A stretch of DNA of 64,000 nucleotides, taken from positions 6,292,319 to 6,356,318 of the forward strand of contig NC_087390.1 in assembly GCF_963675165.1 (NCBI RefSeq), in the 5' to 3' direction. This DNA is from Halichondria panicea (taxonomy: Eukaryota; Porifera; Demospongiae; Suberitida; Halichondriidae). Position numbers and translations under genes: made by a program. Position 1 is the first letter of the stretch; each line of letters opens with the position of its first letter. The notes under the pieces were generated by a model. That model was not told where the DNA came from. It ran no database searches and was given only the letters and a program-made list of their open reading frames with translations. This document shows, in pieces, positions 1 to 64,000 of the stretch.

Positions 1-159
1 CCTCTATTTCACATAGTAACAGAGTGAAGTGAGCACCACATGAGATTTGGAGGGGGGAGGATTTAGGGAGTTTTACGAATTGTGGTGTTTCGGCTGAAGC
101 TGTTAGTCCATTGCCAAGTTGTCCGTACTTGCCAAAGCCCCAGCTATACACGGCCATCT

Positions 160-180
160 GTGGGTGTGTGTGTGTGTGGA

Positions 181-216
<36 letters not shown>

Positions 217-236
217 TGTGTGTGTGAGGGTGTGTG

Positions 237-268
<32 letters not shown>

Positions 269-305
269 GTGTGTGTGTGTGTGAGGGTGTGTGTGGTGTG
301 TGTGT
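160..305. repeat. TG microsatellite
   Basis: Long (TG)n tract with GTGAGG interruptions. Open frames across it (Val-Cys repeats) are low-complexity artefacts. No gene is seen in 1-488. Confidence 0.9.
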
Positions 306-488
306 GTACCTATAAAGTATTAACTAGTCTAAAAAAGTCTATAGAGAAAGTATACACAGACTCCACACAATAGAGCAACTCACCTACAACTTCAATTTTT
401 GCTGCAGAGGTAGCCCCTCCCCCCTTTTAAACAAAGTAAACAAACCACTGGATTGATTAAATAGCACCTGACTTGCCCCAGAGAAGTA

Positions 489-3400
489 ATGGCGACCTTA
501 CAAGCAGAGCGACCGTCCACTACACGCCATCCTCCCAGACCCAGTGCTCCTCCCAGAGCTGCCGTTAGTGTAACAGAAGTATCCACTGAAGAACTGATAG
601 CAACCAGACTAGCCCTGGGCCAGAGCTACTTCGATAAAGCCAAGCAGTGAGTTACATACAATCGTATCATACGTGTAGTACCACTGATACAATGTACACA
701 CTACAAGGAAGTATCTTACATGTAGCTATTACGATGTACAGGAGTACTCCTGCGATTGATATACCATAATTTATATGATAAAAAAAAGATAAAAAAAAAC
801 TACGTGTACGTATATGATTTAAGTAATTGACCCCACCCCCACCCCTCCCCCCAGATACATAGCGGATGCGCTTGGTGAGGATGAGAGTGGTTGTAGAATG
901 GAGGCGCTGGACTTGTACAACAAGAGCCTCACTTATCTACGGTCGGGTGTGGCCAGTCTCAGGACCAGTCTCGGAGATAGTCTCACCACAATGGCCCTCA
1001 ACGAACTCAAGGGAAAGATGGAGAGGTGTGTGTGTGGTGTGGGCGGTGTGTGTGGGTGGTGTGTGTGGGTGTGAGTTCTAGCAATTTCTTCATTTAATGT
1101 TCTGTGTGTATACACTCCACATACACAGAATGAAGAATTCAATAAAATCACGGATGGAAGTACTTTTGGAACAGGAGATTGAGGAGAGAGCGCAAACCAA
1201 AGCCAGCGCTGTAACCACCCAAACTGGTCAAACCGGTCAGACGAGTACAACTGCCGAGGCTAGCGGCAGTAGGGAGGAAACAAAGGCCGACATGTTGTTC
1301 AACACTGACAATGGTAACTAACACAGAAAGCTACGACCATGCAATGAGTAGCACTTTGATAGGTTAACAATATGGTGTGCTTAGATCAGTAATTTATTTC
1401 GTGCCCATTTACTGAAAAAAAGCGTGGGCTATAAGTGGGCGCTTTTTCCAAATCAGGCCTGTTTTCATAGCTATGTTTGAGAGGCCATAACTTGTGTTGC
1501 GAGTGTCTTTAGGTACTCATCTTGCACACACACCCTCACAGGTATAGCCCTATTTGAAGTGGACAGTCGTGATCATGTGAGACGGTACGAGGACGCAGAT
1601 GCTCTGAGTGTGTTCAAGTACCGAGAGAAGATTGAGGGACAGCCCCCTGCATTCCTGCAATGTGGGGGGTTCGTGTACCCCCTGGTGAGAGGGAAATCCC
1701 CCATCCTCAAGTCTGGGGAGAGGATGTACATGTTCCCTGAGCTGAGAGGAGAAGGTGAGTACTGTACTCCAGTACTGTACCTACATGTATATATACCACA
1801 CGGTACTGTTGGTGTTACAGTACTAGCTTTGTGTAGCTACGTGAGTGGTTGTTGGTTAGAGGTATGTGTGCCTCGAGGCGTAGCTAAAAGTAACTGTGTT
1901 GTATACTGTAGCAAGCTAAGTGGCTTGGCACTGAGTGTTGACTATAGCTAACTAATTAAGGGCCCAGTTTGCAACACTTATGAGTAGTTTTGTGTGTGCT
2001 GTGTTCACTTGTACATTGTAACTCAGCAAGCAATTAATTAGGGAGAGTCCCTGGCTAGCTTACAAGATGGGAGGGGCTATGGACATTAAAACAGCTGTAC
2101 ATATACGTATGTAGCTTACTGCGTGTGTGTATGAACCACCCACACAACATTAGCTATATCGTATTTACTGTATCATTTAGAGCACAACTCTACACCTGGT
2201 TGTAACTACGTTGTTGCACGTGCATGTTATTGTTGTTCCAGTGACTGAAGAGTCCAATTTTTTCATTTCACAATCGCAAGACTTTTTATGCCCAGTGTCT
2301 GATGTGCCATTGTACAGAATCGCTGTAGCAAAGCAGTTAGGCCCGTCAGTGGTGTAGTAGTCCTGTGGTGATACAAAGGTTTGATGATAGCCGCTCACAC
2401 TAGTTAGTATCACGCATACATTTCTAGCACTGTACAGAATGTATAATTGTTGGATTGGATTGTAAATACAGGAAACCAAACATACCGTAGCGTTCGTTGG
2501 TAGATAATTTGTGAAACACAGTGTTTTAGTTTGATCACCACCAACAGCCGAGAAGACACAGCTCTCTTTATTATTGTTGGATGTAATTAAGGCGCCGTTG
2601 CTCACTACTCCAACGCAGAGCACGAAGACTGCAATAATCAGCAAACCGATTAGTATCCCTTGAATGATCAGACAATTCCGTAGTCTGTTATTGTAACGAC
2701 CATTGTCTAGCTGTGGATAGGAAGAACCCGATAGCAGCTGATAGCTCTCCACTGATTGTGTGGACTGTACTGATACACCAGGCTCTAGATCTGCTTGTCT
2801 TGCTGCTTTGTGGCTCATTTCTGAATCTCTTTAGCTCATCTGTGTGGAGGTCTAACTTCAGCACATTCTTTGTGGCTGGGGTTTGACTCACCTTGTCCAT
2901 AATGAAAATGAAACTTTAAAACTGTTTAGGCTTTCACTGCAGGCAATTAGCAATCACTATTATTTCACTAAGGTTGCCCCTCTCCACACACACACACACG
3001 CCCACGCCACTTATGTCAGGATAGTGTGTTAAGTGTGTGTGCAGTATAGTGCTATACATTGACTACAAGAGTATATAATAGAGAAGAGAGTATCGAACGT
3101 AGGTATACTGTACATCAGATGTATGCGGAGTATAATGTGACTTCCTGTATCTGTCACAAGCTTGGAATTTGCACACTGACCAATCCAAGTGTGGGTGATG
3201 TAATCTACTTTCTAGTGTTGATTGGCTAGTGTTGTAGCAGCAATACATGTACATGCACGTAGCTTGATCGTTTGTTTCCTATAATGTTGTGGAGATGCCA
3301 CATTCACACACACAGCAATGAGCTAGCTGTCTGTGTAGCCCCTCCCACCTTGTGAGCTGGGGGAAACACCAGGGACTCCCCCTAATTATGTTTCCGTTAA

Positions 3401-6400
3401 TTGAGATGTATAGGTGTTCATTGTACACACTGTAATCTATTCATATTCTACTTAATCTGACATCTGGTTATAACTATATAGCATAGTCCAGTGCATGTTA
3501 CTAAAGAGGTGGGACTTGGGTCCGCTTCAATTTCACAATTGCAAGACTTTTCATTCCCAGAAGTTTTCTGTAGTGTGGCTGTAGCACGACAGCTGGAGCT
3601 AACACTGATGACCCTAGTGACCTCACAGCGGACGTCAGTGGTGTAGTAGTCCTGTTGGACAGTTAAATTACTAATTATGAGCACACAAATGAAAAAATAT
3701 TTAATTAAGCACTCTACTTTTATGTACGTTTTTACATTGAAATCAAGCCAAGTACAAAAGATTACGTACCTTAGCTATCGTTGATAGAGAGTTTGTGGTA
3801 CACGGTGAATTAGTGGCCTTTAACGTGACATTCCTTGAGAAGCGACAATTTGCTGTATCCTGGATACAGTTGAGGGTGGGGGGTGTTTCAACTGGGATTA
3901 TCTGGTGGCTAGCAGAGCTGTTGTTGTTGACAGGCCTGTTGTTGCCTAGCATCACTCCAACACTGAGCACTAGTACCAAGACTGCAGCAAACAGCAAAGC
4001 AATTATTATCCCTTGAATGATCAAGCAATTCCGTAGTCTATTAATACGACCATTGTCTAGCGGTAGATAGATAGCATCATTTATTCGTTGATAGCCATCA
4101 CCATTTATTCGTTGATAGTCATCACCAGACTGTACTCTTTCTACTTCAGGCTCAGCTTGTCTTTCTGCTCTGTAGCTCATCTCTGTCAAGGTCTAAAGGT
4201 CCCTTCAGCACATTCTTTGTGGCTGAGAAAACCATACAATTTTATAATGAAGCTTTAAAACTAGTTTTCATTTAATGTTTTACCCCCCCCCCTCCCTCCC
4301 TCCCCACACACACACACACATGCCACTTTGTTACGTATACGTTGTAGGAATGGTGTCTGTATAAATAGTGCTTACATCTTACATGCATTGGCTATAGTGT
4401 TGTATGAATACCTTACACGTTCACGTACGTAGCTTGATTCTCCTATAATGTTGTGGAGGTGCCCCACATACACACATAGCAGAGCTAGCTGTCTATGTAG
4501 CCCTTTGAGCTAGGGGAACACCAGGGACTCCCCCCTAATTAATTAGCCTGTATTGTGGTTAATACAGGTTTATTGTCTAATTGTACACACTATTAGACAA
4601 TAACTATTTTAACACACTATTTTAGGGCACATAGAATTCCATATGCTCTAAAATAGTGTGTACAATTAGACAATAAACCTGTATTAATTAGTTGAATGTG
4701 GCTAATGGCCGAACAGTAATCATGGTATAAGGTGAACAAAGAAAGTTACGAGTCCGGCTCAAATGTTATACAAAAACACAACATACCTTTTAAAAAAGAA
4801 GAATGGTTCTTTCCTACTTACTTACTTGACCTGACATTTGGTTATAACTAAATTGCACTGTCCACTGCATAATACTGTAGGAGTAGTCGATATCACTTCC
4901 ATCTCACAATAACAAAGGTTCTGATCCATCCCAGTATTATTGTACGGGGTGACTGTAGCACGGCAGCTGGCGTACGTCCCAGTAACCATAGTGACCTCAC
5001 AGCGGACGTCAGTGGTGTATCCCTGTTCGACATTAAAATGAGTACACTATGTTTTTAGGGTCCTAGAGTTGTCGTAATTGCTACACGTACAGTAGAGGCC
5101 AAAATAAAGTTTCTGTTTCGTTTGCGTAGTACTCTGCGTTTGTTTTGATTTCGTTGCACGCAAGCAAAACAATCGTTTTGGTGCATGTGTACTCAGGTGT
5201 GTTGACTTACACAACCCGCAGGCAATTAATTAATTAATTAAGGCAAGTGTTACATGCTGTGAGTGTAAACAACGTAACCACGACACCGCAGCGTAGTACA
5301 TGCGTGGGCGGAAACGGGCCTTCGTGTGCAATCTAGTCAGCTATCTACGGAAACGGAACAGAAACTTTATTTTGGCCTCCACTGTAGATTGGATTGTAAA
5401 TACTATATCATTTACTGGCTTGACCTTTAATGCAATTATATCACACTTGCCTTAACATTCGATGATAGAGAATTTGTTGTACACGATGCCTTACATTCGC
5501 CACTGGTTGTACGAGATGCCCAGAAGGGGCAATACGTAGCGTTACTGTAGCAGCTCGGAATGTGGATCGTGTCAGCTGGTATTACCACAGAGCTGTTAGT
5601 GTTGTTAGTGTTGTTAGTGTTGACAGGCAGAAGGAAGGTGGTGCTCAGTACACCTGCTACGATGACCAGTACTAGTACCAAGGTTGCAGCACTCACCACG
5701 AAAATTACGCAACTACGTCGTTTGTCACAACAGCCACCGCGGTTTGGCTGTGGTATCAGTGGTACGTTGGCTGGCTGTGGTCCGTTAGCTAGCTGTGGTC
5801 CGTTGGCTGGCTGTGGTCCATTGGCTGCATGTGGTCCGTTGGCTGCATGTGGTATGTTGGCTGCATGTGGTCCATTAGCTAGCTGTTGTACGTTGGCTGG
5901 CTGTTGTACGTTGGCTGCATGTGGTCCATTGGCTGCATGTGGTCCGTTGGCTGCATGTGGTCCATTAGCTAGCTGTTGTACGTTGGCTGGCTGTTGTACG
6001 TTGGCTGCATGTGGTCCATTGGCTGCATGTGGTCCATTGGCTGCATGTGGTCTGTTGGCTGCATGTGGTCCATTAGCTGCATGTGGTCCATTGGCTGCAT
6101 GTGGTACGTTGGCTGGCTGTTGTACGTTGGCTGCATGTGGTCTGTTGGCTGCATGTGGTCCATTAGCTGCATGTGGTCCATTAGCTGCATGTGGTCCATT
6201 AGCTAGCTGTTGTACTGGCTGTTGTACGTTGGCTGGCTGTTGTACGTTAGCTAGCTGTGGTACGTTGGCTGGCTGTGGAGGATTGAGAGCATTATAACCA
6301 GCTACTACCTGATAGTTGACTTGCTGATAGTTTTGTGCTTGTACTGGTAGTCTTAGAGCACCAAAAGATGCCATGTCTTTCACAATAGCTATATAGTTTT

Positions 6401-9400
6401 AACGTAGAGGTCAAATGCCTAAGATGCCATGTCTTTCACAATAGCTATATAGTTTTAACGTAGAGGTCAAATGCCTACTCAGCTGCATGGGAAACTACCT
6501 CCGGCTATATATAGTGAGTATTGCTTAATTCTGGCTTTCCATATTCCCATGCAGTCAAATATGTATTAGCAAGATTGAGTATAAATATGGTCAGTGTGCA
6601 AATTCCAAGCTTGTGACAGATACAGGAAGTCACGTTACTCTCTGCATACATCTGATGTACAGTATTCGTTGATAGTCATCACCATTTATCCTCTGATAGC
6701 CGTCACCAGACTGTACTCTTTCTACTTCAGGTTCTCCTTGTCTAGCTGCTCTGTAGCTCATCTCTGTGAGGGTCTAAACTTAAAATGTCCCATCAGCACA
6801 TTCTTTGTGGCTGAGAAAACCATACAATTTTTATAGTGAAGCTTTTAATTAAGATTAATGTTGACCTCACACACACACGTACGCGTGCGCCACTCATGTT
6901 TCGTACGTCAGGTGCATGTGTGTGTGTGTGTATAGTGCTTACATTGGCAGTGTTGTATTCATATACGTGTCACTTGTTTGGTTTCCTGTAATGTTGTTGT
7001 GTATTATTATCACACACACACACAGCAACGAGCTAGCTGTGTATGTAGCCCCTCCCACCTCAGGGACTCTCCCTAATTAATTCGCTTGCATTGCAAAGTT
7101 TATACATGTTCAGCCCAGTATACTATTGACTGTACACAATAATAATTATGTTCATGTGTGCTTGTGCACTATTTTTATGATTCATTACAGTTACACAAAT
7201 TGTCAATTTTGTCTAGCTTTCGATTGTACATGTACTTAAGTGACTGGACACCTGGTTATTTCTAAATTGCACTCTCCAGAGCATGGTGTAGATGTGTCGC
7301 TCGCGCTCAGCATATGACACTGACAATGCTTATCTCCACCATCGCTATCGCATAGAGTGGCTTTAGCACGTGCACGGCAGAATACATCGGTCTTGATCGT
7401 ACACTGAACGCTCGTGGTGTTGTAGCCCTGCAGTTTAAAGTAATAATTTATGAGTACACTGTGATCATACTTAGAGAGTTGGATTGCAAAATACCTCCTT
7501 TCTGAACAAAGCCAACTATACGTACGTATGTAGGTATATGAGAGATTGTAATAAAATTATCATACCTGAACATTCAGTGGTAGAGAATCTGTGTTACACG
7601 GAAAATTCGGAAAATTTGACCATCTTAGGAACCGACAAGATGTTGTGTTTTTGTGGCACTTATTGTGGAGCATTTCAGCCGGGATATGGTCGCCACTAGA
7701 ACTGTCGTTGTTGACAGAGCTGTTGTTGTTGTCAATGGAGTTGTTGTTATTGACAGTCAGCTGGGAGGTGCTTAGCACTGCTATTCCAGCACTGAGTACC
7801 AGGACCAAGAGTACAGTGATCACCACGGCAATTAGGTAATTACGTCGTTTGTGGTTTACACCATCACGCACCAACAGAGGTTCGTCTTCTTCTTCTCTTA
7901 CGTGGTCTTCTTCATTTATTCTTAGTTGCTCAGCTTCTGCCATTTCTAACTGTCTAGAGCTGTAGAGCTATAGAGGTCAAATGTCTCTAACGTACTCAGG
8001 GACTTGAAACTATACTATACTATACTTCAGGCTATTATGTAGTGTGAGTCTCATATATTGATGAGCCAGGGGAAACACCTGGGACTCCCACGAAAGTTAA
8101 TTTGCATTGACACCCATTGTGCGGGAAGTCACCTCATGTGCATGCATGTGCGTACTGCCTCCATACTACTATTAAACAGGGATTGAAATAACAGGTCTGC
8201 CATTTATAGTGCTCTATAGTTGTAATGTGCATGTATACTTGAATTGAAATTGTACATAGCCTTTTACGAGGTCTCATGGGGAAATTATATTTGTACTATA
8301 TTTGTACTGTGCAATGACATCATAGCTGTCCATTGTCGATCATGCAGTGACTGGTTATGTGACCATATGTGACTGGTTATTTGTGATGATATTCATAGCT
8401 GCTTAATTGTGTGTCAATGCAGTCAGTATAATTATATGCCGTATTTATTGGGTGTGAATTAACTGGCAACTGTGCAAGCACATATTTAAAATTAATTATT
8501 TAGCAGCACATGCAGTAACTTCAGAGCTAACATTATATAACATGCCTCTATCCTAATGTGCTACATGTGTTTTGTATAAGACAACTCCCTCAAATAGCAA
8601 TTCACTCCGGGCACCTAGTAACCACTATCCAGCACTTGTCATTGGTTATTAAAGTCTTGTTGTCCTTGGAGACAGCCTGCAGATTCAGATTAGCCTGGCA
8701 CCAGCACGTCACATTCATATCACCGATGTTGCCACTTCTTTGTAGAGTAGCATAAGCATGGATATACGAGTGGATAGAGTTATCTGCTTCGTATTCGCAA
8801 CGTATGTCCGTTGTGTAGTAACCCTGAATGCACGAAAGAACGATTATAAACCATCATAGAAGTAAGTGCACTCTGGTAGTAACTATAAGCTTCGAACTAC
8901 TTTGACTTAACTTTTACATAACTTACACTAATGTTATATGGGAAGGATGCCGTGGTACAAGTAAAGCCATTCGCTGTGCAGTTGGCCAAGTTTTGGTAGC
9001 AGCGATTGTAGGTAGCCATGGTATTGCTTGTAGCAATGGTAGCTGTTAGTGCTGTGACTACCAATGCTATCACTGCCACCATCACTGGGAGGAGATACTT
9101 GGACACTCGTTCCCTCAGCGATGAATCTTGGTTGTTGTTTCCATTGATCACTAACTTGCTTGTCTCATCAGTTCCCATCTTTACTATAGTAGTGTGTCTT
9201 GGAGTGGACCTTAATTTGTTAGCAGTTCTTTCACTCAGTATTTTCACTTCTCAGATATAAGTGTATTATGACTCGTGTAACTTACGTATTATATAGCCGT
9301 AAATTGCAGATTGTGTGAATTTTATAGTCTTCACTCAGACAAACCTTATGACCGGCCCGTAAAGGAAATTACTTACCTTCATTGTACGTACTCAGTGCAT

Positions 9401-12400
9401 GCACACATCCAAACAGGTGTGCCATGGTTGCCAGTTGCTAATTAAATTTACTGTAAAATAGACACAACTAAATACATATACACAATTAATCATTCTCTTG
9501 ATCTATCCTAGTAGCACCTTATATACATACTACAGTAAGTTCAGAGCTAGCATATACAACATGCCTCTATCCTAATGTGCTACAGTGTCACGGTTTTGTG
9601 TAAAACAACTCCCTCAAATAGCAATGTACTCCGGACACCTAGTGACCACTATCCAGCACTTGTCATTGGTTAGAGTTCTGTTGTACTTGGAGACAGCCCA
9701 CAGCTGCAGGGAAGCCTGGCACCAGCACTGCACATTTGCATGACCTCCCGTGCCACCTCTTTGTAGAACAGTTGAGACATGGGCATACGAGACATTATCG
9801 TTGACTGCTTCGTATTCGCAGCGTATGTCCGTATTGTAGTAATCCTGAATGCATAAAATTGACAAATAAAAATGATTATTGCTCAAAGTATGCACTCCGG
9901 TATAGTAACTATACGCTTTGAGTTTGCACTTTTATAATATATTACCGTATCCCTCGTGCGGCTACGCCTCGAGGCATAATTATGACTTACACTCATGTTA
10001 TAGTTGAAGGATGGTGTAATACAGCTACTGACATTGACTGTGCAGCTGGCCAAGTTTTGGTAGCAGCGTTTGTAGGTAGCCATGGTAATGCTTGTAGCAA
10101 CGGTAGCTGTTAGTGCTGTGACTACCAATGCTATCACTACCACCATCACTGGGAGGAGATACTTGGACACTCGTTCCCTCAGCGATGAATCTTGGTTGTT
10201 GTTTCCATTATTGATTAAGGGTGTTGTCTCATTAGTGCCCATCTTTACTAGTTAGTGTGTCTTGTAGCTTACGATCAGGCCTTGATTGTTAGCAGTTCTT
10301 CACTCAGTATTTGGTTTCACTATATTATTCACGACTCATGTGACTTTCTTGTAGTTTAAAGCCGTAATTGGAATTACTCATAGACATGTGTGGATATACT
10401 AATATATAGTTAGAGTAAAGTTTAGCGTATGGTACAAATCATGTGTTAAATGTATAGTTACTTAACAGGGCATCTGGTGATCACCAGGGTACAAGTTCCA
10501 GTGATACAGGACATTATCTTATGGCCTAATTTCTCAGGTTCAACCATATTGCAATGGCAGGAGATGTCATCAACATCTTTATGCAGTACTGCCGTCTTCA
10601 TATTCATATTGCACTTTGTATCGATGACACAGCGTACATCAGTTGTGTAGTAACCCTGACGATATTGTGTGTGTGGGGGGGGGGGGATTTTATATAGTAG
10701 TTCAGTTGTATTTTCAGTATATCTTTTTGCATGCAGCGTATAATTAATGGCTATATTTATAGTATCTCTCTGACTATACAAATACAATGCCTCCATTTGA
10801 TAAATAATCTTTGCTCTTCCAATAATAATTATACAGCTATATGCATGTATAATACATGCATGCATGCATACGTACGTAGTAGCTAGAGTACAGTATCCAC
10901 CTATAATTATATACCGTTGCATTAATGATGAGGTAGCTTGTGGCACAATTCATCCAATAGTCTAGTCCGCCACCCGGGGGGAATGAACAGCTGGCTGTCT
11001 CCTGGTGACAGCTCTCATACAATCTCCCGGGAGAGTTGATCCTCTCACTCATGCTGTTCATGGCACTCAGAAGGTGACTGGAAAGAGCTCCAAAGCTTAC
11101 AATCATAGCTAAAGTTGTCACAAATAGTATAACTGTTAGTGACGCTTGAATGATGTGACATTTGCTTCGCTTAAACTTGTTGTCACCATTATTTGGGAGT
11201 GGTGGGTTATTGCCAACTTCAGGCGCTTGTTGATAGCCACCTCTTGCTACTGCCGAGGCTCGGGGATGACAACTCTTGGAACATCCGGTTCTTCGTTTAC
11301 GATGAGGTTTGGGTTGTATAGAGGTCGTCTTTCAAGACTCATGTCAACTGTAGTATATATATATATACAGCTAGCTAGCTACTGTTAGGTTCATGCACTT
11401 TATATGATATTAATCATGTGGTTAGTGTGTACAGGGAAAGCACCATCTCACTGTTAGCTTTCATGTTGGGAACCCCTACACATGCGTAGGTCTAGCTGAA
11501 CACCTGTTGTCCTTGCATCAAAGTATAAAGTGCGTATGCGTGGGTACACGTACATTATTCTGACCAAGGTTATTCTTGTATACATGGACAAATTTGTAAT
11601 ATTATTAGTAGTATATTGCGTGTGCTTAATATATGTACAGTGCAACAACCAAAGAGAGTAGATTTTTTTTTATATTATTTTTTTTCACATTTTGTGGCAT
11701 ATCTTCTGAAGTAAAAGTGATATGATCTATTTGAGTGCAGGTACTGAAAGTTCAATTATTGGCGCTTCCATTGGACCACCACCTGTTACATCATATGACA
11801 TCATCACTATGAAATGGCTGTCTGAAGATGTGTACCTCCGAAAATATGTTAGGAATAGAAGTAGCTTATTTGTTTGAGTTAAGATCTGAAATTTATTGTG
11901 TATGTACCTGACTATATTGCTCATCTTTTGAGCTTCAACGGAAGTCTGGGCTGCTAGTAAGTTCTGAGAAATACTGAATTTTGTTGTTTTTTGGTGGCAA
12001 ATATGTTAGGAATACAACTTTTGATTTTATGCTAGTTAAGGTCTGATTTTTGAGGAGCATGTACTACAATAGCATAGAATTCATCTGTACTAACTTACAG
12101 GAGCTAGACAAGTCTCATCTTTGCTAGAGCGGCCCTTCTTGTCAAAAATGGTGATTTTGCTCCGTTTTGCTACTTTTGCTGACGTATGCAATGATATTCA
12201 TTGATTTGTGACATCACAAATCATCTTGTTGTTATTTGCTACATCCAAAGGTCATGTGATGTCTACCTGCAAATACACAGTTGGTGTTGGTCATTCTGTG
12301 TCACAGGGGCGTGGTAATTGAGCTTACTACGTAGCCAAATCGCCCCAAAAGTCATAAAAAGCACTGTTTTTGACAGGATGGGCCGCTCTAGCAAAGAAGA

Positions 12401-15400
12401 GGCTAGCCTAACACCTGTAAGTTAGTACAGATGAAAAGTACACTATTGTAGTACATGCTGCTCAAAAATCAGACCTTAACTAATATAAAATCGAAAGTTG
12501 TATTCCTAACATATTTGCCACCAAAAAACAACAAAATGCAGTATTTCTCAGAACTTACTAGTAGCCCAGACTTCCGTTGAAGCTCAAAAGATGAGCAATA
12601 TACTCAGGTACATACACAACAAATTTCAGATCTTAACTCAAACAAATAAGCTACTTCTATTCCTAACATATTTTCGGAAGTACACATCTTCAGACAGCCA
12701 TTTTATACTAATGATGTCATGTGATGTAACAGGTGGTGGTCCAATGGAAGCGCCAATAGTTGAACTTTCAGTACCTGCACTCAAATAGATCATATCACTT
12801 TTACTTTAGAAGATATGCCACAAAATGTAAAAAATGTGTACCAAAAAAAAAAATCTACTCTCTTTGGTTGTTGCACTGTACATAATTATAGGCGTATTGT
12901 GTGGGCGTGTGCGTGTACTGTGCTGACTCTTTATATTTCGTTGAGTCTTATATGCACGAAGTATCAATTTTTGGGGTTATAATTATAATCAGCAATTGCT
13001 TGTTTTTAGAATGTTGTGTAGATTGTGGAGGTGCCCCATGTACACACACATGCAGCAGTGAGCTAGCTGTTTGAGTATCTTTGTAGCCCCTCCCACCTTG
13101 TGAGCGAAGGGACCAGGGGACTCCCCAAAATTGTCTTCACATAATATAGAGTATGCACAATTCTAAAAAGTATTCATTTTTCCTGGCATCTGGTTATAAC
13201 TAGATTACATATTCCAGTGCATGTTGCTTCGGGGGTTCCCCCACTTGGTTTTTTAATCATTTCACAATAGCAAGACTTTTTATCCCCAGTCTCATCGTAC
13301 AGAATCATAAGAGCAGGGCAGGTACTTAGTCCAGTGACCTCACAGCGGACGTCAGTGGTGTAGTAGCCCTGTATATACGTATTGTATATAATTATATGTG
13401 TAGAGTAGTATATTTCATGTTAGCATTGCTATAGAATATAAATTGGAATATGTATGAGAAACCTAACTTGCCTTGGCTTTTGTTGATAGAGAATTTGTGG
13501 AACACGTTGATACAGCCTCGCCACTATCAGTCGTATTTCTAGAGAATAAACAATCCACTGTATCCTGGTGACAGCTCAGTGTGTGTGGTGCAGAGCTGTT
13601 AGTGTTGGTGTTGACAGACGTATGGAAGATGCTTATCACAACTCCAAAGCCGACCGCTAGTACCACGAATGCAACAAACAGCACGGCGATTAGTATCCCT
13701 TGAACAATTAGGCAAGTCCGTTGTTTGTTATTACGGACATCATTTAGCTGTCGAGGATTGTCATCATTAGCTACCGGCTGATAGCCACCTGCTGCTGCTT
13801 GCATCAGTACTCTTGGTTCATCAGGTTGTCCCTGGGCTTCTGCTTCGTGATCCATTGCTAACTGTCCTAACAATAGTTGTGTATAGGGTCTAATTAAATG
13901 TCTTGTGTAACTCACGTCAAATGTGTAGTTACAGCTAGCTACTTGTTTAGTGGTTCACCCACTTTATATATTAATTAAGCATGTGGTTAGTGTGTACAGG
14001 GAAAGCACCATCTCACTGTTAGCTTTCATGTTGGGAACCCCTACACATGCGTAGGTCTAGCAGAACACCTGTTGTCCTTGCATCAAAGTATAAAGTGCGT
14101 ATGCATAGGTACACGTACATTATTCTAACCAAGGTTATACGTTCAAGTAGATCTCCCTCCCCTCATGTACAGTATACAGCTAGCAGCTAGCATAATTATA
14201 CGTGATATACAAACAAAGTACTTATTCTCTACTTGATCTGACATCTGGTTATAACTAGATTGCAAAGTCCAGTGCATATTATTCCAGGGGATAAGAACCC
14301 AGTCATTTCACAATAGCAAAACTTTTGATCTCCAGTGTTATTGTACAGTGTCGCAAAAGCTTGGCAGTAAGGCCCATTAGTGACCTCACAGCGGACGTCA
14401 GTTGTGTAGTAGTCCTGTGTTGTGTATAAAGTTCATGTAAATACTAGCTATTGGTTACCAAACTTGCCTTAGCATTCGTTGATAGAGGAGGTGTGTAACA
14501 CGATGCCTCAGTTTCGATGGTATGATTCTTCAAGAAGTGACAATTTGTGGTGTCCTGGTGACAGCTTAGGGTTTGGGCTGCAGAGCTTACATGCGAAAGA
14601 AAGATGCTTAGTACAACTCCAAAACTGAGTACCATTGCCAAGAATACAGCAAACATCGCAGCAATTAGTATAATTAAGCAGATGTGTAGTTTGTTGTAAC
14701 GACCATCATTTTGCAGTGGAGGATTGGCATCATTATGACCAGCTAGTCGCTGATAGCCTTCATCTGCTGGTACTCTTGGTTCATCAGGTTGTGGCTGGTC
14801 TTCTGCCTCGAGATCCATTTCTAGCAACAATATATAGCTGTGTAGGGTCTCATTAAATGTCTATTCAGCAGGGAAACTATACCTCAGGCCATACTGCATG
14901 GGTCTTGGTAGGAATGCACTGGGCACACACACACCACACACACGCCCCCTCCGTGTAGGGTTTCCTGTAATGTTGTGTAGATGCCCCATACACACACATC
15001 AGGGCTAGCTGTTTGACTGTCTTTGTTAATAGGCCCTGGAAAATTATTACTTTTAAGCACAGCCTTAGCCTAAATTTAGCCTATTATGCTGGGGAAGTTT
15101 TAGTTGTATTTTCAGTATCATTTGCGTAGAGTGATATTCAAGGAGTTTTACTCCATCCCACCCACACACACGCCCCCTCCACAGATGGCACAGTGCTAGG
15201 TGTGATTCTGGACTCGGCTTCAGAAGAGGAAATTGCACAATTTGACTCACTACTATCTGAACTAGGTACGCTAAAGGTCAAGGAGACCTCAGAAGAAAAA
15301 GGGGGGCAGGAAGTGGGTATGTCTGAAGGGGCGGAGTCTCAATGGGGAAGCACGGTCGCTGGAGTAAGATAAATAATTATAAGATCTAATGATTTATTTT

Positions 15401-18400
15401 GGCCACCCCTCACTCCGCAGAAAATTGACAAAGGTGTTAGCTGGGTTTCTATTAAGATAGCCCAGGGCACTGAGGCTGCTGGCAATCTCATCTCCAAGGT
15501 AACCAACCATGCAGTATGCATTTAATTAGTTTGCACAAGTACATGTGCTTAAATGACAAATGCCTTTTGCACGTTCAACAGATAATTATGTTGACCATAA
15601 TTATTAAATTGTGTTTCATAAAGTGATGTAACTAAAAATCTATAGTAAAGGAAATAAATATCTATACACATTCATAGTACAGTTTGACGACAGGAACGCC
15701 ATTTAACAATTCCTCTTGTTTCAACTTCCGGTACTCTTCCGTGGTGATCACCAGTTTACTGCATGTCCGTGTCTCCTGACCGCCATCATCAACCAGCTCC
15801 AAGCACATTCTCACCCTCTCACACTCACTCAGTGTGAGAGGTAAGGCATTCTGTTTCTTTGCTTCTAATAATGACTGGAGGTTTGTTAACCTAGCTGTTA
15901 ACTGACTTGTCAGACTATCGGCTTGGCTTTGCTGCATTGCCCTGAGGAGAGACTCCAAGGTATTGTTGTTGTTTAGTGAAGTGTTTTGACTCATTAGTAG
16001 CGTAACTTCTTCTTCAAGCTCCTGTAAGCCCGCATCCAGTGTGTCTGTCTTGTTGCTAAGCAGTTCCACTTTGTTTATAAGCTCTTGATTTTGCGAGAAC
16101 AAACTCAAAGTCTGTATATAAATCAAACTAAACTGATTCGAGGCTTCGACAATCTTTTGTTCCAACTTCATATCGAATCGTAGCCGGTCTTGTTCGGCAT
16201 TATACAACAGCTGAGCATTTTCAGCCACCATTATGCCCACCCTCCCTTCAAGGTTTTTTATCCTCTGGTCATGTGATGCTACAATTCCGATTAATACTAT
16301 GAGTATCAGCAGGGCTACAGCAAACATCACCATAGCAATCACAATCAGTACACAGTACTGTGTTTTGTTGAGAGGCCGGAAACAAGGCGAAATTTCGAGA
16401 GCTCCACATATCGTGTCTGGTTTGTCCTCAGCTGTCTCTGTTAGTTTATCATCGAGATCTTCTGAGGCCATTTCTTTATCCATTGGATCTCCGACTGTAA
16501 TCTCAACTGATGAGTCACTTCTTATTATATTCAGCTTCTTTTCTGCACTCATTCTACGTGCACTAAATCTCTCTCTGTGTTATTCTCTATTCTCTACGCA
16601 TGCACTGTCTTAGTAGTAGCACTAAGACTGCTGCATAGGAATGTTGGCACTATTGCAGTGTGTTAATTTGCTGTTGAGTATCTAGTTAGCAACGTCTGTT
16701 TGATCTAGCTATCTAGTCTGGGCTACATGCACTGCATGCATATACTGATATTATAGCTATAGTTTCTCTGTATAGGATGTAGACTGGGCTACACTGCACA
16801 TGTATAGTTATTCCTGTGGCTAGTTTCTTTGTATTTCGCAGGATAGTGCTATAATTTGGCTTCAGTAGACATTCGTTGCATGGTAGTTAATTGTGGAATG
16901 CTTTTAGTGTTTGGTTACATGCATTCACAAGAAAGATGGTACATGATTTAATTATGAATCTATAGCTTCACCATAATTATAAAGATGCTGGTATTGACAT
17001 GATGTGGCGTGCTATAGAGCTATAACTGCATCACAGTGTGTGTGGTGTGGGTGTGTGTGTGTGTGTTGTGTGAGTTGTGATCGATCTACTGTACACTATA
17101 TGTGTGGGAGTATATCATGCAATGAGCAATGCATGCAATTATGTGATTGGTTGCTATGTTAGTTGGAATAGAACTGAAATATGATACTTCTGAGAAAACA
17201 TCAACACGTTGCCCACATCATAACACAAGTGCACTACCTCATTAATTTATTTCTTAACACAGTCTATAATTACACATATTGCTGCATGTACAACAACTCC
17301 AGCTCTTCCCACACACACACACACACACGCCCACACACATACGTAGGGTGCCAACAAACTTCGTGAAAAAATCGAACCAAATGAAAAGCCGACAGAAATT
17401 CCTGAGTCAGTCCAGAAAGGTGTTCATTACACACGCAAGGCTACTGGCTATGTGGTCGGTGTTAGTGATTATCTGATGGTATCTCTGGCTAAACTGACAG
17501 TGAAGGTTGGCAGGGAGGCTGGTAAAGTCGTGGCCAACTCTGATGTAAGGACATATGCACGTACATGTATAATGTGTGTGTGTGTACATGTGAGGTAGTC
17601 ATATGGTCGACTGCACTCTTCATAATTATGAAGTATTAGCATCAACCAACCTGAAATAATCCTCTGTACGTGCATCCAATTAAGACATGTATTAGTAGCA
17701 TTCTGCTGTGTTATGTGGTGTGTGGTTGTCCATGCATGCAATACTGGATTGATAATTACGTAAGTTTTCATGTGCTCCAGATGGTTAAGAACGCAGACAT
17801 CCACCCTCAGGCTAAAGAGGCCTGGAAGGTCACTAAGTCCGGCCTCAAAGGTACACAAATTAATGTACAATATCAAATTTGAAATTGTCTGTTTTTCAAT
17901 ATTTTATAGGAGCAGCATCGATGTTTGTTGATTTAGAGCAAGGTGCAGTGGCTGTAGTGAAGTCCGTGGGACAGGAGACCTCTCAAACCGTGGGGCACAA
18001 GTACGGAGAAGATGCTGGTCATGTGACTAAGGACTCAATGGCTGCTGCCTCTGACGCTGCAATACTAGCCGGGGTGAGTGATGTGTGTGTGTGTGTGTGT
18101 GGGGGGGGGGGGGGGTGTGTGCATGTACTGTGTGTGCGTACAGGTGTGTTTGCCATAATTATTGTATACATGCAGCATTACTGAGCCAGCTCTAGACTTT
18201 TGGGGGCCAAAAAAACAGAGACCCAAAATTAATGGACCCATTTTTGTAAATCATTGTTTGGAACCTAAGTTATGCCCATGCACTGTTGTTATGCATTGCT
18301 ATTTATACTTGTACGTCTATACTTTAAGCCATTTACAAGTTGGTAAGCTTAATTGTAGCAGGTATTTACCCGCCCCCCCCACACACACACACACACGCAT

Positions 18401-18525
18401 ACACCCCACACACACAGACGTACTGGAGCTGGAAGACATGGGGCATTCGTTTCGTAGGCAAAGTCGGTGAAGTAATGGCCAAAGAATCGCGAGAAAAGAA
18501 AGACAAACTTCAAAACAGCAAATAG
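489..18525 (+). CDS. SPART: Spartin (SPG20 family), 10 exons, host of nested genes
   Basis: Spartin is a lipid-droplet and endosome-associated adaptor with an N-terminal MIT domain and a C-terminal senescence domain. Exons by splice consensus and frame: 489-646, 855-1025, 1129-1313, 1542-1754, 15185-15363, 15421-15498, 17347-17544, 17781-17850, 17910-18073, 18418-18525. They join without a frame break to 507 codons plus stop (human protein about 666 aa). Exon 2 carries the MIT-like helix with motif ALDLYNKSL. Exon 4 has the diagnostic VYPLVRGKSPILKSGERMY stretch and MFPEL. Exons 5-9 encode the senescence domain, including GANKLREKIEPNEKP in exon 7. Intron 4 is 13.4 kb and contains a cluster of minus-strand genes; intron 6 contains one more. 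The protein is shorter than the vertebrate one, mainly between the MIT and senescence domains. Start ATG 489 is the first in frame with the MIT exon. Confidence 0.9.
2177..2818 (-). CDS. Family I type II membrane protein, copy 1
   Basis: Nested antisense in SPART intron 4. Likely exons are 2818-2486 and 2362-2177 (172 aa). The 123-bp intron (ACG|GTATGT...CCACAG) stays in frame, so an unspliced 213-aa form is also possible. The spliced form matches the sibling genes, whose exon 2 also begins with (D/G)YYTTD. Layout: a short cytoplasmic tail with YQLL and SSYPQL, the latter fitting the ITIM consensus (S/I/V/L)xYxx(I/V/L); one hydrophobic segment at about residues 50-75 after a basic RLRN; then a Cys-rich extracellular domain with N-glycosylation sites, a CDC motif and a terminal VTTRC. 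No known domain is recognised. The function is unknown; a cell-surface receptor or ligand is inferred. Confidence 0.75.
   Translation of the reverse strand: MSHKAARQADLEPGVSVQSTQSVESYQLLSGSSYPQLDNGRYNNRLRNCLIIQGILIGLLIIAVFVLCVGVVSNGALITSNNNKESCVFSAVGGDQTKTLCFTNYLPTNATVCLVSCIYNPIQQLYILYSARNVCVILTSVSGYHQTFVSPQDYYTTDGPNCFATAILYNGTSDTGHKKSCDCEMKKLDSSVTGTTITCTCNNVVTTRCRVVL
3110..3190. repeat. Inverted duplicate of 6588-6665
   Basis: About 78 bp here reads as the reverse complement of 6588-6665 with few mismatches (shared core ATCTGATGTACA and its complement). The second copy abuts a broken family I 5' fragment, which suggests an inversion or rearrangement during cluster growth. Confidence 0.75.
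3276..3390. promoter_or_regulatory. Cluster intergenic element with kappaB-like site, copy 1
   Basis: An element of about 110 bp recurs between family I genes. Its parts are TTTCCTATAATGTTGTG, a short CA run, GAGCTAGCTGT, TAGCCCCTCCCACCT, then CACCAGGGACTCCCC and CTAATTA. GGGACTCCCC at 3372-3381 fits the Rel/NF-kappaB consensus GGGRNWYYCC. It lies about 460-570 bp 5' of the ATG at 2818 and 58 bp past the 3' end of the next gene. Confidence 0.5.
3448..4180 (-). CDS. Family I type II membrane protein, copy 2
   Basis: Exons 4180-3770 and 3651-3448 (204 aa). The donor is AAG|GTACGT, the acceptor is CCAACAG, and exon 2 opens with DYYTTDVRCEV. The cytoplasmic tail (about 50 residues) has three closely spaced tyrosine motifs: YQRI, YQRI and YLPL, four residues apart. 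The membrane segment is at about residues 52-77. The ectodomain has Asn-rich spacers, the pair CIQDTANC, a second pair in exon 2, the CNCE motif and a final VITRC. ATG 4180 is chosen over the upstream TTG because it aligns with the MSxxAxRQ starts of copy 1 and of the fragment at 6664-6761. No family is recognised beyond this cluster. Confidence 0.8.
4439..4545. promoter_or_regulatory. Cluster intergenic element with kappaB-like site, copy 2
   Basis: A second copy of the element seen at 3276-3390, with GGGACTCCCC at 4524-4533. It lies 260-365 bp upstream of the ATG at 4180. Confidence 0.5.
4558..4688. mobile_element. Small palindromic (MITE-like) element
   Basis: Terminal inverted repeats of about 33 bp (TAATACAGGTTTATTGTCTA at 4560 onward; complement at 4655-4687) enclose further internal inverted copies of the same words. 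There is no coding capacity. It sits between family I copies 2 and 3. Confidence 0.7.
4822..6374 (-). CDS. Family I type II membrane protein with hexapeptide-repeat tail, copy 3
   Basis: Exons 6374-5451 and 5022-4822 (374 aa), the longest family I member. The intron donor is non-canonical, AAG|GCAAGT (GC-AG class), and the intron carries a small transposon. Residues from about 35 to 215, predicted cytoplasmic, are about 30 hexapeptide units of the type A-N-(G/V/R)-P-(H/Q)-A encoded by an 18-bp minisatellite. Before the repeat lie YQQV and YQVV. After it come a basic CCDKRRSC and one membrane segment. The ectodomain has NNTNNTNSS glycosylation sites, two Cys pairs in exon 1, and in exon 2 GYTTDVRCEV, CYCE and a terminal VITKC. 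The first in-frame ATG (6374) is used; a GTG lies upstream. The repeat length is likely polymorphic. Function unknown. Confidence 0.78.
5090..5384. mobile_element. TA-flanked MITE in an intron
   Basis: Terminal inverted repeats starting CAGT(A/G)GAGGCCAAAATAA, about 32 bp each, are flanked on both sides by TA (5088-5089 and 5385-5386). This fits a Tc1/mariner or pogo-type target duplication. It has no transposase and sits inside the intron of family I copy 3. Sibling introns read through without it. Confidence 0.75.
5760..6265 (-). repeat. 18-bp coding minisatellite
   Basis: About 30 tandem 18-bp units, reading on the minus strand as A-N-G-P-H-A variants (G/V/R/I at position 3; HA, QP or QL at the end). 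It lies in exon 1 of family I copy 3. Unit variants are themselves arranged in higher-order blocks, a sign of unequal exchange. Opposite-strand frames are shadows. Confidence 0.9.
6365..6476. repeat. 56-bp tandem duplication over a start codon
   Basis: Two perfect 56-bp copies (6365-6420 and 6421-6476). Each contains the complement of GACATGGCATCTT, so the start-codon region of copy 3 is duplicated into its 5' leader. The outer ATG runs into a stop within a few codons. Confidence 0.9.
6664..6761 (-). pseudogene. Truncated 5' fragment of a family I gene
   Basis: From ATG at 6761 this reads MSYRAARQGEPEVERVQSG followed by two YQRI-type motifs, closely matching copy 2. The similarity stops before the membrane segment, where the inverted repeat 6588-6665 begins. 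It is a relic of an additional copy. Confidence 0.8.
6983..7084. promoter_or_regulatory. Cluster intergenic element with kappaB-like site, copy 3
   Basis: Same element as 3276-3390. It carries GGGACTCTCC (7063-7072), which still fits GGGRNWYYCC. It lies about 220-320 bp upstream of the orphan start at 6761. Confidence 0.5.
7236..7943 (-). CDS. Family I type II membrane protein, copy 4
   Basis: Exons 7943-7566 and 7427-7236 (189 aa). The donor is CAG|GTATGA and the acceptor is CTGCAG. The tail is acidic (EEDHVREEEDEPLL) and has no clear tyrosine motif; EEEDEPLL resembles an acidic dileucine sorting signal (inference). A basic NHKRRN precedes the membrane segment, followed by an Asn/Ser-rich stalk (NNNNSIDNNNSS) with many N-glycosylation sites. 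Exon 1 ends with the CHKNTTSC pair. Exon 2 starts GYNTTSVQC, has CQCH, and ends EITRCPVT. It is the most divergent member of this sub-cluster. Confidence 0.78.
8055..8100. promoter_or_regulatory. Partial copy of the cluster intergenic element
   Basis: Only the distal half is present: GGGGAAACACCTGGGACTCC. The kappaB-like decamer has one mismatch at its last base. It lies 110-155 bp upstream of the ATG at 7943. The rest of 8100-8600 shows no recognisable feature. Confidence 0.35.
8602..9178 (-). CDS. Family I type II membrane protein, copy 5 (short-tail subtype)
   Basis: Exons 9178-8927 and 8823-8602 (157 aa), with donor AGT|GTAAGT and acceptor ATTCAG. The tail (MGTDETSKLVINGNNNQD) lacks tyrosine motifs. 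The membrane segment is at about residues 30-53. The first Cys pair is CYQNLANC. Exon 2 starts GYYTTDIRCEYEA, has CWCQA and ends IVVTRCPE. It pairs with the next gene as a local tandem duplication of about 1 kb, including the 3' flank. The upstream in-frame extension is not counted because the neighbour starts at the equivalent ATG. Confidence 0.8.
9614..10242 (-). CDS. Family I type II membrane protein, copy 6 (short-tail subtype)
   Basis: Exons 10242-9991 and 9844-9614 (160 aa). It is very close to copy 5 in the tail and membrane segment (SSLRERVSKYLLPVM is shared), and differs more in the ectodomain: CYQNLASC, then DYYNTDIRCEYEA, CWCQA and VVTRCPEYIAI. Higher divergence in the extracellular half than in the tail is visible by eye and could reflect selection, though this was not measured. 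The intron contains a small insert with TACGCCTCGAGGCATAA, like the TAGCCTCGA-ended hairpins found elsewhere in the window. Confidence 0.8.
10458..11342 (-). pseudogene. Family I membrane protein, copy 7, frameshifted
   Basis: Exon 1 runs 11342-10915 and exon 2 10655-10458. From ATG 11342 the frame reads MSLERRPLYNPNL through EPDVPRVVIPEP, then hits TAG near 11250. The rest (GGYQQAPEV, membrane segment, CHQETASC) lies in another frame, so one indel near 11250-11260 separates the two parts. Exon 2 is intact: GYYTTDVRC, CHCNM, VITRCPVK. This is either a recent pseudogene or an assembly error. Donor is ACG|GTATAT. The unusually long intron holds a poly-G run and a TGCATGCA-rich stretch. Confidence 0.7.
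11380..11578. repeat. Duplicated upstream region of copies 7 and 8
   Basis: About 190 bp (including GTGTACAGGGAAAGCACCAT and TCATGTTGGGAACCCC) is nearly identical to 13945-14135. Each copy lies just upstream of a family I start codon (11342 and 13855), so promoter and gene duplicated together. Confidence 0.85.
11632..12884. mobile_element. Foldback transposon with about 520-bp inverted arms
   Basis: Arms at 11632-12152 and 12361-12884 are long inverted repeats (ends TATGTACAGTGCAACAACCA and its complement). They surround a unique loop of about 208 bp. The mirrored 65-codon open frames in the two arms (11727-11924 minus, 12591-12788 plus) are the same arm sequence read twice and are probably not a gene. 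It separates copies 7 and 8 and displaces the upstream region of copy 7. Confidence 0.9.
13008..13130. promoter_or_regulatory. Cluster intergenic element with kappaB-like site, copy 4
   Basis: Contains GAGCTAGCTGT, TAGCCCCTCCCACCTTGTGA and GGGGACTCCCC (GGGRNWYYCC match). It lies 44 bp past the stop of copy 8. With the foldback element removed it would be about 500 bp 5' of copy 7. Confidence 0.5.
13174..13855 (-). CDS. Family I type II membrane protein, copy 8
   Basis: Exons 13855-13472 and 13368-13174 (192 aa). The donor is AAG|GCAAGT, a GC-AG intron. The tail has GGYQPVAND and DEPRVLM. The membrane segment is at about residues 57-82, followed by a short TNTNSS stalk and CHQDTVDC. Exon 2 has GYYTTDVRCEV, CYCEM and VITRCQEK. 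ATG 13855 is chosen because MDHEAEA aligns with MDLEAED of copy 9; an upstream in-frame extension is probably leader. Confidence 0.82.
14229..14818 (-). CDS. Family I type II membrane protein, copy 9
   Basis: Exons 14818-14468 and 14414-14229 (178 aa). The donor is again AAG|GCAAGT (GC-AG) and the intron is only 53 bp. The tail contains EGYQRLAG; the first Cys pair is CHQDTTNC. Exon 2 has DYYTTDVRCEV, CYCEM and VITRCQIK. It is the last gene of the nested cluster, about 370 bp from SPART exon 5 on the other strand, and most similar to copy 8. Confidence 0.82.
14950..15035. promoter_or_regulatory. Cluster intergenic element, partial copy 5
   Basis: First half of the shared element (TTTCCTGTAATGTTGTGTAG, GGGCTAGCTGT) about 130-215 bp upstream of the ATG at 14818. 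The kappaB-like half is missing. Confidence 0.4.
15662..16552 (-). CDS. Single-exon type II coiled-coil membrane protein
   Basis: An uninterrupted frame of 296 aa, antisense inside SPART intron 6 (15499-17346). The N-terminal 65 residues are acidic and probably cytoplasmic. One strong hydrophobic segment at about residues 69-92 (CVLIVIAMVMFAVALLILIV) is followed by a long heptad-rich coiled coil to about residue 235, containing glycosylation sites (SNKT, QNTS). The C-terminus is a compact part with three Cys around ECERVRMCLELV and TCSKLVITTEEY. Topology and stalk resemble family II, but the C-terminal domain does not show its motifs, so homology is open. The ATG is followed by a Glu/Lys-rich tail without ITIM. 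Function unknown. Confidence 0.75.
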   Translation of the reverse strand: MSAEKKLNIIRSDSSVEITVGDPMDKEMASEDLDDKLTETAEDKPDTICGALEISPCFRPLNKTQYCVLIVIAMVMFAVALLILIVLIGIVASHDQRIKNLEGRVGIMVAENAQLLYNAEQDRLRFDMKLEQKIVEASNQFSLIYIQTLSLFSQNQELINKVELLSNKTDTLDAGLQELEEEVTLLMSQNTSLNNNNTLESLLRAMQQSQADSLTSQLTARLTNLQSLLEAKKQNALPLTLSECERVRMCLELVDDGGQETRTCSKLVITTEEYRKLKQEELLNGVPVVKLYYECV

Positions 18526-18793
18526 ACAGTTTAATTATGTAATTATTATCAAGAACATTAGACCTGCGTTAATTGTTATTAATTTGCCTCTGTGCATTTT
18601 TTATCTCTCTTCAAAAACAGTCGCTATAATTATTCTGCATGTTCACATGCAGAATTACCTCGGGGTCAGGCCCGCAGATATTACTAATAACCTCATAATT
18701 CCGCCGCCTTCCTCATGAGGGCGGCTATTGTATAAACTACTATCCATTGACGATCCGTACCTACTCTACACACAGCACACGTTAGGAAGGTTT
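18526..18793. other. SPART-PSMC5 intergenic gap
   Basis: 268 bp between the SPART stop and the PSMC5 start, same strand. It holds two small hairpins, CTGCATGTTCACATGCAG and a CCGCC...GGCGG stem near 18690-18725. Any promoter for PSMC5 must lie here; no motif was assigned. Confidence 0.5.
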
Positions 18794-21671
<2,878 letters not shown>

Positions 21672-21937
21672 TCGCTCCTAAGAGAGAGAGTGGGCAGAGA
21701 AATGAACTTATTGAACTCTGTATTAATTAGTTATAATTATGACACTATGTACGTATAATCATTGCTTATTCAACTGTATTTCAATCATGATGAATTTGCA
21801 TTATTATTCACATTAATTCTCAATCAATACGACTACATTACAGTTCACTCTACGTATAATTAAACTAGCTAGCTAGGGGATAAAAATGTTATGACAGTTC
21901 ATAATTATATAAAATGTCTCAGATCGAGTCTTTAGCT

Positions 21938-24715
21938 CTAAAAGCACGAGAATTCCACAGCAGCTCCCGTGGTTACGTCAATGTCAACGCTAGTGTCCCC
22001 ATTCCCAGTGCCAGCATTGCACATCTCCATAGTTGCTTCAGCCGCCATCAGGTTGTTCCCGGCAACGTGGTACAAGCCCAACTCTGGGTTGTTGAAATCA
22101 CTCGACACTAGGGAACCCGTACGCAAGATGAGCTGCTCCATATTACTGGTATCCGATAGCAACGAGTTGCTTAGAAACACGGAACGTCCGGTAATTGTAC
22201 AAAAACCTGTGGTACCACTGTCTGCATTTTGACGTACTAATAATTGAACGTTGTCTCCGCAGACATAGGGCAGGCAAGCCCCTCGCAGTGTAGCAGTGCT
22301 GGCATCACACACTGGAGTGCCAGCCTCAGTAGTGACCTCAGGAGGCATCGTACCAGAAAAGGTAGGCATCTCTGTTTCTGGAGGTTCGGTTATTGACAAT
22401 GTGACGGAGCCCTCAATAGTTCCGGTATCAACGTTTACAGATGTGATCGTGATCGAGTTGTCGATGAAACAATCCAAGATTTGAATCTTGATGGAGCATG
22501 AATCGGTGCCTAACGGAGCGATAATGGCTGATTCTTGGAATCCAAAGAAAGCCGATCTTGAAGGAGTTGCGCTAGTTGCCGAGGCAACGCAATCTGATTG
22601 AGAGGAGTAGAAGGGACGAAGACGATTCGTAGTAGACAAAATAACCTCCTCAAAAGAGAACACAGACCCAAACATAATGGGTGCATTTTCATTGATATCG
22701 AATGCTTCTGTCGGGAGGGACAGAGGAGCTAGAGGAGTGCTCTGAGAATCAAACAGTGTTCTTGATGATATGGTGGCGCTCACTGCACTCCCGCAATCCA
22801 CGGGAAGACACAACGCATTACTAGCCAGTCCAGACTGAGCCCCGGTATTGGTACCGAATCGAACCAGACGAGGATTCCCATTCCGAAGTAGCGTCTCCTC
22901 GACGGTAATGAAGCGATTAGATACAGCAAGGCCGTTACCATCGAATGTGCGACCTTGTAGCCAGCAGTTGACTTGTACACTACCGGCCACAGCTGCAAAC
23001 ACTCCGAGTGGGGTGTTCTGGTTCTCAAGAATAACTGGAGCGTTTTGTCGTTTGCGACGTGACTCCTGGCTGGGACTGAAGTCCGAGTATTTCTCCCACT
23101 CGTGAGATGTTTCGTTATAGATTATGAGGCAGAGGTTCGGAGCGTTGCCATCGTCATTGGTAACCGAGATCTGTGTGTGTGGGTGTGTGGGATGAGTGTA
23201 GGACTCGAAAACATCCTATTTTATATCGTATAGCTATCATTTCACACAATCGTTCATTGCATGTGTGCTGTATTATAATGATAAACCAAGACCCTAACTA
23301 CTGTAGCCATATACCATTATGCACTCCTGATTTCAATAATATTATGGTACCCCCGTACCTGCATTAAAAGCTCTTCATTGGTGAGGCTCTGTCCCTCGGA
23401 GCCCATGAAGCCCAGCCAGGTGGCGAACAGCACACCCATCGGCTCCCTCTCTCCAGTCACCTTGTTCAATACCACAAACTCTGCCCCAGGCACTCCAGTC
23501 AGCCCGTTGACGTCGCTAGGGGTGACAAACATTCCCTGAAACTGCACGAGGTCATCATATGAGGTGTCCTCACTGTAGAAGGAACCTGTGTGGGTGTGTG
23601 TGTGGAGTGTGTATGGAGTGTGTGTGGAGTGTGTGTGGGTGGATGGTGTGTGTGTGTGTGTGAGGGGGTAATTAAAGCCATTCAATAGCGCACACGTACT
23701 ATTTAAAACATTCAACAGTGTGCACTTGAACGTAATCGTAGTATCAACAAACTACACAGGAATCTGTCTTATGTATTCCCACTAATTCCCGTACCACTCA
23801 CCAGCTGGAGCAGACACTGTAGCCATAGTGCCGAGTCTCACCACAATATCTGAACCACCCAGACCAACGTTCATGTTCATTGTTGGTATCATTACAATCC
23901 GTAGCTCTATCACATGACGATGCGGCTGCAATCTCATTGGTAGAGTCATCTGTGGCATATAGTCTGCAGCAACGACCTTTAGCTCAAGGTACACCCGTCC
24001 TACTCTCTCTGTGTACATATAGCGACCGTGATGATTCGTTACTCCCAATAGATTAAAGGAGTCCTCCCCTCCATCGTTACGCAACACCATAGCTGCAGAG
24101 ATTGGTTCGTCCGTATCTCGATTGACGACTGTTACGTGTACTTGCACGCTCACATCGTCACACACTCCACACCCACACATCGTAGTGTTGGCCAGGATGG
24201 GAGGGACAACGCCTTCAGGGCATACCACGTTGAATAGCGGCTCACTTCTTAGAGAGCGGCAACAACAGACGTTTCCATTTTGTTCCGGATCACAATCGCA
24301 CTCTTGAGCACTGCAAACTGATTCTTCGATGCTTGGTTGGTTGTCATAGGTACAGCCGTGGGGAAGGAGTCGTTCTTGCAGTTTTGGTTCACATGATCCC
24401 ATCAGCTCATCTATACAAGTACGTGTGTGTGTGTGTATGGGGGGGGGGGTATGTACAGTAACACACAGGCTTGTACAATGCATAATTCCCTCGAGTCTAT
24501 TGATACACCATAGGATAATTTTGTGCAGCTATTTGCACACTCACTCACTCACCGATATTGACAGTCTGTGCCCTTTGCCCCGGAGGATGTCTCACTGGCT
24601 CCACTAGTAGGAACCCTATGATAAACAGACCCCCCAGGATGGCTACACCCCCCACCAAGAGGGAGATAAAGAACTCTATACATACCGAAGAGCCTTGTCT
24701 TCTTCTCAAAGTCAT
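21938..24715 (-). CDS. CILP/FAM171-like type II transmembrane protein
   Basis: Four exons: 24715-24553, 24410-23802, 23585-23359 and 23170-21938, joining in frame to 743 aa. Exon 1 encodes a short basic tail (MTLRRRQGSS) and one hydrophobic segment (residues about 14-38), so the rest should be extracellular. Exon 2 has a Cys-rich start (CDCDPE, CCCRSL) and then a beta-sandwich of the carboxypeptidase-regulatory-like kind with NRDTDEPISAAMVLRN and VTNHHGRYMY. Exons 3-4 resemble the region of CILP and FAM171 proteins that ends in a Trp-containing segment (HEWEKYSDF) followed by a dibasic ESRRKRQN that could be a furin site. The remaining 350 residues have Cys-containing beta-like repeats of unknown family. 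It is convergent with PSMC5 (266 bp between stops). The family name is tentative. Confidence 0.65.
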
Positions 24716-25214
24716 CTTGAGGCAATTAACAATAGAAATGCTACACTATAAGAATCGTAGTAAACTTTAAAGCCAGTTCACGCCTCTCACTGATGTTCTA
24801 TAACTAGCACTATACACACTAGAGAGGGCCACTGCAGAGCTGATGCAGGATTGAAGCTATTAACACAATCTAGCGTTAACTATACTGAAACATTATTGCA
24901 TGCCTAGTAACGGTGGAAAGGTCTAGTTGGTACTATATAGACACTTGTACATTGTACAATGCGTACCAGGTGGAGATGTTGGTATGACTTACAGCATGCA
25001 GCCATATATAGTATTTAGCTACAGGTCAGGCAGTGTGGAATTTATGCTTAATTAAGAGTAACAGTCGATGATAACATTCAATGTCAATGCATTTGAGGTA
25101 ACAAGTATTTCCGTGTTGCTAATAGGTCAATTATGATATCAATGACTATTGCATTAAAGTCACGTACGTGTGTACCCATATGCATGCACACACAACACTG
25201 GCAGTTACTGTTTC
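24716..25214. other. Intergenic gap
   Basis: About 500 bp between the CILP-like start and the NMT copy A stop, both minus strand. I see no gene or repeat in it. It should hold the CILP-like promoter and the NMT 3' end. Confidence 0.5.
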
Positions 25215-26223
25215 TCATGGCAGTAGCAGTCCAACCTGCAGGATAGCACGTATAGATAACTATGGAACACATGCAGATAATAATTGACTGCAGCCTAATA
25301 TTAATGCATCCACTTACTCTGTCAGGGGATATCTCTGGGCACTTGAAGTTGTAGAAGTAGTAATGGAGGTTTCCATCTCCCTCCCCAAACTTGAGCTCCT
25401 CCAGAACACTGCTGTTCTCCATTATGTCCAGACTGTTGAACACATCACAACCACCCTAAAGGGGGGGGGGGGGGACACACTTAACAAACATACTGAGTAA
25501 TGATATAGAAATCTAAAATATGTATTCTATAGCTATATCAGATACGGGGAGGGCGAGAAATTATTACCTTCTTAGCGATGACTAGCATGTCATAGATGAG
25601 ATCTTTGAGGGATATGGTTGTGTGGGTGTAATAGAAGAGGTAGGCAACATAGAGTGTCTTGTGTGTGGGGTGGCGTACTATGGACGAGGGGAGGTGGTAG
25701 AAACTAATCATGTCAGCCACCTCACCAGTGGACGGACTCTGCATTGGAATTAAGATTTTTCTTCTAAATCACGCTCTTTTCAACAATTTGAGCTCGAATG
25801 AATCACTGATCTAAACACACCATATATTGCCAGAAAGTTACTAAATAGGATGTTTGCAATACAAGACCTCTTAAAACTAAGATTTAGAAAAAGCCCCGAC
25901 AATTCAGGCCCGAAATAAATCGCTGATCTAAGCACAATATATTGTAGCACACTATCAAACAGATTCTAAACGAAATCAGAAATAAATCACATCAAAGTGT
26001 TGAAGTTAACAAAAATGTCATGAAAAACATTTGTTCCTACGAGCTAAAATGAAGTGTCACATATTTCACAGAATTACAAGTCAACAGTTAGTACTCACTT
26101 CCACAACGTAAGTGTCGATGATTCTCTCTCTGGGAGTGAACCAATGATCCACTTCGGCCTCACTGGCAAACACTGGACACACGTCAAACCGTCCCAGTTG
26201 CTGTGAGGGTGTGTGTGTGTGTG

Positions 26224-26275
<52 letters not shown>

Positions 26276-27569
26276 CTCACTTCATTCAGTAGTCTCAGAA
26301 CAGCTGCAGCGTCCCTCCTTTGATAAGGTCTTAGACCTGGTGTCTTAGTTTCCTATAGAATTACAGTCAATAATCAGTATCAGTTGATCAGTTGTTAAGT
26401 CTTACGTTTGGCAGTTTGTTGATGCGTATCATTCTCTGCAAGGTCATGTGGCCATGAAGAGAAGCAAAGTTGATCTCCACAAGTTTTTTGACGTTGAGTG
26501 AACGATGCCAGAACTTGGCCGTTGAGAAGGGCTTTGGAATGACCACACCCACTGTGTATACTGCCTGGAACACCCCCTCCCCCTTCACCCTCCGAATAAT
26601 CTCTTTAATTAGGACAGGGGCCACTCTTTTAGAGCGAAGCTTTTTGTGTACACATAGGAAGTTGATTTCCACCATATTATTTTGACTATAATTATGAGGA
26701 AGAAATCTTTAGTGATCAAAATAACCTGCATTATTTGACGTGACTTACTGGCTGTGAATCCTGATAAGTGCTGGTACTGCACTGATGAAGCCGACTAGTT
26801 TCTTAGAGGTGCTCACTCGTACCCCGCAGTGCCACGCCCCCTTCCAGCCGGGGGGGAGGAGCGCCCAACGAAGGAACTCACGACTGTAGTCAAACCTGTA
26901 CTTGCTCTCACAACCCTCCACATAATTCTCTAATAGAAGTGTATACAGCTCTGACAACTGTGTAGGGTTAAAGGTTATCATTAGCAGACATGCTAAATGA
27001 TCTCTGACCTCTTCGTCATCTTGTATGTCAACGTTGCACCACTCAAACTGGTCTGGTAGTTTCACAGGATCTTTTCTGGCATCCTCTTTTCGATAGTCCA
27101 CAAGAGCTCCCATTTCCGTCACCTTCTCAACTATGTCATGTGACACTGGATGTACACATGTATAGGAATGGGACTATTACGTACCTAGTTTTGGTACGGG
27201 CTGGGTGTCCCAGAAATCATGAATATCCGCTGGTTGGTAATCACTGGAAGTTTCAATCAGTTCTTGCCTGTTCTGAGCTGTCAATAGTTGTCCTTCCGTC
27301 TGTGAGACTCCACCCACTAATGTAGGACCATTCTTAGTCCCTTTTCGCTTCTTTTTACCCTGCATAAACAGAAGCGCATACCATAACAATATAAAAACAC
27401 CGTTATAATTATTGTAAAGACATGAAGTATAATTATGCATACAACAGTGAACCTTCTTAGCTGGTTTGGTTGCAGCAGACTGGTGTCCCACTGCTCCAGT
27501 CTCGCTACTCTCTTCACTACCAATGGCGAGCATCTCCATAGGAGGATCTTCACTAGGATCTTCAGCCAT
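25215..27569 (-). CDS. NMT: Glycylpeptide N-tetradecanoyltransferase, copy A
   Basis: Transfers myristate from myristoyl-CoA to N-terminal glycines. Exons (high to low): 27569-27453, 27359-27185, 27130-27009, 26957-26749, 26685-26406, 26352-26281, 26200-26099, 25738-25568, 25455-25318, 25235-25215, giving 468 aa (vertebrate NMTs about 496). Signatures: the GKKKRKG basic N-terminal block, [24 protein letters not shown], the core [33 protein letters not shown] and [15 protein letters not shown]. The 66-bp intron 27008-26958 is in frame without stops, so retention would add 22 residues. The last exon is seven codons, ending VGLLLP; family members usually end in Leu or Gln, and the terminal carboxylate is the catalytic base, so a terminal Pro is odd. 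Upstream in-frame non-ATG extensions were ignored. Confidence 0.93.
26210..26272. repeat. TG microsatellite in an NMT intron
   Basis: A (TG)n run fills the short intron between exons 6 and 7 of NMT copy A. The copy B counterpart (28661-28710) is much shorter, so the tract expanded after duplication or contracted in B. Confidence 0.85.
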
Positions 27570-27860
27570 TCTGCTTGAAGTAGTTTGCTCCGCGCATGCG
27601 CACTACAGAGGAAGCTTGAATCTGCAGTAATGTCTCGAAACAGCCTTAGCATCCGCGGTGATATCTCGAAACTAGCTGGAGCCACACCCTGCATACTTTC
27701 ATTAGCCTCGGAATTTAGTCGCAGATTAAGACTTGATTACATTCAATTTTACACAGAACTTTAACAGAAGTACCACACACATACACACACTTTACAAAAA
27801 ATCTTAATACAATAAAACTCCTAAAAATTTAAATAAGTCACTTAATTCTCTCTCTTTCTC

Positions 27861-30465
27861 TCACTGCAACACTAGCCCGACCTGCACAAAGAACACAAGA
27901 CAAAGTCAATCAAGTGATCACTATTCAACTGCCATCACACTTACTCTGTCAGGGGATATCTCTGGGCACTTGAAGTTATAGAAGTAGTAATGGAGGTTTC
28001 CATCTCCCTCCCCAAACTTGAGCTCCTCCAGAACACTGCTGTTCTCCATTATGTCCAGGCTGTTGAATACATCACAACCACCCTAAAGGGGACACACACA
28101 CTTAACAAAAGTACACATACGTGCATTTTTCAGAAAGCGAACAATTTGGTAAGCTACTTTCGGGAGGTCATAACTTCACCAAAAATCCATCAATATCAAA
28201 ACTAAGAGATGCATTTTATAGCTCTAGACAAGGCCTATCACCTGATATGCTCAGATTAAAGTTGCATAAATTAACAAGCACCTTCTTGGCGATGACTAGC
28301 ATATCGTAGATGAGATCCTTGAGGGGTGTGGTTGTGTGGGCATAATAGAAGAGGTAGGCAACGTAGAGTGTCTTGTGTGTGGGGTGGCGTACTATGGACG
28401 AGGGGAGGTAGTAGAAACTAATCATGTCAGTCACCTCACCAGTGGACGGACTCTGCATTGGAACAACAAAGTGTTGAAATGTCATGAAAATGCATATACT
28501 GGTACACTTAAACGAGAATTGTTTCACTGAAGTACAAGTCAACAGTTAGTACTCACTTCCACAACGTAAGTGTCGATGATTCTCTCTCTGGGAGTGAACC
28601 AATGATCCACCTCGGCCTCACTGGCAAACACTGGACACACGTCAAACCGCCCCAGTTGCTGTGAGGGTGTGTGTGAGGAGTGAGGGTGTGAGGTGTGTGG
28701 GTGGGCTCACTTCATTCAGTAGTCTCAGAACAGCTGCAGCGTCCCTCCTCTGATAAGGTCTTAGACCTGGTGTCTTAGTTTCCTATAGAAAAAGAAAGAA
28801 ATAAGTAATCATCAGACATTCGTATAATTACATTCTTACGTCTGGTAGTCTGAAGAGTCGTATCATTCTCTGCAAGGTCATGTGACGATGGAGTGAAGAG
28901 AACTGAACATCGACAAGTTTCTTTGGGTTGAGTGAGCGATGCCAGTATCGACATACTGCTATAGGCTTAGGAATGAGGACGCCAGCCGTGTACACTGCCT
29001 GGAATGTGCCCACCATATTCACACGTCTGGTGATCTCTTTAATTAGGACAGGGGCCACTCTTTTAGAGCGAAGCTTCTTGTGAACACATAGGAAGTTGAT
29101 TTCTACCATATTCTGTTGGCTACATGTATATCAAGGAAATAATCACACACACATATGAGTGATGTGCCCACACTGGTCAGTGGTGGTGGTTGGTACTAAC
29201 CACCTCTAGACAACAATAACCACCTCTTAGGCTAGCTAGTTTACTATCAGAGGAGGTACGACATCCGCGTGTCAAAGGAAATGTTTTAGACACACATTCC
29301 TTAGGTCAAAGTATTAAGACACGCGGATGTCGTACCTCCTCTGGTTTACTACATAAAAGATGAGTTTGAGGATTGAAAATATCCAACTTTGAAAATTCTA
29401 GGCACTTCACTCCACGTTATTTGACGGGACTTACTGGCTGTGAATCCTGATAAGTGCTGGTACTGCACTGATGAAGCCGACTAGTTTCTTAGAGGTGCTC
29501 ACTCGTACCCCGCAGTGCCACGCCCCCTTCCAGCCGGGGGGGAGGAGCGCCCAACGAAGGAACTCACGACTGTAGTCAAACCGAAACAGATTGTCATCAT
29601 CTTCCACATAGTTCTCAGACAAGAGTGTGTACAACTCCGCCACCTGTGTGTGTGTGTGTGTAGGGAGGGGGAGGGGCATCGCTAGTAGTTACTAGTACAC
29701 TACCATAGACATGTAACTGCTATCACCTACATGTAAAAATTTTTAGACACACTGTTTTGATCAGTATCTAAGGCTGCAGGTACGCCGCTGTAGTATCTCG
29801 AGCTCAGGGCATAAAGCATTGTTTTGTAGTTTATTATAAAGAGGTGGTGTACTTCAAGTGGTTCACCTGGTCATTGTCCTCAAGGTCAATATCACTCCAT
29901 ACAAACTTGTCTGGTAGTTTCAGTGGCTCTGTACGAATATCCGCTCTGTCATCCTCCAGCGGTCCCATCTCTGTCACCTTGTCATCTAGTCATGTGATTA
30001 CGCACTCAAGTCATGTGACATTCATCATACGAACCATACATACCTAACTTTGGAACAGGTTGTGTGTCCCAGAAATCGTGTGATTTATCTTTTTCTTCGA
30101 CTGTTAGTTTTCCGATGAGCTCTTGAAGATTACGAGATGATATCAGCTGATCACTAGTCTGTGGTGTTGCCACGCCCCCTCCCGTAGCAACGTCCTTTGC
30201 ACCTTTACGCTTCTTCTTACCCTATGGACGTACGGAGGGGTCAAAGGTCAGTCTATTGTTTACATTTCGTACACAATACCTTTTTAGATGATTTCGCTGG
30301 AGTGGGTTCATGTTTGGCAGCATCTGGTTTTCCCACCACACCGCCCCCGCCACCCACGCCACTCCCACCATCTCCACACACCTTGCCAGCCTCACCAGGG
30401 TCCCCAGTTAGGAGCTGTGGGGTCAAATCGCTACCATCACTAGCACTAGCGCCTCCTTCAGCCAT
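27861..30465 (-). CDS. NMT: Glycylpeptide N-tetradecanoyltransferase, copy B
   Basis: Exons: 30465-30280, 30221-30044, 29985-29867, 29643-29435, 29119-28840, 28782-28711, 28658-28557, 28452-28282, 28082-27945, 27881-27861 (491 aa). Exons 4-10 have exactly the same lengths as in copy A (209, 280, 72, 102, 171, 138, 21), so this is a tandem duplication of a whole gene; only 291 bp separate the copies. The N-terminus differs: a Gly-rich tract (VGGGGGVVG) before SSKKGKKKRKG. Exon 4 reads [18 protein letters not shown], closer to vertebrate NMT than copy A, and it ends VGLVLQ as in human NMT1. B is therefore likely the conserved enzyme and A the more diverged paralogue. Exons 6-9 are almost identical between copies, suggesting gene conversion. 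Confidence 0.95.
29248..29343. mobile_element. Palindromic MITE in NMT copy B intron
   Basis: Inverted ends CAGAGGAGGTACGACATCCG and complement, about 27 bp each with a loop of about 40 bp, lie in the intron between exons 4 and 5. Copy A lacks it, so it arrived after the duplication. Confidence 0.85.
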
Positions 30466-30786
30466 GATTGATACCACGTGGTTAACTAGGGTAGTCACAT
30501 GACTCCATAACTGGGAGGCAAGAAGAAAAGAAAACCAGAAATGGTAAAGATCGTTAACACAGAGAGACAATAATCTATTTATCTATTGTCATATTTTATT
30601 TGGCGACCATTATCACAAAAGTTAAGTAGGTGGATTTTTCAAGCAACCTCAGACCTTGCGTGTGTTCTCTGAGCTCCTTTAAAATACCAGATACCAGAAG
30701 TTAGCGATTTATCACAAGTTCTGAAGTTTGAGTGGCTTCTAATACAAGAAGAGAGAAGATTTGAGAGATTGTTGTGTAGTGTAACC
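30466..30786. promoter_or_regulatory. Shared divergent promoter region, NMT B / calaxin
   Basis: 321 bp separate the two opposed start codons. No TATA box or named motif was identified. Both transcripts must start here or just outside, so a bidirectional promoter is inferred from spacing alone. Confidence 0.45.
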
Positions 30787-30971
30787 ATGGCAACCCTTCC
30801 TACTTTCGAAGTGAATGCTGTCGAGAGAAAGCATTTATTTACAATAGCAGAACAAATAGACAAGAAACAGTGCAGCAAATGTGAGCACACACACACGCAC
30901 ACACACACAGATCCACTCTACGCCCCCTCCCCACACACACTGTATGTAGTGTACGTACGTACATTACCCCC

Positions 30972-31005
<34 letters not shown>

Positions 31006-33174
31006 ATATTGTGATAGTGCTGTGTACATACATTACCCCCCCCCTCCCACACACACACACAGTTTCTAGGGATGAGATTGAGCAGCTACTATACACGTAT
31101 CGAGCCATCACTGGTGACCCCAATGGACGAATAGACAGAATCAAGTTCCGGGACCTACTACAAGACCACTTCCACATGAGTGATGACTTCTTTATGGATC
31201 GTGTATTCCGTGCATTTGATAAGGACAGTGATGGCTACCTGAGTCACGAGGAGTGGGTGGTGGGTATGACCACCTTCATCAAGGGAGATCTGGACAGTGC
31301 CATTGAGTGTGAGCAGCTATTATAACTGGCTTCCCAGTATAGCTACCAATGTAGATATTTGTCACTGATAACTCAACTAATTAGTCGGCCATTTCCTAGT
31401 GCCAGCCGTTCGGTTGATAGAAAAAATTCTTGATACTGAATTTTAATTTCAGTTTTAATTATTCTGGGTGACAAAATCCTTATAGCTTTTTCCAACATTA
31501 TTATAGCCATATTTCCCACCTACTACACTTTTGCCATGTAGTCTAGTGGGGTTTAACTGTCATAAATTGGCACCTCAGGGCTACAAGGGAAAATATTGCT
31601 CATAAATTGGCACCTCAAGCATAATTATGCAAAAAATATAATGGTGTTTTCGATGAATGAAGATGAATGCAATGTCTTGCATGAGAAACAAAATGTCATA
31701 AATGAAAACATATAGAGACAGAGGGTGTAGTCTGTGGACTAGTCCATTAAAAATTCTGCTGTGTGAGGAGCTGCTTTAGAGACACTCTGGGAGAGGGCTT
31801 GGGCTCATGCAGGGTGAGCTTTTTCAGTGTTCACTAGCACTAGTACTGACTGACTGCACGCACTGCACTCTAGGCCTGTTCAGCAAAGAAAAAGAAGCCA
31901 TTTTAATAATAATATAGGAGTGGCTATTTTAAGCTTACCTTTGCTTGCCTACTAGCCTGGCATAGCTGAAGAGAGCAGGTCAGCCTGTCTAGAGCTAGCT
32001 GTATTGTTTCTTCTGGCTGGTTGCTGCACAGTAGGAGGGAGGGGCTGACTAATTGAACAGAGAGGGTGAGTGGCTCTGGTCGCTTGGAGGGAGGGGCTGG
32101 CTGCTCATATTTTTGTCCAGGCTGCGCAAGATTTGAGTGTGGACAGGAGCCCTGGTGTGGACGAGCTCTCTTTTCCTAGTTGTCTTCTTGTTTGAATAGT
32201 GTTGCTATGTGGTAGTCATGCAAGCTTATATAGGCTGGATGCATAGCAACCAGCCAGCCAATCAGATGGGGACATATATCAGTAATGCACAGTGCCTCGG
32301 GGTTTATGAGAGTAAACCACACCTCTCACTCGGGCTACGCCCTCGTGGTCGGGAGGTTTACAGTCATAAACCCCTCTACACTGTACATTAACTAATACAT
32401 ATTATTGTAGCCACAGGTATTATACGTATAACTATTAGGCCCTCGTCATCCATTGCCCCCGTCCCTTTTATATTAGATTGCTTTGGAGTGTACGACCTCA
32501 ACGATGACGGCTACATCAGTCGTGAGGAGATGTTTCAGATGCTCAAGAATACGATGCCCAAACAGTTGACAGAGGAGGACCCAGACGAGGGTATCAAGGA
32601 GATAGTGGAGGGCATGGTCAAGAGAATGGTGAGACAGAGACTAACTATTGTCAGTACTCTCTCACACTATCCCCACTCTCTCCCCTTTCGTTCCAATATC
32701 CCCAATTCTTTCTCACTAGTTTCATTCCCCCACTAACTGAGTACCTAGAATATTTTGCGTATGAAAAACCTTTGCGAATGAGCCAAATCAACAGAAAAGT
32801 TGACCCTTTGCAATCTAACTATTGCGTCGTTTTGGCAAGGATCGTGTGTATTTACTAGTAATAATGCGATTTTTATTGTTCAATGTTCGCATACGCATGT
32901 TTGATGCTCGCAAAACATTCTAGTAATACGGTATAGTAGCGTTGGCAGTCTGCTGTACATGTATTGTATATACACATGTATGCATGTATTATAGTAAGTA
33001 CATTTACGATATCTTTCTGTTTCTCTGCAGGATCATGACAATGATTCAAAAGTGTCACTGGAGGATTTCAAGAAATCTATTGAGAATGAGCGACTGTTGA
33101 TTGAAGCATTTGGACCTTGTTTACCAGACTCCACCTTGTTAGAGGACTTCTCAGCTAAAATATTCAATAGCTAG
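30787..33174 (+). CDS. CLXN: Calaxin (EFCAB1), complete copy
   Basis: An EF-hand Ca2+ sensor of the outer-dynein-arm docking complex in motile cilia. Exons 30787-30880, 31063-31308, 32477-32628 and 33031-33174 give 211 aa, the same length as the human protein. EF loops seen: [12 protein letters not shown] (exon 2), [12 protein letters not shown] (exon 3) and [12 protein letters not shown] (exon 4; Asp at loop position 12 instead of Glu). Family stretches include [19 protein letters not shown] and [19 protein letters not shown]. Intron 1 has CA/poly-C tracts with one or two units of the minisatellite expanded at 61.9 kb. Intron 2 carries an insertion of about 890 bp. Further copies of exon 4 lie downstream at 35092, 36924 and beyond, with intact splice acceptors, and could act as alternative ends. 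Confidence 0.95.
31513..32402. mobile_element. Insertion of about 890 bp in calaxin intron 2, with inner MITE
   Basis: The second calaxin copy reads straight through (ATAGCCATATATTGTAGCC near 63295), while here about 890 bp intervene between ATAGCCATAT and TATTGTAGCC. Near the right end, 32290-32383 forms an inverted pair with CAGTG termini and GGTTTATGA...GTAAACC arms. No coding capacity is recognised. Confidence 0.7.
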
Positions 33175-33462
33175 TAGCCGTTATTATTATTATTACGGTA
33201 GTGCTTGACACTGTATTGCTGTGTGTTATATATGAGCACTAAGAGATGTGGAAATTGAGTGGGTGGTTCTGCAACATAAACATGCATGTGTAATGACTGA
33301 ACAGGCAGTATGATAATTATGCACGCAAAATTAATTATAATTATAGAGGATAACATACCCATGTAGAGCTACTCATTCTATATGAATTACCAGGAATGCA
33401 TGAACTCCTGAAACTACACACAAGGTTTCCGTTTAGTTCTAACAAAATAAAAAGTTAGTTCA

Positions 33463-34322
33463 TCAGCTCAGGAGGTTTAGAGTATAAGGACACTTGGTGA
33501 CAGTCAGTGTACAGATGCCATTACTTGGCGTGAATGTTCTGTGACCATCACTACTGGGATAGGTAACTTGACAGGCACAGTAAATGATGTTTCCACCTTT
33601 GTAGTGTGTGGTGGACACAAAGTGGCCGGTAAAGGGAAGATCACACAATATGCTGGATATGAAGTATTGTGTGTCCTGTATGGGATTGATAATTATGGTT
33701 AACATTTGATCATGTGCTTTATGTAGTGGCTTAGACTTACTCCACGATTGATGGTCACACCCTGATTAGTGGTACAAGTGGCATAAGTAGTGGTTGATGA
33801 TTGTGACAACGAACAAGTGCTGGTCTCCTGGATGCAACCCTCATAGAGATTGATTGTGCGGAGACGGTCCAAATCTTGACGAATGTTGTTCTGTACCAAA
33901 GTTGAGGTCTGTATTAAGTTCTGCATGCTGGCTATCTGGGATTCTTTAGCAGTGTTTGTTTCCTCCAACTGTTGAATCCTCGATAACAACAGATTATATC
34001 CGGCAGTGCTTGCACTTGATTCAGTGTTGTCTCCACCACTGACCAGAGGACTGTACATGATGACAGCCACCAGAGACACAACTAGAGCAATGACCAGAAA
34101 TACAGTCATCAATGCAATCACAACACATTTCCACCTCTTGACTTTAGTGGAGATTTGACCGGCTAGTTGGGAGTTGTTCTCAACTTCAACACGGTTAGGA
34201 CGATTGATTGTCATGTAATGAGATTGTTGTTCCTGCATCTCGACGTGCTCGTACAACTCTTGTTCTTTGTTTGGCTGTGGTTTAACCTGGCGACTTGTTT
34301 TAGGAGCTGGTTGACGACTCAT
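33463..34322 (-). CDS. Family II ITAM/ITIM-like type II receptor, gene 1
   Basis: Exons 34322-33741 and 33675-33463 (264 aa), with donor GGA|GTAAGT and acceptor ATACAG. Predicted order: cytoplasmic tail (1-65) with Y24 in LYEHV and Y36 in SHYMTI. The latter fits the ITIM consensus, and together (YxxV-x8-YxxI) they nearly fit an ITAM. Membrane segment about 66-89 after KVKRWK; coiled-coil stalk about 110-158; then the Cys-rich domain (GCIQETSTC, YATC; exon 2 DTQYFISSILCD, YCACQV, CTLTVTKCPYTLNLLS). There is no signal peptide, so a type II orientation is expected. The domain matches no family I can name, but its spacing and the intron site mirror family I. First of the array after calaxin, on the opposite strand. 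Confidence 0.82.
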
Positions 34323-35091
34323 TTTCTCAACTAATTGAGTGAGTCACATCACATAATGTGCATTTTATGGTGCAATGTGCATATATATACATGCATGTCT
34401 ATAGCATTATTAATATTATCATATTGATAGAAGGAGGTAAACAGTTTCTGTTTGTAGTTTTAGATGAAAGCAAACCCCACATTACAGTAAACACACTTGC
34501 AACAGGTGGACTTCATCTGCATACCATCAAGCCACAATAAGTTATATAGTTCCCATGCACTGCATGCTATTGTGCAGTACTGTACTGTATAGTAATTTCT
34601 GTGCAATTGTGCGTGAAAGTGGGTGGCTGTACTTACTACCTATATCAAAGCTACAATATTCATCCATTAACACATGTAAATTTTACACAGTAGCTACAAA
34701 CAAGTATATATTTGGCATAATTATGTCTTCACAATAAACACCACAGATATACTTATGAGTTATGACGAACAAGTATACGGAGATCTGCCATATAAAGTCA
34801 TCAAGATGTAAGTTGTCTCATGTGATGTCAATGCATGCTGCATATACTTTTTGGCCAGTTTCGTTGATCACACACATGGCTGCATAATTATAAGAGAGAA
34901 ACCATGGTAACACAGCCACAAAACACTATTGCAATGATGAAAAGCTTCATGTTATTGTAAACAGTGTCACTTTAAACATGTGTCACTACTTACATTGAGA
35001 TCTCAGAGTGAAAATTTGTTGTAGTCCTTGCAAATTTGATGACGGTATGATGTTATTAATAGCATTACGACATCTTTCTGTTTCTCTGCAG

Positions 35092-35388
35092 GATCATGAC
35101 AATGACTTAAAAGTGTCATTTGAGGATTTTAAGAAGTCTATTGAGAATGAGCGACTGTTGATTGAAGCATTTGGACCTTGTTCACCAGACTCTACCTTGT
35201 TAGAGGACTTCTCAGCTAAAATATGCAGTATTAATTGTTATGACTATATATATGCATACAAAGGATTGTGTATGCATGTGTTGAATGAGTGGGTGGCATT
35301 GCAGTATCTACAACATTATGATGCATGGTATCAAGAGTTCATTATGGTGGTATGCAGCAGCAGCAGTAATCAGACAACAACAAATTAA
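35092..35388 (+). CDS. Duplicate calaxin terminal exon, open with novel C-terminus
   Basis: Acceptor TTTCTGTTTCTCTGCAG is followed by DHDNDLKVSFEDFKKS and on to EDFSAKI, then 42 new residues to a stop. It is in the same phase as calaxin exon 4, so exon 3 (ending 32628) could splice to it and give a different tail. Loop position 6 is Leu instead of Ser. There is no exon 1-3 copy next to it. It may be an alternative last exon or inert. Confidence 0.5.
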   Translation, partial: DHDNDLKVSFEDFKKSIENERLLIEAFGPCSPDSTLLEDFSAKICSINCYDYIYAYKGLCMHVLNEWVALQYLQHYDAWYQEFIMVVCSSSSNQTTTN

Positions 35389-35504
35389 ATGTACACTAAA
35401 TAATTATTAAGCTAGATGGAGGGTAACAGATAAACACCATGTAGCTACTCATTCACACAATGTCTCAGTTCAGTTTCAGCAAAATACGTTATAGTCAGTT
35501 TAGC

Positions 35505-35660
35505 TCAGAAGGTTTTGAGTATAAGGACACTTGGTGACAGTCAGTGTATATACAGACTAGCCTGCCGATTATTTAATCGGCCTCGAGGCTATGTGCAGAC
35601 AGGATAATAGACAGCGAATGTGCTGTGACCAGTACTAATAGGAGAAGTAAGTTATACTGT
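35505..35660 (-). pseudogene. Family II exon 2 fragment with hairpin insert
   Basis: The 3' end of a family II exon 2 (complement of CTGTCACCAAGTGTCC and KCPYT codons). It is interrupted by GCCGATTATTTAATCGGC with a CCTCGAGGCT end, a small hairpin of the TAGCCTCGA type. No open frame remains. Confidence 0.75.
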
Positions 35661-36098
35661 ATTATACTGTACAGTAATTTCTGTGCAATTGTGTGTGTGC
35701 CTGAGTGGATCTGCAAAATAATAATTAAAATTAATCGACATTGAAAGTTAGGTCACAGTATACTGGGTGGCTGTGCTTATAGCTAGATCTACCTATATAT
35801 ATCAAAGCTACAACATCACTTTAACTTATGTAAATTTTATACAGTATAGCTCATTGTAAACAAGCAAAACTGCATGGTATGCAGGTAATTGGGTATGTGT
35901 TTGAGTTGAGTGGGTGGTGGTTCTGCAGGACATCTCATATAAATTATAATGTGAACTCATGCACGCACATAGTAAAGGTAACGAACTATTAACATCATGC
36001 ACAATCTATGCAGCTATAATATATATATATTGTTGAACTACACACAATGTCACAAGACAATTTAGTTTCAGCAAAATACTTATTATAATTATGTCAGT

Positions 36099-36312
36099 TC
36101 AGTTGAGGAGGTTTTGAGTATAAGGACACTTGGTGACAATCAGTGTGCAGACCACATTACTTCCCGAGTCGTGACCATCACCATTGGGAGGAGCAGTAAT
36201 ATCACAGTCACAGTGAATACTGTTTCCATGCACTCTTGTAGTATGAGGTTGACACAAAGAAGCCGGTATGGGACAGATCACACAATATACTGGATGTGAA
36301 GTAATCTGTGTC
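36099..36312 (-). pseudogene. Solitary family II exon 2, frameshifted
   Basis: It begins DTDYFTSSILCDLSHTGFF and then shifts frame; the second half (HCDCDI, VVCTLIVTKCPYTQNLLN) is in another frame. No exon 1 lies upstream within the next kilobase. Confidence 0.8.
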
Positions 36313-36381
36313 CTGTATGGATTGATACCCTATAGCTCAATGTCATTATAAAACGTGTATGTATTAGTTATTGCCCAGCCA

Positions 36382-36476
36382 GCAACATGCCATATATTGC
36401 ACTGGAGCAATATAATGCCCTCGGGCCGCAGGCCCCGAGGGCATTATATCATCCAGTGCAATATATGGCATGTTGC
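36382..36476. mobile_element. Palindromic MITE
   Basis: A near-perfect palindrome, with GCAACATGCCATATATTGCA paired with its complement and a GC-rich tip (CCCTCGGGCC/GGCCCCGAGGG). Related sequence recurs at 36720-36850 and, inverted, at 61670-61830. Confidence 0.85.
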
Positions 36477-36923
36477 ACGAGGGCGCCTGCAATAACTAAC
36501 TTGTTGCCCAATGACGTTAAACTCGTCTGACTGGTCATATAAATCGTAATAAAAGACATGTGTTTTGAAGGAATTTAGTGTATTCATTAGTTTTGCTGAA
36601 TTCCATAGTAAATTTTTTAGGTTTTCTTCACACTAGTAGTTGTAAAGGTAGTAGCCTATAAAAGGGACCAACTGAGTATTGGGTAGGATGGTGGGGCATA
36701 AGTCCCAACTGGATATCTCTTAAAGAAATCTACTGCATTTACACACAGTGCAAGTGCATATAATCCAGTGCAATATATGGTAGCCATCCATGGCAGTTAT
36801 GCAACATGCCATATACTGAGCACTGGATTGCTTTGATCTGCCCACTCACTGGGCAACAAATATATATATATATATACGTTATAGATGTGCATTCATTTGC
36901 GACATCTTTCTGTTTCTCTACAG

Positions 36924-37076
36924 GATCATGACAATGTCTCGAAAGTGTCACTGGAGGATTTCAAGAAGTCTATTGAGAATGAGCGACTGTTGATTGAAGC
37001 ATTTGGACCTTGTTTACCAGACTCCACCTTGTTAGAGGAGTTCTCAGCTAAAATATTCATCCGATCATTATTATGA
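36924..37076 (+). CDS. Duplicate calaxin terminal exon with damaged EF loop
   Basis: Acceptor TTTCTCTACAG, then [16 protein letters not shown] through LLEEFSAKIFIRSLL and stop (51 codons with stop). Loop position 5 is Val instead of Asp, so calcium binding by this hand would be weakened. It is open and splice-competent, either an alternative end or a relic. Confidence 0.45.
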   Translation, partial: DHDNVSKVSLEDFKKSIENERLLIEAFGPCLPDSTLLEEFSAKIFIRSLL

Positions 37077-37245
37077 GTGCTTTGCACTATGTGCAATATC
37101 TAGCTATTATACAACATGTACAGAACTGTGCAAAATGTACACAATAACTTATAGCTAGAAGATAACATTATAAACACCATTTAGAGCAGCTATACTGCCT
37201 CAGTTAATTGTTTCAGCAAAATATAGGTAGTATTATTAAAACAGT

Positions 37246-38289
37246 TTAGTTCAGGAGGTTTCGAGTATAAGGACACTTGGTGACAGTCAGTGTACAGATG
37301 CCATTACTTGGTGAGAATGTTCTGTGACCATCACTATTGGGATAGGTAACTTGACAGGTACAGTAAATATTGTTTCCACTCTTGTCGTATGTGGATGACG
37401 TGAAGTGGCCAGTATAGAATTGAAGATTACACAATATGCTGGATGTAAAGTATTGTGTGTCCTGTATGGGATTGATATGATTATGAGCTGTACACTTAAA
37501 ATTGATCATGTTATTAGTGTACTAGAGGCTTAGACTTACTTCAGGATTGATGGACATACTTGGACTAGTGCGACAAGTGGCATAAGTACTCGTTGATGAT
37601 GTTGGCATCGTGCAAGTCCTGGTCTGCTGGATACAGCCCTCATAGAGGTTGATTGTGCGGAGACGGTCCAAATCTTGACGAAGGTTGTTCTGGATCAAAG
37701 TTGATGTCTGTATTAAGTTCTGCATGCTGGCTATCTGGGAAGAGTACAATGCTGATGATTTAACAGTGTTCGCCACTGTGACATTCAATCCCTGAATTGC
37801 TTGCATCCTTCCCTCCAACTGTGAGATCCTCGACAATATATAGTTATAGTCCATTTGCCGCTGAACTTGTGCTTCCAGGAATTTTTGTAGCAATTCAAAA
37901 GAGTGGTTGGTTCCCTGTTGTTCCATTCTTCCCTCCAACTGCTGTATCCTAGACAACAGATTATCTCCGGCAGTGCTGGCACTTGATTCAGTGTTGTCTC
38001 CACTGCTGACCAGAGGACTGTATATGATGACTGCCACCAGAGACACAACTAGAGCAATGACCAGAAATACAGCAATCAGTGCAATCACAACACGTTTCCC
38101 CCTCTTGACTTTAGTGGAGATTTGACCGGCTAGTTGGGATTTGTCCTCAACTTCAACGCGGTTAGGGCGATTGATTGTCATGTAATGAGATTGTTGTTCC
38201 TGCATCTCGACGTGCTCGTACAACTCTTGTTCTTTGTTTGGCTGTGGTTTAACCTGGCGACTTGTTTTAGGAGCTGGTTGACGACTCAT
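37246..38289 (-). CDS. Family II receptor, gene 2 (long stalk)
   Basis: Exons 38289-37540 and 37461-37246 (321 aa), the longest intact member. The tail has LYEHV and SHYMTI as in gene 1. The extra length lies in the stalk: three heptad segments each starting near LLSRI or ILSRI QQLEGRM, with NHSF and NVTV glycosylation sites. The Cys-rich domain has GCIQQTRTC, then DTQYFTSSILCN, YCTCQV and CTLTVTKCPYTRNLLN. The donor is GAA|GTAAGT. Upstream in-frame codons (VTQLVEK) are treated as leader because most siblings begin at MS(R/S)QP. Confidence 0.83.
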
Positions 38290-38712
38290 CTTCTCAACTA
38301 ACTGGGTCACATCACATAATGTGTATTTATAGCATTTTATGGTGCAGCAATGTGCGTATATACATATCTATATAATAGCAACATTAATGTCATATTGATA
38401 GAGGGAGGTAAACAGTTCCTGTTTGTTGTTTTAATTACTGAAAGCAAACCACATTTAATACAGTAAACACACATACAATAAGCATAAAACAGATGGACTT
38501 CATCTGCCATCAAGTCCCAATATAATTATAGTTCCCCATGCCTGCATGCTATTGTGCAGCACTGTATATACTATAGTAATTTCTGTGCAATTTTTGTGCC
38601 TGAGTGGATCTGCTTAAAATGCAATATCCCAATACAGAACCCCATAAGGCCACTGCTAATGAATGTCATGTTTCTGGTTTGGGAATCACCTTACCACTAA
38701 ACCTATACCAGC

Positions 38713-39017
38713 TATAGCCTCGAGACCAGCCGTTCGTTATTTGAAGAACGCCTGGTCAAGTTCCAATGTAGCACTCGTCCAGCGGTCCAGGAATTTCTTG
38801 GACCGGTAATTGCCCGCAACAACCATACTTTCCCGTGAATATCATTATGATGCTTCCAGTAACGTGCAGCTAGCTATAGTATTGTTGTGGTTGCAGTTAC
38901 CGCATCATGTTCACAACTACTCAAGCCTAACCACTCGCTGACTCAGCTAAATGAGTTCTACATTGGAACTTGACCAGGCGTTCTTTCAGATAACGAACGG
39001 CTGGTCTCGAGGCTATA
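38713..39017. mobile_element. TIR element, TAGCCTCGAGACC termini
   Basis: Inverted repeats of about 60 bp (TATAGCCTCGAGACCAGCCG and complement GGCTGGTCTCGAGGCTATA) bound about 305 bp. It provides the empty site (TTGCAGTTACCGC at 38891) for an element nested in its relative at 50828-51419. Confidence 0.85.
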
Positions 39018-39882
39018 TACCAGCTACTGAGGGAGGGAGGTTATCATTATTCATTATTGTGACATCACTTCCTGTAAAACCCATTTCCTGTTAATTAAAA
39101 ACACAACACAAACATGAAGGCACAGTACAAGAGTAATTGTACACTTCAATTTTTATCATATGACACACCCACAAATAGGTGTGGCTAATGAAAACAATGA
39201 AGTGATGTCATAATAATGAGTTTTTTTTATGAGGTAGTGAAATTCAATGATGGAGGTGACCAGAAACAAGACTTTCATCCTAACGGACCCTCCCACTAGA
39301 GCATAACCTCTCTAGCTCTATAGAGTAGTCTCGCGGACCCAGACCCTGAAAGATTGTAACGACTGGCTTGCGAGACTATCCATAGAGGACACTCAGCTAT
39401 ATGGCACAAATTGAAATCACTATCTACTGTCTAAGTACACAGAAACAACCTTCCACTATAGCAGACCTTCTTGATTCCGGACAGAGGACAATTAAGCTTT
39501 GTGCTCCCAAAACTGACCAACTTGGCTCTCTGTGTAAAACTGCCTCTTATAACAAACAGGAAACTACATTATGCTCAACAATTATGCCATGCCATATTGG
39601 GCATAAAAATAATAGTACTATATAGACGCACGTCTATAATAATTATACAACATAATTGAAATAAGCAAAAAACTGTATGCAGATAATTGGGTATGTGTTT
39701 GGAGTTCAGTGCCAGGGCGGTAAATTATTCTCATGAACTCATGCACATAATAATTTATAGTAAAGCTTAGGGTAATTATCTATCCAGCTATAATTATATA
39801 ATATATACATTCTTAGCTATTGAGCTACACACAATGTCATAAGACAATTCAGTTTCAGCAAAATACGTATTATCAAGTCAGT

Positions 39883-40990
39883 TCAGTTGAGGAGGTTTTG
39901 AGTATAAGGATACTTGGTGATAGTCAGTGTGCAGACGGCATTACTTCCCAAGGCTACTGAGCCATGACCATCACCGTCGGGACACAGTCACAGCAAATAT
40001 TGTTGCACTCTTGTAGTACGAGGTTGACACAAAGAAGGCGGTATTATAGACAGATCACAATAATTATTATATACTGGATGTGAAGTACTCTGTGTCCTGC
40101 ATGCATGTGGGATTGATACCACCCTCAATGTATGTAGATATATAATTATGATAAATACACTTACACCAGGATTGATGGTTATATCTCCAGTTTGACAGCC
40201 GATCCAATAAGGATTGATTGGAATTGGCAACGTACAAGTCCTGGTCTCCTGGATACAGCCCTCAAAGAGGTTGACTGTGCGGAGACAGTCCAAATCTTGA
40301 CGAAGGTTGTTCTGTACCAAGCTCAGGTTTTGCACTGAGTTCTGCACAATAAGAAACTGTGAGGAGACAGTATCATCATAGTCCGATTACCGCTGAAATT
40401 GTACTTATACCCTGCATCTCATTTGGTACAGTGGATCTCCTTTTATTATGACGTACACTTTGGGAAACAAAATTTTGGCCATCATAATTATATAGAGGCC
40501 TTTATTGAGAGGTTCTTTTGCACACACTGTGACTGTGTTCATTTGGGACCTGGGTGGCTGGCCTTAATATCACAGTTGGCCTTCAGGAGTGCCATGGCCG
40601 GTAAGAGGGTTCCATGCACTTACAGTAGCAAATCCCTGCATGTAGTCACCACCACTCTTGCAAATTTGATTTTGTTATAACCATAAGTACATACATAACT
40701 ATAGCAATCTACTACACTAGAAGGGCTGTATGATGACTGCCACCAGAGACACAACTAGAGTACAGGCCAGAAATAAAGCCATTAGTGCAATCACAACAAC
40801 ATTCCACAACTCTTGGTTTTAATGGAGATTTGACCGAGTATGTAGTTGAGAACTGTCCTCAACGGGGTTGGGGTGAATGGTGGTCATGTTCTTCCTGCAT
40901 CTCAAGTTATTCATACACATCTTCTTCTTTGCTGGGCTGTCCTTTCACTGTGGGTGACTTATCATGTTTAGAAGCTTGGCTATATATACT
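39883..40990 (-). pseudogene. Family II receptor pseudogene (split exon 1), copy psi-1
   Basis: Exon 2 relic 39883-40096 and the exon 1 3' part 40165-40380 (stalk, GCIQETRTC, donor GGT|GTAAGT) are recognisable. The 5' part (tail and membrane codons) lies at 40718-40990, heavily decayed, with about 330 bp of foreign sequence between. There is no continuous frame. The same broken structure recurs at 47.5-48.6 and 52.2-52.8 kb, so it broke before it was duplicated. Confidence 0.8.
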
Positions 40991-41194
40991 TATCTCCTCA
41001 ACTGATGTGTGTAATAATTATGAATCATGCACATCATAATTATTTATATAGCATACTAGCAATTATTGCATGGACCACCTTGTATGTAAAATCACAGTAT
41101 ATAATTATTAAACAGTAGACATCTGCCATAAAGTCATAAATTTAAGTTTATATATAGTTGTCTCATGTGATGTCTCACTGCATGCGTATTACTG

Positions 41195-41285
41195 AGAACA
41201 AGTGACTGTTAGTCTGTTAGTTTACCATGCATGCAGACTCTATACCTTGTTAGATCTGGGATTTCTCAGCTAAAATATTCAGTGG
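41195..41285 (+). pseudogene. Calaxin exon 4 remnant
   Basis: Retains CAAGTGACTGTTAGT...TTTACC...CAGACTC...CTTGTTAGA and TTCTCAGCTAAAATATTCAG. The acceptor and the first half are lost. Confidence 0.75.
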
Positions 41286-41567
41286 TTACCACTTAATGAC
41301 ATGCAGATATTGTATCTTAATGCCAATTAAAGTAGGTCAATTAGTGCACTCAATACTGGGTGGGTATGTGGGTGATCATGACTCTACAGTAAACTTTAAC
41401 AACGCATCATATACTACAAAAATCAAGTACAAGCAATTAATTAGAATTAAGCAAGAGGGTGACAGACAACATTATATACACCAACGAATACGTAAGCTAT
41501 TCATGCATTGTTTTGAAGTACACACAATATCTCAGTTTAGTACATTTCAGCAATAATATACTTAAAG

Positions 41568-42349
41568 TCAGTTCAGTTGAGGAGGTTTCGAGTATTAAGG
41601 ACACTTGGTGACAGTCAGTGTGCGGACAGGATCATATAGACAGAGAATGAGCTGTGACTAGCACCACTGGGATAAGTAACTTCACAGTAGCAGTAAATAT
41701 TGTTTCCACTCTTGTAGTATGTGGCTGATGTGAAGTAGGCTGGTATGAGAAAAATCACACACTATGCTGGATGTGAAGTACTGTGTGTCCTGTATGGGAT
41801 TGATATGGTTATGAGCTGTACACTTGATCATGTGATTATAGTGTATTATATAGGGGCTTAGACTTACTCCACGAGGTCACACTACTAGTGCTACAAGTGG
41901 CATAACTAGTGACTGATGATTGTGTTATCGTACAAGGTCCTGGTCTCCTGGATACAGCCCTCATAGAGGTTGATTGTGCGGAGACAGTCCAAATCTTGAC
42001 GAATGTTGTTCTGTACCAAAGTTGAGGTCTGTATTAAGTTTTGCATGCTGGCTATCTGGGATTCTTTAGCAGTGTTTGTTTCCTCCAACTGTTGAATCCT
42101 CGACAATAGATTCCCAGTGTCTCCACCGCTGACCCAGAGGACTGTATATGATGACAGCCACCAGAGACACAATTAGAGCAATGACCAGAAATACTGCAAT
42201 CAATGCAATCACAACACATTTCCCCCTCTTGACTTTAGTGGAGATTTGACGGCTAGTTGGGATTTGTCCTCAACTTCAACGCAGTTAGGGCGATTGTAAT
42301 GAGATTGTCGTTTCCTGCATCTCGACGTGTTCGTACAACTCTTGTTCTT
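41568..42349 (-). pseudogene. Family II receptor pseudogene, copy psi-2
   Basis: Exon 1 relic 41868-42349 with several frameshifts (around the membrane segment and GCIQETRT), lacking the first 18 codons. The exon 2 relic 41568-41792 has an indel in the KCPY region (GTATTAAGGACAC). The sequence that replaces the 5' end resembles the upstream flank of gene 5. Confidence 0.8.
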
Positions 42350-42566
42350 TGGATTAGATCACATATTGATGAGGTCTATTATTTTATTACACAAACAAAA
42401 ATTGCATCATCTGTAATTGAAGAATTTTTCCCATATGGCTAGGTGTAACTCATTAATTAATTTAGGCCACACCCCTAACATGATGAACTTTTTGGGAAGC
42501 CATGAGGGGGCTGATGAGAAACTACTAATCTACTTTGCCTGACCTATTAGAGTCACATCACATATC

Positions 42567-42622
42567 AGCCTCGAATCCATGCTGATTAAAATATGTATTT
42601 TAATCAGCGTGGATTCGAGGCT
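42567..42622. mobile_element. Hairpin element, AGCCTCGAATCC ends
   Basis: A 56-bp near-perfect hairpin; AGCCTCGAATCCATGCTGAT pairs with its complement. A close relative is at 50385-50442. Confidence 0.8.
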
Positions 42623-43129
42623 ACATTACATACATGCATATAATTATTGATAGGTAGTACTGCACTCTATGAGTATCTAGATTGTACTTAGCTTGTGTCA
42701 GTTAGCTCTAGCTGTGTAGTTTGGCAAAAACAGGGATCGGTACGTTCTGGCGCAAATCGAATTATTCGGTAGTTTTTTCCAAGTGATCACTGCCTCGGAC
42801 TGGAAGCGATTTGGCCTATCCAAGTTTTCGCTGGATAATAGTCCCATGGCCATCTGTTAGTGTGTCTAATTAGTTTGAATCAGTCTTGTTTTGTTCGTGC
42901 ATTACACACCCTTTTATACCTGACGCACTTTGATGTCTGACGGAGTTCGGCGACTTACTCTATTGAAGGTGCATGGCTGTGCAGCTACAAAGTACTGAAC
43001 TGTATGCAGTAATCAGGCAAAATGTAATTAAGCTGGAGGGTAACAGACAACATTGTAACACCAGTATATTATTCTATTGAACTACACACAATGTTTCGAC
43101 ATGCAGTTGCAGTAATAATTAAAGTCAGT

Positions 43130-43970
43130 TCAGCTCAGGAGGTTTCGAGTATAAGGGCACTTGGTGACAGTCAGTGTGCAGATGCCATTGAACGAGAATA
43201 TACTGTGAATACTACCACTGGGATAGGTAACCTCACAGCGACAACGGATATTGTTTTCACTCTTGTAGTACGAGGTTGACACGAGGTAGTTGGGATTTGA
43301 AACATCACACAATATGCTGGATGTGAAGTACTGTGTGTCCTGTATGGGATTGATATGGTTATGAAACTGTGCATACATAACTAATCACGTGGTGGGGGAC
43401 CCAAAAGGCAATGTTTAGACTTACTCCAGAATTTATGGTTACAACACCAGTGTTGCAGGCGATCCAATAATTGCCATTTGCTGCCAACGTACAAGTCCCT
43501 GTCTGCTGGATACAGCCCTCATAGAGGTTGATTGTGCGGAGACGGTCTAAATCTTGACGAATGTTGTTCTGTGCCAAAGTTGAGGTCTGTATTAAGTTCT
43601 GCATGCTGGCTATCTGGGATTCTTTAGCAGTGTTTGTTTCCTTCAGCTGTTGAATCATCGATAATAGATTCCCAGTGTCTCCATTTCTGACCAGAGGACT
43701 GTATATGATGACAGCCACCAGAGACACAACTAGAGCAATGACCAGAAATACTGCAATCAGTGCAATCACACCACATTTCCACCTCTTGACTTCAGTGGAA
43801 ATTTGACCGGCTAGTTGGGATTTGTCCTCAACTTCAACAGGGTTAGGGCGATTGATTGTCATGTAATGAGATTGTTGTTCCTGCATCTCGACGTGCTCGT
43901 ACAACTCTTGTTCTTTGTTTGGCTGTGATTTAACCTGGCGACTTGTTTTAGCAGCTGGTTGACGACTCAT
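43130..43970 (-). CDS. Family II receptor, gene 3
   Basis: Exons 43970-43425 and 43339-43130 (251 aa). The tail is as in gene 1 (LYEHV, SHYMTI), with NP instead of NR before VEVE. It has a single-segment stalk (NLLSMIQQLKETNTAKE). The first Cys cluster differs: GCIQQTGTCTLAANGNYWIAC. Exon 2: DTQYFTSSILCDVSNPNY, RCRCEV, GICTLTVTKCPYTRNLLS. The donor is GGA|GTAAGT. It belongs to the NYWIAC subtype together with gene 6. Confidence 0.82.
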
Positions 43971-44743
43971 CTTCTCAACTAATTGAGTGAGTCACATCGC
44001 ATAATGTGTATTTTATGGTAACAGCAATGTGCATATATATACATGTCTATAGCATTATTAATATTATCATATTGATAGAAGGAGGTAAACAGTTTCTGTT
44101 TGTTGTTTTAGATGAAAGCAAACCCCACATTACAGTAAACACACTTGCAACAGGTGGACTTCATCTGCATACCATCAAGCCACAATAAGTTATATAGTTC
44201 CCATGCACTGCATGCTATTGTGCAGCACTGTACTGTATAGTAATTTCTGTGCAATTGTGCGTGAAAGTGGGTGGCTGTACTTAGCTACCTATATCAAAGC
44301 TACAATATTCATCCACTAACACATGCATGTAAATTTTATACAGTATAGCTACAAACAAGCATATATTTTGGCATAATTATGTCTTCACAATAAACACCAC
44401 AGATATACTTATGACGAACAAGTATACGGAGATCTGCCATATAAAGTCATCAAGCTATAAGTTGTCTCATGTGATGTCACTGCACGCTGCATATACTTTT
44501 TTGGCCAAATCACACATGCACACATGGCTGCATAATTATAAGAGAGAAACCATGGTAACACAGCCACAAAACACTATTGCAATGATGAAAAGCTTCATGT
44601 TACTGTAAACAGTGTCACTTTAAACATGCATGTGTCACTACTTACATTGAGATCTCAGAGTTAAGAATTTGTTGTAAGTTGTTGCAAATCGTGACGACGA
44701 TATAATGTAATAGCATTTACGACATCTTTCTGTTTCTCTGCAG

Positions 44744-44872
44744 GATCATGACAATGACTCAAAAGTGTCACTGGAGGATTTCAAGAAGTCTATTGAGAAT
44801 GAGCGACTGTTGATTGAAGCATTTGGAACCTTGTTTACCAGACTCTACCTTGTTAGAGGACTTCTCAGCTAA
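44744..44872 (+). pseudogene. Calaxin terminal exon copy, frameshifted
   Basis: Acceptor and [16 protein letters not shown] are intact. One extra A (TTTGGAACC for TTTGGACC) shifts the frame after LLIEAFG, and translation stops at the TAA inside the former SAKI codons. Confidence 0.8.
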
Positions 44873-45098
44873 AATATGCAGTATTAATTGTTATGACTGC
44901 ATGCATGCATACAAGGGATTGTTGCATGTATTAAATTGAATTGAGTGGGTGGCATTGCAGCAGCTATGCATGGTATATACAGTAATCAGACACAAAATTA
45001 AACTTAACTAGAGGGTAACAGATAACATTATAAAGCTACTCATTCTATTAACTATAATTATACACTCAGTTCTGTTTCAGCAAATACGTATTATCAAG

Positions 45099-45998
45099 TC
45101 AGTTCAGGAGGTTTCGAGTATAAGGACACTTGGTGACAGTCAGTGTGCAGATGCCATTACTTGGTGAGAATGTTATGTGACCAGTACCAGTGGGAAAGGT
45201 AACTTGACAGGAGCAACGGATATTGTTTCCACTCTTGTCGTATGTGGATGACGTGAAGTGGCCGGTATAGAATTGAAGATTACACAATATGCTGGATGTG
45301 AAGTACTGTGTGTCCTGTATGGGATTGATATGGTTATGAGCTGTACACTTGATCATGTGATTATAGTGTATTAGAGGCTATAGACTTACTCAAGGATTGA
45401 TGGTCACACTACTAGTGAGACAAGTGGCATAAGTACTCGTTGATGATGTTGGTATCGTACAAGTCCTGGTCTCCTGGATACAACCCTCATAGAGGTTGAT
45501 TGTGCGGAGACGGTCCAAATCTTGACGAACGTTGTTCTGTATTGAAGTTGAGGTCTGTAATAAGTTCTGCATGCTGGCTATCTGCATGGGAAGAGTAAAA
45601 TGCTGATAATTAATTAACAGTGTTTGCCACTGAACGCTTGCACGTACACTTCCCTCCAACTGTGAGATCCTCGACAACATATTATCTCCGGCAGTGCTGG
45701 CACTTGATTCAGTGTTGTCTCCACTGCTGACCAGAGGACTGTACATGATGACAGCCACCAGAGACACAACTAGAGCACAGACCAGAAATACAGCAATCAG
45801 TGCAATCACAACACGTTTCCCTCTCTTGACTTTAGTGGAGATTTGACCGGCTAGTTGGGATTTGTCCTCAACTTCAACGGGGTTAGGGCGATTGATTGTC
45901 ATGTAATGAGATTGTTGTTCCTGCATCTCGACGTGCTCGTACAACTCTTGTTCTTTGTTTGGCTGGTGACTTGTTTTAGCAGCTGGTTGACGACTCAT
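45099..45998 (-). pseudogene. Family II receptor, gene 4, stop at exon 1 end
   Basis: Exons 45998-45390 and 45314-45099 are otherwise intact. The last codon of exon 1 is TGA where siblings have GGA, CGT-GGA or GAA before GTAAGT, so a single change ends the protein at 202 residues with only half of the Cys-rich domain. The tail is shortened (KTSHQPNKEQ) but keeps LYEHV and SHYMTI. Exon 2 (GNNIRCSCQVTF, CTLTVTKCPYTRNLLN) is open and shows no decay, so the stop is recent. A truncated but functional product is possible. Confidence 0.72.
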
Positions 45999-46417
45999 CT
46001 TCTCAACTAATTGAGTCACATCACATATAATGTGTATTTATAGCCTTTATGGTGCAGCAATGTGCGTACATGTCTAGAGCATAATTATCATTTTGATAGG
46101 GGGAGGTAAACAGTTTCTGTTTGTTGCTATGATAATAGTGAAAGCAAACGCCCACATTATACAGTAAACATGCGTAGACTACATACATTAAGCACAAAAC
46201 AGATGGACTGTATCTGCCACCAAATCACAATAAATTACATTATATAGTTCATATTCTGCTATTATGCAGCACTGTATCTACTGTATAGTAATTTCTGTGC
46301 AATTGTGTGTGTGCCTGAGTGGATCTGCAAAATAATAATTAAAATCAATCGACATTGAAAGTTGGGTACTGGGTGGCTGTGCTTATAGCTACCTATAATT
46401 ATATCTACATTGGAACT

Positions 46418-46466
46418 TGACTAGGCGTTCTTTCAGATAACGAACGGCTGGTCTCGAGGCTATACC
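46418..46466. mobile_element. Right half of the TAGCCTCGAGACC TIR element
   Basis: Only the right inverted repeat (GGCTGGTCTCGAGGCTATA) and its flank remain, compared with 38713-39017 and 50828-51419. Confidence 0.7.
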
Positions 46467-46564
46467 AGCTACTGAGGGAGGGAGGTTATCATTATTCATT
46501 ATTGTGACATCACTTCCTGTAAAACCCCATTTCCTGTTAATTAAAAACACAACAACACAAACTA

Positions 46565-46769
46565 TGACGGCGACCGTCCCTGACGGGAGGTCGGGTTGCA
46601 AGCGGATTTGTACATGTAGACGTTTCGCAACTAGATGCAAACAGAAGTGTAACCAAGCACGTGAAAAATGCTGCAATCTGATAGGGCGCCACTATAGTGG
46701 CGCTAGAACAAATCCCAGATAGGCTTGCAACCTGATCTCCCGTCAGGAGACGGTCGGGCAACGCCCAAC
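46565..46769. mobile_element. Hairpin-ended insertion of about 205 bp
   Basis: Ends CGACCGTCCCTGACGGGAGG...TTGCAA and TTGCAA...CTCCCGTCAGGAGACGGTCG form inverted repeats. The paralogous flanks at 39115 and 51515 read through without it (AAACATGAAGG...ACAGTACAAG), so this is a clean insertion in one duplicate. Confidence 0.8.
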
Positions 46770-47526
46770 TAGCACAGTACAAGAGTAATTTAACATTGTA
46801 CACTTCAATGATTTATCATATGACACACCCACAAATAGGTGTGGCTAATGAAAACAATGAAGTGATGTCATAATAATGATTTATGAGGCAGTGAAATTCA
46901 ACGAGGGAGGTGACCAGAAACAAGACTTTCATTAACAGTGGCCTAACGGACCCTCCCACTAGAGCACAACCTCTCCAGCTCTATAGAGTAGTCTCGCGGA
47001 CCTAGACCCTGAAAGATTGTAACGGCTGGCTTGCGAGACTATCCATAGAGGACACTAGCTATGTATGGCACAAACTGAAATCACTATCTACTCTCTAAGT
47101 ACACAGAAACAACCTTCCACTATAACAGACCTTCTTGATTCCGGCCGGACAGAGGACAATTAAGCTTTGTGCTCCCAAAACTGACCAACTTGGCTCTCTG
47201 TGCAAAACTGCCTCTTATAATTATAAAAGACGAACAGGAAACCACATTATGCCCAACAATTATGCCATGCCATATTGGGCATAAAATAATAGTACTATAA
47301 TTATACAACATAATTATTAATAGAAATAAGCAAAAAACTGTATGCAGGTAATTGGGTATGTGTTTGGAGTTCAGTGCCAGGGTGGTAAATTATTCTGATA
47401 AACTCATGCACATAATATAGTAAAGGGTAACATCACAATCTATGCAGCTATAATTATCTATTGAACTACACACAATGTCACAAGACAATTCAGTAGTTTC
47501 AGCAAAATACGTATTATCAAGTCAGT

Positions 47527-48645
47527 TCAGTTGAGGAGGTTTTGAGTATAAGGATACTTGGTGATAGTCAGTGTGCAGACGGAATTACTTCCCAAGGCTA
47601 CTGAGCCATGACCATGACCGTCGGGACACAGTTACAGCGAATATTAATATTGTTTCCACTCTTGTAGTACGAGGTTGACACAAAGAAGGCGGTATTAGAC
47701 AGATCACCATAATATTATATACTGGATGTGAAGTACTCTGTGTGTGTCCTGCATGCATGTGGGATTGATACCACCCTCATGCAATGTATGTAGATATATA
47801 ATTATGATAAATACACTTACACCAGGATTGATGGTTATATATACCATCAGTGTGACAGCCGATCCAATAAGGAATTGGCAATGTACAAGTCCCGGTCTCC
47901 TGGATACAGCCCTCATAGAGGTTGACTGTGCGGAGACGGTCCAAATCTTGACGAAGGTTGTTCTGTACCAAGCTCAGGTTTTGCACTGAGTTCTGCACAA
48001 TAAGAAACTGTGAGGAGACAGTATCATCATAGTCCGATTGCCGCTGAAATTGTACTTATTATCTCATTTGGTACAGTGAATCTCCTTTTATTATGACGTA
48101 CACTTTGGGAAACAAAATTTTGGCCATTATAATTATATAGAGGCCTTTATTGAGAGGTTCTTTTGCACACACTGTGACTGTGTTCATTTGGGACCTGGGT
48201 GGCTGGCCTTAATATCACAGTTGGCCTTCAGGAGTGGTCGTAGGAGGGTTCCATGCACTTACAGTAGCAAATCCCTGCATGTAGTCACCATACTTATGTA
48301 TGTCACCATACATGGCTTGCAAATTTGATTTTGTTATAACCATAAGTACATACATAACTATAGTAATCTACTACACTAGAAGAGCTGTATGATGACTGCC
48401 ACCAGAGACACAACTAGAGTACAGGCCAGAAATAAAGCATTAGTGCAATCACAACAACATTCCTCCTCTTGGTGTTAATGGAGATTTGACCGAGTATATA
48501 GTTGAGAACTGTCCTCAACGGGGTTAGGGTGAATGGTGGTCATGTCAGTCCTGAGACTGTTCTTCCTGCATCTCAAGTTGTTCATACACGTCTTCTTCTT
48601 TGCTTGGCTGTCCTTTCACTGGGTAACTTATCATGTTTAGAAGCT
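47527..48645 (-). pseudogene. Family II receptor pseudogene (split exon 1), copy psi-3
   Basis: Same layout as psi-1: exon 2 relic 47527-47748, stalk and first Cys part 47821-48045 (GCIQETGTCTLPIPYWIGC), decayed 5' part 48385-48645. Frames are broken throughout. Confidence 0.8.
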
Positions 48646-48829
48646 GGTTGGCTATATATACTTATCTTCTCAACTGATGTGTGTAATATGAATCATGCAC
48701 ATCATAATTATTTATATAGCATACTAGCAATTATTGCATGGACCACCTTGTATGTAAAATCACAGACATCTGCCATAAAGTCATAAATTTAAGTTTATAG
48801 TTGTCTCATGTGATGTCTCACTGCGTATA

Positions 48830-48912
48830 TTACTGAGAACGAGTGACTGTTAGTCTGTTAGTTTACCAGACTCTACTGTGTTAGATTTGGGATTTCTCAG
48901 CTAAAATATTCA
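48830..48912 (+). pseudogene. Calaxin exon 4 remnant
   Basis: Like 41195-41285: GAGTGACTGTTAGT, TTTACCAGACTC and CTCAGCTAAAATATTCAG. No acceptor. Confidence 0.7.
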
Positions 48913-49219
48913 GTGCCTAACACTTAATGACATGCAGATATTGTACCTTAATGCCAATTAAAGTAGGTCAATTAGTGCAGCACTCAATACTGGGTGTTGG
49001 GTATGTGGGTGATCATGACTCTGCAGTAAACTTCAACAACGCATCCTATATTTTTATATATACTACAAAAATCAAGTACAAGCAATTAATTAGAATTAAG
49101 CAAGAGGGTGACAGACAACATTATATACACCAACGTATACGTAAGCTATTCATGCATTGTTTTAAAGTACACACAATATCTCAGTTTAGTACATTTCAGC
49201 AACAATACTTAAAGTCAGT

Positions 49220-50119
49220 TCAGCTCAGGAGGTTTTTAGTATAAGGACACTTGGTGACAGTCAGTGTGCAGACAGGATTATAGATATAGAATGAGCTGTG
49301 ACCAGAACTACTGGGAGCAGTAACTTCACAGGAGCAGCGAATACTGTTTCCACTCTTGTAGTATGTGGATGATGTGAAGTAGCTGGTATAAGAAAAATCA
49401 CACAATATGCTGGATATGAAGTACTGTGTGTCCTGTATGGGATTGATATGGTTATGAGCTGTACACTTGATCATGTGATTATAGTGTATTAGAGGCTATA
49501 GACTTACTCCAGGATTGATGGTTACATAAGCAGTGCTACAAGTGGCATAACTAGTGACTGATGATGATTGTGTTATCGTACAAGTCCCGGTCTCCTGGAT
49601 ACAGCCCTCATAGAGGTTGATTGTGCGGAGACGGTCCAAATCTTGACGAAGGTTGTTCTGTGCCAAAGTTGAGGTCTGTATTAAGTTTTGCATGCTGGCT
49701 ATCTGGGAAGAGTACAATGCCGACGATTTAACAGTATTTGCCACTGTGACATTCAACCCCTGAATTGCTTGCACTCTTCCTTCCAACTGTGAGATCCTCG
49801 ACAACAGATCCTCGACTTTAGTGTTGTCTCCACCGCTGGCCAGAGGACTGTATATGATGACAGCCACCAGAGACACAACTAGAGCAATGACCATAAATAC
49901 AGCAATCAGTGCAATCACAACACATTTCCCCCTCTTGACTTTAGTGCAGATTTGACCAGCTAGTTGGGATTTGTTCTCAACTTCAACGGGGTTAGGACGA
50001 TTGATTGTCATGTAATGAGATTTTTGTTCCTGCATCTCGACGTGCTCGTACAACTCTTGTTCTTTGTTTGGCTGTGGTTTAACCTGGTGACTTGTTTTAG
50101 GAGCTGGTTGACGACTCAT
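49220..50119 (-). CDS. Family II receptor, gene 5
   Basis: Exons 50119-49508 and 49432-49220 (274 aa). The tail has LYEHV and SHYMTI (EQKSHYMTI here). The stalk has LLSRISQLEGRVQAIQ and NVTVANT, like gene 2 but one segment shorter. Cys cluster: GCIQETGTC, YATCSTAYV. Exon 2: DTQYFISSILCDFSYTSY, IRCSCEV, VCTLTVTKCPYTKNLLS. The donor is GGA|GTAAGT. The 5' leader differs from the other intact genes (YLPKK before the start) and matches the flank of psi-2, pointing to a different promoter. Confidence 0.82.
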
Positions 50120-50384
50120 CTTCTTAGGCAAGTAGTTTCTCATTACATGGTTTTTGTAAATTGATAAGGTATTTTAATGATATTCATTACACAAGCAAAT
50201 ACATCATGCATGCAGTAATTGGTTTCTTAATAATTTTGCCATGTGGCTGGGTGTAACTCATTAATTTAGACCACACCCCGAACATGATGAATACTGAACC
50301 TCTTTGGGAAGCCATGAGGGGGCTGATGAGAAACTGCTAATCTACTTTGCCTGGCCTAAATTGAGTCACATCACATAATTATTA

Positions 50385-50442
50385 TAGCCTCGAATCCACG
50401 CCGATTAAAACACGTATTTTAATCGGCGTGGATTCAAGGCTA
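50385..50442. mobile_element. Hairpin element, TAGCCTCGAATCC ends
   Basis: A 58-bp hairpin (TAGCCTCGAATCCACGCCGA and near complement), related to 42567-42622, upstream of gene 5. Confidence 0.8.
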
Positions 50443-50827
50443 CATCACATACTGTGTTATTATGGTACAGCAATGTGCATGTCTATAATTATTATAGCAT
50501 TAATAATTAATGATAGGGAGGTGAACAGTTTCCGTTTGTTGTTTTAATTACAGTAGATGATAAAAGCAAACCACATTTAATACAGTAAACACACATGCAA
50601 TAAGCGTAAAACAGATGGACTTCATCTGCCATCAAGTTGCAGTAATAGTTCCCATGCCTGCATGCTATTGTGCAGCACTGTATATACTATAGTAATTTCT
50701 GTGCCTGAATGGATCTGCTTAAAATGCAATTTTTCCCAATACAGTAACCTCCCATATGATAAGGCCACTGTTAATGAATGTCATGTTTCTGGTTTGGGAA
50801 TCACTTTACCGCTATACCTATACCAGC

Positions 50828-51419
50828 TATAGCCTCGAGACCAGCCGTTCGTTATCTGAAAGAACGCCTGGTCAAGTTCCAATGTAGAACTGGTCCAGGA
50901 ATTTCTTGGACCAATAATTGCCCGCAACTTGCCCGTGAATATCATTATGATGCTTCCAGTAACGTGCAGCTAGCTATAGTATTGTTGTGTTTGCGGTTAC
51001 AGTAGAACCTCGATTATCCGGACACCTTGGTTCCAGAAGCAGGCCGGATAAGTGAATATGCCGGATAATCGAATAGATAAACCACGCCTTGATCCACCCA
51101 TTTTATTGATAAACAGCAGTGCCACATGGTTGTATGTGCATGTGCAGAAGATAAGCAGGCATGTCTCCATGGTAACAGCTGCAACGCGCATGCGCGTTTG
51201 AGGGACACGCCCATTTTCTGATCTGATAACAAGAAAACTGCCAAGTCGGATAATCGAGGTCCCAAATAATGGAGAGCCAGATAATCGAGGTTCTACTGTA
51301 CCGCAATCATGTTCACAACTACTCAAGCCTAACCACTCGCTGACTCAGCTAAACGAGTTCTACATTGGAATTTTACCAGGCGTTCTTTCAGATAACGAAC
51401 GGCTGGTCTCGAGGCTATA
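50828..51419. mobile_element. TIR element with nested TA-flanked insertion
   Basis: Outer inverted repeats are as at 38713-39017. Inside, 51000-51298 is a second element with termini CAGTAGAACCTCGATTATCC and complement, flanked by TA on both sides (50998-50999 and 51299-51300), typical of pogo/Tigger-like Tc1-mariner derivatives. The uninterrupted relative at 38898 shows a single TA. Confidence 0.88.
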
Positions 51420-52197
51420 CCAGCTACTGAGGGAGGGAGGTTATCATTATTCATTATTGTGACATCACTTCCTGTAAAACCCCCATTTCCTGTTAATTAA
51501 ACACAACAACACAAACATGAAGGACAGTACAAGAGTAATTTAACATTGTACACTTCAATGATTTATCATATGATACACCCACAAGTAGGTGTGGCTAATG
51601 AAAATAATGAAGGATGTCATTTTTTTATGAGGTAGTGAAATTCAACGAGGGAGGTGACCAGAAACATGACTTTCATTAACAGTGGCCTAACGGACCCTCC
51701 CACTGGAGCACAACCTCTCTAGCTCTATAGAGTAGCCTCGCGGACCTAGACCCTGAAAGATTGTAACGGCTGGCTTGCAAGACTATCCATAGAGGACACT
51801 AGCTATGGCACAAATTGAAATCACTATCTACTGTCTAAGTACACAGAAACAACCTTCCACTATAACAGACCTTCTTGATTCCGGCCGGACAGAGGACAAT
51901 TAAGCTTTGTGCTCCCAAAACTGACCAACTTGGCTCTCTGTGCAAAACTGCCTCTTATAATTATAAAAGACGAACAGGAAACCACATTATGCCCAACAAT
52001 TATGCCATGCCATATTGGGCATAAAATAATAGTACTATAATTATACAACATAATTATTAATAGAAATAAGCAAAAAACTTGTGTTTGGAGTTCAGTGCCA
52101 GGGTGGTAAATTATTCTGATAAACTCATGCACATAATAATTTATAGTAAAGGGTAACATCACAATCTATGCAGCTATAATTATCTATTGAACTACAT

Positions 52198-52815
52198 GCA
52201 GTATCATCATAGTCCGATTGCTGCTGAAATTGTACTTATACCCTGCATCTCATTTGGTACAGTGGATCTCCTTTTATTATGACGTACACTTTGGGAAACA
52301 AAATTTTGGCCATCATAATTATAGAGGTGGCCTTTATTGAGAGGTTCTTTTGCACACACTGTGACTGTGTTCATTTGGGACCTGGGTGGTTGGCCTTAAT
52401 ATCACAGTTGGCCTTCAGGAGTGGCCGGTAGGAGGGTTCCATGCACTTACAGTAGCAAATCCCTGTAGTCACCACCACTCTTGCAAATTTGATTTTGTTA
52501 TAACCATAAGTACATACATATAACTATAGCAATCTACTACACTAGAAGAGCTGTATGATGACTGCCACCAGAGACACAACTAGAGTACAGGCCAGAAATA
52601 GCATTAGTGCAATCAGTCACAACAACATTCCTCCTCTTGGTTTTAATGGAGATTTGACCGAGTATATATGTAGTTGAGAACTGTCCTCAACGGGGTTAGG
52701 GTGAATGGTGGTCATGTACTAGCTGAGATTGTTCTTCCTGCATGCATCTCGAGTTAATCATACACGTCTTCTTCTTTGCTTGGCTGTCCTTTCACTGGGT
52801 GACTTATCATGTTTA
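52198..52815 (-). pseudogene. Family II receptor relic, copy psi-4
   Basis: A decayed tail and membrane part at 52550-52815 and a stalk scrap at 52198-52240, separated by the same foreign segment as in psi-1 and psi-3. The Cys-rich part and exon 2 are deleted. Confidence 0.75.
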
Positions 52816-53029
52816 GAAGCTTGGCTATATATATACTTATCTTCTCAACTGATGTGTGTAATATGAATCATGCACATCATAATTATTTATATAGCATACT
52901 AGCAATTATTGCATGGACCACCTTGTATGTAAAATCACAGTATATAATTATTAACAAACAGTAGACATCTGCCATAAAGTCATAAATTTAAGTTTATAGT
53001 TGTCTCATGTGATGTCTCACTGCGTATTA

Positions 53030-53098
53030 CTGAGAACGAGTGACTGTTACAGACTCTACTGTGTTAGATCTGGGATTTCTCAGCTAAAATATTCAGTG
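53030..53098 (+). pseudogene. Calaxin exon 4 remnant
   Basis: A short relic: GAACGAGTGACTGTTACAGA, then GTGTTAGATCTGGGATTTCT and AGCTAAAATATTCAGTG. Confidence 0.65.
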
Positions 53099-53414
53099 CC
53101 TATAACACTTATGACATGCAGATATTGTATCTTAATGCCAATTAAAGCAAGTCAATTAGTGCACTCAATACTGGGTGTTGGGTATGTGGGTGATCATGAC
53201 TCTGCAGTAAACTTCAACAACGCATCCTATATTTTTATATATACTACAAAAATCAAGTTACAAGCAATTACTTAGAATTAAGGAGAGGTTAAGAGGGTGA
53301 CAGACAACATTATATATACACCAACATATACGTAAGCTATTCATGCATTGTTTTGAAGTACACACAATATCTCAGTTTAGTACATTTCAGCAATAATACT
53401 TAAAGCCATGCAGT

Positions 53415-54609
53415 TCAGCTCAGGAGGTTTTTAGTATAAGGACACTTGGTGACAGTCAGTGTGCAGACAGGATTATAGATAGAGAATGAGCTGTGACTAG
53501 CACCACTGGGATACGTAACTTCACAGTAGCAGTAAATATTGTTTCCACTCTTGTAGTAGGTGGATGATGTGAAGTAGCTGGTAAGAGAAAAATCACACAC
53601 TATGCTGGATGTGAAGTACTGTGTGTCCTGTATGGGATGGATATGGTTATGAGCTGTAACTTGATCATGTGATTATAGTGTATTAGGGCTTGGACTTACT
53701 CCAGGATTGATGGTCACACCACCATTAGTGCGACAAGTGGCATAACTAGTGACTGATGATTGTGTTATCGTGCAAGTCCTGGTCTCCTGGATACAGCCCT
53801 CATAGAGGTTGATTGTGCGGAGACGGTCTAAATCTTGACGAAGGTTGGTCTGTATCGAAGTTGAGTTCTGTATTAAGTTCTGCAGGCTGGCTATTTGGGA
53901 AGAGTGTGATGCCAACATCATTGTGATAGTGTCGCGCCCACTGTTACATTTGTTCCCTGCATTGTGTGGAGATGGTCTAAATCTTGACGAACGTTGTTTT
54001 GCATTGAGCTAAGGGCTGATTCTAGCGATTCCTTCAGCGATATCAAAGAATGGTTGGTTGCTCCCTGTATTGTCCAAAGGTGGTCCAAATCTTGACAAAT
54101 GTTGTTCTGTACCAAGCTCAGGTTTTGCACTGAGTTCTGCACATTAAGGAACTGTGAGGAGACATTACCATCATAGTCCGATTGCTGCTGAACTTGTGCT
54201 TCTATAGTGACTCCAGCGATTTCTGAAAGAGTTGTTGGTTACCTGCATTTTCTCCAGCTGCTGTATCCTTGACAACAGATCCTCCACTTCAGTGCTGGCA
54301 CTTGATTCAGTGTTGTCTCCACTGCTGACCAGAGGACTGTATAATTATGATGACAGCCACCAGAGACACAACTAGAGCAATGACCAGAAATACAGCCACC
54401 ATTAGTGTAATCACACAAAAGTTCCCTCTATTAATTTTAGTGGAGATTTGACCAGCTAGTTGGGAGTTGTCCTCAACGTGGTTAGGGCGATTGATTGTCA
54501 TGTACTGAGATTGTTCTTCCTGCATCTCGAGTTGTTCATACACCTCTTCTTCTTTGCTCGGCTGTCCTCTCACTGGGTGACTTATCTCAGGAGCTGGTTG
54601 GCGACTCAT
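53415..54609 (-). pseudogene. Family II receptor pseudogene, copy psi-5, with full ITAM match
   Basis: Exon 1 relic 54609-53700 and open exon 2 53627-53415 (IVCDFSLTSYF, YCYCEV, CTLTVTKCPYTKNLLS). The tail is the most divergent: EEEVYEQLEMQEEQSQYMTI, which fits the ITAM pattern (YxxL-x8-YxxI). Frameshifts after the membrane segment (extra bases in TATAATTATGATG) and within an enlarged stalk (at least three DLDRL/DLDHL-type repeats) break the protein. Confidence 0.78.
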
Positions 54610-54969
54610 CTTCTCTGTATATATATGATTATAATTAGGAACATCACATCACGTATTTATAGCATAGAAATTGCATGATTTTGTATACGCATAACAGGAC
54701 CATCTTGTGGCAGGTGGATAACAGTTGTTGTTATTATAATGAAGCAAAAGAAAGTTAAGAGAGCTATAAGCTTATACATAAGAAGACTTTATTAGGCAAA
54801 ATAGTGAGATTCAATTCGATAATTCTGTCCAATAAATAAACACCACATGTACAACAGTAAACGAGTGATGCAAGCTGTGCTGTGCTATTGCCTCTCGCCA
54901 TGCATATTTTGCTTTCGCTCAAAAAGTATTGTCAAAGGCATAGTCTATATTATAGTCTAAGAATAGTGA

Positions 54970-55057
54970 GAGAACGAGTGACTGTTGATTGAAGTATTTG
55001 GACCTTGTTTACCAGACTCAACCTTGTTAGAGGACTTCTCAGCTAAAATATGCTGCA
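54970..55057 (+). pseudogene. Calaxin exon 4 remnant, 3' part
   Basis: Starts within GAACGAGTGACTGTTGATTG and continues through CTTGTTTACCAGACTCAACC to CTCAGCTAAAATATG. The acceptor and EF loop are missing. Confidence 0.75.
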
Positions 55058-55297
55058 TCGCTATGACTGTATACATGTATACAAGGGATTGAATTGAATT
55101 GAGTGGGTGGCATTGCAGCAGCTAGAACATTATGATGGTATACAGTAATCCGACGATAAAAAATTAAAGTATATATACACCTAATTTTAAGCTAGAGGGT
55201 AACAGATATCATTATAAACACCATGTAGCTACTCATTCTATTAACTACACACAATGTCTCAGTTCTGTTTCAGCAAATTCGTATTATTAAAGTCAAT

Positions 55298-56129
55298 TCA
55301 GTTCAGGAGGTTTTGAGTATAAGGACACTTGGTGACAGTCAGTGTGCATACGGCACTACTGTACGAGAATGTACTGTGACCAGTACTAATGGGATTGGTA
55401 ACTTCACAGTCACAGCGAATACTGTTTCCATTCTTGTAGTATGAGGTTGACACGAGGTAGTTGGAACTGGACAAATCACACACTATGCTGGATGTGAAGT
55501 ACTGTGTGTCCTGTATGGGATTGATATTGTTATGGTTGTACATGCATAATTTATGAGTCCCGAGAGGCAATGTGTATACTTACTCTAGGATTGATGGATA
55601 CAAAACCAGTGTTGCAGGCGATCCAATAATTGCTTAATGTTGCCAAATGACAAGTGCTGGTCTCCTGGATACAGTCCTTATAGAGGTTGACTGTGTGGAG
55701 ACGGTCCAAATCTTGACGAAGGTTGTTCTGTGCCAAAGTTGAGATCTGTATTAAGTTCTGCATACTGGCTATCTGGGATTCTTTAGCAGTGTTTGTTTCT
55801 TCCAACTGTTGAATCCTCGACAATATATTCCCAGTGTCTCCACCGCTGACCAGAGGACTGTATATGATGACTGCCACCAGAGACACTACTAGAGCAATGA
55901 CTAGAAATACTGCAATCAATGCAATCACAACACATTTCCCCCTCTTGATTTTAGTGGAGATTTGACCGGCTAGTTGGGATTTGTCCTCAACTTCAACGCG
56001 GTTAGGACGATTGATTGTCATGTAATGAGATTGTTGTTCCTGCATCTCGACGTGCTCGTACAACTCTTGTTCTTTGTTTGGTTGTGGTTTAACCTGGCGA
56101 CTTGTTTTAGCAGTTGGTTGACTACTCAT
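55298..56129 (-). CDS. Family II receptor, gene 6
   Basis: Exons 56129-55584 and 55510-55298 (252 aa). It starts MSSQPTAKTS; the tail has LYEHV and SHYMTI. Short stalk NILSRIQQLEETNTAKE. Cys cluster DCIQETSTC with NYWIAC, the same subtype as gene 3. Exon 2: DTQYFTSSIVCDLSSSNY, IRCDCEV, VCTLTVTKCPYTQNLLN. The donor is AGA|GTAAGT. Residues between the first two Cys and after DTQYF differ most among genes 1-6, while the tail hardly changes. Confidence 0.82.
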
Positions 56130-56868
56130 CTTCTCAACTAATTGAGTCACATTGCATAATGTGTATTTTATGGTAACAGCAATGTGCGTATACATGTCTA
56201 TAGCATTATTAATATTATCATATTGATAGAAGGAGGTAAACAGTTTCTGTTTGTAGTTTTAGATGAAAGCAAACCCTACATTACAGTAAACACACTTGCA
56301 ACAGGTGGACTTCATCTGCATACCATCAAGCCACAATAAGTTATATAGTTCCCATGCACTGCATGCTATTGTGCAGCACTGTACTGTATAGTAATTTCTG
56401 TGCAATTGTGCGTGAAAGTGGGTGGCTGTACTTAGCTATATACCTGTATCAAAGCTACAATATTCATCCATTAACACATGTAAATTTTACACAGTAGCTA
56501 TACAAACAAGTATATATTTTGGCATAATTATGTCTTCACAATAAACACCACAGATATACTTGTGACGAACAAGTATACAGAGATCTGCCATATAAAGTCA
56601 TCAAGATGTAAGTTGTCTCATGTGATGTCAATGCACGCTGCATATACTTTTTTGGCCAGTTTCGTTAATCACACACACACATGGCTGCATAATTATGAGA
56701 GAAACCATGGTAACACAGCCACAAAACATATTGCAATGACTGTAACGGTGTCACTTTAAACATGTGTCACTACTTTCTGAGTGAAAATGTGTTGTGTAGT
56801 CGTTGCAAATTTTGACGACGGTATAATGTGCATTAATAGCATTACGACATCTTTCTGTTTCTCTGCAG

Positions 56869-57057
56869 GATCATGACAATGACTTAAAAGTGTCACTGGA
56901 GGATTTCAAGAAGTCTATTGAGAATGAGCGACTGTTGATTGAAGCTTGTTTACTAGACTCCACCTTGTTAGAGAACTTCTCAGCTCAAATATGCTGTATT
57001 GTTAATTATTATGACTGCATGTATGTATACAAGGGATTGTTGCATGTATTAAATTGA
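56869..57057 (+). pseudogene. Calaxin terminal exon copy, internal deletion
   Basis: Good acceptor (TTTCTCTGCAG), [16 protein letters not shown], then a 12-bp in-frame deletion turns [10 protein letters not shown] into EACLLDS; 63 codons to the stop. It is open but has lost a conserved piece. Confidence 0.65.
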
Positions 57058-57232
57058 ATTGAGTGGGTGGCATTGCAGCAGCTAGAACATTATGATGGTA
57101 TACAGTAATCAGACAAAAATTTGAAGTATACACTTAATTTTAAGCTAGAGGGTAACAGATAACATTATAAACACCATGTAGCTACTCATTCTATTAAATA
57201 TATACACTCAGTTCTGTTTCAGCAAATAGGTA

Positions 57233-58079
57233 TCAGTTCAGTTCAGGAGGTTTCAAGTATAAGGACACTTGGTGACAGTCAGTGTGCAGACGGCACTGCA
57301 TGTACAGGAATGTGTTGTGACCAGCACTAATGGGATAGGTAACTTCACATTCGCAGCAAATAGTGTTTCCACTCTTGTATGTACGAGGTTGACACAAGGT
57401 AGTTGGAACTGGACACATCACACACTATGCTGGATGTGAAGTACTGTGTGTCCTGTATGCATGGGATTGATATGGTTATGGTTGTACATGGATAACTTAT
57501 GAGTCCTGAGAGGCAATGTTTATACTTACTCCAGGATTGATGATCAGTAAAAAACCAGTGTTGCAAGCGATCCAATCATTGCTTAATGATAACAACAGTC
57601 AAGTCCTGGTCTCATTGGTACAGCCCCCATAGAGGTTAACTGTGCGGAGACAGTCCAAATCTTGACGAAAATTGTTTTGTGCCAAAGTTGATGTCTGTAC
57701 TAAGTGTTGTATGCTGGCTATCTGAGATTCTTTAGCAGTGTTTTTTTCCTCCAGCTGTTGAATCCTCGACAATAGATTCCCAGTGTCTCCACCGCTGACC
57801 AAAGGACTGTATAATGATGACAGCCACCAGACACACAACTAGAGCAATGACCAGAAATACAGTCATCAGTGCAATCACAACACATTTCCACCTCTCGATT
57901 TTAGTGGAGATTTGACCGGCTAGTTGGGAGTTGTTCTCAACTTCAACGTGGTTAAGACGATTGATTGTCATGTAATGAGATTGTTGTTCCTGCATCTCGA
58001 CGTGCTCGTACAACTCTTGTTCTTTGTTTGGCTGTGGTTTAACCTGGCAACTTGTTTTAGCAGCTGGTTGACGACTCAT
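57233..58079 (-). pseudogene. Family II receptor pseudogene, copy psi-6
   Basis: Exon 1 58079-57530: tail intact (LYEHV, SHYMTI), but an indel right after the membrane segment (GTATAATGATGAC) sends the stalk out of frame (ending GGKKHC and stop). Exon 2 57452-57233 also has frameshifts in its middle and near the KCP motif. Confidence 0.85.
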
Positions 58080-58823
58080 CTTCTCAACTAATTGAGTGAG
58101 TCACATCGCATAATGTGTATTTTATGGTAACAGCAATGTGCATATATATACATGTCTATAGCATTATTAATATTATCATATTGATAGAAGGAGGTAAACA
58201 GTTTCTGTTTGTTGTTTTAGATGAAAACAAACCCCACATTACAGTAAACACACTTGCAACAGGTGGACTTCATCTGCATACCATCAAGCCACAATAAGTT
58301 ATATAGTTCCTATGCATGCACTGCATGCTATTGTGCAGCACTGTACTGTATAGTAATTTCTGTGCAATTGTGCGTGAAAGTGGGTGGCTGTACTTACTAC
58401 CTATATCAAAGCTACAATATTCATCCATTAACACATGTAAATTTTACACAGTAGCTACAAACAAGCATATATTTTGGCATAATTATGTCTTCACAATAAA
58501 CACCACAGATATACTTGTGACGAACAAGTATACAGAGATCTGCCATATAAAGTCATCAAGATGTAAGTTGTCTCATGTGATGTCAATGCACGCTGCATAT
58601 ACTTTTTTGGCCAGTTTCGTTAATCACACACACACATGGCTGCATAATTATGAGAGAAACCATGGTAACACAGCCACAAAACATATTGCAATGACTGTAA
58701 CGGTGTCACTTTAAACATGTGTCACTACTTTCTGAGTGAAAATGTGTTGTGTAGTCGTTGCAAATTTTGACGACGGTATAATGTGCATTAATAGCATTAC
58801 GACATCTTTCTGTTTCTCTGCAG

Positions 58824-59012
58824 GATCATGACAATGACTTAAAAGTGTCACTGGAGGATTTCAAGAAGTCTATTGAGAATGAGCGACTGTTGATTGAAGC
58901 TTGTTTACTAGACTCCACCTTGTTAGAGAACTTCTCAGCTCAAATATGCTGTATTGTTAATTATTATGACTGCATGTATGTATACAAGGGATTGTTGCAT
59001 GTATTAAATTGA
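58824..59012 (+). pseudogene. Calaxin terminal exon copy, internal deletion (duplicate)
   Basis: Appears identical to 56869-57057, including the 12-bp deletion; duplicated with it. Confidence 0.65.
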
Positions 59013-59187
59013 ATTGAGTGGGTGGCATTGCAGCAGCTAGAACATTATGATGGTATACAGTAATCAGACAAAAATTTGAAGTATACACTTAATTTTAAGC
59101 TAGAGGGTAACAGATAACATTATAAACACCATGTAGCTACTCATTCTATTAAATATATACACTCAGTTCTGTTTCAGCAAATAGGTA

Positions 59188-60038
59188 TCAGTTCAGTTCA
59201 GGAGGTTTCAAGTATAAGGACACTTGGTGACAGTCAGTGTGCAGACGGCACTGCATGTACAGGAATGTGTTGTGACCAGCACTAATGGGATAGGTAACTT
59301 CACATTCGCAGCAAATAGTGTTTCCACTCTTGTATGTACGAGGTTGACACAAGGTAGTTGGAACTGGACACATCACACACTATGCTGGATGTGAAGTACT
59401 GTGTGTCCTGTATGCATGGGATTGATATGGTTATGGTTGTACATGGATAACTTATGAGTCCTGAGAGGCAATGTTTATACTTACCCCAGGATTGATGATC
59501 AGTAAAAAACCAGTGTTGCAAGCGATCCAATCATTGCTTAATGATAACAACAGACAAGTCCTGGTCTCATTGGTACAGCCCCCATAGAGGTTAACTGTGC
59601 GGAGACATGCAGTCCAAATCTTGACGAAAATTGTTTTGTGCCAAAGTTGATGTCTGTACTAAGTGTTGTATGCTGGCTATCTGAGATTCTTTAGCAGTGT
59701 TTTTTTCCTCCAGCTGTTGAATCCTCGACAATAGATTCCCAGTGTCTCCACCGCTGACCAAAGGACTGTATAATGATGACAGCCACCAGACACACAACTA
59801 GAGCAATGACCAGAAATACAGTCATCAGTGCAATCACAACACATTTCCACCTCTCGATTTTAGTGGAGATTTGACCGGCTAGTTGGGAGTTGTTCTCAAC
59901 TTCAACGTGGTTAAGACGATTGATTGTCATGTAATGAGATTGTTGTTCCTGCATCTCGACGTGCTCGTACAACTCTTGTTCTTTGTTTGGCTGTGGTTTA
60001 ACCTGGCGACTTGTTTTAGCAGCTGGTTGACAACTCAT
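59188..60038 (-). pseudogene. Family II receptor pseudogene, copy psi-7
   Basis: The twin of psi-6 with the same frameshifts; exon 1 60038-59485, exon 2 59407-59188. It starts MSCQPAAKTSRQ. An additional 4-bp insertion lies in the stalk. The shared lesions show that the pseudogene was already broken when it duplicated. Confidence 0.85.
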
Positions 60039-60857
60039 CTTCTCAACTAATTGAGTCACATCACATAATAGCATTTTTTATGGTGCAGCAATGTGCGTAC
60101 ATGCATGTCTATAGCATTGATAGAAGGAGGTAAACAGTTCCTGCATGTTTGTTGTTTTAAAGTAAACCACATTTAATACAGTAAACACACATGCAATAAA
60201 CATAAAACAGACTTCATCTGCCATTAATTTAAGTTGCAGTAAGTTACTTAGTTATCACCGCTATTGTGTGCAGCACGCATGTATATACTGTAGTAATTTC
60301 TGTGCCTGCATGCATAGCTTATTGTATAAACAAGCAAGTGTATGCAGGGAAAATTGTGTGTTGGAGTTGAATGAGTGGTGGTTCTACAGGACGTCATATA
60401 ATGAACACTCATACATAATTATGTAAAGGGTAACAATTTGAAACTAAATCTATGCAGCTATATATAGCATGCATGCTAGAGCAAATATACATGTACTACC
60501 ATAACAGGACTAATAGTAGATTGTGAGACATTGTGAGACTAACTGATTAAGTCATTGTAATTACCTAATTAGATAGATCTAGAACTTTCCATGTAAGTAA
60601 TCTATAGTAATCTTAGTCAGTAATTTTTGTCAACACATGTGCGTTCTATCCTAAAAAGATATACTTGATCAAACTGAAGTTGATATTAAGGGGACAAGAT
60701 TTCAACAAGGACCACCTTTATCGAAGTATAGAGATATATAGTTAGACTCCGTTAGAGAGCTATAGACTATAATAGCTTATTTTATATATAGTATAGTCCA
60801 ACAAAGTAAGCACAAACAATTTAATAGGTGTAATAATTTATGTCATCAAATACAGTG

Positions 60858-60906
60858 GCGGATCCAGAGGGGGTTCTTTGGGTTCAATTGACCCCCCCTC
60901 TGAGAC
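60858..60906. mobile_element. Possible hAT-like terminus
   Basis: CAGTGGCGGATCCAGAGGGG preceded by TA resembles ends common to hAT-type elements in invertebrates. No partner end was identified. The rest of 60040-60850 shows only decayed receptor-flank sequence. Confidence 0.35.
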
Positions 60907-61014
60907 ATAAATGAGCGGGAGGCTTAAGCAACTAGTTAGCAAGGTGTTCCTTTAGTACTAGCTTTAACGTGCACTTCTCACTTATACCTTTAGTCCTTGT
61001 AAGTCCTGCTAAGC

Positions 61015-61132
61015 TTTGTTTCTGCACTTTTAGTGACTATTTATTTTCGCCTTCTTCGTACAGCTCTTCTTGTTTATTTGGCTATCTTATATTGTGGGGA
61101 ATTATTTTAGGAGCAGGTTGACGACTCATATT
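61015..61132 (-). pseudogene. Family II exon 1 relic (tail codons only)
   Basis: The complement of ATGAGTCGTCAACCTGCTCC and of the YEExVQ/NKQEE-like codons is still visible. The membrane part is absent. It is the distal end of the receptor array. Confidence 0.65.
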
Positions 61133-61549
61133 ATCTTCTCATCTAATTAGCCACGAGTCACATCGCGTAGAATATTATACGTCATAAGTACAAACTGATA
61201 ATGATTTATTGTTTTACTAGATATAGTGAAAATGAAAGTGTTAGTGATATTAAAGCGTTATATGCATGCAACGCTTCAAGGTGAAGGTGTATACATAATT
61301 ATAATAGATTCATTGGCTATATATTGTGTTAATTACTCAACAAAACACACACCACATTAGCAATAAGCATGCATAAACAGATAAGTGCATGCTGGTACTG
61401 TATAATTATGCCATAAAGTCCCTTAAGTTGTTGTATGACCATGAGTGTCTGTGATGTCATACCGCACACTTATTTTGGTCAGTTTTGTTAATCACACACA
61501 CACACACACAGTCACACACATGCTGCATAGGTAGGAGAGACAAATATAT

Positions 61550-61590
61550 TTCTGTTTCTCGGCAGGATCATGACAATGACTCCTTATTAA
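61550..61590 (+). pseudogene. Calaxin exon 4 acceptor remnant
   Basis: TTTCTGTTTCTCGGCAGGAT and CATGACAATGACTCC, then unrelated sequence. Only the first six codons survive. Confidence 0.65.
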
Positions 61591-61664
61591 GGTTAAACAG
61601 GAAAAGTTTAATTAACTGTTAATTTGACAATCATGTTCTGTTCAACACTCAACAAAAAACACTT

Positions 61665-61830
61665 GTTGCACAGTGAGTGGGCAGATCAAAGCAATCCAGT
61701 GCTCTGTATATGGCATGTTGCATCACTACCATAGCAACCATATATTGCACTGCATTATATGGCAATGCACTGGATTATATGCACTTGCACTGTGTGTAAA
61801 TGCAGTAGATTTCTGCAAGAGATATGCTTT
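61665..61830. repeat. Inverted copy of 36715-36860
   Basis: About 150 bp (GTGAGTGGGCAGATCAAAGC ... TGTAAATGCAGTAGATTTCT) is the reverse complement of the segment just before the calaxin exon copy at 36924. Both contain the CCATATATTGCACTG palindrome core. Confidence 0.8.
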
Positions 61831-61944
61831 TGGGACTTATATGTCCCACCCAATATAACTCATTTGGTACCTTTAGCACTATAATAGTAGGAAAAATACT
61901 ATGTAATTCAGCACAACTAATGAAATTCACTCAAAACACACACA

Positions 61945-62820
61945 CACATGATATTGCGATATTGCTGTGTACACACATTATCCCCTCCCCCCACACACAC
62001 ATACACATGATATTACTGTGTATGCACATTACCCCCCCCCCCCACACACACACACATGATATTACTGTGTATGCACATTGCCCCCCCCCCCCCACACACA
62101 CACACATGATATTACTGTGTATGCACATTACCCCTCCCCCCACACACACACACACACATGATATTACTGTGTATGCACATTACCCCCTCCCTCACACACA
62201 CACACATGATATTACTGTGTATGCACATTACCCCCCCCCCCCCACACACACACACATGATATTACTGTGTATGCACATTACCCCCCCCCCCACACACACA
62301 CATGATATTACTGTGTATGCACATTACCCCCCCCCCCACACACACACACATGATATTACTGTGTATGCACATTACCCCCCCCCACACACACACACACACA
62401 CACACATGATATTACTGTGTATGCACATTACCCCTCCCCCCACACACACACACACACATGATATTACTGTGTATGCACATTACCCCCTCCCTCACACACA
62501 CACACATGATATTACTGTGTATGCACATTACCCCCCCCCCCACACACACATGATATTACTGTGTATGCACATTACCCCCCCCCCACACACACACACATGA
62601 TATTACTGTGTATGCACATTACCCCCTCCCCCCCACACACATATGATATTACTGTGTATGCACATTACCCCCCCCCCCACACACACACACATGATATTAC
62701 TGTGTATGCACATTACCCCCCCCCCCCCACACACACACACACACACACATGATATTACTGTGTATGCACATTACCCCCCCCCCACACACACACACATGAT
62801 ATTACTGTGTACATATATTA
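61945..62820. repeat. Minisatellite, about 18 units of 43-59 bp
   Basis: The unit is (CA)n-TGATATTACTGTGTATGCACATTACC-(C)n. One or two related units occur in intron 1 of the complete calaxin gene (30960-31060), so the array is an expansion of intron sequence upstream of the second copy. Open frames through it (HDITVYAHYPPP) are not genes. Confidence 0.92.
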
Positions 62821-62837
62821 CCCCTCCCCCCACACAG

Positions 62838-63869
62838 TTTCTAAGGATGAGATTGAGCAGCTACTATACACGTATCGAGCCATCACTGGTGACCCCAACG
62901 GACGAATAGACAGAATCAAGTTCCGGGACCTACTACAAGACCACTTCCACATGAGTGATGACTTCTTTATGGATCGTGTGTTCCGTGCATTTGATAAGGA
63001 CAGTGATGGCTACCTCAGTCACGAGGAGTGGGTGGTTGGTATGATCACCTTCATCAAGGGAGATCTGGACAGTGACATTGAGTGTGAGGCATAGCCAGCC
63101 ATTATTGTAACTGGCTTTCCAGTATAGCTACCATGCAATGTAGATATTAATTTGCCACGTACTGATAACTCAACTAATTAGTCGGCCATTTCCTAGTGCC
63201 AATCGTTTGGTTGATAGAAACAATTCTTGATACTGAATTTTAATTTCAGTTATTCTGGGTGACAAAATTCTTATAGCTTTTTCCAACATTATTATAGCCA
63301 TATATTGTAGCCACAGATATTATACGTATAACTATTAGGCCCTCGTCATCCATTGCCCCTGTCCCTTTTATTAGATTGCTTTGGAGTGTACGACCTCAAC
63401 GATGACGGCTACATCAGTCGTGAGGAGATGTTTCAGATGCTCAAGAACACGATGCCCAAACAGTTGACAGAGGAGGACCCTGACGAGGGCATCAAGGAGA
63501 TAGTGGAGGGCATGGTCAAGAGAATGGTGAGACAGAGACTACCTTATATAAACGGGTACTAATTTTAGCGAATTTGTAATTAACGCTAAATTAAGTACGC
63601 GCTAATAATAAAACGCAAGTAAAAAATTATGAATCTCAAAATTTTTTTAAATGCACTTTTACATTACATTGTATATACACATGTATCTGTAAGTACATTT
63701 ACGACATCGTTCCGTTTCTCTGCAGGATCATGACAATGACTCAAAAGTGTCACTGGAGGATTTCAAGAAATCTATTGAGAACGAGCGACTGTTGATTGAA
63801 GCATTTGGACCTTGTTTACCAGACTCTACCTTGTTAGAGGACTTCTCAGCTAAAATATTCAATAGCTAG
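62838..63869 (+). CDS. CLXN: Calaxin, second copy (exons 2-4; exon 1 not found)
   Basis: Exons 62838-63083, 63375-63526 and 63726-63869 have exactly the lengths of the complete gene (246, 152, 144) and open frames, with all EF-hand loops kept ([36 protein letters not shown]). Changes are few (SKDEIEQ for SRDEIEQ; MIT for MTT; SDIE for SAIE). No counterpart of the 31-codon exon 1 is visible between 60 kb and the minisatellite, so the copy either uses an unrelated first exon or start, or is a 5'-truncated relic too young to decay. Intron 2 lacks the 890-bp insertion of copy 1. Confidence 0.8.
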
Positions 63870-64000
63870 TGGCCATTATTATTATAGTGCTTGATACTGC
63901 ATTACCTGTGATATAATTATATATATTATGAGTGCTATAATTGATTGGAGCTTAATGTCAGAGTAGATCTATAGTGTACTTAGAGTGATGTGTATTGAAG
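63870..64000. other. Window end, no feature
   Basis: 131 bp after the calaxin copy 2 stop; it resembles the 3' flank of copy 1 (TTATTATTATAGTGCTTGA). Nothing else is seen. Confidence 0.5.

Follow-up and report, generated by a model that had tools for sequence, protein, structure and literature searches.

The window, a 64,000-nucleotide stretch of the Halichondria panicea genome, carries a tandem gene array that may well encode trimeric type II recognition receptors with two-tyrosine, ITAM/ITIM-like tails and disulfide-rich tips, a reading in which we have moderate confidence. Using tblastn with one copy against the window, we detected five intact genes within 33463-60038, the number that the first-pass annotation had proposed; they have two exons each, lie on the minus strand and are all open, with clean splice sites. 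In each, exon 1 is followed by a 65-85 nt GTAAGT...CAG intron and exon 2, the intron lying inside the tip coding region, so that the tip is split over both exons (Table 1). About ten broken copies or fragments were counted, near 35.5, 36.2, 40, 42, 45.5, 48, 54, 57.7, 59.7 and 61.1 kb, and the earlier figure of at least eight broken genes therefore stands; intact and broken copies together also bear out the birth and death of copies. The array runs on to C14:6370195, about 14 kb beyond the window end, with two further intact genes there. At the sequence level the array match is beyond chance, because the best genome match has E = 4.4e-99 (the query's own match set aside), 26 of the 31 genome matches at E <= 0.001 fall within the array, and dN/dS is 0.48 (bootstrap 0.31-0.74) over the coding sequence that precedes the tip. 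No relative of the array proteins was found in prokaryote genome contigs, and H. panicea is the only organism named among their database matches.

Table 1. Array genes, broken copies and possible relatives in the window
Feature	Positions	Strand	Description
g33, intact	33463..34322	-	264 aa; exon 1 33741-34322, exon 2 33463-33675, stop included
YEHV-x8-YMTI in g33	34206..34253	-	Residues 24-39; place derived from exon coordinates
g37, intact	37246..38289	-	321 aa; exon 1 37540-38289, exon 2 37246-37461; longest stalk
g43, intact	43130..43970	-	251 aa; exon 1 43425-43970, exon 2 43130-43339
g49, intact	49220..50119	-	274 aa; exon 1 49508-50119, exon 2 49220-49432
g55, intact	55298..56129	-	252 aa; exon 1 55584-56129, exon 2 55298-55510
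g45, copy	45099..45998	-	TGA as last exon 1 codon, before splice donor; exons otherwise open
Exon 2 remnants (two)	35503..36300	-	
Broken copy	39886..40957	-	Exon 1 with stops
Broken copy	41642..42353	-	Exon 1 frame lost
Broken copy	47530..48628	-	YEQL type tail, second motif absent
Broken copy	53415..54609	-	YEQL-x8-YMTI, strict ITAM residues and spacing; exon 2 open
Broken copy	57241..58079	-	Frame lost in both exons
Broken copy	59196..60038	-	Near-duplicate of the 57241-58079 copy
Possible exon 1 start remnant	61046..61129	-	E = 0.006
Distant relative	10464..11331	-	Tip pattern common to array; stalk nearly absent
Possible distant relative	7239..7967	-	Short type II protein with tip-like cysteines; E = 0.003

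All seven intact genes encode a tail of about 65 residues, one membrane segment of about 24 residues (a hydrophobic helix at residues 71-98 in the predicted model) and a stalk of 59-125 residues. The type II layout proposed earlier, with an N-terminal hydrophilic tail, a single membrane segment and a C-terminal ectodomain, is supported by the sequence, since several basic residues lie immediately N-side of the membrane segment, with none or one immediately C-side, and the array proteins, judged by eye, have no signal peptide. The array genes show no secreted topology, although two relatives with a tip half as in the array (P0058 and P0060) appear secreted. The RhxxhE motif, described as a trimerisation motif in an excerpt of PMC5940361, is present in six of the seven stalks, compared with 1.3% of shuffled stalks.

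The tail signature YEHV-x8-YMTI reported for the window was recovered in all five window genes and in both intact genes past its end. SHYMTI fits the ITIM consensus [SIVLT]xYxx[LIV] in all seven, and none of them reaches the strict ITAM Yxx[LI]-x6-12-Yxx[LI], YEHV being one residue short; both readings of the motif pair agree with the first-pass annotation. Strict ITAMs do occur in some relatives: they were found in 11 of 36 scored tails, and in 25 of 36 when V was allowed, compared with 0.6% and 1.4% of shuffled tails, respectively. The scored set includes at least nine tails from the array and two that were wrongly cut (P0047 and P0051); nine of 45 had been dropped as incomplete. A second family, 27% identical and with a tip as in the array, has YEDY..YEEV tails, and a gene beside the second array carries YEEV-x6-YTTL (L028 6086-6835). 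Some relatives have no second tyrosine, others show YMTT at that site, and others again carry NPxY, a dileucine or no tyrosine motif at all, including NPAY in other tip genes (L029, L030 and L031) and a dileucine-like EDEPLL (7563-7967) in the possible distant relative at 7239..7967. Because of such variants, the array tail may instead be an endocytic signal.

The tips contain eight cysteines in all seven intact genes, and all eight are conserved without exception in five representatives showing 24-34% identity to the first. Two predicted models agree on six strands and no helix; given the invariant cysteines and the strands common to both models, the tip is constrained. Whether whole proteins, spliced tips or exon 2 tips served as query, all Pfam matches stayed below threshold, C-type lectin and SRCR heads included among the candidates considered, so the tip is, as first described, without a named domain in Pfam, and no clear match to a known non-receptor family emerged. 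A PDB sequence search returned no match for P0015, and the tip profile found nothing there better than E 0.38. The predicted tip, about 95 residues long, aligns with H-type lectins over nearly the whole domain, and H-type lectins occupy the top VIA rows for both tip models, in each case with low Z. Neither model had a significant Foldseek match, and the H-type lectin profile PF09458, searched with E values up to 10 as far as the filters allowed, did not match any of three full tips, its one match in the genome lying elsewhere and below the cut-off. The tip may have an H-type-lectin-like fold, the resemblance being weak, and is perhaps not a novel one; it may equally well have some other fold, a C-type lectin one among them. 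H-type lectins, such as Helix agglutinins, SLL-2 and the discoidin C-terminal domain, assemble as trimers, which would suit the array stalk.

In all 5000 draws, random columns showed less amino-acid change than the tip (0/5000 permutations reach the tip), where pN is concentrated. Among the 20 usable of 31 database relatives (four dropped as identical to array genes and seven as unparsed), the tip was less identical than the tail in 186 of 190 pairs. The proposed opposition of a conserved tail and a more variable tip therefore holds, with two qualifications. Synonymous divergence is also low in the tail and membrane segment, which suggests that these are homogenised as well as constrained, and dN/dS in the first tip half, at 1.40, is not significantly above 1, while that of the whole tip (0.88) does not exceed 1; we considered a tip value above 1 but do not claim one, as it is not significant. 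Intron divergence is 0.18 versus 0.22 and 0.18 for the tip exons. Since different gene segments have different histories, the copies are mosaics.

If the array encodes recognition receptors, the two tyrosines of the inner tail (YExV/I/L-x8-YMTI) would form an ITAM/ITIM-like switch, joined through the single membrane helix to a putative coiled-coil stalk whose trimerisation motif would raise three disulfide-rich, six-strand tips, possibly H-type-lectin-like. The ligand of the tips would be a glycan or a protein, carried by microbes or by other sponge cells, and clustering would lead to tail phosphorylation by Src-type kinases. The phosphorylated tail could then dock tandem-SH2 proteins, a Syk-like one for activation and an SHP-2-like one for inhibition. 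Duplication, exchange between copies and loss would leave the signalling end alike and renew the tip. The H. panicea genome contains Syk/ZAP-70-like (SH2-SH2-kinase) and SHP-2-like (SH2-SH2-PTP) genes, one SH2 piece of each kind having been matched to SYK and to SHP-2, respectively.

The main rival, less probable and still a serious candidate, is that the proteins are type II trimeric lectin-like endocytic glycan receptors, in which YEHV and YMTI act as YxxPhi signals for AP-2 in the uptake of food particles, glycoproteins or symbionts, signalling being incidental. The asialoglycoprotein receptor and CLEC4F are type II proteins of this kind, with a coiled-coil stalk, a lectin head and a YxxPhi tail, which the array proteins resemble in layout, stalk and tail; their head, however, is a C-type lectin and they do not form a large array. 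Both window motifs fit YxxPhi, the tip is predicted to be H-type-lectin-like, one YExx is retained where the second motif is lost, and the NPAY and EDEPLL tails of other tip genes are of the NPxY and dileucine types, which are classic uptake signals. Against this, the x8 spacing of the pair and the glutamate after the first tyrosine would exceed what uptake needs, and strict ITAMs among the scored tails and the YEEV-x6-YTTL tail beside the second array point to signalling. Uptake and signalling are compatible functions.

A role as polymorphic self-labels or adhesion ligands, with the variable tip read by other cells, is rather improbable. It would produce the same tip variation, mosaicism and array turnover, and P0058 and P0060 would agree with it, but a passive label should need no conserved paired-tyrosine tail. 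About equally improbable, in our view, is an ordinary tandem-duplicate family with a housekeeping or matrix role, its motifs and tip variation reflecting relaxed constraint and exchange. The whole-tip dN/dS, the homogenisation indicated by low synonymous divergence in the tail and membrane segment, and an intron divergence close to that of the tip exons would all be expected of such a family; the constraint on the tip, with its invariant cysteines and six strands, and the concentration of pN in it argue against this reading.

Mammalian NK-complex type II receptors (Ly49, NKG2, CLEC-2 and Dectin-1) have ITIM or hemITAM tails and are encoded in a tandem array. They resemble the array proteins in type II layout, stalk, variable lectin-like head, tyrosine-motif tail and birth and death of copies, whereas the array tip lacks a C-type lectin Pfam match and any predicted helix, and some array relatives carry a strict ITAM in one chain. 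The sponge aggregation factor, a candidate sponge allorecognition molecule, is by its usual description secreted and built of other domains. Botryllus fester co-receptors and Hydractinia allorecognition genes are also variable invertebrate receptors with Syk/SHP-type effectors, and bear ITIM, hemITAM, ITAM or Yxx[ILV] motifs, according to an excerpt of PMC12065747; the Botryllus FcoRs differ in having a signal sequence, Ig and sushi domains (same excerpt), where the array proteins would be type II with a coiled coil and a disulfide-rich tip. PMC12065747 describes how invertebrate allorecognition works as a complete mystery. Among the literature matches listed, all open-licence papers, none describes the array's receptor family; a survey of H. 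panicea receptors would probably miss it, because it searched by known Pfam domains (PMC8242945). The array bears on self/non-self discrimination in sponges: fast-evolving genes that couple a variable, possibly sugar-binding tip to a tail resembling immune-receptor switches suggest, short of proof, that an animal lineage of very early origin has a recognition system. If this is true, sponges would join chordates and cnidarians, for which variable receptors encoded in arrays and bearing paired tyrosine switches have been reported, and testable receptor genes and effectors occur together in one sponge genome.

A stronger form of the receptor reading is that the array is an independently evolved sponge counterpart of the NK complex, with lectin-headed type II receptors and ITAM/ITIM switches for self/non-self recognition, its tips reshuffled by exchange and inter-copy splicing and its partly broken copies donating tip halves; this we regard as unlikely. 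Splicing between neighbouring copies enters it because the NCBI isoform LOC135347949 X2 (P0055) already splices one copy's exon 1 onto the exon 2 of the next, skipping the first copy's own intact exon 2. This junction, and the merging of g49 and g45 under one NCBI locus name (LOC135348196), could be alignment errors among near-identical copies. P0020, a chimera with the tail and stalk of g69 and the tip half of g33, is consistent with inter-copy exchange, yet with a longest contig of 2.3 kb it could be a product of misassembly. Within LOC135348196, isoform X3 (P0015) contains g49 and begins 8 residues ahead of it, and isoform X6 (P0023) has g45 exon 1 minus a spliced-out stalk piece.

The assembly searched comprises 131 Mb in 39 contigs (C3, C14 and so on), with the window at C14:6292319-6356318, and NCBI labels two proteins encoded in the window as isoforms X3 and X6 of uncharacterized LOC135348196 from Halichondria panicea. 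The array genes lie on the minus strand and have two exons apiece, separated by an intron of 61–85 nt. Exon 1 covers the tail (about 65 residues), the membrane segment, the stalk and the tip's first half, leaving the second half to exon 2. The first-pass annotation counted five intact and at least eight broken genes; we find five intact genes sharing the window with about ten broken copies or remnants, and two further intact genes (g64 and g69) just past its end. Exon 1 returned at least 31 matches in the genome (E ≤ 0.001): 26 in the array, reaching C14:6370195, 4 elsewhere on C14 and 1 on C5.

Three exon 2 queries gave at least 50, 24 and 9 matches (E ≤ 0.01, 0.001 and 0.001, respectively), in lists that overlap one another. 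They include a second array on C14, three sites on C9, two near C14 4.49 Mb, one on C4 and a tip relative at 10.5 kb in the window, with a weaker match at 7.2 kb. Eight tip cysteines are invariant across five representatives that share 24–34% identity with the first, and the relatives carry several tail types (see table). Two apparently secreted database relatives, P0058 and P0060, begin with a putative signal peptide (judged by eye) and share the same half of the tip, along with a coiled coil. Two or three YNxL repeats occur in two database relatives of one C9 gene, which itself has a single one in this assembly. The tail repeat around SSYNHLNWGPTE, a tyrosine motif that differs in copy number, has one copy in P0067 and at locus L029 (3864-4634) of this assembly, two in P0071 and three in P0070. 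Next to the second array, L028 8816-9451 encodes a further type II protein, whose tail contains many YE(D/N) motifs. Short minus-strand type II proteins also occur in the left of the window (2177-2818, 7563-7967, 8900-9250, 9886-10251 and 13466-13954), each having a single membrane segment, a minimal or absent stalk and a cysteine-bearing ectodomain, in some resembling the first tip half; they are perhaps an older set of relatives.

Locations and tail types of tip-bearing relatives, and the span of the cross-copy transcript model
Feature	Location	Strand	Tail type or source
Second array	C14 5.83-5.96 Mb		YEDY..YEEV
C9 relatives	C9		NPAY and several Yxx[LIV]
C4 relative	C4		NPAY
Window relative	window 7563-7967	minus	dileucine-like
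Relatives near 4.49 Mb	C14 4.49 Mb		without tyrosine motif
P0055 cross-copy span	L026 6407-9356 (C14:5942406-5945355)		NCBI isoform X2 of LOC135347949

Across 21 pairs from the seven intact genes, dN/dS was 0.54 for the tail, 0.37 for the membrane segment, 0.49 for the stalk and 0.69 for the exon 2 part of the tip. The exon 1 part reached 1.40, with dN exceeding dS in 19 of the 21 non-independent pairs; its bootstrap interval (0.64–3.03) spans 1. The proposal that the tip varies more than the tail was borne out: nonsynonymous change in the tip was greater than in randomly drawn columns in all 5000 draws (4992 of them for exon 2 alone), and among database relatives tip identity was 0.547 against 0.738 for the tail, being lower in 186 of 190 pairs. 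Synonymous change was 0.097 in the tail and membrane segment versus 0.200 elsewhere, and only 8 of 5000 draws were as low as the former, so homogenization probably contributes to the constancy of the tail. Genes g33, g43 and g55 are nearly identical over the 600 bases before the start (0.01–0.09) and differ by 0.19–0.31 in the exon 1 part of the tip, while g33, g37 and g64 are alike 200–500 bases past the stop (0.10–0.16) and unlike in the 200 bases before it (0.45–0.53). The copies are thus mosaics, for which gene conversion is probably responsible. One database protein, P0020, matches g69 in its tail and stalk and g33 in its tip half, with full identity across the exon in each case.

In the NCBI model P0055, exon 1 (L026 8607-9356) is spliced through GT and AG sites to an exon 2 (L026 6407-6613) from the next tandem copy, whose own exon 1 appears frameshifted, bypassing an intact exon 2 starting at L026 8545. 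The join may reflect a mapping error; should such splicing between copies prove genuine and widespread, it would add tip combinations and make broken copies useful.

All seven intact genes carry YEHV-x8-YMTI, as first annotated, and SHYMTI does match the ITIM consensus. Tails could be cut from 36 of 45 related proteins, at least nine of the 36 from the array; as the sequences are related, the counts are not independent. The pair had been placed one residue (V for L/I) from an ITAM, which holds for the form in the intact genes. Of the 36 tails, 25 pass with V allowed and 11 match the strict pattern (YEDI, YEHI, YQNI or YEQL, each with YMTI), against 1.4% and 0.6% of shuffled tails, respectively. 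An ITIM-type match occurs in 26, one from a mis-cut tail. Eleven fit neither ITAM form (three with YMTT, three without a second tyrosine, three with the first motif only and two mis-cut).

The genome gave 71 SH2 and 176 tyrosine-phosphatase matches. At C4:4.84 Mb, two SH2 domains, the second best matching SYK (1.9e-35) and next ZAP-70, precede a kinase (read by eye and truncated where the locus ends). A phosphatase with HCSAGIGRTG at C3:8.40 Mb is preceded by two SH2 exons, and a 55-residue piece of the first SH2 best matches SHP-2 (4.7e-30). The genome therefore has candidates for reading such tails in both senses, activating and inhibitory. A Shark-like SH2-ankyrin-SH2-kinase gene (by eye) lies at C9:5.25 Mb. 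Beyond this parts list and the variation pattern, which are observed, we infer that trimers would be clustered by a ligand on a cell or microbe and their tails phosphorylated by Src-type kinases; docked tandem-SH2 proteins, Syk-like or SHP-2-like, would then switch uptake, contact or rejection on or off. That the array proteins are instead endocytic receptors, a role drawing on the same tail residues as signalling, seems to us somewhat less likely.

A survey of H. panicea receptors searched for known domains (PMC8242945), and a second paper describes the use of ITIM, hemITAM and ITAM in Botryllus and Hydractinia (PMC12065747); among the matches listed in our literature search, no description of the array family was found. 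Most of the phosphatase matches listed (of 176) fall at about 0.04-2.6 Mb on C4, many in tandem. Elsewhere in the window, the stretches 5759-6278 and 61958-62836 are long tandem repeats (18/90 and 48 bases), and a minus-strand ORF at 21938-23002 has a weak, sub-threshold match (E 0.015) to the CILP C-terminal family.
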